A stretch of 64,000 bases of DNA from Asterochloris sp. CNOR1 (lineage: Eukaryota; Chlorophyta; Trebouxiophyceae; Trebouxiales; Trebouxiaceae): contig OZ017760.1 of NCBI GenBank assembly GCA_963969365.1, positions 248,001-312,000 on the forward strand, in the 5' to 3' direction. This document shows positions 1-64,000 of this stretch, piece by piece. How positions within the stretch are numbered: the first letter of the stretch is position 1; each line of letters starts with the position of its first letter. Under the pieces are notes generated by a model, which saw only the letters and a program-made list of their open reading frames with translations, made no database searches and was not told the origin of the DNA. Both the position numbers and the translations under genes were made by a program.

Positions 1-3000
1 CAAGCAATGCTGAAGGTGCGGCAAAAGCGAGCCTGAAGCTCACCAGGGATGGAGGCTCCCAGGTCTCTGCTGCTGAATATATCAGCCCTGATCTGCAGCT
101 TTGCCCCGTCCGCATGGAGGAGCTCGGGTGAAGGGCTCTGTGGCAAGGCCAGCAAGTGCTGATGAGGCCTGGAGCAGGCAGGGGATTGTATGTTGATGTT
201 CTCCCTCAAGGCCATGAGTACTGAGCAGGGGCTGATAGACGTAACAAGCAGTGCAGTTGCAGGAAGTGCCTCTCAAATGAGTCACACAGCTCGAGGGCGC
301 CTTGATCCCTGCAACGAGATCAAGCACTCATTAACATGTTGCAGCTGCCTGATACAGCAAGTCTTGACGCCGCACCACGGCTCACCTTCCACCAAGATTC
401 AGCAGGTTTAGGGTAGACGACACATTGCGCTCCTCGCCGAAGGGCTGCTTGCCGGCATCAAGAGTGCTTGGCAATGCACCCTGCTCCTTGCCCTGTGACT
501 TGTTTATGAGCCTCTGGCGCTGTTTTGACTCATGGCGTCTGCGCTCTGCAAGCTCCTCCTGCATAGGCAACGACAAGGGCTGGTGCTGGCTGAGAGCTGC
601 GCGGACCTGTTTGTGTCTGGAACAAGAAGGAAAGCACAGCACTGTGCACCACCTCAAGCACTCCATCAAGCCTGTTTCTGGGCGTTGACAGCTGCGTGAG
701 GCAGCTCGCAAGACTACGGGCACAGTGAAGCATTCAAGTGCACACGCAGAGGGCAAGTAGTGACCCTCACCTCCATCAGAAGCTCCTCCTGTGCTCTCTG
801 TGCCTTGGCAAGCGCAAAGTCTGCAGCCTTGGCGTCCAACTTGTCCTGCACGCGTCATCAACCGTCAAACAGGACAGAAAAGGACTTCCTTAGGCAGAAA
901 CAGTAGACGATGTGTTTCTGAAAACCATGATGCTTCTCAACAGCCAGTGGCCAGCAAGTTATGCCTGTTGATTAGTGCTCGAGTGTGCTGCACTGATGCA
1001 GCACAGGTACAGCGTGCACCATCAGCACTCCTTGCCTGCAGAATTGGTAGCACAATTGCTGTGCCAAGGGTGAACCCAAAATCAACACTTGCCACAAGCT
1101 GCAACTGAGAGTCCAGGTGGACTACGGCCGCATGCACTTGTTCCATGCGCTTCTCCACATCTTTTAGCTGCCTGCAGATCAAGTGACACTTAATGAGCTC
1201 ACAGGCAAACACAGATGCCACAGTCCTTCGTGGTCCAGTTGCAGTGCAAGTCTGCTTCAAGATGGGTTGGTGTCTACCTCGGAACTCCGGGTGCAGGCAA
1301 GCATGGCAGACCAAAACACCCCACAGCTCTCACCCGTCAGTCAACTGGCTGTGTCTGTTGCTGTGCAGCTCCTGCAATCTGTTCAGAGTTTCAAGAGCTG
1401 TGACAAGATTCCTGAAAGCTACACTGCGGGTGTCTATCTCTCTGCCTGCAAGATGCAAACAAGGAGGAGCTATTTTTGGGTCTAGGCACTGTGAGCAGTG
1501 TTCTTGGTGCACCCCAGTGAAAGCCTTCATTGAGGCATTGCATTCATCTCACCGATGTGGTATTGCGCAGCACAGTGCGCCCAGTGGGCTTTGATCTGGT
1601 GCTGCTCAAACACAAGTTTGAGAAGCAGGGGGTAAGGGTCTCCGTGCCCTTGCCACTCTTGCAGATGGCTCTCTTGCTCCTGTCCCTGCAAGGTCAATCG
1701 AGATTAATATGTTGATGCAGCACAGGCAAGCTGGTCTGCAATGTCAGACAGGCTGGCACACAGAAGCGATGGGAACATCAGGGCACAGATCACCTCACCT
1801 CAAGGTGCTGTACCAACGATGTATTCAGCTGAAGATGTTCACCATCTTCAGGGAGGGTCAGCAGATCAAACTCCTGCATACTCTTCCCCGCATCCTGAAT
1901 TCGTTGCCACAACACAGTCTAGCTCAGCAATGCAGGCAATCTGGCAGACACCACAACAAACATCTCAGAAGAGCTCTTGAGACCTACAAGCCTGTGTCTG
2001 GCAGCAACCCTGGGCAGTGTGCCGCAGCGCTTGGCAGAAGGTCACCTTGTCAGGCATGCTGGACAGTGAGTCTGAACCAAGAAGCCCGACCTTCTCCATG
2101 AGCCACATTGCCAGCACATTGATGAAGGGAGGGGGCAGCTTCATGAGATCCTCATGCGAAGGATCTCCCTTCGTGATGGGAGCCGGCTTGTTTCCAGCCA
2201 GGGTCTCACTGACAAAGGCTCTGACGACCACTTGGATGGGGCCCACCCTGCATGCAAACAGATCAGGATGTGACATTGTTCAGCTCAGCAATGCATGGCC
2301 GATGGCCGCCTTCAAGCTCTGCAGGCCACAACCCAACACCTGCACACAAGTGGGTGCATCACAAGCTGCTGGTATGCCTTGCAACATGAAGCACAACAAA
2401 CTCTGCACAATCTCTGAGCTGAGTGCAAGAACGATCTGCCCTGCCATGGAAGTGCAGGCCAATCAAGCTGCAGCTCACAGGCAGGCCTCCTCCTTTTTTA
2501 ACGCGTCCAGTATCACGTGAACGACCTCCACAGGCTCTGCCCCCATGCAATCAGACAGCCTGGGGCTCCTGAGAGTGTAGGATTGGCCACGGCGGCTATG
2601 CCGAGCAGATTGCCAGATACCCTGCACACCCTCCAGCAGCTGCCGCCTGCATTCAAGCACATCCCAGTTAAAAACATGATGTCTATTGCATTGTAACTTG
2701 CTGAGCTTGCACTGGACCGCAGCGGCCAGACATGTGAGCTTTTGGATGCACTGTGCATCTGCCTTGCAATTCTCAACTGCACACTGGAGCTTTGACTGGG
2801 CTGCTGCCCAGCCGGCCTGGGCACACCCTAGTGAGTTGCAGAAAGCAGTTGGCAGGGCGGCTAGCAGATGTGCGGTGCTCACATCCGCCGCCAGAGAGCT
2901 TGCTGAGCAGGCGTCTCAGGAACGTCATGGCGTGGCCGCAGGTGCCGCAGGTGCAGATCCACTTCATGCTCCCAGACCCAGTCTCTGCAGACCCAGGTAT

Positions 3001-4447
3001 GATGTTAGGACTGGCACACCAAACAAAGTGGTGATCTGTCCCAGGGCATAACAGCTGTGACTACTATTTGTCTTCATTCCGGCCTCCGTGGACATGGGGC
3101 GTGACCAAATGCCGCTGCAGATTGAACACCAGAGGGCCGGCTGCAGAATCTTACCCAAAAGCCTGTGCGCTGTAAAACTCCTTGGCAGGTGATGACCACG
3201 TCCAGATCTTCCAGGTCCTGTAACGTCGCTGGAGCGTCATGGTAGCATGAATATCCAATTTTGGGAGCACCATAGTCACATGATGGCGCACTGAAAGAGG
3301 CTGCCTGCTGTTGATAGTGGCCTCTCCCTGTTTCATGACATCGGCTGCACTAGGAGAGATAGGAACTGTCAGGAGCTGCACGCAGAGCCTTGCAAATTGA
3401 GCACCAACCTTGGAGATGCATCTGGGTGCTTTGGCAGAGCAGCTGTGCGAGGTTACATCTTGAACAAGAATTTGGGTAGACTTTGGCAACATCGACCAAT
3501 CCACCTTTGCCCGTGCCCAGCTGCAAGCTCTGACCAGCAAAATATTGTGATCGCAGGCCTCACGGCAGTCAGTGACCTGTATTGTGTGAAGGGGTCACCT
3601 TCCAAGAAAGTAGAGTCCACAGACACCCACTGCACTGGGGCCAGTTGGGCCATGCAAAACAGCCAGCACGGCATGCAACAAGTCATGCACAGCTTTGGCA
3701 TCCTTGATGGAGTCATCAAAAGCAGGTGGCTCGGCGCGTTTGCTAATGGCATAGAGGGGTTTGCTAATGGCATGCCCACCTTTCCAGAAGGCGCCATTGG
3801 CGTCAGCTTCCTTGAGCTGGGCCTTCAATTGGTTCAGCTCCGCTACTGAGATGGTAACGCTTTGGCCGTCAGCAGCCATTCTGGCCCTTGGATCACCTGA
3901 ATATAGCTGCCCAGGTGTGAGCTGAGGGTGGCAACAAAACAGGCAATGCACCAGAGTCCCAGATACTGGGGGCCTTTAAAGGGCTGGGCTGAACCTCTCA
4001 CATGTCCGACATGGCAGCTGAAGCACATCGTGTGCCCCTTGCTTGAAAGCAGAGCCGTGCTTCGTACCTTGTTTTGCTGCATGCTGCACAGGTGTCAGCT
4101 GTGCTGCCTGCCGCTTGGCAGCCAGCTCTGCTACGCGCTGCTTGGCTGCAGCAACGGGAATGCTTAGCAGGTCCATACGGCCCTGTGCCGAGAGCGTCTT
4201 CCAGAATGGCTGAATCCTGGCCATGCGCGCTCGGGCATCAGCCACAGACCCAGCCTGCAACACCAGCATAGCTTGCTCACATAACATGACATCAGTGGCC
4301 ATCACATCTTTGCAAATGCCAAACATTGCAGCAGCCAATCCTGCTGACCTCAGGCTGTGAACTTCCTGTCTTTGCTGCCCTGCCTCCGCTGCCTTTCAGG
4401 TTGCTGGGCACCTTCCCCTTGCTCTTGGCCTTCTTGGCCCCGCCCAT
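1..4447 (-). CDS. Unrecognised multi-exon coiled-coil protein, 5' part (gene continues beyond the left edge)
   Basis: The start is ATG at 4447, giving a lysine-rich N-terminus (MGGAKKAKSKGKVPSN). The first three exons join in phase: 4349-4447, 4068-4254 and one starting at 3896. The second contains FWKTLSAQGRMDLLSIP, then an alanine/arginine helix; the third has VAELNQLKAQLKEADANG. Further exons supported by splice signals and reading frame are 2043-2258 (contains LPPPFINVLAMWLMEKVGLL), about 1550-1610, 1344-1460, 1105-1170 (QLKDVEKRMEQVHAAVVHL), 778-850 (AADFALAKAQRAQEELLME) and 387-585 (EELAERRRHESKQRQRL). Charged heptad-like helices dominate the later part, so it is probably a structural or scaffold protein. 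I do not recognise the family. Exons between 2258 and 3600 are uncertain: two frames compete at 3180-3410 and 2880-2990. A small in-exon duplication (AISKPLYAISK) lies near 3740. The gene is divergent from the GT47 gene. Confidence 0.5.
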
Positions 4448-4851
4448 GATCTGATCTCAGTTCATGCCCTCCAGGTGCTTGCTTGACTTGTGCAATGCTT
4501 TTACATGAGCAGGGTCCACCGGCGACTCTTGTCCAGAGTGGGGCTTCACCAGTCAGACCAGCAAAGGCTGGATCCCAACGCTGCTGATCAAGCTGCGCCA
4601 AGGTTTGCCACTTGTCTTCTTTCATTAACCGCCCTCAAACGCTTTGTCCCGCGGCTCCCGGGTCCACCTGCGCCTTTGAGCAGCAAGAAGCTGCGATTCA
4701 GAGCCTATGGGTGACGAGGGGCAGGTGCGGTCTGCTTTCAGCACCTGGCATGAGAACCTACCCAGCACACCAGGGACGTCACCCCACCAGCTATGAACGT
4801 GCGATACGTGTCCGACAGGCACCAGCTACTCAGCAAACAGAGACATAATTC
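4448..4851. promoter_or_regulatory. Divergent intergenic region between the coiled-coil gene and the GT47 gene
   Basis: About 400 bp separate two start codons on opposite strands (4447 minus, 4852 plus), so both promoters and 5' UTRs must lie here or overlap the genes. I see no clear TATA box or other motif I would defend. Confidence 0.45.
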
Positions 4852-7101
4852 ATGGATATGTCTCTGATGGAGGCAAGAGCTGGCCTGTCAAATTTCAGAG
4901 CGAAGCTTCTTGAGAGGGCCTCTGTACTTACAGACAGACTTGCAGCCCAGCCTCTGTACAAAGCCGTTTTGGCAGTGGCTGTGGCATCAGCTATGTTGCT
5001 GTTGGTGACTGCCATCAATGATGGCATCAAGGGCCATGCCACCAGAGTGCTGATCGCAGACTCAGAGTTGGCAGCGCATGCGACCCTCAAAATATATGTG
5101 GCTGATGTCCCTGATGAGGTGAGCAATACTGAGACTGCTGCGCTATTGCAATCGCTGCCCTCCGCCGCTCTGTAGTTTCTAAATCTCCCTTACCTTCTGC
5201 TGCAGTACCGCATGTATCAGCCTGCAGAAGAATTTTGGGCGTTCCGGTCTTTGGGTAACATTATTGACCTGTGAGTACAAGATTGCTGCAAACTGAATCA
5301 TGAGCCGCCTCACAACTTAACACTGCTGTGCAGATTCGCAAATCAGTGGGACTCGATGTGGCATGCCGTTGACAGGTGTGCCAGTCAGCTTGATGCGCCA
5401 TACACTGCATGTCCCACATGTGAAAGCATCGTGTACATCAGATTGACGCTTTTGCAAACCCACATTGGAGCAGGTGGTTCACCAACCAGATGCACATATC
5501 ACCGTTGCGCATATACAGCGCGGACGAGGCAGACATTGTACGTTCCGTTTGATATTGAGCTCATGCAATGCAAGCACACATGCTTGCAGTTGGGAAAAAG
5601 CATGTAATTTTGGCTGTGTGTAACACGACATGACAGTTTGAATGCAGGTGTACATCAATGCAGCCTTGACTATGTTTCCAGACAAGGCAGAGTCTGTGCC
5701 TCTCAAATTTGCTAGAAATGCAGCATACTTGCTGCCACTACTTGGTAGAAAGCCACATGTGCTGGTGCTCAACCACCCAGCAGGTGAGGTGTCTGCATTA
5801 GAAATTTGGGAGAGCAGCCCGCTGGTGTTTCCGTGCGCAGAGTCAAGCTTCACGACTTTGACCTTCTACATGACCTACCTGCATGCAGACACATGGAATA
5901 TTTACCACCCTGGCTTTCTGGATCACCCCAGCACGCAGCTAATGACACTTATCTCCATCAATGCAATGTCTCGCGGCTTAAATCTCAGCAACCTGGTTGG
6001 GAGCCCCCAGTTTGGCTTCCACTGGCATCAGGGCTCCCCAGAGCTGCAGGAGCCCTTCAACGAGACAAAGCTCCAGCACGAGAAGATGCAGCTCCTGACA
6101 GGCACCTTTGGATTACGCGGGAATGGAGACACAGCCACCGACCCTCTGCGGCCCCAGCGCCTGTACCTGATGGAGCAGTGCTTGGCAGCGGGTCCCAACT
6201 GCAGCTTTGTTGAGTGGAAGTACGATGGCGATGGTGGCGACAATCACCAGGCCATCAACCGTGCAACACGGGAGAGCTGGTGTGTTTTGCAAGAAGGCAT
6301 ATCTTCCAAGTCCCTGTCAATGCCATCCCCTGCTGCCAGACTGTTACTTGTGAACATTGCAAAAGCAGTAACACCTCCGTCATGCACCTCCTTCATGCAC
6401 CTACGCAGGTACAACCTGCAGCCAACAGGCGACTTTGTCACAAGAATTTCGTTCTTTCAGGTGAGTTGCCTGTCTTGCATATCGCGATTCCTACTGTATT
6501 TGCCTGAGTCCTTGCTGGCTTTCCAGACCATATTGGTGGACGCTCTGAACATAGTACTTGAGCCAGACTACCTTGAACATCTGCCATTCCGCGACCACAT
6601 AGCCTATGATCGCATGGTGTTATACATACCTGGGTACAGCGGGACTGAGCAACATCACTATCATGGGACAGGCCTCCTCCAGGCTGTTCTGGCTCAGGCC
6701 AGTCCCGAACGGGCTCTGGAGGGCCTCCGCTACTCACACTCAGTCAGGTAGGACGACTGCTTGTGCAGCTGGTGTATCATACTTGCACATGCTCAAGAAA
6801 CTGTACTCAACAAGCAGAGTTGAGCTGCCCTTTGTGCCACAATGCCATTGTCTTCTCTGACCACCGCTACAACATCAACCTGATTTACTTCACTTCATGA
6901 TGTAGGCAGCTCTTTCAGTACAGTCTGAACCCAAAGCATGAGTTGATTACCTTTGCAGCCATGAACAAGGTGCACAAGCTTGACGATGCTTTCACATTCA
7001 CCATCAAGTCTGTCCTGAGGCACTTGTGCAGGCAAGCCCAGCTGCCAGCACACAAGTGTTCTGCAGCCACAAGCCTTGCCCAAACAACTGCAAGTGCATG
7101 A
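4852..7101 (+). CDS. Exostosin-like (GT47) type II membrane glycosyltransferase
   Basis: Eight exons join in consistent phase: 4852-5118, 5206-5270, 5334-5375, 5474-5537, 5648-6279, 6409-6460, 6527-6747 and 6906-7101, giving about 512 residues. A short basic N-terminus is followed by one membrane segment at about residues 39-55 (AVLAVAVASAMLLLVTAI), then a lumenal domain, the layout of a Golgi type II enzyme. GT47 landmarks occur in order: LKIYVADVPDEY (family: kvYvYdLP), the helix before ISPLRIYSADEADIVYI (family: 'dpeeADlFyvP'), KPHVLVLNHP, and LQPTGDFVTRISFFQ followed by LVDALNIV, matching the family's 'FCLqPpGDs.tR..ffDsi.aGCIPVv'. The usual cysteines in that last motif are absent (YNLQP; DALNIV), so substrate and activity are uncertain. 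An in-frame stretch at 5782-5842 has usable splice signals and may be a retained or optional intron. Confidence 0.66.
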
Positions 7102-7301
7102 AGGGAAAGCCTCACTTACTGCTACTACTGAAATAATGTCAGGACTGGAAGGAGGTCCGCAGTCAAGCTTTTAAACAGCCCTGCTCAAGGGCTACGGCAG
7201 CCCGTGAAGCCTGCTTGATGTATGATGATGTTAACAATGTTGCCCCTGGCAGCATTTGTACGCAGTTGACGTTGTCAGGTCAGCTATCTACAGTGCCTTG
7301 T

Positions 7302-7306
7302 TGTAA
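7302..7306 (+). terminator. TGTAA poly(A) signal of the GT47 gene
   Basis: TGTAA is the usual chlorophyte polyadenylation signal. This copy lies about 200 nt after the stop codon at 7099-7101, a normal 3' UTR distance. Confidence 0.5.
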
Positions 7307-7375
7307 AATCTACAGTGAGCATTTGCAGCATGCAGGAGACCTTATAGATTTGCTGGCACTGCACTGGCACTGCAT

Positions 7376-7398
7376 CTGATTACAACCGTTGTAATCAG
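7376..7398. promoter_or_regulatory. Perfect 10-bp inverted repeat with 3-nt spacer
   Basis: Arms CTGATTACAA and TTGTAATCAG flank CCG. The centre reads AACCGTT, which fits a MYB-type core. It lies about 455 bp upstream of the lumen-protein start codon. A regulatory role is inference from position and symmetry. Confidence 0.35.
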
Positions 7399-7427
7399 AG
7401 GGTTGAACCCTTGCAAGCTTGGCCAAG

Positions 7428-7445
7428 TGTATATGCGCATATACA
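7428..7445. promoter_or_regulatory. Perfect 18-bp palindrome
   Basis: TGTATATGCGCATATACA is its own reverse complement. It lies 30 bp after the previous inverted repeat and about 410 bp upstream of the next start codon. It could be a dimer binding site; nothing else in the sequence proves this. Confidence 0.35.
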
Positions 7446-7853
7446 GCCTTGCTTTTGCTGTTCCACTGCCTGGCAGCATGTACATGGTCCATGGCCAATG
7501 CACTCCCAGGCCATATTGCCATGCAAATGACGTTTCAGGGGGGTCAAGATGCCATGCCTTCATCTGCGCCTTTCCATTGAAATGCAGCCAAGTGGCCACC
7601 GCTAACTGCTCTTTCACACAGCTCGCTGGAGCCATACTAGCTGCAGCACTGAGGGTGCAGAGCACAATGGTGGTGTTGAGCAGTCACCCAAGGAAATACT
7701 GTCTTGGCAATCAGATCCTCTCGCACTGATCTTGCCGTGGACCAAATGGGAATGTCTCTCTGAGCTGAACTTCTGTCTGACACCAGGTAGGTCTGAAGCT
7801 GGAATATTTTCACTGTCGAAGCCCAATCACCAGCCTGGTACTGAGGCATCAGA

Positions 7854-9831
7854 ATGGCGTCACTGGCAACGATCCACGCAAGGCCAGGCCTGAGGGCTCC
7901 CCAAGCTGCAGCACGGACAGCTTCCACCAGGCGTGCGCTCGTTGTGGCCCAGAGCCAGGTGCAAACTCGGCAGGCTGCCAGCAGTCAGGACTGAATCTGA
8001 GCTGCACACTGCGCTATATCATCACTCCTGCATGTGCCTGGCCCAGCATTTTGGGACTCACTGTCTGCGATCCCAGATTGCGCACTGCTGCCAGCCGTGT
8101 GTGTAGCCAGTCCCTTTTACAGGATGTCCTGCCTGGCCAGGTCACTAGGCGGGAGCGCATTGCGGCAGCAGGGCTGGCAGCCGTTGGAGCCTTGCATCTC
8201 ACACTGTCAGGTGGGCCAAGTTGTCTTTTCTGCTGTCTCTAACAGCTTGAGTGTTGTGCCACTGACAAGAAGATCAGGGCAGTGCCTTTGACATAGCTGC
8301 ATGTCCCCAGCCTTGCCACTGCACAAGCTGCATCTACGACTGGTGCATTACCAGCCGTGTCCGAGCAGGAGACAGCTGCCATGCATGTGCAGCCCTACAA
8401 GAGCCACAGGCACATTGCAGCTTTGCTTTTGCAATCTTTGTCAAGCGTTGGGCGGCACCTGCATTGGTTGGCAGACAGAGACCTCCCTTTTTTTGGCCTC
8501 GACCTGCTGGCAGAACTCCTCCTGGCACACTTTCCCAGCAATGCGCAGCAGCACGTGCTGCTGTCGAGCATGCTCAAAGTGTCTTACAGGGCATCCTCAA
8601 AGAAGCAGGCATGCTGAGCCCCACGCTGTGCGCAATTGCAGCCCCCTTGGCATTTGTGGGCGACACTTCTGGCAACCTGCATGGGAATAGTGACCCCTTG
8701 CACCAAATGCTTGACACAGAAGAGCACCCATCTGCATGCAGGCCCCTCCCTCGCGTTTGTGGGCAACACCCCTCAGGACCTACGCGAGAACACTGCCCGT
8801 GCCACCCCCAACATTGAGCTGGGCAAGGACGCTGCAAAGGCCGTCGACAGGAACAAGCCGGCGCTGCCCAGCCCTGGCCAGGTTCAGGACAAAGTGAAGG
8901 ACGCCAGCCGCAAAATCAAGAACGAGGTGAGCCCTGCACGGTGTGGGCTGGGTGGCACCTGTAGACCGGCAGGCAAATGAGCTGCACTGTTCGGTGTAGT
9001 AGCCACATTATGAGCCGATGTGCATGTCATGCTGCTGTACTGGGGTGCAAAGGATAGACGTGGGCCAGCCCCAGAGCAGACCATGCTTGCCACAGCCTGA
9101 CAGCAGGCTGGTGGAGATGCATTCCCGGTCTAGCTGTGCACCTGTAGCACCGCATCACACTCACAGAGTCAGGCCACTACAGCCCGTCAGCTGCAGTAAG
9201 GTGGCAGCCCCTCCCCTGCAGCTCTCTGCCGACAATCTGCCTGGCCCTGAAGATGTGCCTAGCAAAAACAGCCTCGCACAGGCAAGGAGCGCCAAGAATG
9301 AGAAGGCCGGAGGGGTCGCTGGGGGATCGTTCAGCGTCACCTCTGGCACCTCCATGCTCCCTAGCTCTCATGTGCGCACATACGACTTTGCACGCAGTAT
9401 CAGGGCTTGTGCAGTACGGGCTGTTTGCCAAGCGTCACCTTGGGCGTTTCCATGCTCCCTAGCTCTTGTGTGACGCACAGACTGCCATACAAAAAGTGTT
9501 GGCAGGGGAGCCAAAGGCAGGGTCCAGCTCTGGCACATGCATGCACAGATAAAAGTTTTCAAGGCCATGCAACCTGAGGTGGTTGAAATCGACAGTGCAA
9601 CCCACAAGGCTTGGCAGGAACCACAGCGCAACATAGTGACTGACATTGACTCTGGCCTGGCTGCAGGCTCAGTTCGACCTGGCATTGGGTGAGCTCAAAC
9701 CTCTGAAGGAGTCTGCCAAGAAGCCTGGCCTTTTTGATATTATCAAGCAGAAGGCTCTGACCAAGGAGTCGCCTTCTGTGCAACTGAACAAGAAGGGGGG
9801 CACACCCACCCCTGCCCCAAGTTCCAAGTAA
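7854..9831 (+). CDS. Thylakoid-lumen protein with twin-arginine signal, function unknown
   Basis: Five exons join in phase: 7854-7958, 8111-8210 (or 8123-8210), 8742-8926, 9222-9281 and 9667-9831, giving about 204 residues. Residues 1-35 (MASLATIHARPGLRA...) are rich in Ala, Arg, Ser and Thr with no acidic residue, a typical chloroplast transit peptide. Then RRERIAAAGLAAVGALHL (from about residue 48) is a twin-arginine plus hydrophobic core ending near a small-residue cleavage site (GGPSLA), as in Tat-pathway lumen proteins. The mature part is small, lysine-rich and hydrophilic (KVKDASRKIKNE; KPLKESAKKPGLFDIIKQ), with a Pro/Ser tail and no domain I recognise. The fourth intron appears to use a GC donor (CAG|GCAAGG, 9282). 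The third exon has a diverged upstream copy at about 8638. Targeting is well supported; the function is not known to me. Confidence 0.68.
8635..8700 (+). repeat. Splice-junction echo of lumen-gene exon 3 start
   Basis: GGCATTTGTGGGCGACAC here matches the true exon start CGCGTTTGTGGGCAACAC about 104 bp downstream, and the preceding 'gcag' is kept. In frame it reads PLAFVGDTSGNL against SLAFVGNTPQDL in the exon. Confidence 0.65.
9325..9475 (+). repeat. Two-copy intronic tandem repeat, ~98-bp spacing
   Basis: CATGCTCCCTAGCTCT occurs at 9353 and again at 9451, each preceded by a similar 'agcgtcacct' segment. It lies in the last intron of the lumen-protein gene. Confidence 0.7.
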
Positions 9832-10262
9832 AGCCCTGAGCGCCCTTGCTGGCCCCTTCTTGCCTCGCAATCAGACAATCCTCCAGGAAGTCCCTTTGCC
9901 TAATGATGTCATTAGAGACGTGGCTGGCATGTTTATTGGCATCAATTTAAACAAGTAGCAATGATCATTGCTGCTGTGCCAGGACTGGTGGAGGGGATGG
10001 TGTCATGAATGCAAGCTCAAACACAGGCATTGCTGTATTGTGTTTGCAGCGCGTGCGCTGGCTACTGCCGCAACAGATGGAGCAGTGCCCCATGTAGACA
10101 ACCAAGTAAAAAGCTGATGCCAGGTCACAGTCAGCAAAGTCTGGGATGGGACGTCACTGTCGAGGCCAGCATTCCACAGGCGAGGTGTCCACAGACCAGC
10201 GCTGTGTCACAGCCAGTGTGCCTAGCAACTCATTGAATCGTCATGCAAGCCGGCTGCTAGTG
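9832..10262. other. Convergent intergenic region
   Basis: This holds the 3' ends of the lumen-protein gene (plus) and ATP23 (minus). I see no coding exon and no clear TGTAA signal for either gene. Confidence 0.45.
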
Positions 10263-12097
10263 TCAGGGCCGGCGGTCAAAGGGGGCGGTGTCCGCAAAGC
10301 AGGGCTCGAACACAGCGTCTACAGCTAGCTTGCTGCGCAGCCCACGGCAGGCTGGGTTCATGGCCACAGAGATCTCGGCGCGCCGCCGGACGCACTTTTG
10401 GTGCTGCTTCGCGATGGAGGTGTGACCCCTTTGGAACTCCTGCCACCAGTCGCAGTCACCACTGAGCGTAGCTGCACGCACCTGCACAGGCATGGGTGCC
10501 TATCAGCCTGCGGGCTGGTGTTGTGTGGTGTTGGCAGCAGCCTCCCGCCTGACCATGGCAGCAGCCTCCCGCCCGACGATAGCAGCAGCCTCCCGCCCGA
10601 CCATAGCAGCACCCCCCCGCCTGACGAAAGCCGCAGCCTCTGCTGTCTGTCGCTGCACAAGTTTCGGCAGCCAGTCCCCCAGGCCTCCCAGCTCACAGCA
10701 AGGGTCCCTGCAGAAGGGGCTGCGTCCCTGCACAGGCAGTGTCCAGCGCCATGCCTGTTGGCATGAGGTACAGACTACTTGGTGCCACGACCGCTGCAGT
10801 CACGTCACAGCAGGCGTGACCAGGCGGCATGGATGAGCAGCGCCGCAGCGCATTGCATAGGCAACGGGATTGGCAGACCTCACTGCAGGCGTGGTGATTA
10901 CAGTTGCTCCAGTCTATGCTGGCCCCTCGGCAGTGGTCGTATGCGTGGACCAGCTCATGCACCAGAGCGTGGTTGATCTCGTCCTGGCTGGCCATGTGGT
11001 TGTGGCAGATGACCACCTGCAGGGACAGGGGCGCGCAGGGTATTGAAACTGCTCAAACCACTCCACTGCCTGCCCACCTGCAGGGACAGGCCCTCCCAGG
11101 GTATTGCAATGCTCACAACAACTCAAGTGCCTGCCGGCAGATGACCACCTGCAGGGACAGGGGCACCCAGAGTGTCACGATACTCACAATAATGTAAATG
11201 CCAGCTGGCAAACGACCACCTGCAGGGACAGGGTCCTGCAGAGGCACTGCAATAAGCAGAAACCCCACAAATTGCTGTCCTGGCCAATAGGCCAGACGGC
11301 TGCAGCAGATCACCAGCTACAAGCCCACTGCTCTACAATTGTTGGGCTTCAGAGCAGCACCAGTAAGGGACCAGCTGTCCATGGGGTTATGGCAGACATC
11401 ACCTGCAGCACCCACCATTACTGTCTGCTCGCATCGCCAAGAGGTGTGCCAGCTGCGCATTAATAAATGCTGTGTGGTGTCCCAAAGTCGCAGACATGCA
11501 CACACAGCTGCCACCTCAAGTGCAGAGCTCCCAAGCTCACGTGAGACACCTTAATGTGGGGGCCGCTTTGCTTGAGACCAGCACACCCATCTGAAAGACC
11601 TCAAGATGCAGCTTCTGCCCCGTCTTATGCAAGGTCTGAACCTTGTCTTCAGCAGGCCCCACAGCTCACCCCTTGCTCTGGCCTGAAACCTCCGCCAACA
11701 TCAAGTTCACAGTTTTCGACAGTAAAGAAGCTCTTGTCAATACGGCAGCCAGCCTGCAGTGCAGAATGACCACTGTGTCTGTGCCGAGACATTATATGAG
11801 GGGGCCTCACCAGGGCAGCCATCCTGCTATTCAAACCAGCTTACATGCTGCAGCGGGCACCCAATGTAGGGACACAGACTCGGTGCACAATGGAATAGAG
11901 CTGCAGAAGTTGCCAAGACATTTGCTGCTGTTCCACTTGATGCAGCACACCTGTCCCAGCCGTTCCATCATAAATCTGACGGTGGGGTTTCTTCTCAGAG
12001 CACGATCTATCATGTGCTGGCAGTCTGTCCTGGTGCTACCTGCCCATTGCTTCTGCTTGGGAGGCTCCGCAGGTGTGTCCTGTTGTGCTGATGTCAT
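10263..12097 (-). CDS. ATP23: Mitochondrial inner-membrane protease ATP23 (peptidase family M76)
   Basis: Four exons, all phase 0: 11951-12097, 11670-11753, 10879-11016 and 10263-10481, giving 195 residues, close to the family's usual length. The zinc-binding active site HELVHAYDHCR is at about residues 97-107, preceded by VVICHNHM and followed by the conserved NHHACSE. The last exon has LSGDCDW, CVRRRAE and the family's near-terminal FxxCFxDTAPFDRRP. Exon 1 carries the TDCQHMIDRALRRNPTVRF helix and exon 2 the ENCELDVGGGFRPEQG strand. Known role: in yeast ATP23 matures mitochondrial Atp6 and helps assemble the Fo part of ATP synthase; plant and animal relatives share the catalytic core. The cysteine-rich, presequence-poor N-terminus fits intermembrane-space import. 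Introns 2 and 3 contain tandem repeats, listed separately. The start is the only upstream in-frame ATG. It is divergent from VPS13. Confidence 0.93.
10537..10641 (-). repeat. 24-bp minisatellite in the last ATP23 intron
   Basis: Units begin at 10537, 10561, 10585, 10609 and 10633, exactly 24 bp apart. The core is GCAGCCTCCCGCCCGAC on the plus strand; the fourth unit is altered and the fifth partial. Its length is divisible by three and it is open on both strands, so it looks protein-like without being an exon. Confidence 0.85.
11011..11233 (-). repeat. Four-copy echo of the 3' splice site of ATP23 exon 3
   Basis: The exon-intron junction, on the plus strand ACCACCTGCAGGGACAGG, recurs with 'acct' at 11015 (the real site), 11076, 11147 and 11218, spacings 61, 71 and 71 bp. 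The third copy also carries the first 13 bases of the exon (GGCAGATGACCAC). Each copy keeps a complete CTGCAG acceptor with the same upstream bases. Confidence 0.88.
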
Positions 12098-12759
12098 GCC
12101 AGCCGCTGCTGCGTGGGAAAGTGGACACTCTCAGCCGAATTTATCAGCCCAAAAGTAGCACCCAGTTGTACCCCTGCTTTGTTTGCGTACCTTGCACACA
12201 ATAGGAACACCACGGTGCTGCTTTCACAAGACACCAAAACCACTGAAATACAGTATTGCGAGATTCAGGTCAGGCCTCGTAGTCAGAAATGTGCTCTGGC
12301 AACCGAACCTATCGATAGTGGGACACAGTGAAGCTGTGAGCGTGAGGTCCTGAGGCATGACCCTGTCATCCTGGCCCATCCTCCTAGCAGGCTTTGCCCT
12401 GCTGTATGGCCTCAACTGGTGAGGCCCTTGCTTCTGTGGGACTTTGCCCATTCCCAAAGTTTGCTGCAATATGCAAGACGCCTGCATCTTTGTGCTGAGC
12501 ATGCTGGCAACAAACGTCTTGCCCACATGGCATGCATGGCAGCGCTGCAGCTCTGTGAAGGCTTATATGCAGAAGTAGCTTGCCACTTGGTGCCGAGGTG
12601 CTGCAGGGTCTGCACAGGTGCCGAGGCAGCTGCTGGGCATGCTTGTGCTTCCAGATCGTGTCAGTTGCCGCCCCTGATCTGCACCAGCGCTGTGCAGCCA
12701 GCACACCCCAATGCAGGCTGCAGATCAAGACATGCTTCTTCACAGTCACATGCCCAGCC
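12098..12759. promoter_or_regulatory. Divergent intergenic region between ATP23 and VPS13
   Basis: About 660 bp lie between the ATP23 start (12097, minus) and the proposed VPS13 start (12760, plus). Both promoters should be here. An upstream non-coding or short coding VPS13 exon in this stretch cannot be excluded. Confidence 0.4.
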
Positions 12760-13919
12760 ATGCCCTACCTCTGCTGTAGGTGTTTCTCGTTGGCGGATCG
12801 GACTCTGTCAGGCGTGCTTGCGCTGGCTGCCAGCCCCTGGGTCCACCGGGGGGCAGGGCTCAATCGCCTCAGGACAAATATTTGGCAGGGTGAGGCCCAG
12901 CTGTGCTGCAGTGCTGCCTGGTCTGAGGGCAGAGAGTTGCACTTGCCCAGCTCTTCACACCGGCCCAGTGTTCCTGGCCTCAGAACATGAGGAGTGCAGG
13001 GGCAAGGCAGGCCGCACGACTGACCGCTTAACAACAACTTGCGGCTAGATCCGGCGGGCACGCCTGAGCCACAATGCTGCATGCTGCATCAGCCTGGCCC
13101 TCTCTTGACGGCATGCTGCAGCGCGGCGCGGGAGACTCATAGGTCGCTCCAATAAATCCTGGCCGGGCCGGCCCCGGTCAGCACGCTTGAGCACTGATGC
13201 TGCCTGCTGCAGGGAGGTGTTGCACCAGCTTTGCCCTTCTGTACTGGCCTGGGTGCATATGCTGCCCCTCATTGTGCACCACTGCATGGCTGTACGCTGC
13301 TGGAGCTCCTCCCTCTGCCATGTTCTTGCCATTAAAGGCAGCCTGGGGGTGGAGAATGTGTCAGCCTACACATGACTCTGCTTCAAAGCCAGTGTGGCAG
13401 GGTCTTGCCTGCACTGCAATTCCACTATGTGAGCCAATACAGCGAGTGCCTCGACAGGAGTTGTGCTGCCTGTTCCATGCAGGCGGCTTAGTTCTGCACA
13501 ATGTCAGCATCAAGCCTGGGTTTGTGGACTCGCTGGACCTCCCCTTCGCATGCCAGGCAGGCAAGTGGTGTCAGCATGCTGTGCGCATCAACGCCATCTC
13601 AACCATGTGGCCCTCTCGTTGATCTTGAGCCATTGGGCAGGTCTTCATATCTCGTCTGTACTGTTTCAGCAGCTCAGTTGGCTTGTCTTGCAGCCTGGTG
13701 CAACAGGAATGCTGCATGTTGTTGGTGATCTGGCAATTCAAGCATTGTTCAAGCAAACATAGTCTGTGTTCAAGCAGTATTCAAGCTGCACTTTCATGTT
13801 CTGCAGCATCCCTTGCCAGCCTGGAGATCTGGGTGCCCTGGTGGTCCTTTGGCACCAGGCCCTGCTGCATCAGGCTTCAAGGCCTCAAGATTGAAGCCTG
13901 CACCAGAGTCTACCCACAG
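12760..13919 (+). other. VPS13: VPS13: chorein N-terminal exons
   Basis: Exons 12760-12889, 13483-13560 and 13807-13919 join in phase. They read RTLSGVLALAASPWV, LNRLRTNIWQGGLVLHNVSI and SLASLEIWVPWW, which parallel the family's opening helix, 'L+lgIW.G.v.L.nl.lk' and 'iG.l.l.iPW'. This end contacts the donor membrane (usually ER) in known VPS13s. The donor after exon 2 is GC, not GT. Confidence 0.82.
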
Positions 13920-16900
13920 GTCAGCTGCTGGCAGAGGCAGGCACTCACTTTGCTGCATGTGCCTGCATCTGAGCTTCTGGTACTGCATCCGCCAGGTACA
14001 GCAGGGCAGGCACTGTATGTGGTCCAGCACTGGGCATGCATGAAGCTTAGTGCAGCCACCCAGGCACAGTGGAGAGCCATGCAGGCACTGCGTCCAGCCA
14101 CGCAGGCGCAGCAATAGGTGCCTGCAAACGCAGGCCAGACACAAGCAGCTCCTGCCTCACCTGCTCCGTCATTGCCCCTTTACCTGTGAAGGTGATGCAG
14201 GGCTGAGTCGCTGTGCAGAGGTAGCAGGGCATCCCGCTGCCGCCTGCAGGCTGCTATCAGGAGCGATGCGGAGGCGAGGGCGCAGTGCAGCGCGGCCAAG
14301 CAGACACGGGCGCGCTTGGCTGCAGTAGAGGGGGTCCTCTGGGGGCACAGGCCGGCCTGGCTGACAGGCAAGCGCCTGCACAGGCAGCGTGGGGAATCCT
14401 ACACCCTGTGCAGGCAACCCTACGCCCACGCTTGCAGGTGCTGAGCCTCAGCATGCATAATGAGGTCCCAAAGATCTGTCCTCAGCATCACAGCACATGC
14501 AGGGCTCTTGTACACACAACTTGATGTGCACATGCACAGCCTGGCAGCCCGTCTGTCTGGTGGCACTCCAACTGCATCTCTCCCTGCCTGCAGGCTACCG
14601 TGCCAAGCTCTTCCTGCTGAAGCATGTGGGCTTTCAATTAGTCTCCCGCCTCGATGTGGCACTTGAAGGGCTCAGCCTGCGCTTTGAGCTGGACCAGCCT
14701 GTGGACCTCGTGGCGCCCCAGCCAGGTGCAGCTGCTGGGGTGCTTGCCATTAAGTGACTGCTTGGCACCCATGCCAAGAGGGCAGGTCACCCTTTGGGCT
14801 GGTCCAGTCAGTGGACTTGCTGGCGCCTCAGTCAAGTGCGGCCCCTGCACCTGTCGGGACCGAAAGGCACTGCAGCAGCTGCTGTGCGACCTGCGGTGCT
14901 GTGCCGCAGTGCTGGACTGCAGCCCTGACGTGCCCATCAGCTGTCGTCACCTCAACACAAATGAGCTCTGCAGCCCTGGTGGCTATGGCATTCTGTGAGC
15001 TGCTGTGATCTGTTGCTTGCTGAGGAGACCTCCTGCTCAACAAGAGCTCAGCTGCCTTGCTGCAAACAAGCTCCTGGCCTGCTCTATTGCCGACACGGTC
15101 CCAGCCATGAAGCATCTTGAATAAGCGATGCTTCCAGTGTATTGGATTGCAGCTTGGACTCTTCCTGTGCAGGGCATGAGCAGTCCCACCTGCCTGGCGT
15201 GGGCGATGTGCTGGGGTCTTCCTGCCTGCTGCTTCTGCGCAGCCTGGCGCTGCAGGGGACCAGGGGTAGCAGCTATGGAGTGGTGGCCACTGCTGTGCAG
15301 CTGAAGGGCCTCAACCTGGACGTGATGCCCCGGCCTCAGGGCGGTGAGAAAGGTGGGTGCTGAACACGATTTGGCTGGTGCTGTGGCCCACTCAGGACAG
15401 CGAGATGGGTGGTGCTCATCCCCGCAAGCTGTTGCTGTGGTGGCACCAGTTGTGGAGTCGTGGCCACTCAGGGCAGAAAGGTGGGTGATGAAACCCATCT
15501 GGCTGTTGTGGCGGCGGCCACTGCTGTGCAGCTGAAGGGCCAGAACCTGAAAGGCATGCCCCAACCTCAGGGCAGCATGAAGAGCACTTGTTGAGACCCA
15601 CGCGCTGTTGCTGCGGTGCCCGCTGCCGTCCAACAGAAGGGCCTCAATCTTGATGGCATGCTCTAATCTTGAGGCAGCCAGCAAGTTGGGTGCTAACCCA
15701 CGGGGGCTGGATGTGCAGCCGCCACAGGTATGGTGCTCAATGCAACATCTACAGGCGGACCAGCTTCAGCAGCACCTGATATGCAGCAGCTGGTGCACAG
15801 TGCTGCCTCACAATGAATGGCATGATGCTGCAGTGCGCCCGTGGAGCGTGTTGCGGCGGTGGAATGCTGGTCTCAAGCTGGGGTGGCGCATGGCCTCAGG
15901 GTTTCTGGATAGGGTTTCCAGGCACAGCCCTGCCAGCAGGGCCCCAGTCCTAAGCGTGGAGGTGTCTGCGGCAGCCCTGCTGCTACACTTTGACACAGCC
16001 GCCCTCACCACTCTCTTGGGCGTGGCGGCTGTGGTGATGCACTTTGGGCAGTACAGCAGGCACCGCAGGCTGCGCCCTCAGGTGACCTGCACCGCAGCTG
16101 TGTGTGGAGACTGGATTCTGCTGCGTTCCCTGTCAGCGCATTTTGAGCAGACTCACTAGTCCTGCTGAAGGTCAGCGGTGTCCATGGAGGCGTCTGAGCA
16201 GCTACTCCTGCGGCCATTGAATGTTGCCAGCTAGGCAAGGCAGCTATGCTCTATTGGGGCTCAGTCAAGCAGGTCGGTGTCGTCTGGCTGCACCTTTGGC
16301 ACTTACCATAGAGGCCCCCCAGCAAGTTGATGCTCCTGCCATGCAGGTGCCAGTGCTGAGTGCACCCCACCTGTGGTGGCAGCATGCAGCGCATGCAATC
16401 TTGGCTGAGCGCACAGCCGCCCTCCAGTCTGGGCTTGGACGGCCCCTCACAGTACAGCAGCTACAGAAGCGGCGCATGTATACCAGGCTGTACATGCTGC
16501 AGGCAGGAAGGATTCACAGGTGAGCTGCCTTGTCTGGCCACCCAGCCATCGCAAAGGGGGTTTGCACCACATGCTCAAATTGCTGCAGGCAGGCAGCATT
16601 CACAAGTGACCTGCCTTCACGGGCCCAGTTGCTGTTTTAGGTCCATGAGCACGCATGCTGCACTTGAGGTGGGAGCTGCTGCCATGCAGAAATGTAGCAC
16701 AGCACTGTAGGCAGCCTGCCCCTGCCCAGGACTGCTGTGTATCAAGATCAGGCAGCAAAGCCGTGGACCTGGGTCGAAGCATGTTCTGCAGGGTCTGGCA
16801 CAGCACCTGCCTAGGAATGCTGTACATCAAAGCTGTGCTGTCCCCTTGAGCTGGAGCATGCCCTGCAGGACGTGGCGCAGCATTGCGGGCAGGCTGCACC

Positions 16901-19900
16901 TGCCGCGGACTGCTGTCCAGCAGGAGCTGCAGCGCCTGGAGGGTGAGCTCAGCGACATGGACATATCTCTGTATCGCTGGTGGGCTTGGGCGAACCACTA
17001 CCGGGTACGCAGCCAGGTACGTGACTTTGTGGCGCAGTCACTGGGTTTGGGTTCCAGGAATGTGGACCTGAGGTCTTTGAGGCGTTGAGCCTTTGCATTT
17101 CTCTTCTGGACATACCTGGTGGCTTTGCCATGCAACGAGTGACCCGAACACTTGGCAAGCGCCTCATGACTGAGACAATGGAGGTCTTATCCTTTTCTCT
17201 TCATGATGTTGACAGGACACTGGCTCATCTGCGCGCCTGCAGCGGCTCATGCAAGCTTAGGTCACCCCTTGCAGCAGGATGGAGGGCAGACATGTAACCA
17301 GGACAGCCTCAATAGCAGCTGAAGTGGCACAGTCTGTTCTGTTTTCTCACTGCCCTGCTGTTGGCTGGACAGGCCGGCGGCCATGCCATGCGCCTCTGTG
17401 AAGCCTACTGGGCAGCTGCCTGCGCTGGGCAGGCTCGTTGCAGCCTATTGCAAGTGTAAGGGAGCAGTCTGAACCGTGTTCTGTTTCCTGCTCACAGTTG
17501 CCTGTTGCAAAGCGGCAGGAGGTGTTGGGCAGGCTGACTGCCATATACAGCATCCTGAACGCCAAGGGGACGGTGCGCCAGAAGAGGTCGCGCCCCTTGA
17601 GGGCTCAGGTGGTGCTGGACTGCCCCAAGATGGCGGTCAGGATCGAGGGCCGGCCCGATGCCAGAGTGCCGGCTCTCTTTGAGCTGGCAGCTCAGCAGCT
17701 GCAGGTGTGCCGAGGTTTTGGTGTGCCCCAGTATCGCCAGATACCTAATTCGTGGTACCAGCCCTCTTGAAGGCAAGCAGCCTGCAAAAGCGCTGGATTC
17801 ACAGTGCTTTAGTAGGGGGAGGCTAAACCTGGCAGCGCAACAGCTGCAACGACTTTGATTCAATGAGCGCTTTGCTTTGTACCAGCTCCAACCTTGAAGA
17901 GCAGTGTCATCACACAGGGCATGTCCTTGTTGCTTGACACGGCCAGCTGGCAGCCACACACTTGCAGTGCCCGAAGGGCAACAGCAGCACCCATGACATG
18001 TGCCTGCAGGTGGAACTGCAGGCCGGCAGCCGGGACTCGCGGCAGCTGCACAGCGGTACGGGCCCCATCACGCTCAAGGTGAGGCTTTCCTTGGCTCCTG
18101 TCCCATGGTATCTGGGCTGCGCTCGTCTGCCATCTGCCAGGACCGAACAGGGGCCACTGAGCTGGTGACCTGCAACAGAAGTGTGGGTGTCAAGGCCCAG
18201 GCTGTGCGCATTCTAATAACTGGCAGGCAGCACATGTGCTGGTGCTGTGAAAGGCACTGCCAAACCCGGAGCCTGTCTGCACACCCACATGTCATGATGG
18301 GCCAGCGTGCAGAGGCACTGTGAGACAGATGGTGCACACTTCAGGTGCTCTTGGCAATACATGTGCAGGACCTGCAACAAGCTGCTGCCATGCTCAGAGC
18401 CTGCTTGCACATCTACAGCATCAGTGTGTGTGTGTGCTGACTGCAGGCTTCCTGCCAGGCCCTGGTAGCCACCCACAGCCACCTCCAGAAGGATCCCGGG
18501 GTCATTCAGCCCAGTCAGGGGTCACCAGTCAGCGCCCCTTTCCCTGCCCACAATGGGCGGGAGCTAGAGGAGCCGACAGCCCCCTGGCTGATGATGAGCC
18601 CCACTCCTGGAAGCATGGCGCTGCCTGGCAAGCAGCAGGCAAGCTGGGGATGCATTGCTTTTTGTTATGTTGGTGTAGAGGCTGCTGCGGCTGCAGGCAA
18701 ACTATGCGCTGGTTGGCAAGCAGCAGGAAAGACTGTGGGACTGTGAGGAGCCAATAGGCCCCTTGTCAATGGTACGCTCCACCCTGGGGATCATGGCGCT
18801 GCCTGGCAAGCAGCAGGCACGCTGCAAACAAGAACTTCTGTGTTGTGGTGCTGCACAGCCTGACATGTCTGCACGCAAGTCTTGCACTGCCTAGTCTCCA
18901 GCTGGCAAAGCTGGACAGGGTTTCTGCATGCCAGAGCTGGGACAAAAATTTTCTGCATGTCAGTGTCCTCAGGAGGTGATCCGACCCAGTTGGCAGTGCT
19001 GGAGGACCAGTTTGATGCTGTGGAAAAATGCAGCATCACCTCTTGCCTGGGCTTTGTCAAACGACATTTGGAGGCTTTTGCTGGACCTTGTTCAGCTGAG
19101 GTATCAGCAGCCATTGATGTTTCACACCCATCACACCGCTGCCTGCCTTGTAGGAAGCCCTTGCAGGCATTCCTGCAAGGACTCTCTGAAGTCAACGGAG
19201 CCTGCCTCACTGAGCTTGAATCCCCTTGGGCCACCTCTGCAGGGCTTCCTGCAGCTCAGGTACCAGCAGTCCCCTCTGAAGTCGGTGGAGCCTGCCACAC
19301 TGAGCCTCACCATCGCTCCCATCGACGTCATCTACAGCCAGCTCTGCCTGCTGCGGCTGGTTAACTTCCTGAATGCAGCTTGGCCGCCGTCCAACCTGGT
19401 GAGCCAAACCCTGCAGGCCATGCCTTCAAAGCCCTTTCTTGCGCGGCGATTGACTGATGCAGGTGCAGCTCACAGAGCAAGCTGTTTCCGGCCAGATGAG
19501 CTGTGCTGCTGCAGCCGTGGCTGCCTCGGCATGCTGCTGGCAGCGCCGTGTGTGCCACTGGCAGGCTGGAAGCTCCATGAAGGTGTCACATCAGGTCTAA
19601 CACCAGGCCATCTATCTGCACAGGCTGCTGACCTGTCGGGGTGTCCCCAACAGCCATGCACGTAAGCGCTGCCAGCAGAGACTGTGCAGCAGCACAATGA
19701 GCTGGCCACGTCCATCCATGCAACAGGGCTTGCTCCCTGCAGGATCCTATAGCTGTACAAGCAGGCGTCACGCTGCGCGAGATCGTGCACGACCGCCTCA
19801 TCAAGCCCCACGCCAGCAGCGCGGCGCTCATGCAGCAGCAGAGCCTGCAGACAGAGGTGTCCACAGGAGTGGTGCGCCTGATGCTGCCCTGCGGGGACCT

Positions 19901-22900
19901 GGGGGCAGCAGGGGCCCCAGCTTCACAGCATCAGGAGGCCTTCGACAGGGAGCCCATCAGTCGCTTCGGCTCCGTCATCTCAACATTCACAGGTGCAGAT
20001 GTGGCCAGCTGTGCCTTTCCATCTGAGGCCTTTACGTGCTGCTCTGGAGTTCTGGGCAGGCTGGCAGCAGGGCTCTCTCGGCTTCTTGGGTGTGCTGTGA
20101 TAGCTTCTAGGCACAGCGCCTTCCTTTTCCCATGCACTCATTACAGATACATGATGCAGATCTGTGCCTTGGCTCATGCCTGCATGCAAAACCTGACAAT
20201 GACCACCCTCTCTAATCCAGGGTTGTGCATGGCCTTGTTACCTGTCTGCCATTCCTAAGACCCTGTGCAGACCTGTGTTGTGTGCCTGCAGACGCCAGCG
20301 GAGGCGAGCCTGGCACACCCAACATGCTGGTCATCGTCATGAAGGGCTTCAGGGTGGTGTCTCGCGGAGCTGAGGCAATGGACATGGCTCCCAGGCCGCA
20401 TGGTGAGCACCGTGCCGCATCCAGTGTCAGTCACTGTTGCAGTGAAGTAAAACTGGAAGTTTTGACCTACGAGCTGTGCTGATGCCATGCTACTCCAAGG
20501 GATTGGGGCGCTGGACAACGCCTCCCAAACGGCGCTGTGAGCATTGCTTGTGTACCCAGACTCATGACAGGTAGCTGTTGTGTTGGGTGCAGGACGTACC
20601 TCCATGACAGGCGACAAGGGGAACACCGGCGGGCACGCAGCTGCCCACAGGGGCACGCCAGCGCCGGCCCCCACACCACAGGCACGCGTCACAGGGGACT
20701 CCCCACACGCCATCAAGGCTGTGCACACAGCCGCCAGCCTGGCCGCCAATTTCAGCCACGAAGTCAAGGCGGAGGTGCTGCAGCCCAACAAGACTGCCCC
20801 CTCTGGGCTCATGACTCAGCTGGTGGACGAGCAGCTGCAGCAGCAGCAGGCGGCAGCCCATGAGGTCATGCAGCACAGCCTGCTGCAGGCTGGCAGCACT
20901 GAGTGGCTGCGCAAGCGGCCAGGGGCAGCCTTCTTCGAAAAGCTGCAGGTGGGGGGCTGGGGAGTGGCCCAAGGGGGGGGGGGGGGGGGGGGGTGGGGGG
21001 GGGGGGTGTGGGTGGGAGCGGCTGGGACATGCAGCTGGCTGGCTGGGTGCTTGAGCTGCATCTGTTTGTTGAGTGGCCGCACAGACAGCTTGGGGCAGAT
21101 GTTTAGAGATGCTGCAGGTTGGGCTCATGGCACAGGCAGCTGTCAGGCTGTCTGCTGGGGCTGCCTCAAAGTATGCTGGGTGGCAATCTAGCTGGCCGCC
21201 AGCAGCAGCCTTCTGTGAGAAGCTGCAGGTGGGGAGGGCCTGGCAGGCTTTCTCTTAGGTCAACCCTGCTTCCATGCTGTCACTTTGGGCTTGCTATTGT
21301 GCTGCCTTGGGACACATACTGATCTGGCTTGCAAGTGGTCACCACAACGTGGCTGTTGCCTGTTGTGTAGGCGGTCAAGTCACATCTGAAAATCCTGCCC
21401 GCAACCCTTGACCTCACTTGTTCAGCCTCAGGCGCAGGAGCTGTTGATGTGGTGTTGCAGGTGCACATTGGCCTGCAAGCTTTCCTGGGCAGGCCAGACG
21501 TGCAGGGCTCCCAGATGGAATTTGACGAGCAGAGTGAGGTCGTCGAGCCCTTCAGCGTGGAGACAATCATGGAGAGTGGGGTAGAGCCCAGTGCTAGCGG
21601 CAGCTACAGGTGCACTCAGAGATTGACAGCCATCACTTTGGAAGCTCCGGCTCTCTTGGGGATTGTCTGGCTGTGCAAAGCGGGCAATTTGGTGGTAGTG
21701 AAAACTGGTGCCAGCGTGCACTCAGGGCTCAACATCCATCACACTGGAAGCTCTGACGTCTTAGAAGTACCTGGCTGTGCAGAGCAGGGCAACTTTTGAG
21801 GGCAGTGGCAACTACAACTCCATTCAATTCCTGGGATCAGTCCTGCAGCAGTGGACTGTATCATTCCTGCTTCTGAAGGGCTGTTGGTGACACCAGACTC
21901 TTGCTGACACTGGGACGAAGCGAGCTTACTGACATGCGCATGCCAGCCTCAGCCCAGCATACCCCACCACCTGCAGACATCTTCATGCTGCAGCCTGCAC
22001 AATGGTGCGATATGAATGGTGCCCTGCAGGCGACCGGTGAATGTGCACCTCAGACATGTCTGCCCATCCCAGTTGGCTGTGTTCGGCACAGAGCGAAGCT
22101 ACCCACCAAATCTCGCTTGGACTGTAGATGCATGGGACATAGGCAGCCACCCATTAGATGCTTGCCAACCTTGACCTGCATGCTGTGCTCAGTGGCCTCC
22201 GGCAGCTGCCTCTGAGCATATGTGAGCGCCCCAGATGCAGCTGTGCTGCACGAGCCACAGCAGGACATCGAAGCCCATGACCAGCTGCTCACCGCTCACC
22301 TCCTGCTCTGCGCGCTGCAGGAGACTGCAAAGTGCCATACAATTGCATGCATGTGCAATTTGGTGTCTCACCTTGCTGCTGCGACCAAGTATGCTGAGAG
22401 CACTGGCACTGAGCATCGTCGCGCCCTGTAGGCGCATGGTGCAGGTGCATGTCTGCACCTCAGACGTGCACGCCCGCCTGTCCCAGTTTGCCAAGCGCGA
22501 GCTGCACAGCCTGGCCAACTACCTGCTCACCAGCTTCTCTGACCAGGACGTGACGCTGTTCACACGACACTTTGTCAAGGTGGGCCCCCAGCATAGTGTC
22601 AAGGTCTGAAGGCCTGCCTGATGTTAATGGTCACTGCTTGCCCACTGAGGTGCATGCAGCATGACGCTGCGGCATGATGTGGACATGACTGGAGCTCTGC
22701 CTCAGTCTCTGCGGGAGGCTGGCAGGCAGCCGAGTCACTGCACTTAAACAAACAACTGGAAACTTGTCAGCTTTGGTGAAGTGCTGCTGCAGGACTTTTA
22801 CAGGCGCATGGCTGCAGTTGGCAACTCACATGTTCACAGGCAGAAGCCGTGCTGCAGGATGCCAAGGCTGTCACCAAGCCACTCAAGAGGAACAAGAGCA

Positions 22901-25900
22901 CCGGGATCCTGCTGCCGGGGCCCAGCCTCATTCCGCCAGGGCCACCCAGCACGCTCAAGCGCCAGTTGTCGCGCAAAAGTCTGAGCAAGCTGGACCACCC
23001 AGCAGCCTCAGAAGGCGCTGCGGAGGAGGAGGCTGGCAATGAGCTGGTAATTGGGCAAGTGCACCGCCCAGAGCTGCTGACGCCTGTTTGTAGCAGTACC
23101 TCAGTTGCACAGATGGTGGGGCATCTGGAGTGGGCACCTCTGTGAACCCACCTGCCAGCCTGTGCAAGCCCACAGGGGCAGCCATCAGCTATGAGGCAGC
23201 CTCAGCGCCCCCCTCCCCCCCCCCCCCCCTCCCCCCCTTGATTTGTTCCCGCATCAGCAGCCTGTGCAATTCCCTGTACTGCATTGCAGCTCAGTGCAGG
23301 CTGCTGCTTTTTCAGCCTTTACCTGCACTGACAGCCTGTGCAGGGCCGCTGCATTGATGTGTCACATGAAACTCACCGCACAGACTGCCACACTGCCAGG
23401 GCCCCAGCGGTGCAGGTGCCAGTTGTTGAGTGGGCATGAGGTACCCACCTGTCATCTGCGGCACTGCTGCTTCACCTGCTTTCACTGCATGGTTGCCACT
23501 GTGCAGGCCCCAGCGCAGGAGATGCCCGCCTGTCAGATGCAGCTTGGACATGTCACCTGGCACTTACTGTGTGGCTTCCCTTGTGCAGGCTCCCAGCGCT
23601 CCCGATGCCAGCTATGGGATGGTCCTGGCGCTGCAGATGACAATGCCAAAGGCCATGCTAACGCTGGTGCAGTGCTTGTCAGCAGACTATCCCGACCACC
23701 CCAAGGACCTGTTTCAGTTGCAGCTGACCAACGTGCAGAGCTCTCTTGCTGTGGAGAACGGGCAGCAGGATGTCAGGTGCGCATCCTGCCGAGGATTGGC
23801 CACTTGTGGAGGGTCTCATGCAGTGACCCAGCAGACAGCAAAACGCTGACGGTCAGGCACGCTGTGCCACGCAAGCGTCGCTCAGCCTGCCACAGAGGCG
23901 GCAGGCACATTGCTCTTGATGAGCGTCGTGCACACTTGGGAAGGCTGTGACTAAATCTGCCCCTGCTGTTGGCGACACTGACGCAACATGGAGCAGGCAG
24001 ATGGTCGTTGGATGAGGCTTGCTGCTGACAGACTGATGCCCTGTAGGTTTGCTGTGGGATCGCTGCTGGTGGAGGACTTGGCCTCAGAGGGCCTGACCAG
24101 CAGACTGCTACGCCCCACGCCCACCTCTGTGGACCGGCTCCGGGCCTGCCGCCGGGCGTGCCTGCAGCGCTTTTTCGAGAGCTGGCGCCTGGCTACAGCA
24201 CGAACCAGCCGGCGCAGCCGCCGGGCCAGCGAGTGCATGCAGCACCTGCTGACGACAGCGGGATCCCAACTGTCAGGGCACTTCAGCCTCGCTCCGCAGG
24301 ATGTTCAGCTGGCCCTGCATGGCAGCTTCTTCTGCGCTGCGCTGGAGGTTGGGACGGTCAGGCGCGCCCTGCTGTACCTGTGCGAGCTGCAGCTGGCGCA
24401 GCCACGGACAGGTGCAGCGGCTGAGGCTGCTGATGACGTCATCGGTGCCGGGACAGCCACCATGCGAGACGCCACTCAGGGTGGTCTGACCGCTCGGGGG
24501 CAGGCCACTGCGATGCGGGAGGATGGTGCTGTCAGCTGGCTGCAGCAAGGAACGGCTGCAGGGTTTAACGCGGGACAGCTTGGTGCAGCCGGCGGCGTTC
24601 CGTCCACCAGCTGGTCACCAGCCCCTGCAGCCAATGGCAAGGCTGCCGGGAAGAAGGAGGCCAGGAAACTCAGCATGCAGATGTCAGTGGACTGCATCCA
24701 CATCAGTGTGAGCTGCGTTGTGCTCTTAAACAGCATGGGCTCTATTGCCTGCTTTGCCCAGCAAATCGTGTGTCATGAAGAGCTGCAGTAATGTTATGCC
24801 AAGCGCCCATGGCACTTGCTGCAGTTCCCACCCTAGTTGTTTGCTTAGCTGCTGTTGCTGACCCCTTCTTGCACAGTGTGCTGCTTTCCAGCCATGTCCG
24901 CTGTGGTGCCAATGCTCCCTCTGGGAGCTACGCCTCACATGCCCAGCAAATCCCTGGGAGGCAACGCCCTCCTGCGCATGTTTGCAGGTCATCACAGAGG
25001 GCAAGTGCTTTGCCACTGTGTTGTGGGGCGAGGTCGATGTTGTGGTGGACGTGGGTGGCAAGGATGGCAGCCGCAAGGAGTTCCTACTTGAGTGTGCAGG
25101 CTTGCAGGTGAGGTGCCGCACTCTCTGGTGTCAGCAGATGCGAGGCACAGCACACGTGGCCTGTGCAGGCAGGCAAGCAGACCTGTGCAGACCATGCGGC
25201 CGTCTTGCCAGACGCCATCCTCTGAAGCAGCCCTTGTGCATGAGGGATGAGCAGGAGTGACACCAGTCTGTCTGTGCAGATGCGGGGTCGGTGGGCAGGG
25301 CGCCTTGGCATGCCTGCAGGTTCAGAGATTTGTTGTGGGCTTGCAGGTCATCGACCGGCTGAGCACCTCTCAGAGGTATGCTCATGTGCTGGCCGTGGAG
25401 CTCCCTGATACCAGCATGACGGAGACTGAGCACTGCTTACTGAGGCTGGCTGTGCTCCACAGCAAGGTCTCCCACCCAGACTCAGCTTCCAAACCCGCTG
25501 CCACACCTCCAGGTGAGCAATGCAGATACAGAGAAGTTTGTTGGCCTTCCAGCAAAAGGCACCAAGGCTCTGCGTGCTGCACATCATTGAGAAGCAGCTG
25601 CTGCTGACATTTTGCATCGTGACTGCAGAACCCAGTTGTGCTGCCAGGGCCGGCCACAGTAACATGTTGTTGTCTGGCCGCGGAAAACGCCCAAAGGTGA
25701 GGCAGCGGGGCCACAAAGCTTCAGCTGCTGCCAACCCATGCCTCATGCAATCTGGTCATGCAACACAACGTACTGCACCTCCCCCTACTGACAGACATGT
25801 CTCAGTCCATGATGCATGCCTGCAGGCGAAGTCTTTGCCACAGACTGTCATCAGGTTGGAGGCAGACTCCCTGCACATCATCATGGTCAGCAGGTTTCTG

Positions 25901-28900
25901 TATGACCTGCTCTACTTTGTGGGGGAGATCCAGGACATCGCTCGTGCTGTGTCTGGCAGCACAACCAGCACTGCTCGCGAGGCGCCTACAACATTGGGAG
26001 AGTCTGAGGCGTACAAGCCAATCACAGAGGTGGGGCAATGCTTGGAAACGTGCGATATTCAGAATGCCTTGTGCTCTGATCAGGTGTGCAGGCCGGTCCT
26101 GCAATGCTATGTTCTGATCTGGCCCACATGCCTGCTTGCCTTCAGGTGGTGCTGACCAATGTACGGTTGGACATACCCCGCCATTCTTGGTCGCCAGACT
26201 TCTACACCATGAGCTGTGGGCAGGTTCATGTGGTCTTGCCAGTGGCACAGGCTTATGTGGACAAGGCACGACCCAATGTGACCAGGTGAGCATGCCAGTA
26301 GACCTGCAAGAGGGGCTTGTTGCGTATGCATTTGGGCAGCAATCAGTTTACAAAGCTTCTTGCAGCGTCAGTGCAATGCATGTGCAGCTGGCTTGCAAAT
26401 CCTTGAGCCTGACTGTGTCCCACCCTGTGTGTGGGCACCAAGTACGCACTCAAACCTTGACAGTGGCGCCACTGAGATACAATTAGAACCTGCTGATCAG
26501 GTCAATCAATTGAACATGCTGATGAGAGCAACCTCTACCACCTGAAGATGTCCAAGTGAGTCTGACAGCTAGCTTGTTATCTGTGCAGGCCTCCTAGCCA
26601 GAGCTTGTTTGGGCGGGCCAAGTTGCAGAGCACAAACAGCACGCATGAGTGGCACAGAGTGGTCATGCAAGCCATGCGCCAGCAGCACAACGCCATGGGA
26701 CACGGCATCCAGGAGCACATGAACCGGTTCAGCCCCTCAGTGACAAGTACACCGCTTGCCAAGGGGACTGACGAGGATCAGCTGGGAAGCGGCGTCCAGG
26801 GTGGGCTGAACTTGCTCTAGCAGCTGTGCTCAGGGCTGCTCAGCCTGCCAGCCTGTCCCCTTCCTGCCCCTTGGTGCGCCAAGCTGCTGGCTGGGCCGTT
26901 TCATAGGTCTTGGTTGTGTTGTGGCAGGAGCTGTGGACACTGATCTGCCAACAATCTCGTTGCTAAGAACTGCTTTGCTGAGAGGCTGCATGCGGGCTTT
27001 GACATGTGTATGCACTGGCAGCATTAGCAAGCCATTGACTGCAGCTCATCACGTGTGATTTGCCTCCAGCTGCTCACAGCAAGGAGGGTCAGCTGCCAGA
27101 TTCAGCCGTGGCTTGGGTGCCCCTAGAGCTCTTCCTTCAACATTAAACATTGCCTTCAGGGAGCTTTTACCGCCAATTTAGCCACCTGGTCACTGAGCCA
27201 TCAAATACAGTTGTGGAGCTGGAGGCCCTGAAAATGTACTGGGCCTCCACTGCCGACTGTGAGCCTGGGCAACTGCTGATGCGCCAGGTCATAGATGGCG
27301 CAGACATGATGGTGCATGTGGCCTCTGGGCCCACCAAGGTGCAGGTGAGTCTAAAAAGCTGTACCTGGGTTGGTGCAGGGGTTGATGATGACTTGAGTCG
27401 CGCATCGAGACCAAAGCAGGCAGCCATACAGCAGCTTTTAATTTAGAGGATCTTGGAAGTTGTCCGCAACTTGACAGGCTGCATCTTCAGAGTTTGGCAA
27501 CCTATACCTCTACCGTTGAGGTGGCAATGTTTCTATATGTAACTTGCGCACTGCTGCTCTGCCCAACATGATGCGACCTTTGCCAGTCTTGCCACACACT
27601 TCCTTGCACTTGCAGGTGTGGTGGCCTTGGGCAAATGCTGTCTGGGGGGAGCTACAGTATGCTCTGACCATTGGCATCTTGTGGGAGAACTTGTGCGAGC
27701 CTTGTAGTTTTGGCTTGCCACGAGCGCCGCGATTCCCCATTGGCCAGCCGCTGCCACCGCAGCCGCCCCAGCCAGCCAGGTTGGGCATCGACAGGTCTTT
27801 GCAGCCATGTTGGCAGGTGGACATCAACGTGCACACGATAGCCCTCACTGTGGAGAGCCTCGCACCACCAGGATTCAGGCCTGGTGCCGGCCCAGCGCTT
27901 GGCATGGTGAGCAGTAAATTTTCGCTCCTGGCTGGGGTCGATCAGTTGAGTGCTCAAGCTCGGCAGGGACATTTCATGGCAGCACACTTTGTACCAGCAC
28001 TTTGGGTGATTGAGACCAGACATCAGCGCATTCGCCTGTGTGCAGCTTCCTGGGGTTTGACAGCATGCTGCCTGACTCGTGCAAGCTGTTCAGCATGGCT
28101 GGCTCACTCCCTGTTGCCGTGCAGGTCAGGATGAGGGACCTAGGGGTGCATGTGGCAAACTATGCTTGTGGGTCTCTGGACATCGAGGTGCAGTCCAGCG
28201 GGTTGCTGATGACCGACACCCGCAAGGCAGGCGGCCTCGAGGCCCCCGTGGCGGTGGTGAACATTGGCGGCATGGAGGATGCTGCCCCAGTCAGGTGTGC
28301 CCCCTTATCAGGGTCACCCATGCCTCAGGCTCAGTGCCTAATAAGACATCTTGCTGTTGGTCGGTGTTGGTGAGACTGCAAGCAGTGCTACAGACCATTT
28401 GCAGGTTGGCATTGGTACACCTGTCAATGTGACTAACAGACTTACGCATGCGTGGCAAAACTCAATGTTGGCATGAGGTGAGATGCTCTGCACTCTGCAG
28501 GGGGGCATTGGTGGGCAGCCCCCGCTGGAGCAAGGTGCAAGCGGCTGTAGACAGGGGGAACGGCCCTTTTGTGACGCTGCACAAGTTGGCTCAACAGACC
28601 TCCTTTGAGCGCCACCAGGGGGCTGTGCGTGAGGGGACCCTCCCTGCCCCTCTGCTGCGCCATGCTGGGAGCGTTGCAGCTGTGGCAGACCCGACGCGAT
28701 CTGCTGGGAGCACCATGCGACGGCAACAGTCGGCAGCCGCCAACATGGCAGACAGAGAGCAGTCTGAGGCTGCAGCAGACATGCACCAGCTTGCAGGCTT
28801 CAAGCTGGAGTATGTCATCCAAATGGTGGCCCCAGGGCAGGGGCCGCATGTGTGCGAGGTGCAGATGTCCAGCGCAAAGCTGCGGTGGCCATATCTGACT

Positions 28901-31900
28901 GATCTGGAGTGGGTCACCAAGGTCACGGAGACCTACAGCCACTGTTGCCGCCCCGCCTGGGTGTCACCCTTTGTGGTGGTAAGTGACCGCCAGTCTAGCA
29001 AGCAAGCTGATGACTTGTAGTCCATGTGCCCACCATCACTATGCTCAGCAATGTCAGGCTCAGTGATGCAAGTGGTGTGTGCTCACTGTGCATGTCCTTT
29101 TGCCACACTTTTGTATCGATGAGGGAGGTGTCCGCCTCCAGATGTCCCAGTTGGCAGTTCAGCGCCTCAAGTCTCGTCCTCTTGGAAGATCGCCTGTGCC
29201 AAGTCAGACGCCCAGAAAAGCAGGTGAACACACCTACATTGACCATGTCAAATTTACAGGATTACCAGCCGGGTAACTGGATGTACTTCAACGTCATCCT
29301 TGAGGACTGTGAGCTCGGCATCCCAGTCTTGGACAGCGTCAAGCCAAGCAGGGGGACTCAGGCCAGCAAGTTCAGGGGACTGGCACTCACCTGGGAGCAG
29401 CTGCGGGTTGGGTACTTCTTTGGAGGAGATGGGGAGGTGGCCCTCAGGGTCAATGCACATCAGCTCTCGGCAGCCAGCCGCCTGCCAGATGTCTCTGGTC
29501 CTCAGGTGAAGCTGCAGCTCCCTGCTCTGCCGCATGCCTAACTGTGAGACCAATCTGATTGCATGGCAATGCTTGTTGCAGCACTGCCATCGACCTGATA
29601 TGCAACAACTCAGACATGCAGTTAGTAAACAACAGCCAGCAAGCAGCATCACCTTCCATGCCCACGTTCACACTGGCGGCCTTACCCCATTGGCTGTTCA
29701 CGCCAAGGACCAAGCACTGACATCACACTTCTCTTGTTGGCAGGTGCAAGAGCTGCTGAGGCCTTTCAGGGCAGTTATGGACAGCCAGTGGCACACTCCC
29801 AAGCAGCCCGACCTCAAAGCCACACATCTCCTGCAGCTGAAGACCTCTGATGTCCTTGCACGACCAGCTTTCAAGCACGTGGAGCTGTTTCACTCTGCAC
29901 TGCGCCAATTTGGTGGCAACTCAGCCGCAGCGCTCCCCGCAACACCAGAGGCTGTAGAGACGCTTGCAGCAAAGGCTGATGGCGCTGCAGCGCCTGCTGA
30001 ACCGCTTCAGGCCTCAGCTCCTGCGGGGACCTCTCCAGCCCTGGCGCCGCGTCCTTTCAGCTCAAGGATCAGCGCTGAGGTGCACTCGGCAGGGGTGGCT
30101 CTGGTGGATGACCGCTATGGCCACCACATTGAGGTGCTGGCTGTGAAACTGCAGGTGAGTTGGGCTCTGTATATGCCAGGCGGCCTTTCATTGCATGGGG
30201 CACAGGCATGAAGCCTTTTCCAAGTGGAACTGCCAGTGGCTTGTTGCCCATGCGCAGCTACTCAGAGTGAGACAGCCCCCTTCTCACCTTTGTGGTCTTA
30301 GGCTCACCACCTCTGAGGTCACACACATGCTCTGCAGGATGGTAAGGTGATGCTGAGTCGCGAGATGACCATAGCTGAGGTAGCTGCGGCCATCAATGCA
30401 GACGTCAGCATGCGCCTGGGTGTCACCTTCCTCAACAGTGCCGTGGATGCTACTGGTGAGCACTGCAAGCATGCACAGGGCTGCATTTGACACCTGTGCT
30501 CATGCAGATGAGGATACATAGCCAGTGCAAGGATCTCCAACACATCATGCACCCACCTGCGTCTTGTATCTTACCCCTTGATTTTTGCAGAGCCTATGAT
30601 GGAGCCTTGGCCAGTCAGCATTGAGTACCAGCACACGGGGCTCAGCCAACGCCTGTCGTTGCACTCATTGGAGCGCTTGAATCTGGTCGTCACTCCAGCA
30701 GCCTTCCGTAGCATCGGCGATGCCAGGCTATTTTACAGCATGATGATGAGCTTGTCGGCGCCAGCACCAGCAGGCATGGCTCCCAAGGCCCTTGATGCGA
30801 CGAGCGAGGCGCCTGCACCAGCCAAGAACACGTTGTCAACCATGTACAGGCAAGACTCACAGTTTGAAAATGCCCTGATGGATGATGGTTTTGTAGGCTG
30901 TGGGTCATCTATTTGCCAATCTTGTATGTTCCCTGAGGCCAATGAACATGTGCCAGGCTGCCAAGCATTTTCAAGACTGTCATTCAATTTGTTCAGAGGA
31001 TATTTTACATCCCATCTTATTTCAGACCATCTTGCACAAACACCCACCAGCTTCAAGCTTTGTCCTCTGCAGGCTGGTCAACCGCTCTGGGCTGAGGCTG
31101 TCCTATTGGGCAGACAGCGGTGAAGGGGCTGAGCCTGCTGAGCCAGGCTCCTCATACACGCTCAATGCCTGGGAGGAGTCCCCCCTGATGGTGGAGCCAC
31201 TGGAGAAGACGGTCATCCTGCCTGATGCTCAGCAACAGGTGAGACATAAAGCAACAGGACAGGGACCAAGCCAATGCGGTGCAGCAGCGCCTGCTTCCTG
31301 AGGCTAGCTTCCAAGTCAGACATCCTGATCTCTTGCAGACACTGTGGCAAGCCGGTTAGATCCCGTGCGGCATGTAGGAGCTTCATGTTGTGTTGGCTAA
31401 GGTCGGATCTCTTTTCTTGAAACCTTCTAGTCTGACAAGCAGCTCTAAATGTCGCGACGATGATTGAAAGGGCAGCACGGCTCATGGGCAGCCATGGCGC
31501 GAAACACCCCAGGATGTTCACTCCTTGCAAGCAAGCACATTGTGCATTAGTTTGAAGCTGACCGGGTTTGCAGGTGCATGCCCGGACCATCTGCATGATG
31601 TTTGAGGGCATCTGGACGCCTGTGGTGGACATCGTCGTGGACAAGGTGGGCAAGTACGCTTACGTCATCGGCTCCCCAATGGACGCAACAGGTGCCACCC
31701 CCGTCATCATGGATGTGGCTCTGGACGTCCGCACCAAGGTGGGCTGCTAGTGCAGGACCAGAAGTTTGCACTCCAGCCATCTGCTGCCTGCCTGGGCTTG
31801 GCCCAATGCTGCATGCGTCTGACCATTGATGACAGTGTGAGCTGCCAATGGCGATGTGCAACACAGACATGCCTGAGCAGTCCACCCGGCACAATTATGT

Positions 31901-34900
31901 CATCTGCATTTCGAGTGTCTTTGGCAAGGACTCAAGGTGACTGTCTGCCAGCTATGGCACACCACTCTCGCATGATGAAAATCATCATGGCAACCTGACT
32001 GTTTGGAGTCGCTGTTGAAGCATGCCCTGATTGTATTGCTTGTACAGGTGCTCACTGTTCACTCCCCCTTCCGGGTGGAAAATCACACCTCCTACAGGCT
32101 GGAGTTCTCTGTGCACCTGCACAAGGCACCCCACATGCAGACTGCTACTGCCGGCCGCAACGTGGCAGCCATCACCTCTGTGCCAGCCAGTGGCCCCCTG
32201 GCAGCTGGGCAGTTTTCTTACCTCCCTGTGCCAGCCTTCTGGTGAGCCATTAGGCATACACAGCAGCAGTGCAAGCTGTCACATCCTGGCAGAGGGCAGG
32301 CGGCCTGCTGATTGCACTTGCTTTGTGTAGGCTTGCAAGTTGATGTCCCTGGGCTTAGCACAGATGTATGTTTCCTCTGCCCTGGACAGTCAAAGTCTTG
32401 AGCAGTTTAGTGCATGTGCAGGGGTGGCCTGATGTACCTGCATGTGGTTGGCTGGAACGTGGCCAAGAAGGACAAGATTGACCTGGATGGCATGAAACTG
32501 AAGGAGAAGCAGGGCTTGTACACCTGCCCGCCCATCCATGATGGACAGAAGCCCTTCCACTGTTGCCTGGAGGTCATCGAGGAGAAGATCAAGGTGGGTG
32601 GCTGCCCAGATGTTGACATTGCCAGAGCTTCAGATCAGTCACAAGTACTACGCTGCGGTCGCCCTGCAAATGCGCAATGGAAGTCCATGTCTCGCTGGTC
32701 ATCATGCATTGCGGTGCTATACTCACCCAGGCTGGTGCATTAAGTGCTCTGTTCCAAGCACCTGGATTTTTGTGCTGAACCTTGGCCCTCTCTGGCAACC
32801 AGTCTGTGACGCTATGTTTGCTGGCTGCAACCCAAGTCCTTACCACCTTTTGTGCAGATGAGCTGTCTTGAGCCTGTTTTGGTGGGTGGGGTGTCCTACT
32901 TGCCAGCTGCTTCATGTTTTGTGTGCTGCTCTGCAACAACCGGCTTACCAATGGTGCCTGACATGCAGCTGGCCACCAAGGACGGCGAGGCCTCCAGCAA
33001 GGACAAGGAGACCCTGCCTGAGTATGTTTTGCGCTTTCACCCGCCTCTAGTCATCCACAACTTCCTGCCCTGCCCCATTACCGTCACCCTTCACGACAAC
33101 AGAGCTGGCGGGCAACACTTCCATCAGCAGCGTGAGCCCATCACCTTCAGCATGAGCACGGGGGGTTACCAGGAGATCTACCAGCTAGACATGAGCCGAC
33201 GCATCAAGATGAGCGTTCAGATGCAGGTCAGCAGTGCTAATGGCACCTCATCCATCTGCTGTTGGACAACCCAACCAGTGGGGCACAGCGATGGCCTGCA
33301 AATTTGCAAGTTGAGTCCTGTGCATGAAGCTGGCATTGCTTGGCATAGCCGCTAGCCTGCTTCATGAGGCTGTGAGCCAGCAGCAGCAAGCTCTCATCCA
33401 TGAATGTAGGACTACAAGTCCCATCGGGATGTGAGCGTACACATCCCACCCAACCAGTGGGCCACAGACGAGAGCAGCCATCTGTCTGCACTGGGCCTTG
33501 GGGACATCAGCCCCCTGCCAGGGCTGCGTGTGGCCGGCAAGATCACTCTGGTGAAGGAGGGCTCCGCAGCTGAGGGCAGTGCGCCCTTCCGCGGCCAAGG
33601 GAGCCAGGGCAATCGCCTGACCCTGCGTTTGAACAACAAGGTAGACTTGCAAAGTTCTTGGCACAGGCTTTGACGTCTTGCTTGACCTTTTGTGTTGCAA
33701 ACCTGACAGTTGGTCTGGCATCCTGTGAAGCCAAGCTGCATCTTGTACCCAGCTGTGTCCACCTTTTGCAGTTTTCAGAGCAATGTCATGTGCGGTCATA
33801 CAATCCAATGCCTTGCCCCCGGAACACCAGCTGATTTTTGTGGATGTGGCATCTTGCAGGTGAACTTTGCCAGCAAAGCACGAGAGGTCTCCGTTTTTTG
33901 CCCCTACTGGATTGTGAACAAGACCAATCTGACCATCAGGCTCAGTGACAACAGCCCACGTGCAGCTGTGCCCGCAACCATTCCACCTGGACTGGGCGGC
34001 TCTGCCAAGCCCCTTCTGTTTGGGTGAGTGAGCAAACACCTTGACAAGCTCCATGGGCATCTGCTAGAATGTTGTCTACGTAAGTGAGCTTGCAAGCTGG
34101 TGGCTAACGCAGTGAAGCATGGCTGTGGCAGTCCTTGACTTGCTGCGGTTGCAATGCCATTCTTGTGTGCCTGCACAGCAAGAGCTACCTGCAGGATGTG
34201 GCGCAACGCTCCTGCAATTGCGTTACTTGCGTGTCAGTCTCTCTTCAGCCACAAGCGTGGCAACAGAATCATGCTCTCCCTGCCACGCTCATGCTTGCTT
34301 GCCAAGCACCCCAGATGCACTGGGCTTGGTATGGCCAGATTGAGAGTGTGGGCCAGCTACGAGAGCTTTACTATGAGCCTGGCATCAAGTGAACCAGACA
34401 TATGCTGCCGCAGGAGCGGGCAAGGCATGGTAAAGCTGTGCGTGCACCCCAGCTACTGGTCACGCAGCATCAACCTGGAGACATTGGGCATCAACAGCCG
34501 GGCTCACGTCTTTGCACCTGTCAGCAGCTCCAGCCACCCGACGCCCCGGCCTGAGGTGGTGGGGGAGGATGTGTTGCGGTTTGAGACCTCCAGCCCCATT
34601 GCCCCTGGCAAGGCTGAGGCAGTTGGCAGAAAGCGAGGGGTGTCCAGCCTGTAAGCCACCTGCACAGCATGCTATTCACTGTGCCGGCAAAGTTGACTTT
34701 GTAGTTCTGATGTAAAGGATGGCACAAGTCGGCTGATACCAAGGTGCATTTTGCCTGTGAGCCACGCACAGCAGCCTGCATGCTAGCTTGAGGACATCAG
34801 GGCATGTCCTGCCATCCCAACGTGCCTCTTTGCCGCCACTGTCTCCAAGCCAATTCTGCTGCAGGCTGACAATGAGCTTTGGCCCTGCCATCAAGCGCTA

Positions 34901-37900
34901 TCGCCACAATGATGGTAGCTCGCACCTGGGAGCCCCCATGTCAGAGGTCCCTGATCCGGGCCATCTGCTGGCCAAGTTCCGGCCCTCTGGCACAGCTGGC
35001 TCCCGCCGCCTCAAGCGCTTTGACTTCTCCCTGGAGACCTGTCTTGGACCAACTATCTTCCACAGGACTAAGGTCATCACGGTCACGCCGCGCTACGTGC
35101 TCTTCAACAACAGCAGTGAGCCCCTGCAGTTTGGGCAGCACCAGACAAATATGGTCTGGCAGGTGAGAGGACATGACAGGACTGCCTCAGCCATCAGTCC
35201 CTGTTCAGATGCGGTCTGAGACATTCAGTGCTGACTAAGACGTTGATGGGCATGCAAGGCAGATCTCTGTTTGTCAGCCATATAGGGCAGGAGATCGGCA
35301 ACCTCAACTGTTGCTAAGTGTGGCAGCAAGGCAAATGCTTCACTGGCTAGCTGCCCTCAGGTCCCATCCATGCAATGGTTTCCATTACCTCACACCCTTA
35401 TGCGGCAGCTGCTGCAAGACTGACCACAATGCAGTCTCCCGGTCATTGCTCCAACATGGTCATGCAGAATTTCCTGCCACATGCAGGTTGGCGCTGGAGT
35501 CAGGGCACCCTTCCACTGGGAGGACGCTGATGCCCGCTTTGAGATGTGCATGCGCCCAGTGTCAGGGCAGGCACAATGGTCGGGTGCCTTTGAGGTGAGC
35601 TACTGAACTTGAGCAGTGACTATAAGCTAGTCGCCTGTAACCCTGTTGCCTGTGTTGCCTCTCAAAGAAGGTTGTGCCTCCTGGTTACCAGTGGGGACCT
35701 CTGCCATACGTGGAGCAGATGTACTGCATGGTGCAAAGCAATTGGTCTGCCAGAATGACTAGCAACATCTTGAAGGCTTCGTGACGTTACAGGAGGGTTT
35801 GCCCTTGTACTGCAGATTCGGGAAGTTGGCGATTTTGGGGTCCGCATTTTCAATGGCTTCACTCACCGCATCCTCCCAGTTGAGATCTCGCTCAATGGAG
35901 GCTCCTTTCTGGTCACCATTGGCAGAAGTGCCCAGCAGCCGCCCTACAGGATAGAGAACAGGTCTGCCCTGCTGCGATTGCCTGATCTGTGCGGCACATT
36001 GATTCATTTGACCCACAGTGCAGAACATAGCTAGCCTGGGCTTGGTGGCCTTGTCAGCACTGCTGCAGAGGCTGTTATGCCAGTGCTGAAGTAAAGAGAC
36101 ACCAGGCAGGCCACGATCCGCAAGTTGCACAATTCTGAGCATCAGTTTGCCAGTCAACTTGTGAGACTGCATCTTTGATTCCGGCAGGTGTGAGCACCTG
36201 AAGGTGCGCTTTCAGCAGCGCGACGCTGAGGCAGATGTGTGGGACGTGGTGGAAGCTGGCAAGACCGTGGATTATGCCTGGGATGAGCCCATGCAGGTGA
36301 GGTCATCAAGAATCTCCACGGCCAGTAAGAGACATCCAGTGACTCTTGCCCATGTGTCTCTCCCTGCCCACAGCTGAGTGCCTGACTGTGAGAGCTGTCC
36401 AACATGGCGATGTCACTCCTGCAGGCTCACCGTCTCCGAGTGGTGCTGGACGCTGATGACATGGCGTTCAGAGACACGACAGCCCATGAGTACAACTTGG
36501 ATGACATCAAGGTGAGTCATGCGGCAGAGTTGGCCAGGCTGATGCCAGAATCAAACTCAAGTGCATGTCCATCCAGTCACATGCTGGCGCCATGACCCTG
36601 CCAGGCGTCTGACAGCGCTGCAGACTGGGCCCTCACTTCTGTGCATGGCTGCCTGCAGGCTCACCCCCACGTGAAGTTGCGACGCAGCAACTTCAAGATG
36701 GCCCAGCGAGTGGCCACTGTAAGCAAGGCCATCAAGGACATCAGTGGGATGGGCAGTCGAGTGGAGTCCACAGGAACTCTCCGGGAGACTGATTTAGACG
36801 CCCGACACATCTTTGTGGGTGTGCATGCGGGTAGGTTGCTGACCCATCAATGTCTGCATGTTGTAGTGATGGAGCTGAGCATGCCAAAAGGCTCTGTATA
36901 ACTCAAAGCAACAGCTCCATGCACCAGAGCTCACTGCACTGTGGACTTGCCCGTGTGTGCAACAGAGCATCCTACGATAGACTCACTTTGCTTGGATACA
37001 CAAAGCACTGGTTGTGAGCCCTGAGGCAGAGCTGCATGCTCTATGCTGTGGTGGGCACATGGGCAGTGCAAAGCTCCCACATGCCGCATGCAGACGGCCC
37101 GACCAGAGTGTTGTGCTTCAGCGAGTCACGGGATCAGTACGCAAGAGGCACCAATGAGGAGTCTGTGGCGCTGCTGACCAAAAAGCTGCTGCGGCTGGAT
37201 GATCGCCTGAAGGTGCGGCCAATTGAGCCAGCTTAATCTCAATACATCATGGCTTTTGCTAAAAATGCAGTCTGATGCTCTTTGGCAAGGTTGTTGATTC
37301 TCTGAGTGTCGACTGACGGCGAAGCTGCAGCTATCACCAGATGTGTAGGCAGGATGCATGGGTCATGACAAGTGACGATGTGTATCGAAGCCTTTGTAAG
37401 CAGGAAGGCAGAGAGAGTGCATTGCCCTGAGGGTAGGTCAGCAGCTGCTGTCATGCTTGCTTGTCACGAGTGAAGCTTGGACCTGCTGACATATGCTGCC
37501 CTCCACACATAGTTGCCTGCTTTGGCTAAGCGGTGTGGGCTGCATGTGCCGCAGGATGTGAATGCCCAGCTTCAAAAACTTGACATCAAGCAGAATATCT
37601 TTGTTCATCTCATGAGTTGGCTGAGCTGTGTGCCTGCATGTGCTGCAGGACGTGGATGCCCAGCTTCAGGAGTTTGACACCAAGCAGAACATTGACATTG
37701 GGCTCATCATTGGGGGGAAGCATGGGGCAGCCAACGAGCCCATTGAGGACCCGATGGACATGAGGCAGAGGGCAGGCAACATGCACATGGGGCACAGCCG
37801 CAGCTTGTCTGCAGGTGCGCCTCCGCCCATGGCTGCCATGGCAGAGGTACCACGGCTAGGGTATGGGGGAAGCCTGCCAGGGAGTGGAGCTGGGCTGCTG

Positions 37901-40900
37901 CACAAAGCGGTCTGCCAAGCCAGCATCACCTTGCAACCATGGCGCTGAGCACATAGAAGCACACGCTGCACTATCTGCCTCTGCAGCTGTTGCTGCGAGA
38001 TGATTTGCATCCGGGGGCAACCATACGAGGCAGAGCTGCAGCATATGTGTACAGCTGCCACTGAGGTGGCAGCAGCCCATGCTTGCAACGGCCTCTTGAG
38101 TTGCAAAAGCCATGCCATAGGGCACAGCCGCAACCTTACTGCAGCTGGGCTAAGCTCCCGTGTCATTTTGCTATAATTGGGCTTCACTGCCAGTCCATGC
38201 CTGGTTTCAGCTGGTCTAGCCTGCAACCTGACGGCGCTGGTTGCTTCGTGGCAGCAGCAACGCTGTCCCTGCAATGAGGCTCTGCCTATGCATGCTTCTG
38301 GTTCCATTGCCCATGTCTTACTGCTCAGTGAGACTGCAGTACAGCACCCCTTGCAAAACCCTTCAGACCCGCACACATGCCTGCTTTACCTGCTGCATAC
38401 CGGCCTCCAGATTAGCCGACCAGCATGGCCCAGGTCATCTCTTGCGGGGAGTCCCTGCAGCCTGGCCCTCTGCACAGACCCTTCCTGACCTGCTGCGCGC
38501 CTGTTTGCCTGCAGATCAGTCAATGCAGCAGACCAGCATGGCCCACTCGATACCTGGGAGGCGGTCTCTGGTGCATAGGCTCAGCCTGGCTGACCCAGCG
38601 CAGCAGTCTGGCGGGTCTGGGGAGGCAGAGGAGGGAGGCCATGCCCCCAGCACTCCGCGGCGTGTCAAGGAGTTCATAAAGAAGGGCGTGGTCAAATTCA
38701 AGGAGGTGGGCTGGCTGCGCATGCCGCGATAGGGGGCTGCCTGGGCTTGCTGACTGGCATGACTGCCCTCAGTGTGTACTGTAGCTGTCAGCTACCAGAA
38801 TGTTGGGAAGCGGAAAAGGCTGTCTTGGTCTGTTTAGCCGCAAGTGCCTAAGGCATGCAACCTGCAATGCTTGCATGCTCTTCTCTTGGAGACACAGCCC
38901 TGCTGGCATGCTTCAAGATGGTCAATACTGCACAGGCCCAGGCTGGGCATGCTTCCCAGGCAGGCCACCACCATGAGGTCAGCCAGTGCCGCAGCTCGGC
39001 GCGTTCGCACTGGGACGCTACACACCCTTGCAATGTAATTCTCTGCCTTGCGCAGGCCACGACCATGGGCAAGCCTGCACTGCAGCTGCCCTTCACGCTG
39101 GGCCCCGTCAGTCCCAGCCGGCAAGTCAGCAGCAGGCAGCTGGGGCCTGTCAGGGCCCGGGGCCTTGCTGCTGCTGTCAGCAGCCGCCGCCACTCCTTGG
39201 CAAGCGGCTCTAGCCGCGCCAGCAGTGACAGGCTGGAGTTTAACAGCGTGTCAGAGTTTGCTCCGACGCCCTCCAGCTTAAGCGTCAGCCGCGTCCATTC
39301 TGCCCAATCCAGCCAGCCCTCTGACACCGGCCTGGAGCATGTGCGGGTGAGACTGATGCAGTTGCCTTTTGCAGATCACCTGCACAACGCCCCAGCCACC
39401 AGTCTGAATGCTCGACGCTGCAGAAGGCCGCATGTTGTATGTACTGCGTTCCAGAGTTTAAGGTTGTGTTGTGCTATGTTATGCGTCGTAGCTAAGTCAT
39501 TGGTGGCCATAAACAGCTTGCTATGTATGAGCTGCATGCTCTGACCTGCCAGGAACCCACACCACTCCGCAGGGCTGAGGTTATATACATGCGTCTGCCC
39601 ACAGCACGATTCACACCTTCTGCATGTATGCCCACCAGACAGTTCTCATGCCCGCCACCCATGTCGCAGGGCATTGAGGACGCGCAGGCGCTGCCTGCTG
39701 AGCTTGACAGGCGCCATGCAGCCTCTCTGTCAGCCGCTGATGCCCTGTCATGGGCTGCTGCCAATGGCCAGCAGCTAAGCGGCCCCACGGACCAGCAGCA
39801 GGCAAGCAGCAACAACCCTGCAGCTGCGACCTCCCGCCTGAGGCTCATCAGCAGTCTGCAGCGGTCTGGCCTGGCGTTGGAGTCTATTGACGACCACGAC
39901 GCACCAGAGCCTTCTGCAGAGTCGGTGTCGGCCAAGCCAGGGCGCCCGCCGTCACCTGTGGCAGCCACAGTCAAGTCATACTCAATGCCCAAGCCTGTGC
40001 GGCTTGGCGACTGGCCTGCATCGGATGACGAGATCCCCCTCAGGGTGCTCCATACGCCGCGCCACGGCTCTGACACAGAGTTGAAGGAGGTTGAGACTGA
40101 GAAGCCAGAGCAGGCGCTGCAGGTGTGGTCATGCTGCAGCTCTGAGCCTTTATGATGCAGGTATGCACATGCTGCAGCTCTGAATGTCTGTGACGCAGGT
40201 GTTTCCATGCTGCGCATGTGCACCTTGTTCCTCAAGACTAGCTGAAGATGCATGCAGGTCATGGTGCACAGGCTGCAGCTGGTAAGCAATGTGCCTCAGC
40301 ATGCCTCATTGCCTGAAATTGCCAGGGCAAGTCTGCCTTTGGCTCGCAGTTGTTGGTGTGTCAAGCAGTCCATCAAACTGTCATCTGCTGTGCCTGCCAG
40401 CAAGCATGGCCAAGTCCTGAAGCAACAGCTGTAAAACAACCAGGCAAGGCTGGCTCTGAGTCAGAGCTGCCCTTCTGGCAATGCAACAGCTGCACACTGC
40501 CCCCAGCAGCTGCAGCTATCACAAATTTGTTGCACCTCTACAGAAGCCTACATCAGCGTTTGCCCCGCGCTTCCTCCGGAGGAATGTGCACAGCACCGGT
40601 TCAGCGAACTACCCCAATCATTTGTCTGGAGGACAGGATGCCAATGGGGTCTTGGACCCTGATGCTCTGAAGGCAGGGCTTGGCAAGGCAGCAGCTGGTG
40701 GGACGCCAGTTGACCCCATTCTGGGAGGGGAATTAGTTGTCAGACTGATCGATGCTCAGGTGAGCTCTTGCCACTTCTTGGCCAAGAGATGGGCCTGCTG
40801 TGAACTCGCACTTGCCGCCATGAGTGTCCAACAATGGAGACCGGCAGCTCCTTAATGGAGATCACAGTCACTGCAACATTGGCCTGCAGCATCCAATTTG

Positions 40901-43900
40901 TACTTCAAAACATGTCTTGTGTCTGCCTGATCGCAAAGGGCTTGCCAGGCTGCCACCAGGTGAGGCATGTTGGAAGCCTCAGAGATGTGTCTTGGACACA
41001 AGTTGGGGGCCACTTACGTCTGCACGACCAAAGCGCGCTGCCTTGGCAGGGGCTCATGGAGGCATGGACTGCGCGCGAGAGCCCCACCGCTGAGCAGCAG
41101 GCATCCCCGGTCAGCTCCAGTTCAGGCAGCCCTGGAGGGGCAGACGGTCTCAGGGCGCGCCTCAGGGCATCACGCAGTGAGGTCTACTGCATTCTGCAGG
41201 TAGGGCTGCTGGCCTGGATAGGTTTCTATGTAGCTGGGTGTGTTGTTCGTGGAACTGCACGGACTACCACTTGTAGACTGGAGGCACAGGAGTGTTGCTG
41301 CAACCTGTGCCCGCGCGCAGGATCTTAGCTGGTCAGGTAAAGACAGGGCATGGTGGTATAGAGTGGCTGTTGCAGAAAACTGCCACAATCTGCTGCCTTT
41401 AGGTGAGGTGGCAAATTGCAGAGAGGTGCTCAGCCAACTTTGCTGCCATACCGCAGTGAAGCCTGGGTCAGACCCACTGTGATTCAAGGGAACTTTACTG
41501 ACGCTGCCCTTGCTGTGCAGTGTGAGGATCAGCTCAAGCGTAGCAGCACAGCGCTGGGGAAGCAGCACCCCATCTGGAAGGAGGAGGTTACCTTCAAATC
41601 TGTGCAGATCACATCAGACCTGCAGGTGAGCTGCTTCAGTGTCGTCGAGTGTCCACAGAGTCATGTACATGTTTCGTCTGCTGGGGTGGCTGTCAAATCT
41701 GGTTGCAGGTGCAGGAGCGGGGGAGCTGCTTCCTCAACTGTGTGCTCTACCAGTCTGCAAAGAACTTGTTCTAGCTGCAGTGAGACCAATATCATGCAGC
41801 TTCATTTGCATGCAGCTTTCTCATGCAAATCTGTGCAGCGCTGTCACCGCAATGACAGACACAGAAGCGGCGGCAGCGGATGCGCCTAATGGGTGTCTTA
41901 CAACCCTGCCATATGCAATGCCGCCTTCCTACAAAAACAATGCTTACATCTCAGTCACCCTTAAAAGGCCACTGCTGGGGCAGCATGTCAGCTGGAAAGT
42001 TCAATGCCACACGTTCTGCTGTAGGTCACTATGTTTGACAAGCCCTGCCTGGGGCAGAATGTCTTCGGTGGGAGGTCAAAGAGCCTTGTGACGCGAGGTG
42101 ACAAGCATTTGGACCTGTTCCAACGAGACTTGCGGCCAGCACTGCCACAGCATCTTTGACAAGGCCGCAGGAGCTCTCCTCAAATACATCGCATCATGAG
42201 AGTCACAGCTTAGAGGAGACAACATTGCTGCAGGTCAGCGTGTACGGCAAGTCTCGCCTGGGGCAAGACCTGTTCCTGGGAGAGGTCCTCGTGCCCCTGC
42301 GGGAGGTGGAGAACACTGCTGCCAACCACTCCCATGACGTCAGGCGCTACACCCTGGGACGCCGCAGCGCCAAGGAGAAGGTGTCTGGCGAGATCAGCCT
42401 TGAGTGCAGTTGGAGAGTGACGCCGCTCGATGTTGTCACCCTCAAGGTCTGCCAGCCCCTGCCTCAGATGTCATGCACTTGAGTGGGCTGCTGGCTCTAG
42501 GCAGCATACAGTCCTGTTTGCAAACCTTTGAACGTGATCACCAGCCAAGCATTGCCTCTGATGTCACTTCCTTGCAGGCGAGCATTTGATGAATATGTAC
42601 ACATGGTGCCTGCATCTGCAGATGGAGGCAATGAAAGGGTGCAGAGCATTCACATCGGGCTGCAATCATTTCATCTGCAGGTCAAGGCCAAGCAGGAGGA
42701 GGTGGATCACAAGGAGGAGCTCCTGGCAGTGCTCATGGAGCGCTTTGGGGACAGCGATCTGCACCCTCAGGTATGGGTGCTGTTGCACCTTTACCTTGCC
42801 AACCCCACATTGCCCTGCCCATCAGCATGGTGAGGCTCCAGCTTGCTTAGATCTTGCTTGCAATTTGTCCCAAAGTGGGTTCAAATTTGGCTGTCAAGCA
42901 CAGCATGATAAGGCTTCAGCTTGCCCACACTGGAGGGACTTGCCCCTTCATTTTGCTGTGTGACCTAGGTGTTGCACCTAAGAGCTGCGCCTCCTGGCTG
43001 GCCACGTCATGTGAGCCCATACGACGCTAAGTTGACCACCCTCTTACTGAACTACACCTGCAGGACTCATTGGAGAGTCTGGGCAGTTTGATGGACAGCC
43101 GCCAGACCTCTGCTGTCCCAGGACTGCCCCAGAATGCCAGCAGCCGGGCAGGCCTGGGCAACCTCAAGAGGTTGGGATCCAGCAGGGGCCGTTTGGATGT
43201 CAAGGTGCGGACTGTGTTCCATGCATTTGGGTGCAGCGTTGTCCAGGCGCCGCAGCTCTGTGTTCAGTCCCAGCAGAGGCCAGCTTGATGTCAGGATGCC
43301 AGGTGCTAGTGGGAATGGCCACATTTGCAGGGCCCGGTGGCTGCTGCATCACAGGTATCTGAGCTGCCTGCTGTGCTGCGCGCTGCACTTGCTGTTGCAG
43401 GACAAGATGGTGCTCCTCTCCCCTGCCAGGGAGGGTGAGCACCTCAAAGCAACACCTCAAGATCAGAAGCAAACGTCAAGCACTCCAGCAGGCCCATGCC
43501 AATGTTCCAGCCGCCACTCGTGTTGCTTGTCACTTCAATCTGTTGAGATCACTCTGACTGTGCCCCAAACCCCCCCAAACTGTCTACAGGATATTGAGCA
43601 CACAGCCTGGCATTGCCATCAGACGTGCTACCCTCCTTGAAACAGGACTGGCGTTGTGCATTCTGGTGGCATGTGTGCAGCAGCCTAGAGGCCATCAGCT
43701 GGACAGTGCTTTCAGCCATGTACAGTCCCCTGCTTGCCACATGTCAGCCAGGAACACATGTCCTGTTCTGCAAGTCAACAAGGCCTGCAAGCTGGCAGTG
43801 CCAGCAGCATCAGCAGTCCCCTTCTTGCAAAGAGGCAGCCCTGAATCGCATGCTGCCCTTTGCAGGTCATTGAGGCGCGCAACCTGGCCGTGCCCTCGGA

Positions 43901-46900
43901 CCTGCTGCACTCCTTCTACACGATGGACGCGTACGCGGTGGTCACGTGCAGCGGGGATGGCGGCCTGAGCAGTTGCCAGACCAGAGTGGAGCGCAACAAC
44001 ATGCAGCCCCACTGGAACGAGCGCTGCAGCTTCCCTGACGCAGCGCTGGGCAACAGTGTGCTCGTGGCGCTGTTCGACCACAACAAGTTGACTTCAGATG
44101 TCTTTCTGGGCCAGGTAGGTTGTGCTGTTGCTCTGTCTGGCTGTATGTTAGAAGGCAGCAGCTGTCCTTGGCTGGATCAAGGCACCTCAAATGCACTCCT
44201 GGGCAAGCTGACTCCCAGCCAGCTGACTCTGATTGTGTTCCTTGGCCAGGCAAGCATTGCTTTGTGAGGATGTGTGGCACTGAGCAGCTGCTGCGTCTCA
44301 CATCAAGTAATGTCCTTTGGCAACAAGTGGACTGCAGCCGCTGCAGTCAAAATGTGCTGGTGGCATCGAGCTCATCTGGAAAGTTGGTCTGGGCCAGGCG
44401 ACACAGTGGCAGCATTGAGCTGCTACTCCTTCAAGTCATCCACCCCAAGCTGACACCACATGTGTTTGGGCCAGGCAAGCCTGGTCAAGTCACTTACTCA
44501 TGCACCCTTATGACTCCTCTCCACCTCCCGCCGTGCAGGTGGTCTTGCCAGTCATGCGCTTCCGCGACGGCAAGCCCCACTACCTGTGGCTGCCGCTGAG
44601 CCGGCGCAATGAGCGTGACTCCGTGTCTGGCAGCCTTCACCTGCGCCTCCAGTGGAGCTGCGAGGAGGCCGACAACCCCTCGGACTCCAGCAAGACGCTG
44701 ATGGTGGAGATTGCGCTCAAGGGCATCGGCATCAGCTTTGTGGAGGCATCTGTGCTGAAGTTGCCGCGAGAGGTGTGGCGGTCTGCAATCCTGCTCTGCA
44801 GACTCCAGTCAGCAAATAACCCAAGGGCATGCCGCAAGAGGATCGTGGCTGAAATGCTTGCAATAGCAGGACTGCCAGGAGCACACTCTGTTGAGGGCCC
44901 CATGCTGAATCAGCTGCACGCGACATGACAGTCAACTCTGCCTCGAGTCTTCAGTGCACCTATAGGTGTGGCTGACCTCACATGGGCAGGCAGGTGGCAG
45001 CTACCCTGGTTGCCATTGACCACAACATCCAGGCACATCTCTTGATGCAACGGCTGATGCTGCACAGCAGGTGCTGCATGCTCTGTTTAAGGAGCAGCAC
45101 ATGCAAGTGTATGATGCAGCCACCTTGAAGGCATCACCCTCTCAGCTAAATGCTGTGTTGTGCTGCAGGTGCTGCACGTCCTGCTGGAGGACCTGCGCAT
45201 GGACTACAAGTACAGCGAGGCCACTCAGTCAGCCCGCTTTGCCATCAACAGCATGCAGCTGGACAATCAGCTGCTGACCTCCACCCACCCTGTCGTGCTG
45301 GCACCCTCCTCTTCAGGTGAGCATGCCTCAGCCTTGTGACTCATAGTAAGGCCTTCAGAGGCATCTGCAGCAGGGCAGCTGGTTGCAAGTTGATGACCAC
45401 CACCCTTGTGTTCTGCTCGCCACCATATGCAGGTGAACTCAGGGCTTTGTAGCTTCCTGTGCTGATCAGGAAAGGTCTGACCTTGAGGCTGAATTGGCGG
45501 CATAGGTTTGCATCAGAAGGAGGGCACAATGGCTGCTGACCTCGACACACCCCAGGACAGCAACCCCTTCACACTGAGTTGAACCTGCATCAGCAGCAGT
45601 CAGTCTGCTGAAAAGAGGACCACAGCAGCCGCCTGACTCACCTTGACTGGGCTCCTGCCTCATGTGAGAAAAGCAGATCTGCTGCACTGCACAGAGACTC
45701 ACTACAGCGCCCCCTGGCTGCAGGGGACGCTCATGCCTGATTTCCTGGTTGACACCTCTGCCTCACATTCCAGGCACTGAGACTAACAGGCTGAAAAATG
45801 CTGTAAACTGCCCGGCCCCGAAGTGATCCTAGCTCCATGCCATTTGCTGTCCAGAAAGAGACTCACTCACTGATGACCTTGCCAGCAGGCCGCACCATAT
45901 CCACCAGCACTGGCTCCAGTCTGACGCCAGCAGCCGCTGCCAAGCCCTTCATTGAGGTCCAGTGGCAGATGCTGCACCACAACCCCTCCATCCTCTACTT
46001 CAAGCAGCTCATGCTGGTGGTCCAGGTAAGCGCACCTCAGGGCACCACATCTGACATGCCGCTGCAGCCCTTGGCCAGCTTTTGAAAGGCTTGACGAAAG
46101 GCATGCATCTGCTCATCCAAGACAGGTGACGCATACAATCAGCTCTGCTGGTCTGGTCACGGCTGGCTGGGCTGGCCCGGGGGTTATGCTGTGCAGCCCC
46201 TAGCTTGTGTATCGTCATTGACCGGCACCTCTTGTAAGGATTTATGCAGCTTTGCAATGCACAGCATGGTTTGCCCTGCTGAAACATACTGAGGTCATGC
46301 TGCAGGAGGACGTGCTGCCGCAAACCGAACTCTCATTCATTCATTTGGGTGACATGAAAAGGACGAGGTGCAATCAAGTCTGGTCATGTGCAGGAAATTG
46401 ACTTCACACTGGAGGAGGATTTTCTGGACATGCTGCTGCGCATGATGAGAGACCTGCCCCTGGCTGACATCTACCAGAGCGGGCAGCAGCCCACCATGGC
46501 CAAGCAGCTGATCAGCGGGGAGGCTGAGGCTGGCACCCGGGCGCTCTCGGTAAGGCTGTGGCGCATGCAGGTATCAAGTCTGTCTTGTGTGGGGCCGCCC
46601 AGTCGTCCCCTGTTGCCCAGCGATGTTGCAGTCAAGCGGGCCCAGTCATTGGCATGTCTAGGGCCAACATTGAAGCGCTTCTGCTGGGCACGCCTGGGGC
46701 TGCCCTGGAGCTGGCCAGTCCAGTGCTGTTTGGCATCGCTTGCTGTGATGGCAGCCAAGGCTCTGGGCATCCTGGCGCCACTCAGGCTCATGTTGCGTGT
46801 ACTGATCCACAGAAACAAGGCTGAGCTTGAAGTTGAAACACTTTGCATGCTGCCTTCCTTTGAGATGCCCACCCTTCTGTCCTTGCAGGACCTCTTTGAT

Positions 46901-49900
46901 GCCTCCCTGAGCGCGCCCAGCAGCCGTGGCACCCAGCGCCGTGGCCGCAAGTGGTGAGCAATGTATCCAACCTGTCTTGATGCTCTTTCACTTTAGGCTC
47001 TCTGCACAACATGCTCAGGTGGCAAGAAGGGGCGATAGGAAGGCTGGCCTGTTGCTATGGCCCTGCTCTGCAAGTCTTCTTACACCGCCACACCATTGTG
47101 TGTCCTCAAGGAAGGAACTTCATGAGTCCAATGACTCATCATTGCCGCAGGTATTTTGAGCAGCTGGAGATTCAGACCATTCGCTGCAACCTCACCCTCA
47201 TTCCCCGCATGGGCTTGGGCGACTCTGACATTGCCCCAGGGCGCATCAGGATGGCAGCTGCCCTTGGTAGGTGTGCCAGCATCCTTGCATGCCGAGCAGA
47301 TTGGCAATCTGCTTGAGGGCTGTGTGAAGCATGCAACGTGAAGCTTACAGCATCTGGTACTTTCTAGGTCTGTGTTATGTCCTATGATGATGGCATGTCT
47401 GAACTGACTCTGTTTGGCGCGCCCCTTGCTGCACAGTAACGAAGGTGGCTTATCAGTCTGTGTTTGCCACTATTGTTGGGTGTGCAAGGGACTGTGGCTC
47501 TGTATGCACACTGCCTCTGGAAAGCCATTTTCTGTTTGTTTCCTGCGCAGAGTACACCTTGCCTGCCAATTCATGTCTAGCAGATGGCCCCTGGAACCCG
47601 CGCCGAGGTCTTGCCAAACGCTGATGCAGGGGTACAGTTCATGGACATAAACGGCGTGCCCCTGCGCATCAGCCCCCTCATGTTCAAGAATGCTTTCATG
47701 TCGCCCAGCATGCTATCTGAGCGTGTCATTCGCCACCTCATCAGCTCAGTGAGTGCTTGCTTAACCCTTGCATCCTGGAAGCTGTGCGATGCGCATTATG
47801 GATGTGTCAAAAGTAGCAGCTGTGTGCCAGCCAGGGGGTTGACAACACCATGTCAGGCGGTGGGTGCCTGCCTACAGCTGACGTGCTTCTCTGAGCTGAG
47901 ATTGTTTGTTGAAGCAGTGCAGAACAGGTCATAGGCAATGTGTCAGCATGGCTGGGGGCGCCATCCTCTCATGTTGCCTCTCTGCAAAGCCCATTCTGCA
48001 CTTCTTGGGTTGCAGTACTGTCCTGAAAAAGTGTTGCATGCACCAGCGCCTATACCTTGCAATCCCCTGCTAATTGCTCAATCTCTCCCCTGGCCCAAGT
48101 CTTATGTGCACCCAAAACCATGAAGCCTTGAACACCCATGCAGGGCCTCCACGAGATGCACAAGATCCTTGGGCAGGTGGACATCCTGGGCTCGCCCATT
48201 GTGCTCAGCAACAGCCTCATCGTGGGGCTGACGCGCTTCATTGCGGAGCCTGCTAAGGCCCGCAACCCCCAGGAGTTCATGCGAGGAGTGGTCCAGGGAT
48301 CGGTCATCTTCGTCAAGATGTTCAGCTATGGGTTCCTCACCTTCTTTGGCCAGGTGGGTCCCAGCTTTGCTGTCTGTGTGCCTGCACGCTTGCGTGTCAG
48401 GCGCCGTACCTGTCCACAATATTATGATGCGCTGCTGGTGTGATTGCATGCTGTGAGCAGGATGGGCAGCTCAGGTTGCCGCAGACCCGCTGTTGACTGC
48501 CTGTGCATGTGGCCGACGGGGAGAAGAAACTTCGCTGGGACCGCCTAGCCTTGCAATGTGTGGGCGCAAATGCAACAGCCTTTTCCAGTGCAGTTCTATG
48601 ACGGTGTCAGAAAGGGCTTAGCATCTCTTCTTACAGGAACCTGCTCTCAGGCCAGCATGGCTCATGCATTTGAGCTTAGGACATTGATGCTTGTGCCACC
48701 TGGCCTATGCCTGAATACACCTGACAACCCTAGTCTGCCCTTGTCTGCTGCAGTTGACTGGCGGCGTCAGCAAGGGCCTGGCTGTGCTGACTTTGGACCA
48801 GGACTACATAGCGCGCTTTAGGGACCGCCCCATGAGCTACCAGCAGCGGCTGCTGTCAGGCCTGCAGGCTCTCATGCTGGGCCTGTACGAGGGCGCTGTT
48901 GGTGAGCCTGATGAGAAATCATGTATCTCAGCATCGCATCATGTCTGGTGGATGCTGCTGCGGGGCCGGTTGGGGCTGTCAGCAATCTGCAGCTCATCAT
49001 GTTGCCCCTCACTGAGCCTTCCAACTCCTGCATTGCATCAACAAGAATCTGTTTGCGCCCTGTGAGGACGCTGTGCACGAGCCTGGCCCTCAAATGCTTG
49101 GCCCACCACGTTGCCCTCATGAAGGCCCAACACGGGCACTGGGCTTAACAACTAGCACACGCTGCGCAAGTCAGGTGCTCCTGCTGGGGTTCCAGAATTG
49201 CTTGTTACAGCACTTGCCACGGTCACATTTGGTGCATCGCCTTGTGCCCAGTACAGTCGTTGGCACCCAGGCCCAGGTCTGGGAGCCTCACAAGGAAAGC
49301 TGGCTTTCCCCTTGACGATGACCAATGAGGCCCATGCACTCCCTGCAGGCGAACACCAATGCCCCAACCCACTGGCATGGTGGCGGCTGCATGCACTCAA
49401 CGAAGCTGCCATGCAGCTTAGATCACTAAGTCCTGTTTGTCCAGTGCAGGCTTTGCCAAGTACTCAGTGGTTGGCAGCCATAAGGACGGCGCCCTGGGCC
49501 CAACATCATATCACAGCCCATTTTTTGACACCCATGCTCACATTTTCCCTGCAGGCATTGCCAAGGACCCAGTCGTGGGGTGGCAGGAGGCCGGCGCCGT
49601 GGGCATGGGCCTGGGCGTCATCTTTGGGGTGGTCCGCCTCTTCCTGAAGCCTGCCTCTGGGGTTCTGGAGTTCACCTCCAAGACGCTGTACGGGGCAAGT
49701 GACGCGATCAAGGCCTGGGGCGACGAGGTGGTCCGTGTCCCCAGGACCCGTGTGCGCTCGCCGCGGCACTTTGGCATGTTCCTGGCCGATGCAGCAGGTG
49801 GGTGCTGCTTCAGTTTGTGTGACCTTGCAGCACAGTTGCACTGCAGCCGCGTGCGCCCCCCACCGCACTTTGGCATGTTTCTGGCTGACGCAGCAGGTGC

Positions 49901-52725
49901 GTCCTGCTTCAGCCTGCATGAGCTTGCAGCACGCCTGCCCTCAGCTGCGTGTATTTGCCATGGGACTTTTGCATCCTCCTGGCCTGCGCATCAGACTGGT
50001 CCCTTCCCTTCATGGCAGCTTTGCATGGTGCGCATGGCCTGCCCTGCGATGCACCAGTCCCGTGGATGGCAGTCCTGCCTGCTCAGAGATGCAGCTGGAG
50101 GGCCAGCGGCACCTTCCTGGTCTGCTTGCTTGTTTCCTGTGCTAGGAAGTCCTGAAGCAGCTGTGCAGCAAACACTACTCTCAATCAAAGCCATCTCAGT
50201 CAACAAACACAGCTGATTCGATAAACACATAGCCTTGGCTCTTTCTTCTCTACAATGCAGGCAAGGGACACAACTTGGGCGTTCCAGTCGTCACTCATGT
50301 GCAGATTACTGGATCCATCTCACAACTGCCACTGCCTGCAACCTGCCCCTGCAGCAGCTTCCAGTGCCCTCTCCTCCCACAAACAAGGGAGAGACAACTT
50401 TGCGCCATGGAGCAACACTATAATGCACAAACGCACACTTCCCAGCTGTTAGGTGCCGGGTGCCAGACTCCCAAGCGCCCTTACCTAAGGTCCGATTCTG
50501 GCCGTGCAGGCGAAGGCCGCAACTTCGCAAAGTGGAACAACACCTTGATGCGCATGCGGGCGCGCCCCTCCCACCTGGCAGCGGCAGAGGTGGTGATGGA
50601 CGTCCTGCAGAACAAGGACAACAAGGCGCTGGTCTTCACGGACCAGCGCCTTGTCTACATCAACCTGCAGCGGCAACGCGCACGGTGGTCCTTCTCCCTG
50701 GACCACCTCACTCACGTGACGGAGCATGGTGAGGCCTGAAGCTGAAATAGCCACCACAGGAAGACAGTATGAGCTGAGTTCAGCAGTAGTCCTTCTTTGC
50801 CTGGACCCTTGCCTTGGTGATGGTAAGCCCTGAGGTGCATGTGGCCACCACAGGCTCTAAGATGGCAGACTGCGATTGACCCATTTCCAGAGGGCTGCAC
50901 ATGACAGGCGGCCACTCACATCACCAACCAGCCCTCCATGCCTGCAGGTCTGACCGTGCACCTGCACCACACTCAGACGCTGCATGTGCAAGCCCGCGCG
51001 CGGCAGGTCAACATCAAGCTCCCCGCTCGGAAGCATGTGGAGTGCCGCTCCCGCGATCTGCACCAGAGCCTGCTGGTCAAGCTCAGTCGGGCCATGGCAC
51101 GGCACAGGCGATCTACAGAGGATGATCCCCCAGCTGAGCTCCCCCTGCTGCAGCAGGCCTCCCTGGCTCAAGGTGGGCTTGACTGGCTGCTGCCTGCCTT
51201 TGCTCAGTAGCGCTCAAGGTTGGCTTGTGCGGCAGCTGCCTGCCTTTGCTCAGCAGGGCTGAAGCCAACAGCTGTGGCGCAGTCTTGTGTCATTGGTGTC
51301 AGTGCAGCAATTGGTGTGACAGTGTAGCTAGTCGCATGCAGTCTGGCTACTGCTGTGGCCCACAGCTAGAAACAAACTCAAAGCCAGAGTTAGCATATTT
51401 TGGGAGCCACAGACTGTAGCAGGAGGGCTTTGATGCATGCCTGGTCGTTGCCATGTGACAATCTCTGCAGCACTGGTGCAAGATGATGTCAAGCGCTGCA
51501 TCGAAGCCAGGCAGCCCATTTCTGTGTAGTATGGCAGCACTGTCTTGGTGTTGGAGGTGTGTGCAGGTACAGGTGCCTCTGGGGATTTGTGTGCAGGCAC
51601 AGGTGCCTCTGCTTCTCACTGGCCATGTCAGGCGCTCCTGTAGACTGATAAATTGGCAATGACGGCTGCCAAGAAGCAACATATCACTTGGCTTGATTGC
51701 CTGACTGCCTGCCTGCAACAGCACCGCACCTCACGCATGCCCCAGCTGGCTCATGGGCGCCTGCATGGCCCCCAAACATAACGCACAGAGCCAGGCCAAG
51801 CAGCCCATTTGACTGCCTTGCTGCCTGTCTGCAGGGGACCTGTCCACTCGACTGCCTGGCTGCCTCGCTGCAACAGACCTGCACGTTTCGCATGCGCAGC
51901 CGCCTCAGCTGTGCCTGGCTGCCTTATGAAAACTTGCAGTGAGCCATGCTTGACTGCCTTGCTGCCTGTCTGCAGGGGACCTGTCCACTCGACTGCCTGG
52001 CTGCCTCGCTGCAACAGACCTGCACGTTTCGCATGCGCAGCCGCCTCAGCTGTGCCTGGCTGCCTTATGAAAACTTGCAGTGAGCCATGCAATTTGAGGC
52101 GGCCTTGCTGCCTGCAGGGGACCTCCACATCATGCACGCTCAGCCGCCTCAGCTGCGCCTGCCTGGCCCAGTCGCAGCAGGGACAGAGGGCCAGACACTC
52201 ATGCGCCGCGTGAGCAAGCTGCTGTCCAGCCACCGCCGCACTGCAGACGACGTGCTGCTGGGACCGGCTGTGGACCGGGCAGGTGCAGCCCGGGAGGCAG
52301 GCCGGACGGTTGGATGGCTGGCCTCACATGACCCTGCGGGCAGCAAGCGCGGCAACGGTGACAGGGCTGCAGCTGCGAGTGCTGGGGATTCAGTACCTGG
52401 CACGCCGCCAGCAGCACTGCAGCACCAGTCAGACCTGCTGCAGCTGCAGGTAATGCACCAGCTGAGTCAGCTGGCCTCTGGGCAGAGCAAGCAGGGGGTG
52501 GCTCAGAGCCTACAAGCCATCAGGATCATGTGCAGCTCGTCCATGCAGCTGGCGATTGGCAGCAGTGGGGCGGCAGGGCCGCACACAGCTGCCATTCAGT
52601 ACATCAACAACCTCCTGCAGGGGCAGCAGCCCCTCAAAACATTCTCGCAGCAAAAAGCTGCCCTCCAAGCCATCTCCCTGCTCTGCTCCACAGCCCTACC
52701 TCAGACTGCCTCTTCCAGCAATTAG
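12760..52725 (+). CDS. VPS13: VPS13-family bridge-like lipid transfer protein (giant, ~70 exons)
   Basis: One collinear series of about 70 phase-compatible exons encodes roughly 3,500-4,000 residues. VPS13 proteins are long hydrophobic-groove rods that move lipids in bulk between membranes at contact sites. The order here matches the family: N-terminal chorein motif (LRTNIWQGGLVLHNVSIKPG, then LEIWVPWWSF), a long series of groove-forming beta exons, a VAB-type repeat region (EVSVFCPYWIVNKTNL; VDYAWDEPMQ), C2-like segments, KGIGISFVEASVL, the ATG2-like C-terminal helices and a PH-like end. VAB repeats recruit adaptors and the C-terminal helices bind lipid droplets or mitochondria in other organisms. 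The C2 content recalls plant VPS13M proteins. The start at 12760 is the first in-frame ATG of the chorein exon and may be preceded by another exon. The second intron has a GC donor (13561). Introns are rich in junction echoes. Individual exon limits in weak stretches (14100-14400, 18900-19100, 40800-41000, 42500-43500) are uncertain. Confidence 0.9.
14682..14850 (+). repeat. Echo of the exon end and donor at 14725
   Basis: CTTTGAGCTGGACCAGCC at 14682, inside the exon, is copied as CTTTGGGCTGGTCCAGTC at 14792, 110 bp on. Similarity continues past the donor site (CCAGCCAGGTGCAGC against CTCAGTCAAGTGCGGC). Confidence 0.75.
15280..15690 (+). repeat. Three or more copies of exon segment plus donor (~15260-15350)
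   Basis: CTGTGCAGCTGAAGGGCC occurs in the exon at about 15293 and again, nearly unchanged, at about 15523. A third, more diverged copy begins near 15606 (CCAACAGAAGGGCCTCAA). Two partial copies of the donor side ('aaaggtgggt') lie between. In frame the copies read VQLKGLNLDVMP, VQLKGQNLKGMP and VQQKGLNLDGML. Confidence 0.8.
16490..16630 (+). repeat. Echo of exon end and donor at 16519
   Basis: TGCTGCAGGCAGGAAGGATT followed by CACAGGTGAGCTGCC at 16495 is copied at 16581 with CACAAGTGACCTGCC, 86 bp on. The copy covers about 20 exon bases and about 20 intron bases. Confidence 0.82.
16684..16920 (+). repeat. Three-copy echo of the acceptor and exon start at 16869
   Basis: The acceptor CTGCAG plus exon start (GACGTGGCGCAGCATTG) has two upstream relatives, after 'gcag' at 16689 (AAATGTAGCACAGCACTG) and 16791 (GGTCTGGCACAGCACCTG). 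Spacings are 102 and 77 bp. ACTGCTGT in the exon is also kept in the farthest copy. Confidence 0.78.
18567..18820 (+). repeat. Three-copy echo of an exon end (TGGCAAGCAGCAGG)
   Basis: TGGCAAGCAGCAGG occurs at 18626, 18714 and 18804, 88 and 90 bp apart. The first and third copies share a further 60 bases upstream, from GAGGAGCC at 18567 and 18745. Confidence 0.82.
19090..19310 (+). repeat. Echo of the exon starting at 19255
   Basis: The exon opening AGCTCAGGTACCAGCAG (19253) has a relative AGCTGAGGTATCAGCAG at about 19095. The next exon segment TCTGAAGTCGGTGGAGCCTG (19275) has one at 19185 (TCTGAAGTCAACGGAGCCTG), 90 bp apart. Confidence 0.78.
20900..21245 (+). repeat. Three-copy echo of the exon end and donor at 20948
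   Basis: The donor context CTGCAGGTGGGG recurs at 21112 (CTGCAGGTTGGG) and 21223 (CTGCAGGTGGGG), each preceded by a relative of the exon end (GCAGCCTTCTTCGAAAAG; the copy at 21204 reads GCAGCCTTCTGTGAGAAG). Confidence 0.8.
20973..21006 (+). repeat. Long guanine tract
   Basis: A run of 21 G, one T, then 12 G, in the intron about 25 bp after the donor at 20949. It could form a G-quadruplex in RNA. Exact length in a raw assembly is uncertain because such tracts are error-prone. Confidence 0.85.
21618..21800 (+). repeat. Two-copy intronic repeat after exon 21462-21618
   Basis: The 'gcactcag' at about 21622 and at 21719 open two relatives about 75 bp long, sharing CATCAC.TTGGAAGCTC-like and TGGCTGTGCA(A/G)AGC-like blocks, about 97 bp apart. 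Confidence 0.7.
23208..23237 (+). repeat. Long cytosine tract
   Basis: Runs of 6, 15 and 7 C separated by single T, inside the intron after exon 22843-23046. Its strand is opposite in composition to the G tract at 20973. Confidence 0.85.
23398..23610 (+). repeat. Three-copy echo of the acceptor at 23588
   Basis: CCCAGCG after a 'cag' occurs at 23403, 23509 and 23592 (the true exon), 106 and 83 bp apart. The middle copy retains GTGCAGGCCCCAGCGCAGGA, which matches the real junction TGTGCAGGCTCCCAGCGCTC. Confidence 0.75.
30338..36296 (+). other. VPS13: VPS13: VAB-type adaptor-binding repeat region
   Basis: Exons include 30591-30848 (EPMMEPWPVSIEY, LNLVVTPAAF), 31073-31238 (LVNRSGLRLSYW), 31574-31737, 32049-32240 (SPFRVENHTSYRLEF), 32421-32593, 32966-33224, 33410-33640, 33860-34020 (FCPYWIVNKTNLTIRL), 34413-34630, 34868-35161 (TKVITVTPRYVLFNNS), 35488-35592 (APFHWEDADARFEM), 35815-35961 and 36188-36296 (VDYAWDEP). 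These are hallmark VPS13 sequences. In yeast this region binds PxP-motif adaptors that choose the target organelle. Confidence 0.88.
33260..33475 (+). repeat. Echo of the exon at 33410
   Basis: CCAACCAGTGGGGCACAG at 33271 copies CCAACCAGTGGGCCACAG at 33450, inside the exon, 179 bp apart. The flanks are also similar. Confidence 0.75.
37520..37725 (+). repeat. Echo of the acceptor and exon start at 37649
   Basis: About 77 bp at 37523-37600 repeat the real junction at 37617-37694 with roughly four of five bases identical, offset 94 bp. Exon side: GATGTGAATGCCCAGCTTCA against GACGTGGATGCCCAGCTTCA. In frame the copy reads DVNAQLQKLDIKQN against DVDAQLQEFDTKQN. Confidence 0.9.
38405..38560 (+). 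repeat. Echo of the exon starting at 38515
   Basis: GACCAGCATGGCCCA occurs at 38418 in the intron and at 38531 in the exon, 113 bp apart, with related flanks. Confidence 0.75.
38955..39080 (+). repeat. Echo of the acceptor at 39056
   Basis: GCAGGCCACCACCATG at 38960 copies the true junction GCAGGCCACGACCATG at 39052, 92 bp apart. Confidence 0.75.
40120..40215 (+). repeat. Short tandem copies after the donor at 40121
   Basis: CATGCTGCAGCTCTGA occurs at about 40129 and again at 40168; a third, weaker copy (CCATGCTGCGCATGTG) follows at 40205. Spacing is about 38 bp. Confidence 0.72.
41945..42290 (+). repeat. Echoes of the C2 exon starting at 42234
   Basis: CTGGGGCA with matching flanks occurs at 41975, 42049 and 42258 (the exon). 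The copy at 42025 keeps 'tag|GTCACTATGTTTGACAAG' against 'cag|GTCAGCGTGTACGGCAAG' in the exon. Confidence 0.8.
44078..44480 (+). repeat. Echoes of the C2 exon end and donor at 44114
   Basis: The exon end AAGTTGACTTCAGATGTC then TTTCTGGGCCAGGTAGG has relatives ending in 'ggccagg(c)' at about 44250, 44400 and 44473. Each carries an 'a(a/g)ctgac' start and a 'TGTxxTTGGGCCAGGCAAGC'-type end. Some copies carry GCAAGC where the exon has GTAGGT. Confidence 0.75.
45065..45225 (+). repeat. Echo of the exon starting at 45169
   Basis: GCAGGTGCTGCATGCTCTG at 45067 copies GCAGGTGCTGCACGTCCTG at 45165, about 98 bp apart, with similarity continuing for about 60 bp. In frame the copy reads VLHALFKEQHMQ against VLHVLLEDLRMD. 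Confidence 0.85.
45169..49797 (+). other. VPS13: VPS13: conserved C-terminal and ATG2-like helical region
   Basis: Exons 45169-45316 (INSMQLDNQLLTSTHPVVL), 45889-46026, 46395-46550, 46889-46953, 47151-47264 (YFEQLEIQTIRCNLTLIP), 47584-47748 (FMSPSMLSERVIRHL), 48144-48353 (LHEMHKILGQVDILGSPIV), 48754-48901 (KGLAVLTLDQDYIARFRDRP) and 49555-49797 (PVVGWQEAGAVGMGLGVIFG) follow the family order closely. The last three are the amphipathic helices shared with ATG2 that bind lipid droplets and organelle membranes. Confidence 0.9.
49445..49620 (+). repeat. Echo of the exon starting at 49555
   Basis: The copy from 49446 and the exon from 49551 are 105 bp apart. In frame they read GFAKYSVVGSHKDGALG and GIAKDPVVGWQEAGAVG; the acceptor 'gcag' is kept in both. 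Confidence 0.88.
49755..49935 (+). repeat. Echo of the exon end and donor at 49797
   Basis: GCACTTTGGCATGTTCCTGG at 49766 is copied at 49865 as GCACTTTGGCATGTTTCTGG, 99 bp on. Similarity passes through the donor: GCAGCAGGTGGGTGCTGCTT against GCAGCAGGTGCGTCCTGCTT. Confidence 0.92.
50255..50580 (+). repeat. Three-copy echo of the PH-domain exon start at 50510
   Basis: 'aactt' anchors fall at 50272, 50396 and 50521 (the exon), 124 and 125 bp apart. In frame the middle copy reads RDNFAPWSNTIMHKRTLPS and the exon RNFAKWNNTLMRMRARPS. Confidence 0.88.
50510..51172 (+). other. VPS13: VPS13: PH-like domain
   Basis: Exons 50510-50728 and 50948-51172 read RNFAKWNNTLMRMRARPS, then ALVFTDQRLVYINLQ and RWSFSLDHLTHV. 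This is the 'lvltd.rvlyl......W.i.l..l..v' pattern of the PH-like domain that ends VPS13 proteins. Both junctions are phase 1, matching the exons on either side. Confidence 0.8.
51809..52090 (+). repeat. Perfect 141-bp tandem duplication in the last VPS13 intron
   Basis: 51809-51949 and 51950-52090 are identical by eye over all 141 bases. Each unit contains an acceptor (CTGCAG|GGGACCTG) and a relative of the last exon's start: read in frame, DLHVSHAQPPQLCLAAL then stop, against DLHIMHAQPPQLRLPGP in the true exon at 52118. A further diverged unit appears near 51690-51780. Confidence 0.95.
52118..52725 (+). other. VPS13: VPS13: last exon, low-complexity C-terminal tail
   Basis: The exon starts after CTGCAG at 52112-52117 in phase 1 with the previous exon and ends at TAG 52723-52725. 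It opens with DLHIMHAQPPQLRLP, continues as an Arg/Ala/Gly-rich linker, and ends with a predicted helical Gln/Ala/Ser-rich stretch. This tail beyond the PH-like domain is not part of the common VPS13 core that I know. Confidence 0.7.
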
Positions 52726-53509
52726 AACTTGACATTGTATGTCGTTGCGATTGAGCCTGCCAGCAGCTATTTCTGCTGGCATTCATGCTGCTTCTCCCTT
52801 TTGTTGTGCACTTTGTAGCCATTGCACCATGAGGCAGCTAGCAGAGCTGAAACTTGTCATGAGGCTTGTAGACTCTCCAAGATTCTGTAAGACGGCGCGG
52901 CTCTGGTTTCGTGGCAGCAGGCAAGCATTGAAAGGCACACGATTTGGAAATAATCCCTGTGCCAACTCAAAGGAATAAAAGACAGTGTGCAAAAGGAAGA
53001 AAGGGCGGCTATCAAAAAGGTAGCGCGCGTGCGGCTGAGCAGCGAATAGGCAATCCCCGTGATAACGGGCCTGCAAGTGTGTGAAATCGCTGCTGTACAG
53101 CATTGCTGAAAGCTTTGTCACAACAGCTTTGATACGAAGCCGCAAAGTGGGCGCTGGGCACAGCAGCCAGGCTTGTGATGGTGTGAGGGGGTGGGCAATT
53201 GCAGGTGCGTGTCTAGTGGCCCTCACATGCTGCACAGGGAGAGTCTGCTGCGGGTGCCGCATGGAGGAGGGACGATTTCAGTAGTGTCAGGAACATCAGG
53301 GCAGAGGCCCTGACGCATGCTGCTGCAACTCCCCTGGGGGTGCCTGTTGCTTGCTGACACTTAGTGTCTGCTGCGCAACACAGTGATTGCTTGTCAGTCC
53401 AGTGTGCAGCTGGGCACTGCTGCCCGACAGTGGAAGTGGCTCCATAGGTCACATGCTTCCAGGGCACAGCGTCCCCAGCCTGGGGGCCAGTGTGCTGGTG
53501 GCAGCAGCC
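52726..53509. other. Convergent intergenic region with VPS13 poly(A) signal
   Basis: It lies between the VPS13 stop and the stop of the downstream minus-strand gene. TGTAA at 52886-52890, about 160 nt after the VPS13 stop, is a likely poly(A) signal. No coding exon is supported. Confidence 0.5.
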
Positions 53510-56500
53510 TCACTGGCTGAGCGAGGAACGCAGCTCCCTCATGTTGTTCTGCATCCAGCCCTGCAGGCTGGCCAGATGGGCCCCCAGGGAGGCTGCAGCT
53601 TTGGCACCCAGTGGCGTCCTCTCAGTGTGTGGACTGGAGTCCACCATGACCTCCTGCAGCCTGCAGCCAAGGGTGGTATAGGGTTTGGGGTTTGAAAGAA
53701 CAAGGTCAGTCAAACTCAAATGAGACTGTACAAGCACAAGTGCACAGTTGCGCCATGCTGGGCAGATGGGGTGTCAGTGGCCCAGGGCAGCAACAGGCAG
53801 GGGTACCAGGCTTGATGACAAGCAAATGATTGCCCAGGTCATGGCTGGCTGCAGCAACCACAGGCAGGCCACTTGGCTGAACCAGAAGCAGGTGATGGCT
53901 GACGTGGCCTGAGGGGGGGCAGGCAGTACAGCTGCCTGTTGCAAATGCGGACGTGCATGCCGGTGAGCTTATTGAGTGCTTCATTCAGCGCCTGCCAAGA
54001 CGACTTGACTGCAAGCTCAATCGTGCTTCTGAGGCCCAGTCATGTGCAGCTGGCGGTCAACCCTGATGCAGGGGCAGGCGAACCAAGCACACGGCCTGCT
54101 CACATGCCAAACTTATGGGCGAGCAGCTGCTGGTCATCCACAGCCCTGAGCAGGGACCTCTTAGTGCGCATCACCTCCCCTGCAGCGGAGGTGGGAACGC
54201 TCAGCAGTCTGTCATGATGCAAGACACAGCTGCCCTCAGCGTCACCACCAGACCGTTAGGGCAGGCTGCCGGCAGACTAAGGAGTTGGGAAGAGGCAACT
54301 TGAGGCAGCTTGCTGGCTGCCATCAGATCAAGGAGCTCGAGAGAGGCAACTTGAGGCAACGTGCGGCACTTGCCAAGAACTTCCTTGATGCAGCGCGCAC
54401 AAGGCTGATCACCTAGCGCAGGGTGACCAGGGCACAGCTCAAGCTCTCTTGAGGTGTGCAGCACGACAGTGTCTGCAACGACGGCCTGGGCGTCTGCCAG
54501 GACTTGACACAAGGCAGAGCGCCTTCACACATGTTGCTGCACGAGCCAGAGGCTGCTGCACTGCCAAGGACTTCAGATTGACACCCTCCATTGCAAACAA
54601 AGCAGGCAGACTTATCTGCACTCACCCTGGGCATCTGCCAGCTCCACCTTGACCTCCACCAGGTGGTCCATCAGGACTGAATTCTCCTTGGACAGCCTCA
54701 TCACCTGCAGCGCGACCCAAACTGCTCATGTGCCATGCAGCAGCAGCTTCATGCAACAGGGCACGCCAAGTCTGGTGACTGGGGCAGAGCTCTCCTCACA
54801 TGACCTCGCCACCTGAAGCAGGGCACCCTTTGCATTAGTCAGTCATGATAAAATCACGGCGGGAAGGCTGAGCTCTCCCAGTTAGCCATGTGACCTGCAG
54901 CAGGCTGTGTTTGTGGACTGAACCACATTGCAGCAGGCTGTGCTTGTGAACTGAACCACATTGCAGCAGCAGCAGCATGCACTGCCACACAGCTTACTTT
55001 TCAGGGGAGTACTTTTGGCCAGCTGCATCACCTGCAGCAGGGCAACAGCCAGCCATGCTCAGCACGCTGCCCTGCTCAGGTCCTCTGTGGACTGATCACA
55101 CTAACCCCAGACAAGGAGTTGAGGAGGCATGGCAACAGCCCACGCAGGCAAACATGTGCTAGTGGTGCTGCAAGAAGTTGTTGGAGAACCGCCTCTGCCT
55201 GTGACTCTGACAGCCTGGCAGCCGCCCGCTCAACCAAAAGGGTGCCAGGGGCACCTCAGGGTTCGTCGAAAACCCACCTCTGCCTGAGGCTTTGTCAAGC
55301 TTCGTGGCCGTCTGCCCAACCAAAAGGCTGCCAGGGGCGCCAGAGGGTTTGTGGACATCCATCTCTGCCTGTGAGTAGACAGCCTAGCCCGGTCGAATAA
55401 AGGGTGCCAGGGGCGCCTAGAGCTTAAAACCCCACCTCTACCGACTCGACAGCCTGGGAGCGCCCCGCTGAGCCGAAGGTGTTTGATGACACCCAACCAC
55501 TGTAGGAGACTCGAACAGCCTGGGTGCAGCTGGCTCAACCAAAGAGTACGAGGGGAAAAAGCCTGAGGGCTTCTGGAAGACCCACCTCTGCCTGAGACTC
55601 GGACAGCCTGGAAGCAGCCCGCTCCACCAAGCTGCCCGCCTGCCCATCCTCTGTGATGCAGGCCGCAGCCACGCGGTGGGCTGCCTGGGTGTTGAGCTGC
55701 CCGCGCAGGTGTACATTTTCCTGCTCCATGCGTCTGCAGAACATGAGCCACTAACAATCTTACCCATTGGTGATGGAGAGGTGTGACACCTCTGACACAC
55801 TATGCTGGAAGATGGATGTCTTTTGAAGCGACCAGGGACAGCTCTGCTGCTTCATGAGCCTGCTTAAGTACATGGCAACACCTGGCAGCCAGCCTGCATG
55901 CGCTGTGCACTCAGAAGAACAGCTGCTACAACCAGCAAAACTTGAGCACTAGAGCAGCAACCCTGCCAACTGACAGCATGCACAACCACAACGCACACGA
56001 TGCTCTCTTGACGGTTGTCCGCCCGACAGAAACAGACATTCCTGTAGGGCACGCCTTGGGGTGCTGCCAGATCTCCTGACCTAGATCCTTGTTCTTGTCT
56101 GAAATGCCCTTCATGGGCTAGGTCTGGAGGTGCCTACCTGACTGTGGCCAATAGGCGCTCCTGCATCCGATGCATGTCCTGCAGCCCATCCTCAGCGCCC
56201 TGCAGAGGCACCATACAGAATGTTAAATGCTGAATCGGGGTCCAGACGTTGACAAGCACAGGGGCCTCTCGTCACCTGAAATAGCTGGTGAGGAAAGCCT
56301 GCAGGCTCAAAGGGCTTGCGTCCGGGAAACCAAACCGGCTGACCCCGACACAAGCAGGCGCTTCCAAACAGCACCTCAACCACATGCAGCTCCCTCAACA
56401 GAATACCCCAAACAATGGCATGCATTGACAAGTGCTGGCGAACAGCCTGTGCTGCCAGCCTGCAGCACTGCCGTGTTATCAGCTCTCAATTTCAAACAAG

Positions 56501-59500
56501 GATGCAATTTTGCATCCTTCAGGGTCCATCTTGCCTCAGGCTCAACTTTTGAAGCACACAGACTTACATGCAGAGTGAGCCTGCCATGATGCATTCCACT
56601 CACCTGCAAGGTGGGCTGGCATGATCATAATGGTTGTCACACATCCCACAGGCACAACCCTGTTCTGAGGCCACACCTTGGGAGGACAGCATGGCACATG
56701 CTGCAATATTCCTTGCCCCTGCTCAACATCTATGGCCCCTGATCAACACTTGTGGCCCATGCCAAAGCCTGTGCACTGCTTGAGCAGACACTCACCTCAG
56801 ACATCGTGCATACATTCCAGCAGCCTGCAGGGGATGCCCCGTCAGGCAAGAGCAATTCTTAGCAGACTGCACATGGCAGCCTGTGCAGTCAGCACACTCA
56901 CCTCCAGGCGCGCCTGCACCTCGGCAGCCTGCAGGGGTGACCCGGTCAGGCGCGACCACAGCTGGCTGCGGGCTGCCTGCATGACCTGCCCCAGGTCTGG
57001 CCGGGCGCTCAGCTCACGGGCCTCTGCCAGGGCACCTGCAGGGCAAGCATGCCAGGGGAATTGGCACCTCCATTGGATTCCAGATATATATTAAACCCTC
57101 AGTCCTACATCAAGAGCAGGGTGCAGGGTTCTGACAGAGGGTACCTGCAGGGCACCAGAGGCTACACACTGAGTCATTGCAAGAGGGCTTGACAGCGCAC
57201 ATATTCAGGGTGGTGATCAGCTCATGAGCCCACAAAGGTGAGGCTGAGGCTGCTCACTGGTGCTCACAGGGTCCTGTCTGCCCTTTGTGGGGCATCTGAT
57301 GAGAAACATAGGCTGCACAGGATTGTTCAGGCTGATAGAGATTGAGCATAGGAAGGCCACTCAGATGATGTGAAGAGATAGGGCTGGGGTTGTAGTCATG
57401 GGTGCTTGATTGGCACCTGACTCTGTGTTGATCACTGCTGAGGGCACAGAAAGGCCACTCCAGGACGAGGCCCCAGTCAGGACGACCCTGCAGGGCTCCC
57501 ACTGCTGGGCAGTGAGGGCAGCCCCCAAGGCAGACCTCTTCTGGGCATAGTGGCAATGCATGATTGCAGGTCGCCCACCAGGAGAAGCGCATTCTGCACA
57601 CCAAAACTTGTTGCAAACCAACCCTTTACCCAGGCCTGGCCTGGCAGGGGCCACCAGATCTCAGCGCACTGCAGCTTGGCCTTGCACCCATTGCTTCACG
57701 ATTGACTCGTCGTAGCAGCAAAGAGCACATTGCAGCCCAAATGCACATTTTCCGTTGTGCGAATCTGTTTCGAGCAGATACGCCACTGCCCCCCAAAAAG
57801 CCCTACTTCCCTGTCCCAGCACAGCACAGCCCTTCTTGCATATGCATCAAGGACGTACACCACCCTCCAAGCCCCCTGTCCTGTCACACACAACTCCCTG
57901 CAGCTCACTCTCCAGGCGGGCCTTCTCCTGGTCTGCCCGCTCCAGAGCCGCCGCCATCTTCCTGATCTGGGCCTCATACACCTCTGGGAGGGCAGCCCCC
58001 TGCAGGCTTGCACGACGGTGAGGGTCCCTAGCTGGGCTGGTGCTGCTCTCCCTGCTGCCCCCACTCCTACTGCCTGGCGTTCCCTGGAAGACAGGGGCAG
58101 GCAGTGGCATCACCTCTGGGGTGGCCGGGGAGAGGCGCTGGCGATGCAGGGCCTGCTTCAGGGCTGCCTCCGCTGCGTGGAGGTAGTCATTCTGCAGGGC
58201 ATGGAGACATGTGTTGGAACTGGCCCCATTCTAACTGCTGCCGCATGTGCAAGGTCTCTACGTGGGCCGCCTCAAGTGGATCAACCTGTCAACGTCTGAG
58301 ACATGTGTTTGAAGTGTCTTAAAGAGTTTTGACAGGAGCAGGGCTGTGCAGGGTCTGCTTGAGGGCTGCCTTGACTGTGTGGAGCTGGTCACCTGCAGAG
58401 CACGAGGACCCTCCCCAGACGAGTGAGATTGGACAGCCATGTTGAGTGGGCTGGCTGCTTGGCAAGCTGTTGACATGGCTGCTCACAGCAGGGGTCAAGG
58501 TGTGGCTGCTGGCCTCAGCCTGTGCAGCAATACAAGTCAAGGCGGCTGAGATGCAGACAAGTGCCGCTCTCAGGATTCTTCTTGCGCCCGACTTCTTGCT
58601 GCAGACTGAAGAGGTGGCACTTGACAGGCATGCTTTCTGATATCGTGTTTTCTTGCAGAGTGCGGAAAGCTGGACCACCACCTCTGTTGAGCGCTGCCTG
58701 CCTGGGGCGCATGCCTTCGGCTTTTAGTTTCTTGCGGGACCATTTCCGCACATTGACTGACCTGAACAGCGGGTGCTGCAGCTGCTGAGCACTCCAAGCT
58801 GCTCCTGGCCTGCCCCACCTCCCTGGCAGGCAGCTGGCGGGCTGCATCCTCAGCAGGAGACTCAGCAGACGGCAGATGCCGCACTGCCTGGACGTCTGGG
58901 CTCGAGTGTGCAGCTTCGTGGCTGTCGTGGCTGCTGCTGCTTTCGCAGTCATCCCAGGCATCGCGGCTGCGGCGTCTTCCCGTGGCCGGCCTGCACACAA
59001 GCACAGGACACTGGGGGACCCTTTTGGAGCAGTCAGGGGGCCCAACAGTGTGGTCCAAGATTGCTCTGGGCTTTACTGGATCCATGCATGGCAATGCAAG
59101 TAGCTGCGGCAGACCTGAAGGTAGTACTGCAGACTGCTGATGTATGCCTGCATGCAGGGCGAGAGGCGTCACAGCAGGGCCAGTGTCTTCATCTGACCTG
59201 ATGGTTGGGTGCTGCTAATGAGTGCCTGCAGGTGGAAGCAGAGGCATCACAGCAGGGGGCAAGCCAGAGGTGGCTCCACCTGCAGGAAGGCAGGCTGCCT
59301 GCAGACATTCAGGGAGGCCAGGCCTGCCTGCAGTGGGGACCCCTCCGGCTGGCGCGCCTAAAGTATGGGGCAGCTGCAGATGCTCGGTCTGCAGTGCCAG
59401 TGTGGAGTGGCTGACAGGCACGCGACAGGGCCTGCAAGGGTGCGCCTGGGAGAGCAGCTCCCAACCTATGCGACTCTGCAAACCGAGGCGTGCGAGTGAC

Positions 59501-62500
59501 AAGATACGCATACCTCTCCATCATGCAGTCTGCCTGAGACAGACCATGCATGCCTCTCCAGCATGTGGTGTGCCTGAGACAGAAGACACATGCTGGAGCA
59601 CAGAGTCCTGTCCCAGTCAGCCAAACACACAAACATCAAAAGCCCCATTAGCAGGAGCCCCACCTGGTGCTCTCCAGGGCAGTGCACTGACGGCTGCTGC
59701 CCTCCTCAGCGCTGGCTTCACTGGCAGTGGGGCTTTGCAGGGACAGCAGAGTAGTTGCCATTCCCGAACCGTGGTTTGCCAAGAGCGCGCTGCTGACACT
59801 GCTCTGGCTCAGGTCGCTGCTCAGGTGGGACAAGCGTCTCCCATTCTTGGCTGCGCTGCCCTCAAGCTGCGGCCGCATGTTCAACAAGGGTTGCCATCGG
59901 TGGTTCTTGGTCTGCAGAGTGGTGTTTTGCATGTGAGAGGAACCCCCACAGATGACTTTGCACTGCGTGCAAGGGCAGCATGGGTGTGTGGTGGTGGTAG
60001 GCACCAGAGCCAGAGATTCACATTGAAGCTCAGGAGTCCAGGGGAGACCACCACTGCGGTGGCTTACATACTGCAAGACAGCATGATGGCTGCTGCATCA
60101 TGCACGACAATGAGAGGCGTCTAAGCATCATGTAATCCAAGCACACAAGTGTGAAGCTTCTGCAGGGGTTTTGCCAGGACGAGGGCTGTCCAGCATCAAG
60201 CACCAGTCCGGCCATTGCATGGTGGAATGCACCTCCAGCATGGGGATTCTCCAGCGCCAGCGCTGCAGGTTTGCGAGGGCATTGCCACTGTACACGCTGC
60301 AGGGCGCAGGCAATGCATTGTGTACAGCTAGGCAGGACAAGACAGGGCATCCTTTCTGACTGTGCCAACCTTCTGTCCCCCCTGTATAATTCAGCTGTCA
60401 AAAGGGCTTGCCAGGGTAATACTTGAACTTAGTCACAGCCTATTCACCAAGTGTGCATGCTTGCTGGGGCCAAAGACACGCCTGCCGCTTGCAGGGGAAG
60501 CCACACAGAAGGAGCTGTAAGGGCAGCCGGCCCTGCGTGCCACATGTCTATCATCCCCCCTCGGCATTCAGGCAATGGCTGTCCGCCTCTCCTACGCAAG
60601 TCTCACAAACTACCTCAAGCAGGAGCCTTGCCTTCAGCCCTGCTTCTAGTGCAAACACGGCTGCTGTGTGTGTCTGTGGAGCACTGACAAAACCCCACAC
60701 TCACGGAGTCAGCTGAGCCCTCTGCCTCGAGAGGGCGGGGATGGACCTGCACTGGCGTTGAGGGCGGGCTCGCCTCTCGGCTCGAGTGGCTTGACTTCGA
60801 TTCCACCCTTCCGGCTGACTGCTGGCCCCTGCGTGCTCGCTGCATCCCTGGGGTCTCTCGCTGCTCCCCTGGGGGCTCCTCAGCCTCCCGCTCGCCTGCA
60901 GACGCATGTGGGAGTCAGTTGTGGTGGGTCTGCGCACCTACCTCGCCTGCTGCAAGCAGTATCAGCTGTGTGGATGGCGCAACAGCAAGCCTTGCCTCAG
61001 CCTGCCAGGGAGTGGGTTCTCTGTTGTCTGCGTGGCAGCCCCTTTCATGCATGTGCTGCCAGACTGCTTCTGCAGCTGCAACGTCCGTGACCTCCCTTGC
61101 CACATGCGCTGGCTGCTCGCCTACAGATGTGTGGCCCTGCCGCTCCAGCAGTGGCAAAGGGTGGGTGCCAGCCAATTCCTGACATGGCTCCACCCTGCTG
61201 AGCAGTTGCCTCTCTGGGCAGCTGTGCAGCGACCTGGAAGCTTCAGCAGCAGGTCGCCGGCCTGCCACCATGACTGTGCAGCAGGTATGCAACAGGAAGC
61301 TGGTCTTGATGCCTGTGCAGCAGCTCAGACTCGGGGCGCCCCACTGTAGCCACACCGCGCTGCAGAGATGCAGCTGTGGGTGAACGACTAAAGTACACCA
61401 CGAGGCAGCCTACAGCCGTGCCAGGCAGGACGCGCTCTTGGGCTCACATGCAGCTTGCACTGCAGATTGCCCTGAGACTCCAGTGCATGAGCATGTGTCA
61501 CCTGGGTACAATGGTAGCGATGCCTTCAGTCATTGCCAGCACATAAACACCATGCATAGACATTCTGGCAGCCAAGTGTGCCTTCCTGCTGCCTCAGATG
61601 CTAGTCCGCCGACGACTGCAAGAGCACTTGATGCATGATACGCTCCCCACAATAAGCAAGCACTGCCTGGCATCTTTCCTGAGCTGCCTGCAACAGATTG
61701 CGCTCAATGCTGGACAAGCTTGTTCTGGGGAACTTTGCAATTCAAAGGCTGCCTGTTGAGCTCTGGCTGGGTGGCACCCCCTGCTGCACCACTTGATCAG
61801 CCCTGCAAACTCAGTGCTGGCTCCCAATTCTTGCCTGAGGCTGCAGATGCAGAAATCCTGGCAGCAGCCGTCAGGTGGCTGCCTTGATGTCCCAGCTCAG
61901 GGCCATCAGAGTGCGTAGTCTGGCATTGCTACTTCCCCTTGTGCATCAGAGGCATTTGTGCTCCAGGTCTGCCCAACCCCTCCAGCCCTGCCACACCAGC
62001 AAAGCCGCTGTGCACCTTGCTCGCAGAGCGCCCTGCTTGCACTGCAGTTATCACGTCCGTTTACCTCTTGGCCAGCGATCTGGGCCTGCACTGGCCTCCT
62101 TGTGGCCTGCCTCCTTGCGAGCAGCCTGCGCTTGCAGGCTATTCAGCTCAGCCCAGACCTCTGCCTCTGCCCGCTGGAACCGGTTGTGAGCTTGTTGCAT
62201 TTGCTCAGTGCCCTGCACAAGTCAAAGTGTCGGGCCAGGCACACGACGTGTGCTCTCTCTGCATTGGTCACGGCAGCCAGCGCCAGTGCAGGAGAGACAA
62301 TGACACAATCAGCATGTCTGCTGAGGGTGATGCCATACATGACTGTCACTGCAGGCAGCCCCTGAAGGGGCCCACCTGTGCGTCAACCTCATCAGGCAAG
62401 GAGTCGAGCTCTGCCTGGCCAGCTCCCCCTGGAGCAGCCTCGTGTGCTGTCAAGATCTGGTCATCTTTAACTTGCAAAGCTTGCAGCATGGCGTTCACCT

Positions 62501-62865
62501 GCACGCAGGCAGGCAGCACAATGTTCACCTGCAAGCAAGCGGGTAGGGTGTGTAGGCCTCTGCCCCCTGTCCAAGATCATGAGCAATGGCCACGCCCAGC
62601 GCATTAATGGCGCAAAGTATGCTGTAGAACTATGGAGTAGCTCTCAGCCCGGTGAGCATGCCCTGACACCCAGATTTTGGCAGCCTGCCTGACTCACTGC
62701 TTTGTGTTCTGCATCTGCCTCCTCAAGCAGGGCTAGAATGCTGTCCTTCTGATGTGATCTGCAGAGCATCGTACACATAGATAGTGACCAAACAGATTTG
62801 GCATCGCTTTCACCGAAGTGTTATTCACCTTTTGGGCATATTTGTCGAGAGCGTATGAAAGGCAG
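53510..62865 (-). CDS. Unrecognised coiled-coil and disordered protein, many exons
   Basis: Exons with good splice sites and frame include 62805-62865 (YALDKYAQK), 62690-62757 (SILALLEEADAEHKA), 62373-62500 (VNAMLQALQVKDDQIL), about 62090-62210 (RFQRAEAEVWAELNSLQAQ), 60706-60897, 59663-59874, 58764-58995, 57911-58194 (AQIRKMAAALERADQEKARL), 56902-57040, 56139-56200, 55588-55734 (LVERAASRLSESQAE), 54628-54703 (VMRLSKENSVLMDHLVEVKV), 54113-54180, about 53945-54025 (SWQALNEALNKLTGMHV) and 53510-53660, ending at a stop at 53510. Heptad-like helices alternate with Ser/Arg/Glu-rich disordered exons (60.8, 59.8 and 58.9 kb). This fits a filament, centrosomal or scaffold protein, but I recognise no family. 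The start codon is not identified; exons may extend above 62865. Exons at 59.0-59.5 and 61.0-61.9 kb are doubtful. Confidence 0.5.
55185..55605 (-). repeat. Six-copy echo of exon end plus donor (exon 55588-55734)
   Basis: The minus-strand exon end LVERAASRLSESQAE plus its donor recurs, more or less degraded, with the 'cctctgcct'-type anchor at about 55192, 55276, 55361, 55433, 55495 and 55586 (the real one). Spacings are 60-90 bp. On the plus strand each unit runs from a CCACCTCTGCCTG-like to a CTCAACCAAAAGG-like block. Copies lie only on the intron side of the exon. Confidence 0.88.
56785..56965 (-). repeat. Echo of exon end and donor (exon 56902-57040)
   Basis: The plus-strand segment CAGCCTGCAGGGGTGACCCG (56928) is copied at about 56820 (CAGCCTGCAGGGGATGCCCC); both are preceded by 'cactcacctc', the reverse complement of the donor. 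Offset is about 110 bp. Confidence 0.82.
58140..58400 (-). repeat. Echo of acceptor and exon start (exon 57911-58194)
   Basis: CTGCTTCAGGGCTGCCTCCG at 58151 is copied at 58349 as CTGCTTGAGGGCTGCCTTGA, followed in both by a similar 20-bp stretch ending in CTGCAG (minus-strand acceptor). Offset is 198 bp. Confidence 0.8.
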
Positions 62866-64000
62866 CCTTTCTGTTGTTTGTTATAGACTTGGCTTTGCCC
62901 TGTTACAACGGTGACTGACTGCCACCATCGTACCCCATGTCTGGGATTAGGGCATTCATCCAGCTCTTGTCATCCCTTGTGCCAGACGTCATCCAATAAC
63001 TCTAGCATCTGAAGGCCCCAATAGCATTGCATGTGTACCTGTGTTTTGACTGGCGGCAGGCCTGCTGAGGCAGGCAGCATGTGCAACATGGGCTTCAGCC
63101 TGGCCTGCATCTCAAAGCTGCCCAAGCTTCAGCGTTTAGGCTTGGGAGAGATGGTCAGCATGCAGCACAGTTGGGATTTGCGGCCTGCAAATGCAGACGT
63201 GCCCAGGCCCCCTGGTCCCTTCGGCAGAGCCTGAGCAACTGTTGCCAATCAGGTTGCAAAGCATCCTGAACTGACCTGCTGTGGTCCTTAGGGAATGAGG
63301 AACAAGCTATGTATGTCAGACCTGGAACCATACACCGTGAAGCTGTGCAGCTCAGCAACTCATCTTGCACAATGAGGAGAGGCACAAATTTGTCTAGTTG
63401 GTCCTCAGAAGCGCTCCACAGTAATCTGACCTGTTCACTGCCAACAACGACTAGGCCAGACCCCTGTTCCGAGGCGCCGCCCAACTTCAAGCTGTCATGA
63501 CCTGATCAGGTAGACTGGTGCTCACGCAGGCATTGCAGGCGCTGCATCAGTAAACCGTGCCGCACAATCGCTATGTCCCAAGGCGTCAATTCCACCCACA
63601 TGGATCAGCACCAAGGTCCAAACAGCAGTGCAATGTAATTGGCTTGTGCTTCCAGAGGAAGGAACTCCCTATGGCACCACAGCAGTTGCCTCCCAAAGAC
63701 TTCCTTTCCACCTCTGCAGAGTGGCCTCGTCACGTGGCAAACTAAGCCGAGGGCCTCAGTCGCTCATGTTACAAAACAGCTTTGTCCCAAGGCGCTGATG
63801 TAATCTGTACAAGGAGCTATTTGTATTGGACAGATTGTTTCCACGACACCCATGGTGTCCAGCATGATTGCACGGCCATGGCACACATGGCCTTCCAGCA
63901 AAGATGGCATGATCCCCATTCTGCCCATGAGCAGACGCCCCCACGAAGGCAAGCGTGCCTTTCAATGTTGCTGCCAGCCTGATGCCATCGCCCGCACTGC
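62866..64000. other. No gene assigned
   Basis: Minus-strand frames near 63330-63490 (QVRLLWSASEDQLDKFVPLL) could be an upstream exon of the coiled-coil gene, but splice phase could not be confirmed. Otherwise I see nothing I can support here. Confidence 0.35.

Follow-up and report, generated by a model that had tools for sequence, protein, structure and literature searches.

Decayed copies of exon borders in neighbouring introns of Asterochloris sp. CNOR1 and their probable origin from small tandem duplications

Messer and Arndt are said to have pointed out in 2007 that short insertions stem mainly from small tandem duplications. According to the cited part of PMC2374710, such duplications make up about 80-90% of the short insertions of flies and primates. 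Natural insertions of 10-1000 bp in rice are described as tandem or partly tandem copies formed via patch-mediated break repair (Vaughn and Bennetzen 2014, in a passage of PMC7407515). As reported in the relevant sections of PMC4974935, a tandem duplication across an intron-exon boundary created a new intron in the potato RdRp gene, whose structure was not altered by a further tandem duplication of 83 bp within one of its introns. The same sections outline the Rogers model, in which introns are gained by duplication of an AGGT segment, and cite internal gene duplication, by which exon and intron sequence is duplicated within genes (Gao and Lynch 2009). Small tandem duplications and one intron-exon boundary case in potato are already in print; no systematic set of splice-border echoes was found in the literature searched. 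The introns of Chlamydomonas and its relatives are conspicuously long, and the cited part of PMC8226300 leaves the driver of this length open and calls it probably ancient.

The sequence analysed here comprises 314 kb, namely the window (the whole stretch of 64,000 nucleotides from contig OZ017760.1) and 250 kb from two other contigs (C1 and C3). Gene models were obtained with a self-trained HMM, built without transcripts. For the window they predict four genes, distributed over both strands, and the acceptor consensus at the splice sites of the gene models is nearly invariant.

4993..9831, + strand: predicted gene 1, 15 exons, exostosin GT47 domain (self-trained HMM; Pfam PF03016, E 5e-11)
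10263..11822, - strand: predicted gene 2, peptidase M76 (gene model; Pfam PF09768, E 2e-46)
12012..52725, + strand: predicted gene 3, VPS13-like lipid transfer protein, 93 predicted exons (some false, inside echoes)
53510..59878, - strand: predicted gene 4 (self-trained HMM)

The 3' part of predicted gene 1 may be a second gene. A C-terminal piece of gene 3 matches the PDB entries of VPS13A (9yg5, E 1e-16) and VPS13C (9yqp, E 1e-13), and gene 4 has no Pfam family at E <= 0.001.

Decayed copies of exon borders, referred to as echoes, are present inside the neighbouring introns and are genuine. With a probe restricted to exon sequence (score at least 30, 314 kb), a copy was found in the cognate intron at 41 of 1083 exon borders, compared with 6 of 916 borders for the intron on the wrong side and 5 of 3159 tests for introns of the same gene two to three positions away. 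Inverted matches in the cognate intron occur once in 1083. Both kinds of border contribute at this score. Exon ends give 25/542 cognate, 3/458 wrong-side, 2/1583 two to three introns away and 0/542 inverted matches; the corresponding values for exon starts are 16/541, 3/458, 3/1576 and 1/541. The claim that introns hold copies of their own exon borders thus survived the tests against non-cognate introns and against the wrong side. A stricter exon-only probe detected an echo in 15/120 introns of the window, 19/381 on C1 and 5/97 on C3; hence, the window is richer in echoes than the two other samples.

A census of direct pairs (offset 15-600, score at least 32) was made with our own banded-alignment repeat finder. 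It replaced blastn searches of sequence chunks against themselves, because these lost short offsets and thereby created an artificial lower size limit near 60 bp. The census contains 150 direct pairs in 314 kb, versus about 2 in shuffles (summed bins). In a separate BLAST run on the three sequences (score at least 34), inverted pairs numbered 0 at offsets of 20-250 and 2 at offsets of 250-600. Junction-type pairs lie on the right side in 64 cases and on the wrong side in 4. The sidedness described in the first-pass annotation is therefore correct, although its wording that copies always lie on the correct side is slightly too strong. This one-sidedness needs no special cause, since a copy on the opposite side would alter the protein. 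Spacings had been given as mostly 60-140 bp, which agrees with the commonest spacing of 85-115 bp but neglects the offsets of 15-55 bp seen in 25 of the 150 pairs. Junction-type pairs touch 30 predicted introns of the window, in all four genes. The earlier figure of about 20 introns in four genes on both strands is nevertheless fair, because false exons within echoes split some introns. Several such false exons probably sit inside echoes, e.g. at 49847-49896, and exons falsely predicted there would also account for the 'complex' pair classes of the census.

Individual echoes of the window are the following.

9333..9482, + strand: donor echo in gene 1, copy of the exon end and donor 9371/9372 lying 98 bp further downstream, identity 83%
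11010..11233, - strand: acceptor echo array in gene 2, exon start with TGCAG acceptor (real site 11016/11017), steps of 61 and 71 bp, upstream in gene direction (TRF and pair searches)
14682..14842, + strand: donor echo in gene 3, offset 110, 78% identity, decoy GT retained
15282..15694, + strand: layered donor echoes from one exon end in gene 3, offsets 128-132, 231 and 333
16495..16625, + strand: donor echo in gene 3, offset 86, 84% identity
18567..18824, + strand: exon 18697-18771 of gene 3, with one copy in the preceding intron (88 bp upstream) and one in the following intron (90 bp downstream)
37522..37692, + strand: acceptor echo in gene 3, offset 95, 83% identity, decoy TGCAG changed to CGCAG; the remainder of the unit is similar too (z 5.4)
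40118..40213, + strand: donor-side echo in gene 3, unit 38 bp
49445..49604, + strand: acceptor echo in gene 3, offset 105, 78% identity, predicted exon start 49555
49748..49994, + strand: donor echo in gene 3, unit of about 99 bp, with a second copy that retains GTGCGT and a weaker third copy (TRF and pair searches)
51166..51264, + strand: donor echo in gene 3, unit 46 bp (TRF and pair searches)
55182..55630, - strand: array of donor echoes and intron-internal pairs in gene 4, steps of 76-88 bp and larger (150, 170, 243, 305, 393)

The protein alignment with the PDB chains of VPS13A and VPS13C runs gap-free across the outer junction 48901/49555. Since the exon start at 49555 extends the VPS13 alignment in this way, the echo at 49445..49604 lies outside the conserved protein.

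Tandem duplication is the best mechanism for the echoes, because the part of the unit outside the exon is also similar in 17 of the 37 cases that could be tested (p<0.05; about 2 are expected). In the other 20 the remainder is not significantly similar; this test omits the donor case 37815-38514, which has a degenerate null, and the cases with a too-short remainder (one donor, three acceptor). A gain of whole introns by the Rogers mechanism was rejected. Its signature, an offset equal to the intron length with an exon-end copy at the acceptor and an exon-start copy at the donor, was absent from all 579 introns of 50-400 bp, in a test that required at least 60% ungapped identity, had a long enough exon flank in 559 of the 579 and misses gapped or older cases. 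Tandem duplication across the junctions of existing introns, as proposed in the first-pass annotation, is supported by the direct orientation, the similar remainders, the lack of the classical gain signature and the single-locus sequence of the four stretches searched genome-wide. The further suggestion of a main source of intron length is not established by the coverage: aligned copies make up 5.1% of intron bases and their spans 7.4%, both as lower bounds.

One perfect pair is placed differently from what had been assumed.

51809..52090, + strand: perfect 2 x 141 bp duplication, exactly two units long, wholly inside a predicted intron of gene 3

The pair is indeed perfect and is found at a single locus in a genome-wide search. 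It does not cross a junction, since it lies wholly within the predicted intron. Its 141 bp unit contains an older copy of the acceptor and exon start 52117/52118 (42 matches in 54 aligned columns).

We consider it likely that small tandem duplications arise without needing splice sites, and that those which straddle a splice site are tolerated, decay more slowly and dominate the record. Units of about 20-160 bp would be duplicated independently of splice sites. A unit straddling a donor or acceptor would be tolerated as long as splicing stays on the outer site, which leaves the protein unaltered and makes the intron longer by one unit. Outer-site use is presumed in general, with protein support at a single junction (48901/49555), and the duplications are presumably neutral. 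The inner copy, including its decoy splice site, would decay afterwards, while the exon copy is under protein selection, so that most of the divergence within the pair comes from the intron side. With one copy preserved in this way, a straddling pair should remain recognisable longer than a duplication inside an intron. Consequently, the surviving record would consist mostly of splice-border echoes. The duplicating step itself may be a repair reaction of the kind suggested for rice, with staggered nicks, fill-in and end joining.

The apparent ages of the pairs rest on simulations with an exon rate of 15-20% (also 5%) and single-base indels. Compared with a steady process, units of 80-120 bp include 0 recent cases (10.5 expected), 2 of middle age (12.4) and 26 short old ones (4.5). 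These duplications look old and do not follow a steady-process profile. Units of 55-80 and 120-160 bp deviate in the same direction, whereas duplications of 20-55 bp are roughly compatible with a steady rate. Larger indels would shorten the aligned pieces but are not expected to account for the missing recent copies of 80-120 bp. Intron growth may have been episodic, with a past wave of preferred unit size around 80-120 bp that is now nearly silent and perhaps had a bias towards transcribed or spliced DNA, a separate steady process of 20-55 bp, and the exon-anchored echoes as the fossil record. We regard this scenario as conceivable but rather unlikely.

A process of duplication or templated insertion that favours splice borders, for example by coupling to transcription or splicing, is unlikely. 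If tolerated units of 100 bp are placed uniformly on the gene models, 51% are internal and 49% straddling, compared with 29 of 38 junction-type loci (76%) at 80-120 bp (30 and 9 if clustered within class); against 51% this share has p 0.001 with the age effect left out. The spacing peak at 85-115 bp, the 20 of 37 units whose remainder shows no visible duplication and the fact that none of the 38 clustered loci of 80-120 bp is intergenic also speak for targeting. The slower decay of exon-anchored pairs can, however, explain the junction share at 80-120 bp, given how old these pairs appear. In the simulations the straddling share is about 50% for recent pairs; at 0.2, 0.25 and 0.3 substitutions per site it rises to 60%, 80-86% and about 95%, respectively. 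The fit is inexact, since the straddling pairs simulated at the required ages show an identity of 0.78 and an aligned length of 57-69, versus the observed 0.82 and 47.5. The age effect should be least among loci of identity at least 0.9. Here 11 of 21 are junction-type versus 7.2 expected by placement (p 0.07), an excess that leans to junctions but is not significant, and 9 of 19 versus 6.9 (p 0.22) if two wrong-side loci are removed. Loci of 15-55 bp lean likewise (9/19 versus 32% by placement, p 0.12). On the other hand, intron-internal pairs are common (42/150). Because about half of the tolerated 80-120 bp units would straddle a junction and old straddling pairs outlast internal copies, junction targeting is not needed. 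Uniform placement together with slower decay of exon-anchored copies can, in these simulations, yield the observed junction share, and a mild preference for splice borders is compatible with the same numbers.

That selection preserves the inner copies, whether for use as alternative splice sites or for a role as regulatory decoys, is improbable. Some decoys are of full strength, as in the C1 intron 95908-96610 with a PWM score of 7.3 for both sites. Among decoys at a score of at least 30, AG is retained in 8/11, but GT is retained in 8/15 and thus lost in 7/15; at a score of at least 24 the values are 12/19 for AG and 9/25 for GT. Neither purging nor upkeep of decoy splice sites is clear. Mismatches amount to 67/487, 60/485 and 93/484 at the three codon positions. 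Since positions 1 and 2 are alike (p 0.58), this fits an unconstrained echo, with the additional third-position change expected from the exon, and coding upkeep of the echoes was rejected. Stops in echo codons are rare (1/348 versus 3.9-5.2 expected, p 0.10-0.03), which is a weak contrary hint that some copies were formerly read as exon.

Chance similarity, caused by the strong TGCAG/GTGAG consensus and local composition, is very improbable and is contradicted as a general account by the exon-only probes (cognate versus same-gene and inverted matches) and by the excess of direct pairs over shuffles. It is possible for single weak pairs. The acceptor consensus would favour them, some begin exactly at TGCAG, and an acceptor-side copy near 50262, convincing by eye, was dropped with a score of 22, which is chance level. 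Introners occur in green algae. That introner-like or other dispersed mobile elements built the introns is nevertheless hardly credible and was rejected, because the copied sequence is local exon and all four stretches searched genome-wide match only their own locus and the immediate neighbour, even though the introns hold repeated sequence and 'invasive intronic elements' are reported for a dinoflagellate parasite (PMC7789003).

An exon-frozen copy makes the intron copy recognisable and datable at a stage when ordinary duplications inside introns can no longer be seen. A single genome could thus suffice to measure how fast, in what steps and when introns grew, with the wrong-side introns as a built-in control. 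In addition, the echoes provide natural pairs of nearly identical competing splice sites.

Like the short insertions of flies and primates in the cited part of PMC2374710, the echoes are direct local copies adjoining their source; here, in contrast, they are decayed intron fossils in one genome, with their own commonest spacing. The rice insertions offer a concrete mechanism for tandem copies, which the passage in PMC7407515 does not connect with splice borders. Internal gene duplication (Gao and Lynch 2009), compared by its description in PMC4974935 only, shares the intragenic duplication of exon and intron sequence. The Rogers model, as outlined there, has in common an intragenic tandem duplication that supplies extra splice sites, whereas no intron of 50-400 bp tested here (0/579) carries the gain signature. 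In the potato RdRp gene, according to the same sections, the duplicated unit crosses the acceptor as it does here. The potato copy made a new intron, whereas in Asterochloris the inner copy is apparently skipped and the existing intron grows.

Copies of exon borders are present in the introns that these borders flank. Gene models for the window (C15:248001-312000, from a genome of 56.4 Mb in 21 contigs) and for 250 kb sampled from two other contigs, C1 and C3, were predicted by our own hidden Markov gene finder, which was self-trained on the same sequences. At convergence it yielded 685 introns with a donor consensus of AG/GTGAG and a nearly invariant acceptor, TGCAG/G (slash, splice site). 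Together with the gene structure, this consensus suggests a green alga. Four genes were predicted in the window:

Predicted genes in the window
Gene with an exostosin GT47 domain
Gene for a peptidase M76
Very long VPS13-like gene
Gene without a Pfam family

One predicted exon closes with a G-rich tract (20973-21016; 34 bases nearly all G according to TRF), which may be a weak spot of the assembly or annotation.

Using 40-nt probes of exon sequence only (score ≥28), own-intron copies (echoes) were found for 29 of 542 exon ends and 13 of 541 exon starts, compared with 0.4 and 0.5 expected from length-matched introns of other genes. With 60-nt probes (score ≥30) the counts were 25/542 and 16/541. 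At this cut-off, introns of the same gene two or three positions away gave 2/1583 ends and 3/1576 starts, the opposite-side intron of the same exon 3/458 for either border, and inverted copies 0/542 and 1/541. Hence, two expectations of the first-pass annotation hold, namely that copies favor cognate over non-cognate introns and that they are not equally common on the wrong side of the junction. Echoes also occur beyond the window at a lower rate (20/700 borders in C1 and 5/167 in C3). The echo frequency of the window, to which all four genes contribute, is about 2.5 times that of the other samples (16/216 versus 25/867 borders), which might reflect selection of the window for this feature.

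Gapped self-alignment of the 314 kb detected 150 direct pairs with offsets of 15-600 bp, whereas dinucleotide shuffles gave about 2. Spacings of 85-115 bp are the most common, and a second group falls at 20-55 bp; two and three steps could account for distances of ~170-200 and 300-330 bp, respectively. In the C1 sample, a local array (122349-122832) consists of short exon-plus-donor units in steps of ~86-113 bp with several intact splice sites.

Classes of the 150 direct pairs
Exon end and donor: 25
Exon end only: 13
Acceptor and exon start: 21
Exon start only: 5
Intron-internal: 42
Exon-internal: 4
Wrong side: 4
Intergenic: 6
Complex, among inspected cases often owing to an echo predicted as an exon: 30

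The first-pass annotation proposed tandem duplication across exon-intron junctions. A true tandem duplication must also include the intron part of the unit. Among 37 valid cases, this part showed similarity at p<0.05 in 17 and none at that level in the other 20. Three echo-bearing predicted or merged introns and a perfect repeat (51809-52090) had no other occurrence in the whole genome by the search used. At junction 48901/49555 the protein aligns gap-free with VPS13A and VPS13C through the outer splice sites, and therefore the upstream echo at 49445 lies outside the conserved protein. Each intron flanking exon 18697-18771 (within 18567-18824) holds a copy of this exon, one 88 bp upstream and the other 90 bp downstream, a pattern that would be expected if the middle one of three tandem units were spliced in.

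The perfect repeat consists of two identical 141 bp copies entirely within a predicted intron and is consequently not the youngest junction copy that it had been taken for. Its unit includes a diverged and more ancient copy of the 52117/52118 junction (acceptor plus exon start); the most plausible reading is therefore that an old echo was recently duplicated inside the intron.

Splice-border targeting is unnecessary to explain these data. When 100 bp units were placed uniformly on the gene models and only those leaving exons intact were kept, 49% straddled a border. After simulated decay (0.25-0.3 substitutions per site) this share rose to 80-96% of the still-detected pairs; it can exceed placement because selection holds the exon copy. 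Observed loci of 80-120 bp comprise 29 straddling and 9 internal ones, and they appear old, judging by the short stretches over which they align (median 47.5 bp). The agreement is not exact, since simulated pairs of that age align over 57-69 bp with an identity of 0.78 compared with an observed 0.82. Among loci with identity ≥0.9, 11 of 21 are of junction type versus 7.2 expected by placement at their own sizes (p 0.07), 9 of 19 versus 6.9 without two wrong-side cases (p 0.22), and 5 of 11 versus 2.9 where most of the unit is aligned (p 0.14). These numbers leave room for a mild preference for splice borders.

Age profiles from the window and both samples were compared with a constant rate. 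Duplications of 20-55 bp fit it roughly (recent, 9 versus 10.9 and 2 versus 3.0 expected; old, 4 versus 0.9). In the 80-120 bp class, none of 39 loci is recent versus 10.5 expected, and 26 short old pairs face 4.5 expected. Either such duplications, once frequent, have become rare, or recent ones are absent from the assembly, or the decay model is off.

A detectable pair occurs in 102 of 685 introns (median length 255 versus 203 bp). Aligned copies account for 5.1% of intron bases and spans of pairs ≤250 bp apart for 7.4%, both lower bounds because older internal duplications are invisible. These figures do not establish duplications as a main source of intron length, as had been suggested.

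In 41 exon-echo alignments, mismatches at codon positions 1, 2 and 3 were 67/487, 60/485 and 93/484. The similar rates at positions 1 and 2 are as expected for an unconstrained echo, with the exon adding silent changes at position 3. GT is kept in 8 of 15 decoy donors and AG in 8 of 11 decoy acceptors, the copied sites within introns (score ≥30), which is not clearly different from drift. A single in-frame stop among 348 echo codons, versus 3.9-5.2 expected from 162 mismatches (p 0.10-0.03), hints against unconstrained echoes; some copies may have been treated as exon in the past.

Among the matches listed, which comprised titles and abstract beginnings and few subscription papers, none systematically describes decayed splice-border copies. 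A Chlamydomonas comparison, as far as its accessible text goes, leaves open the driver of intron length in that group (PMC8226300). In flies and primates, tandem duplications make up most short insertions (PMC2374710). Tandem copies can also underlie rice insertions of 10-1000 bp, for which staggered nicks are the explanation offered (Vaughn and Bennetzen, via PMC7407515). One potato gene carries two tandem duplications, one spanning the border of an intron and an exon and the other, of 83 bp, lying within an intron (PMC4974935).
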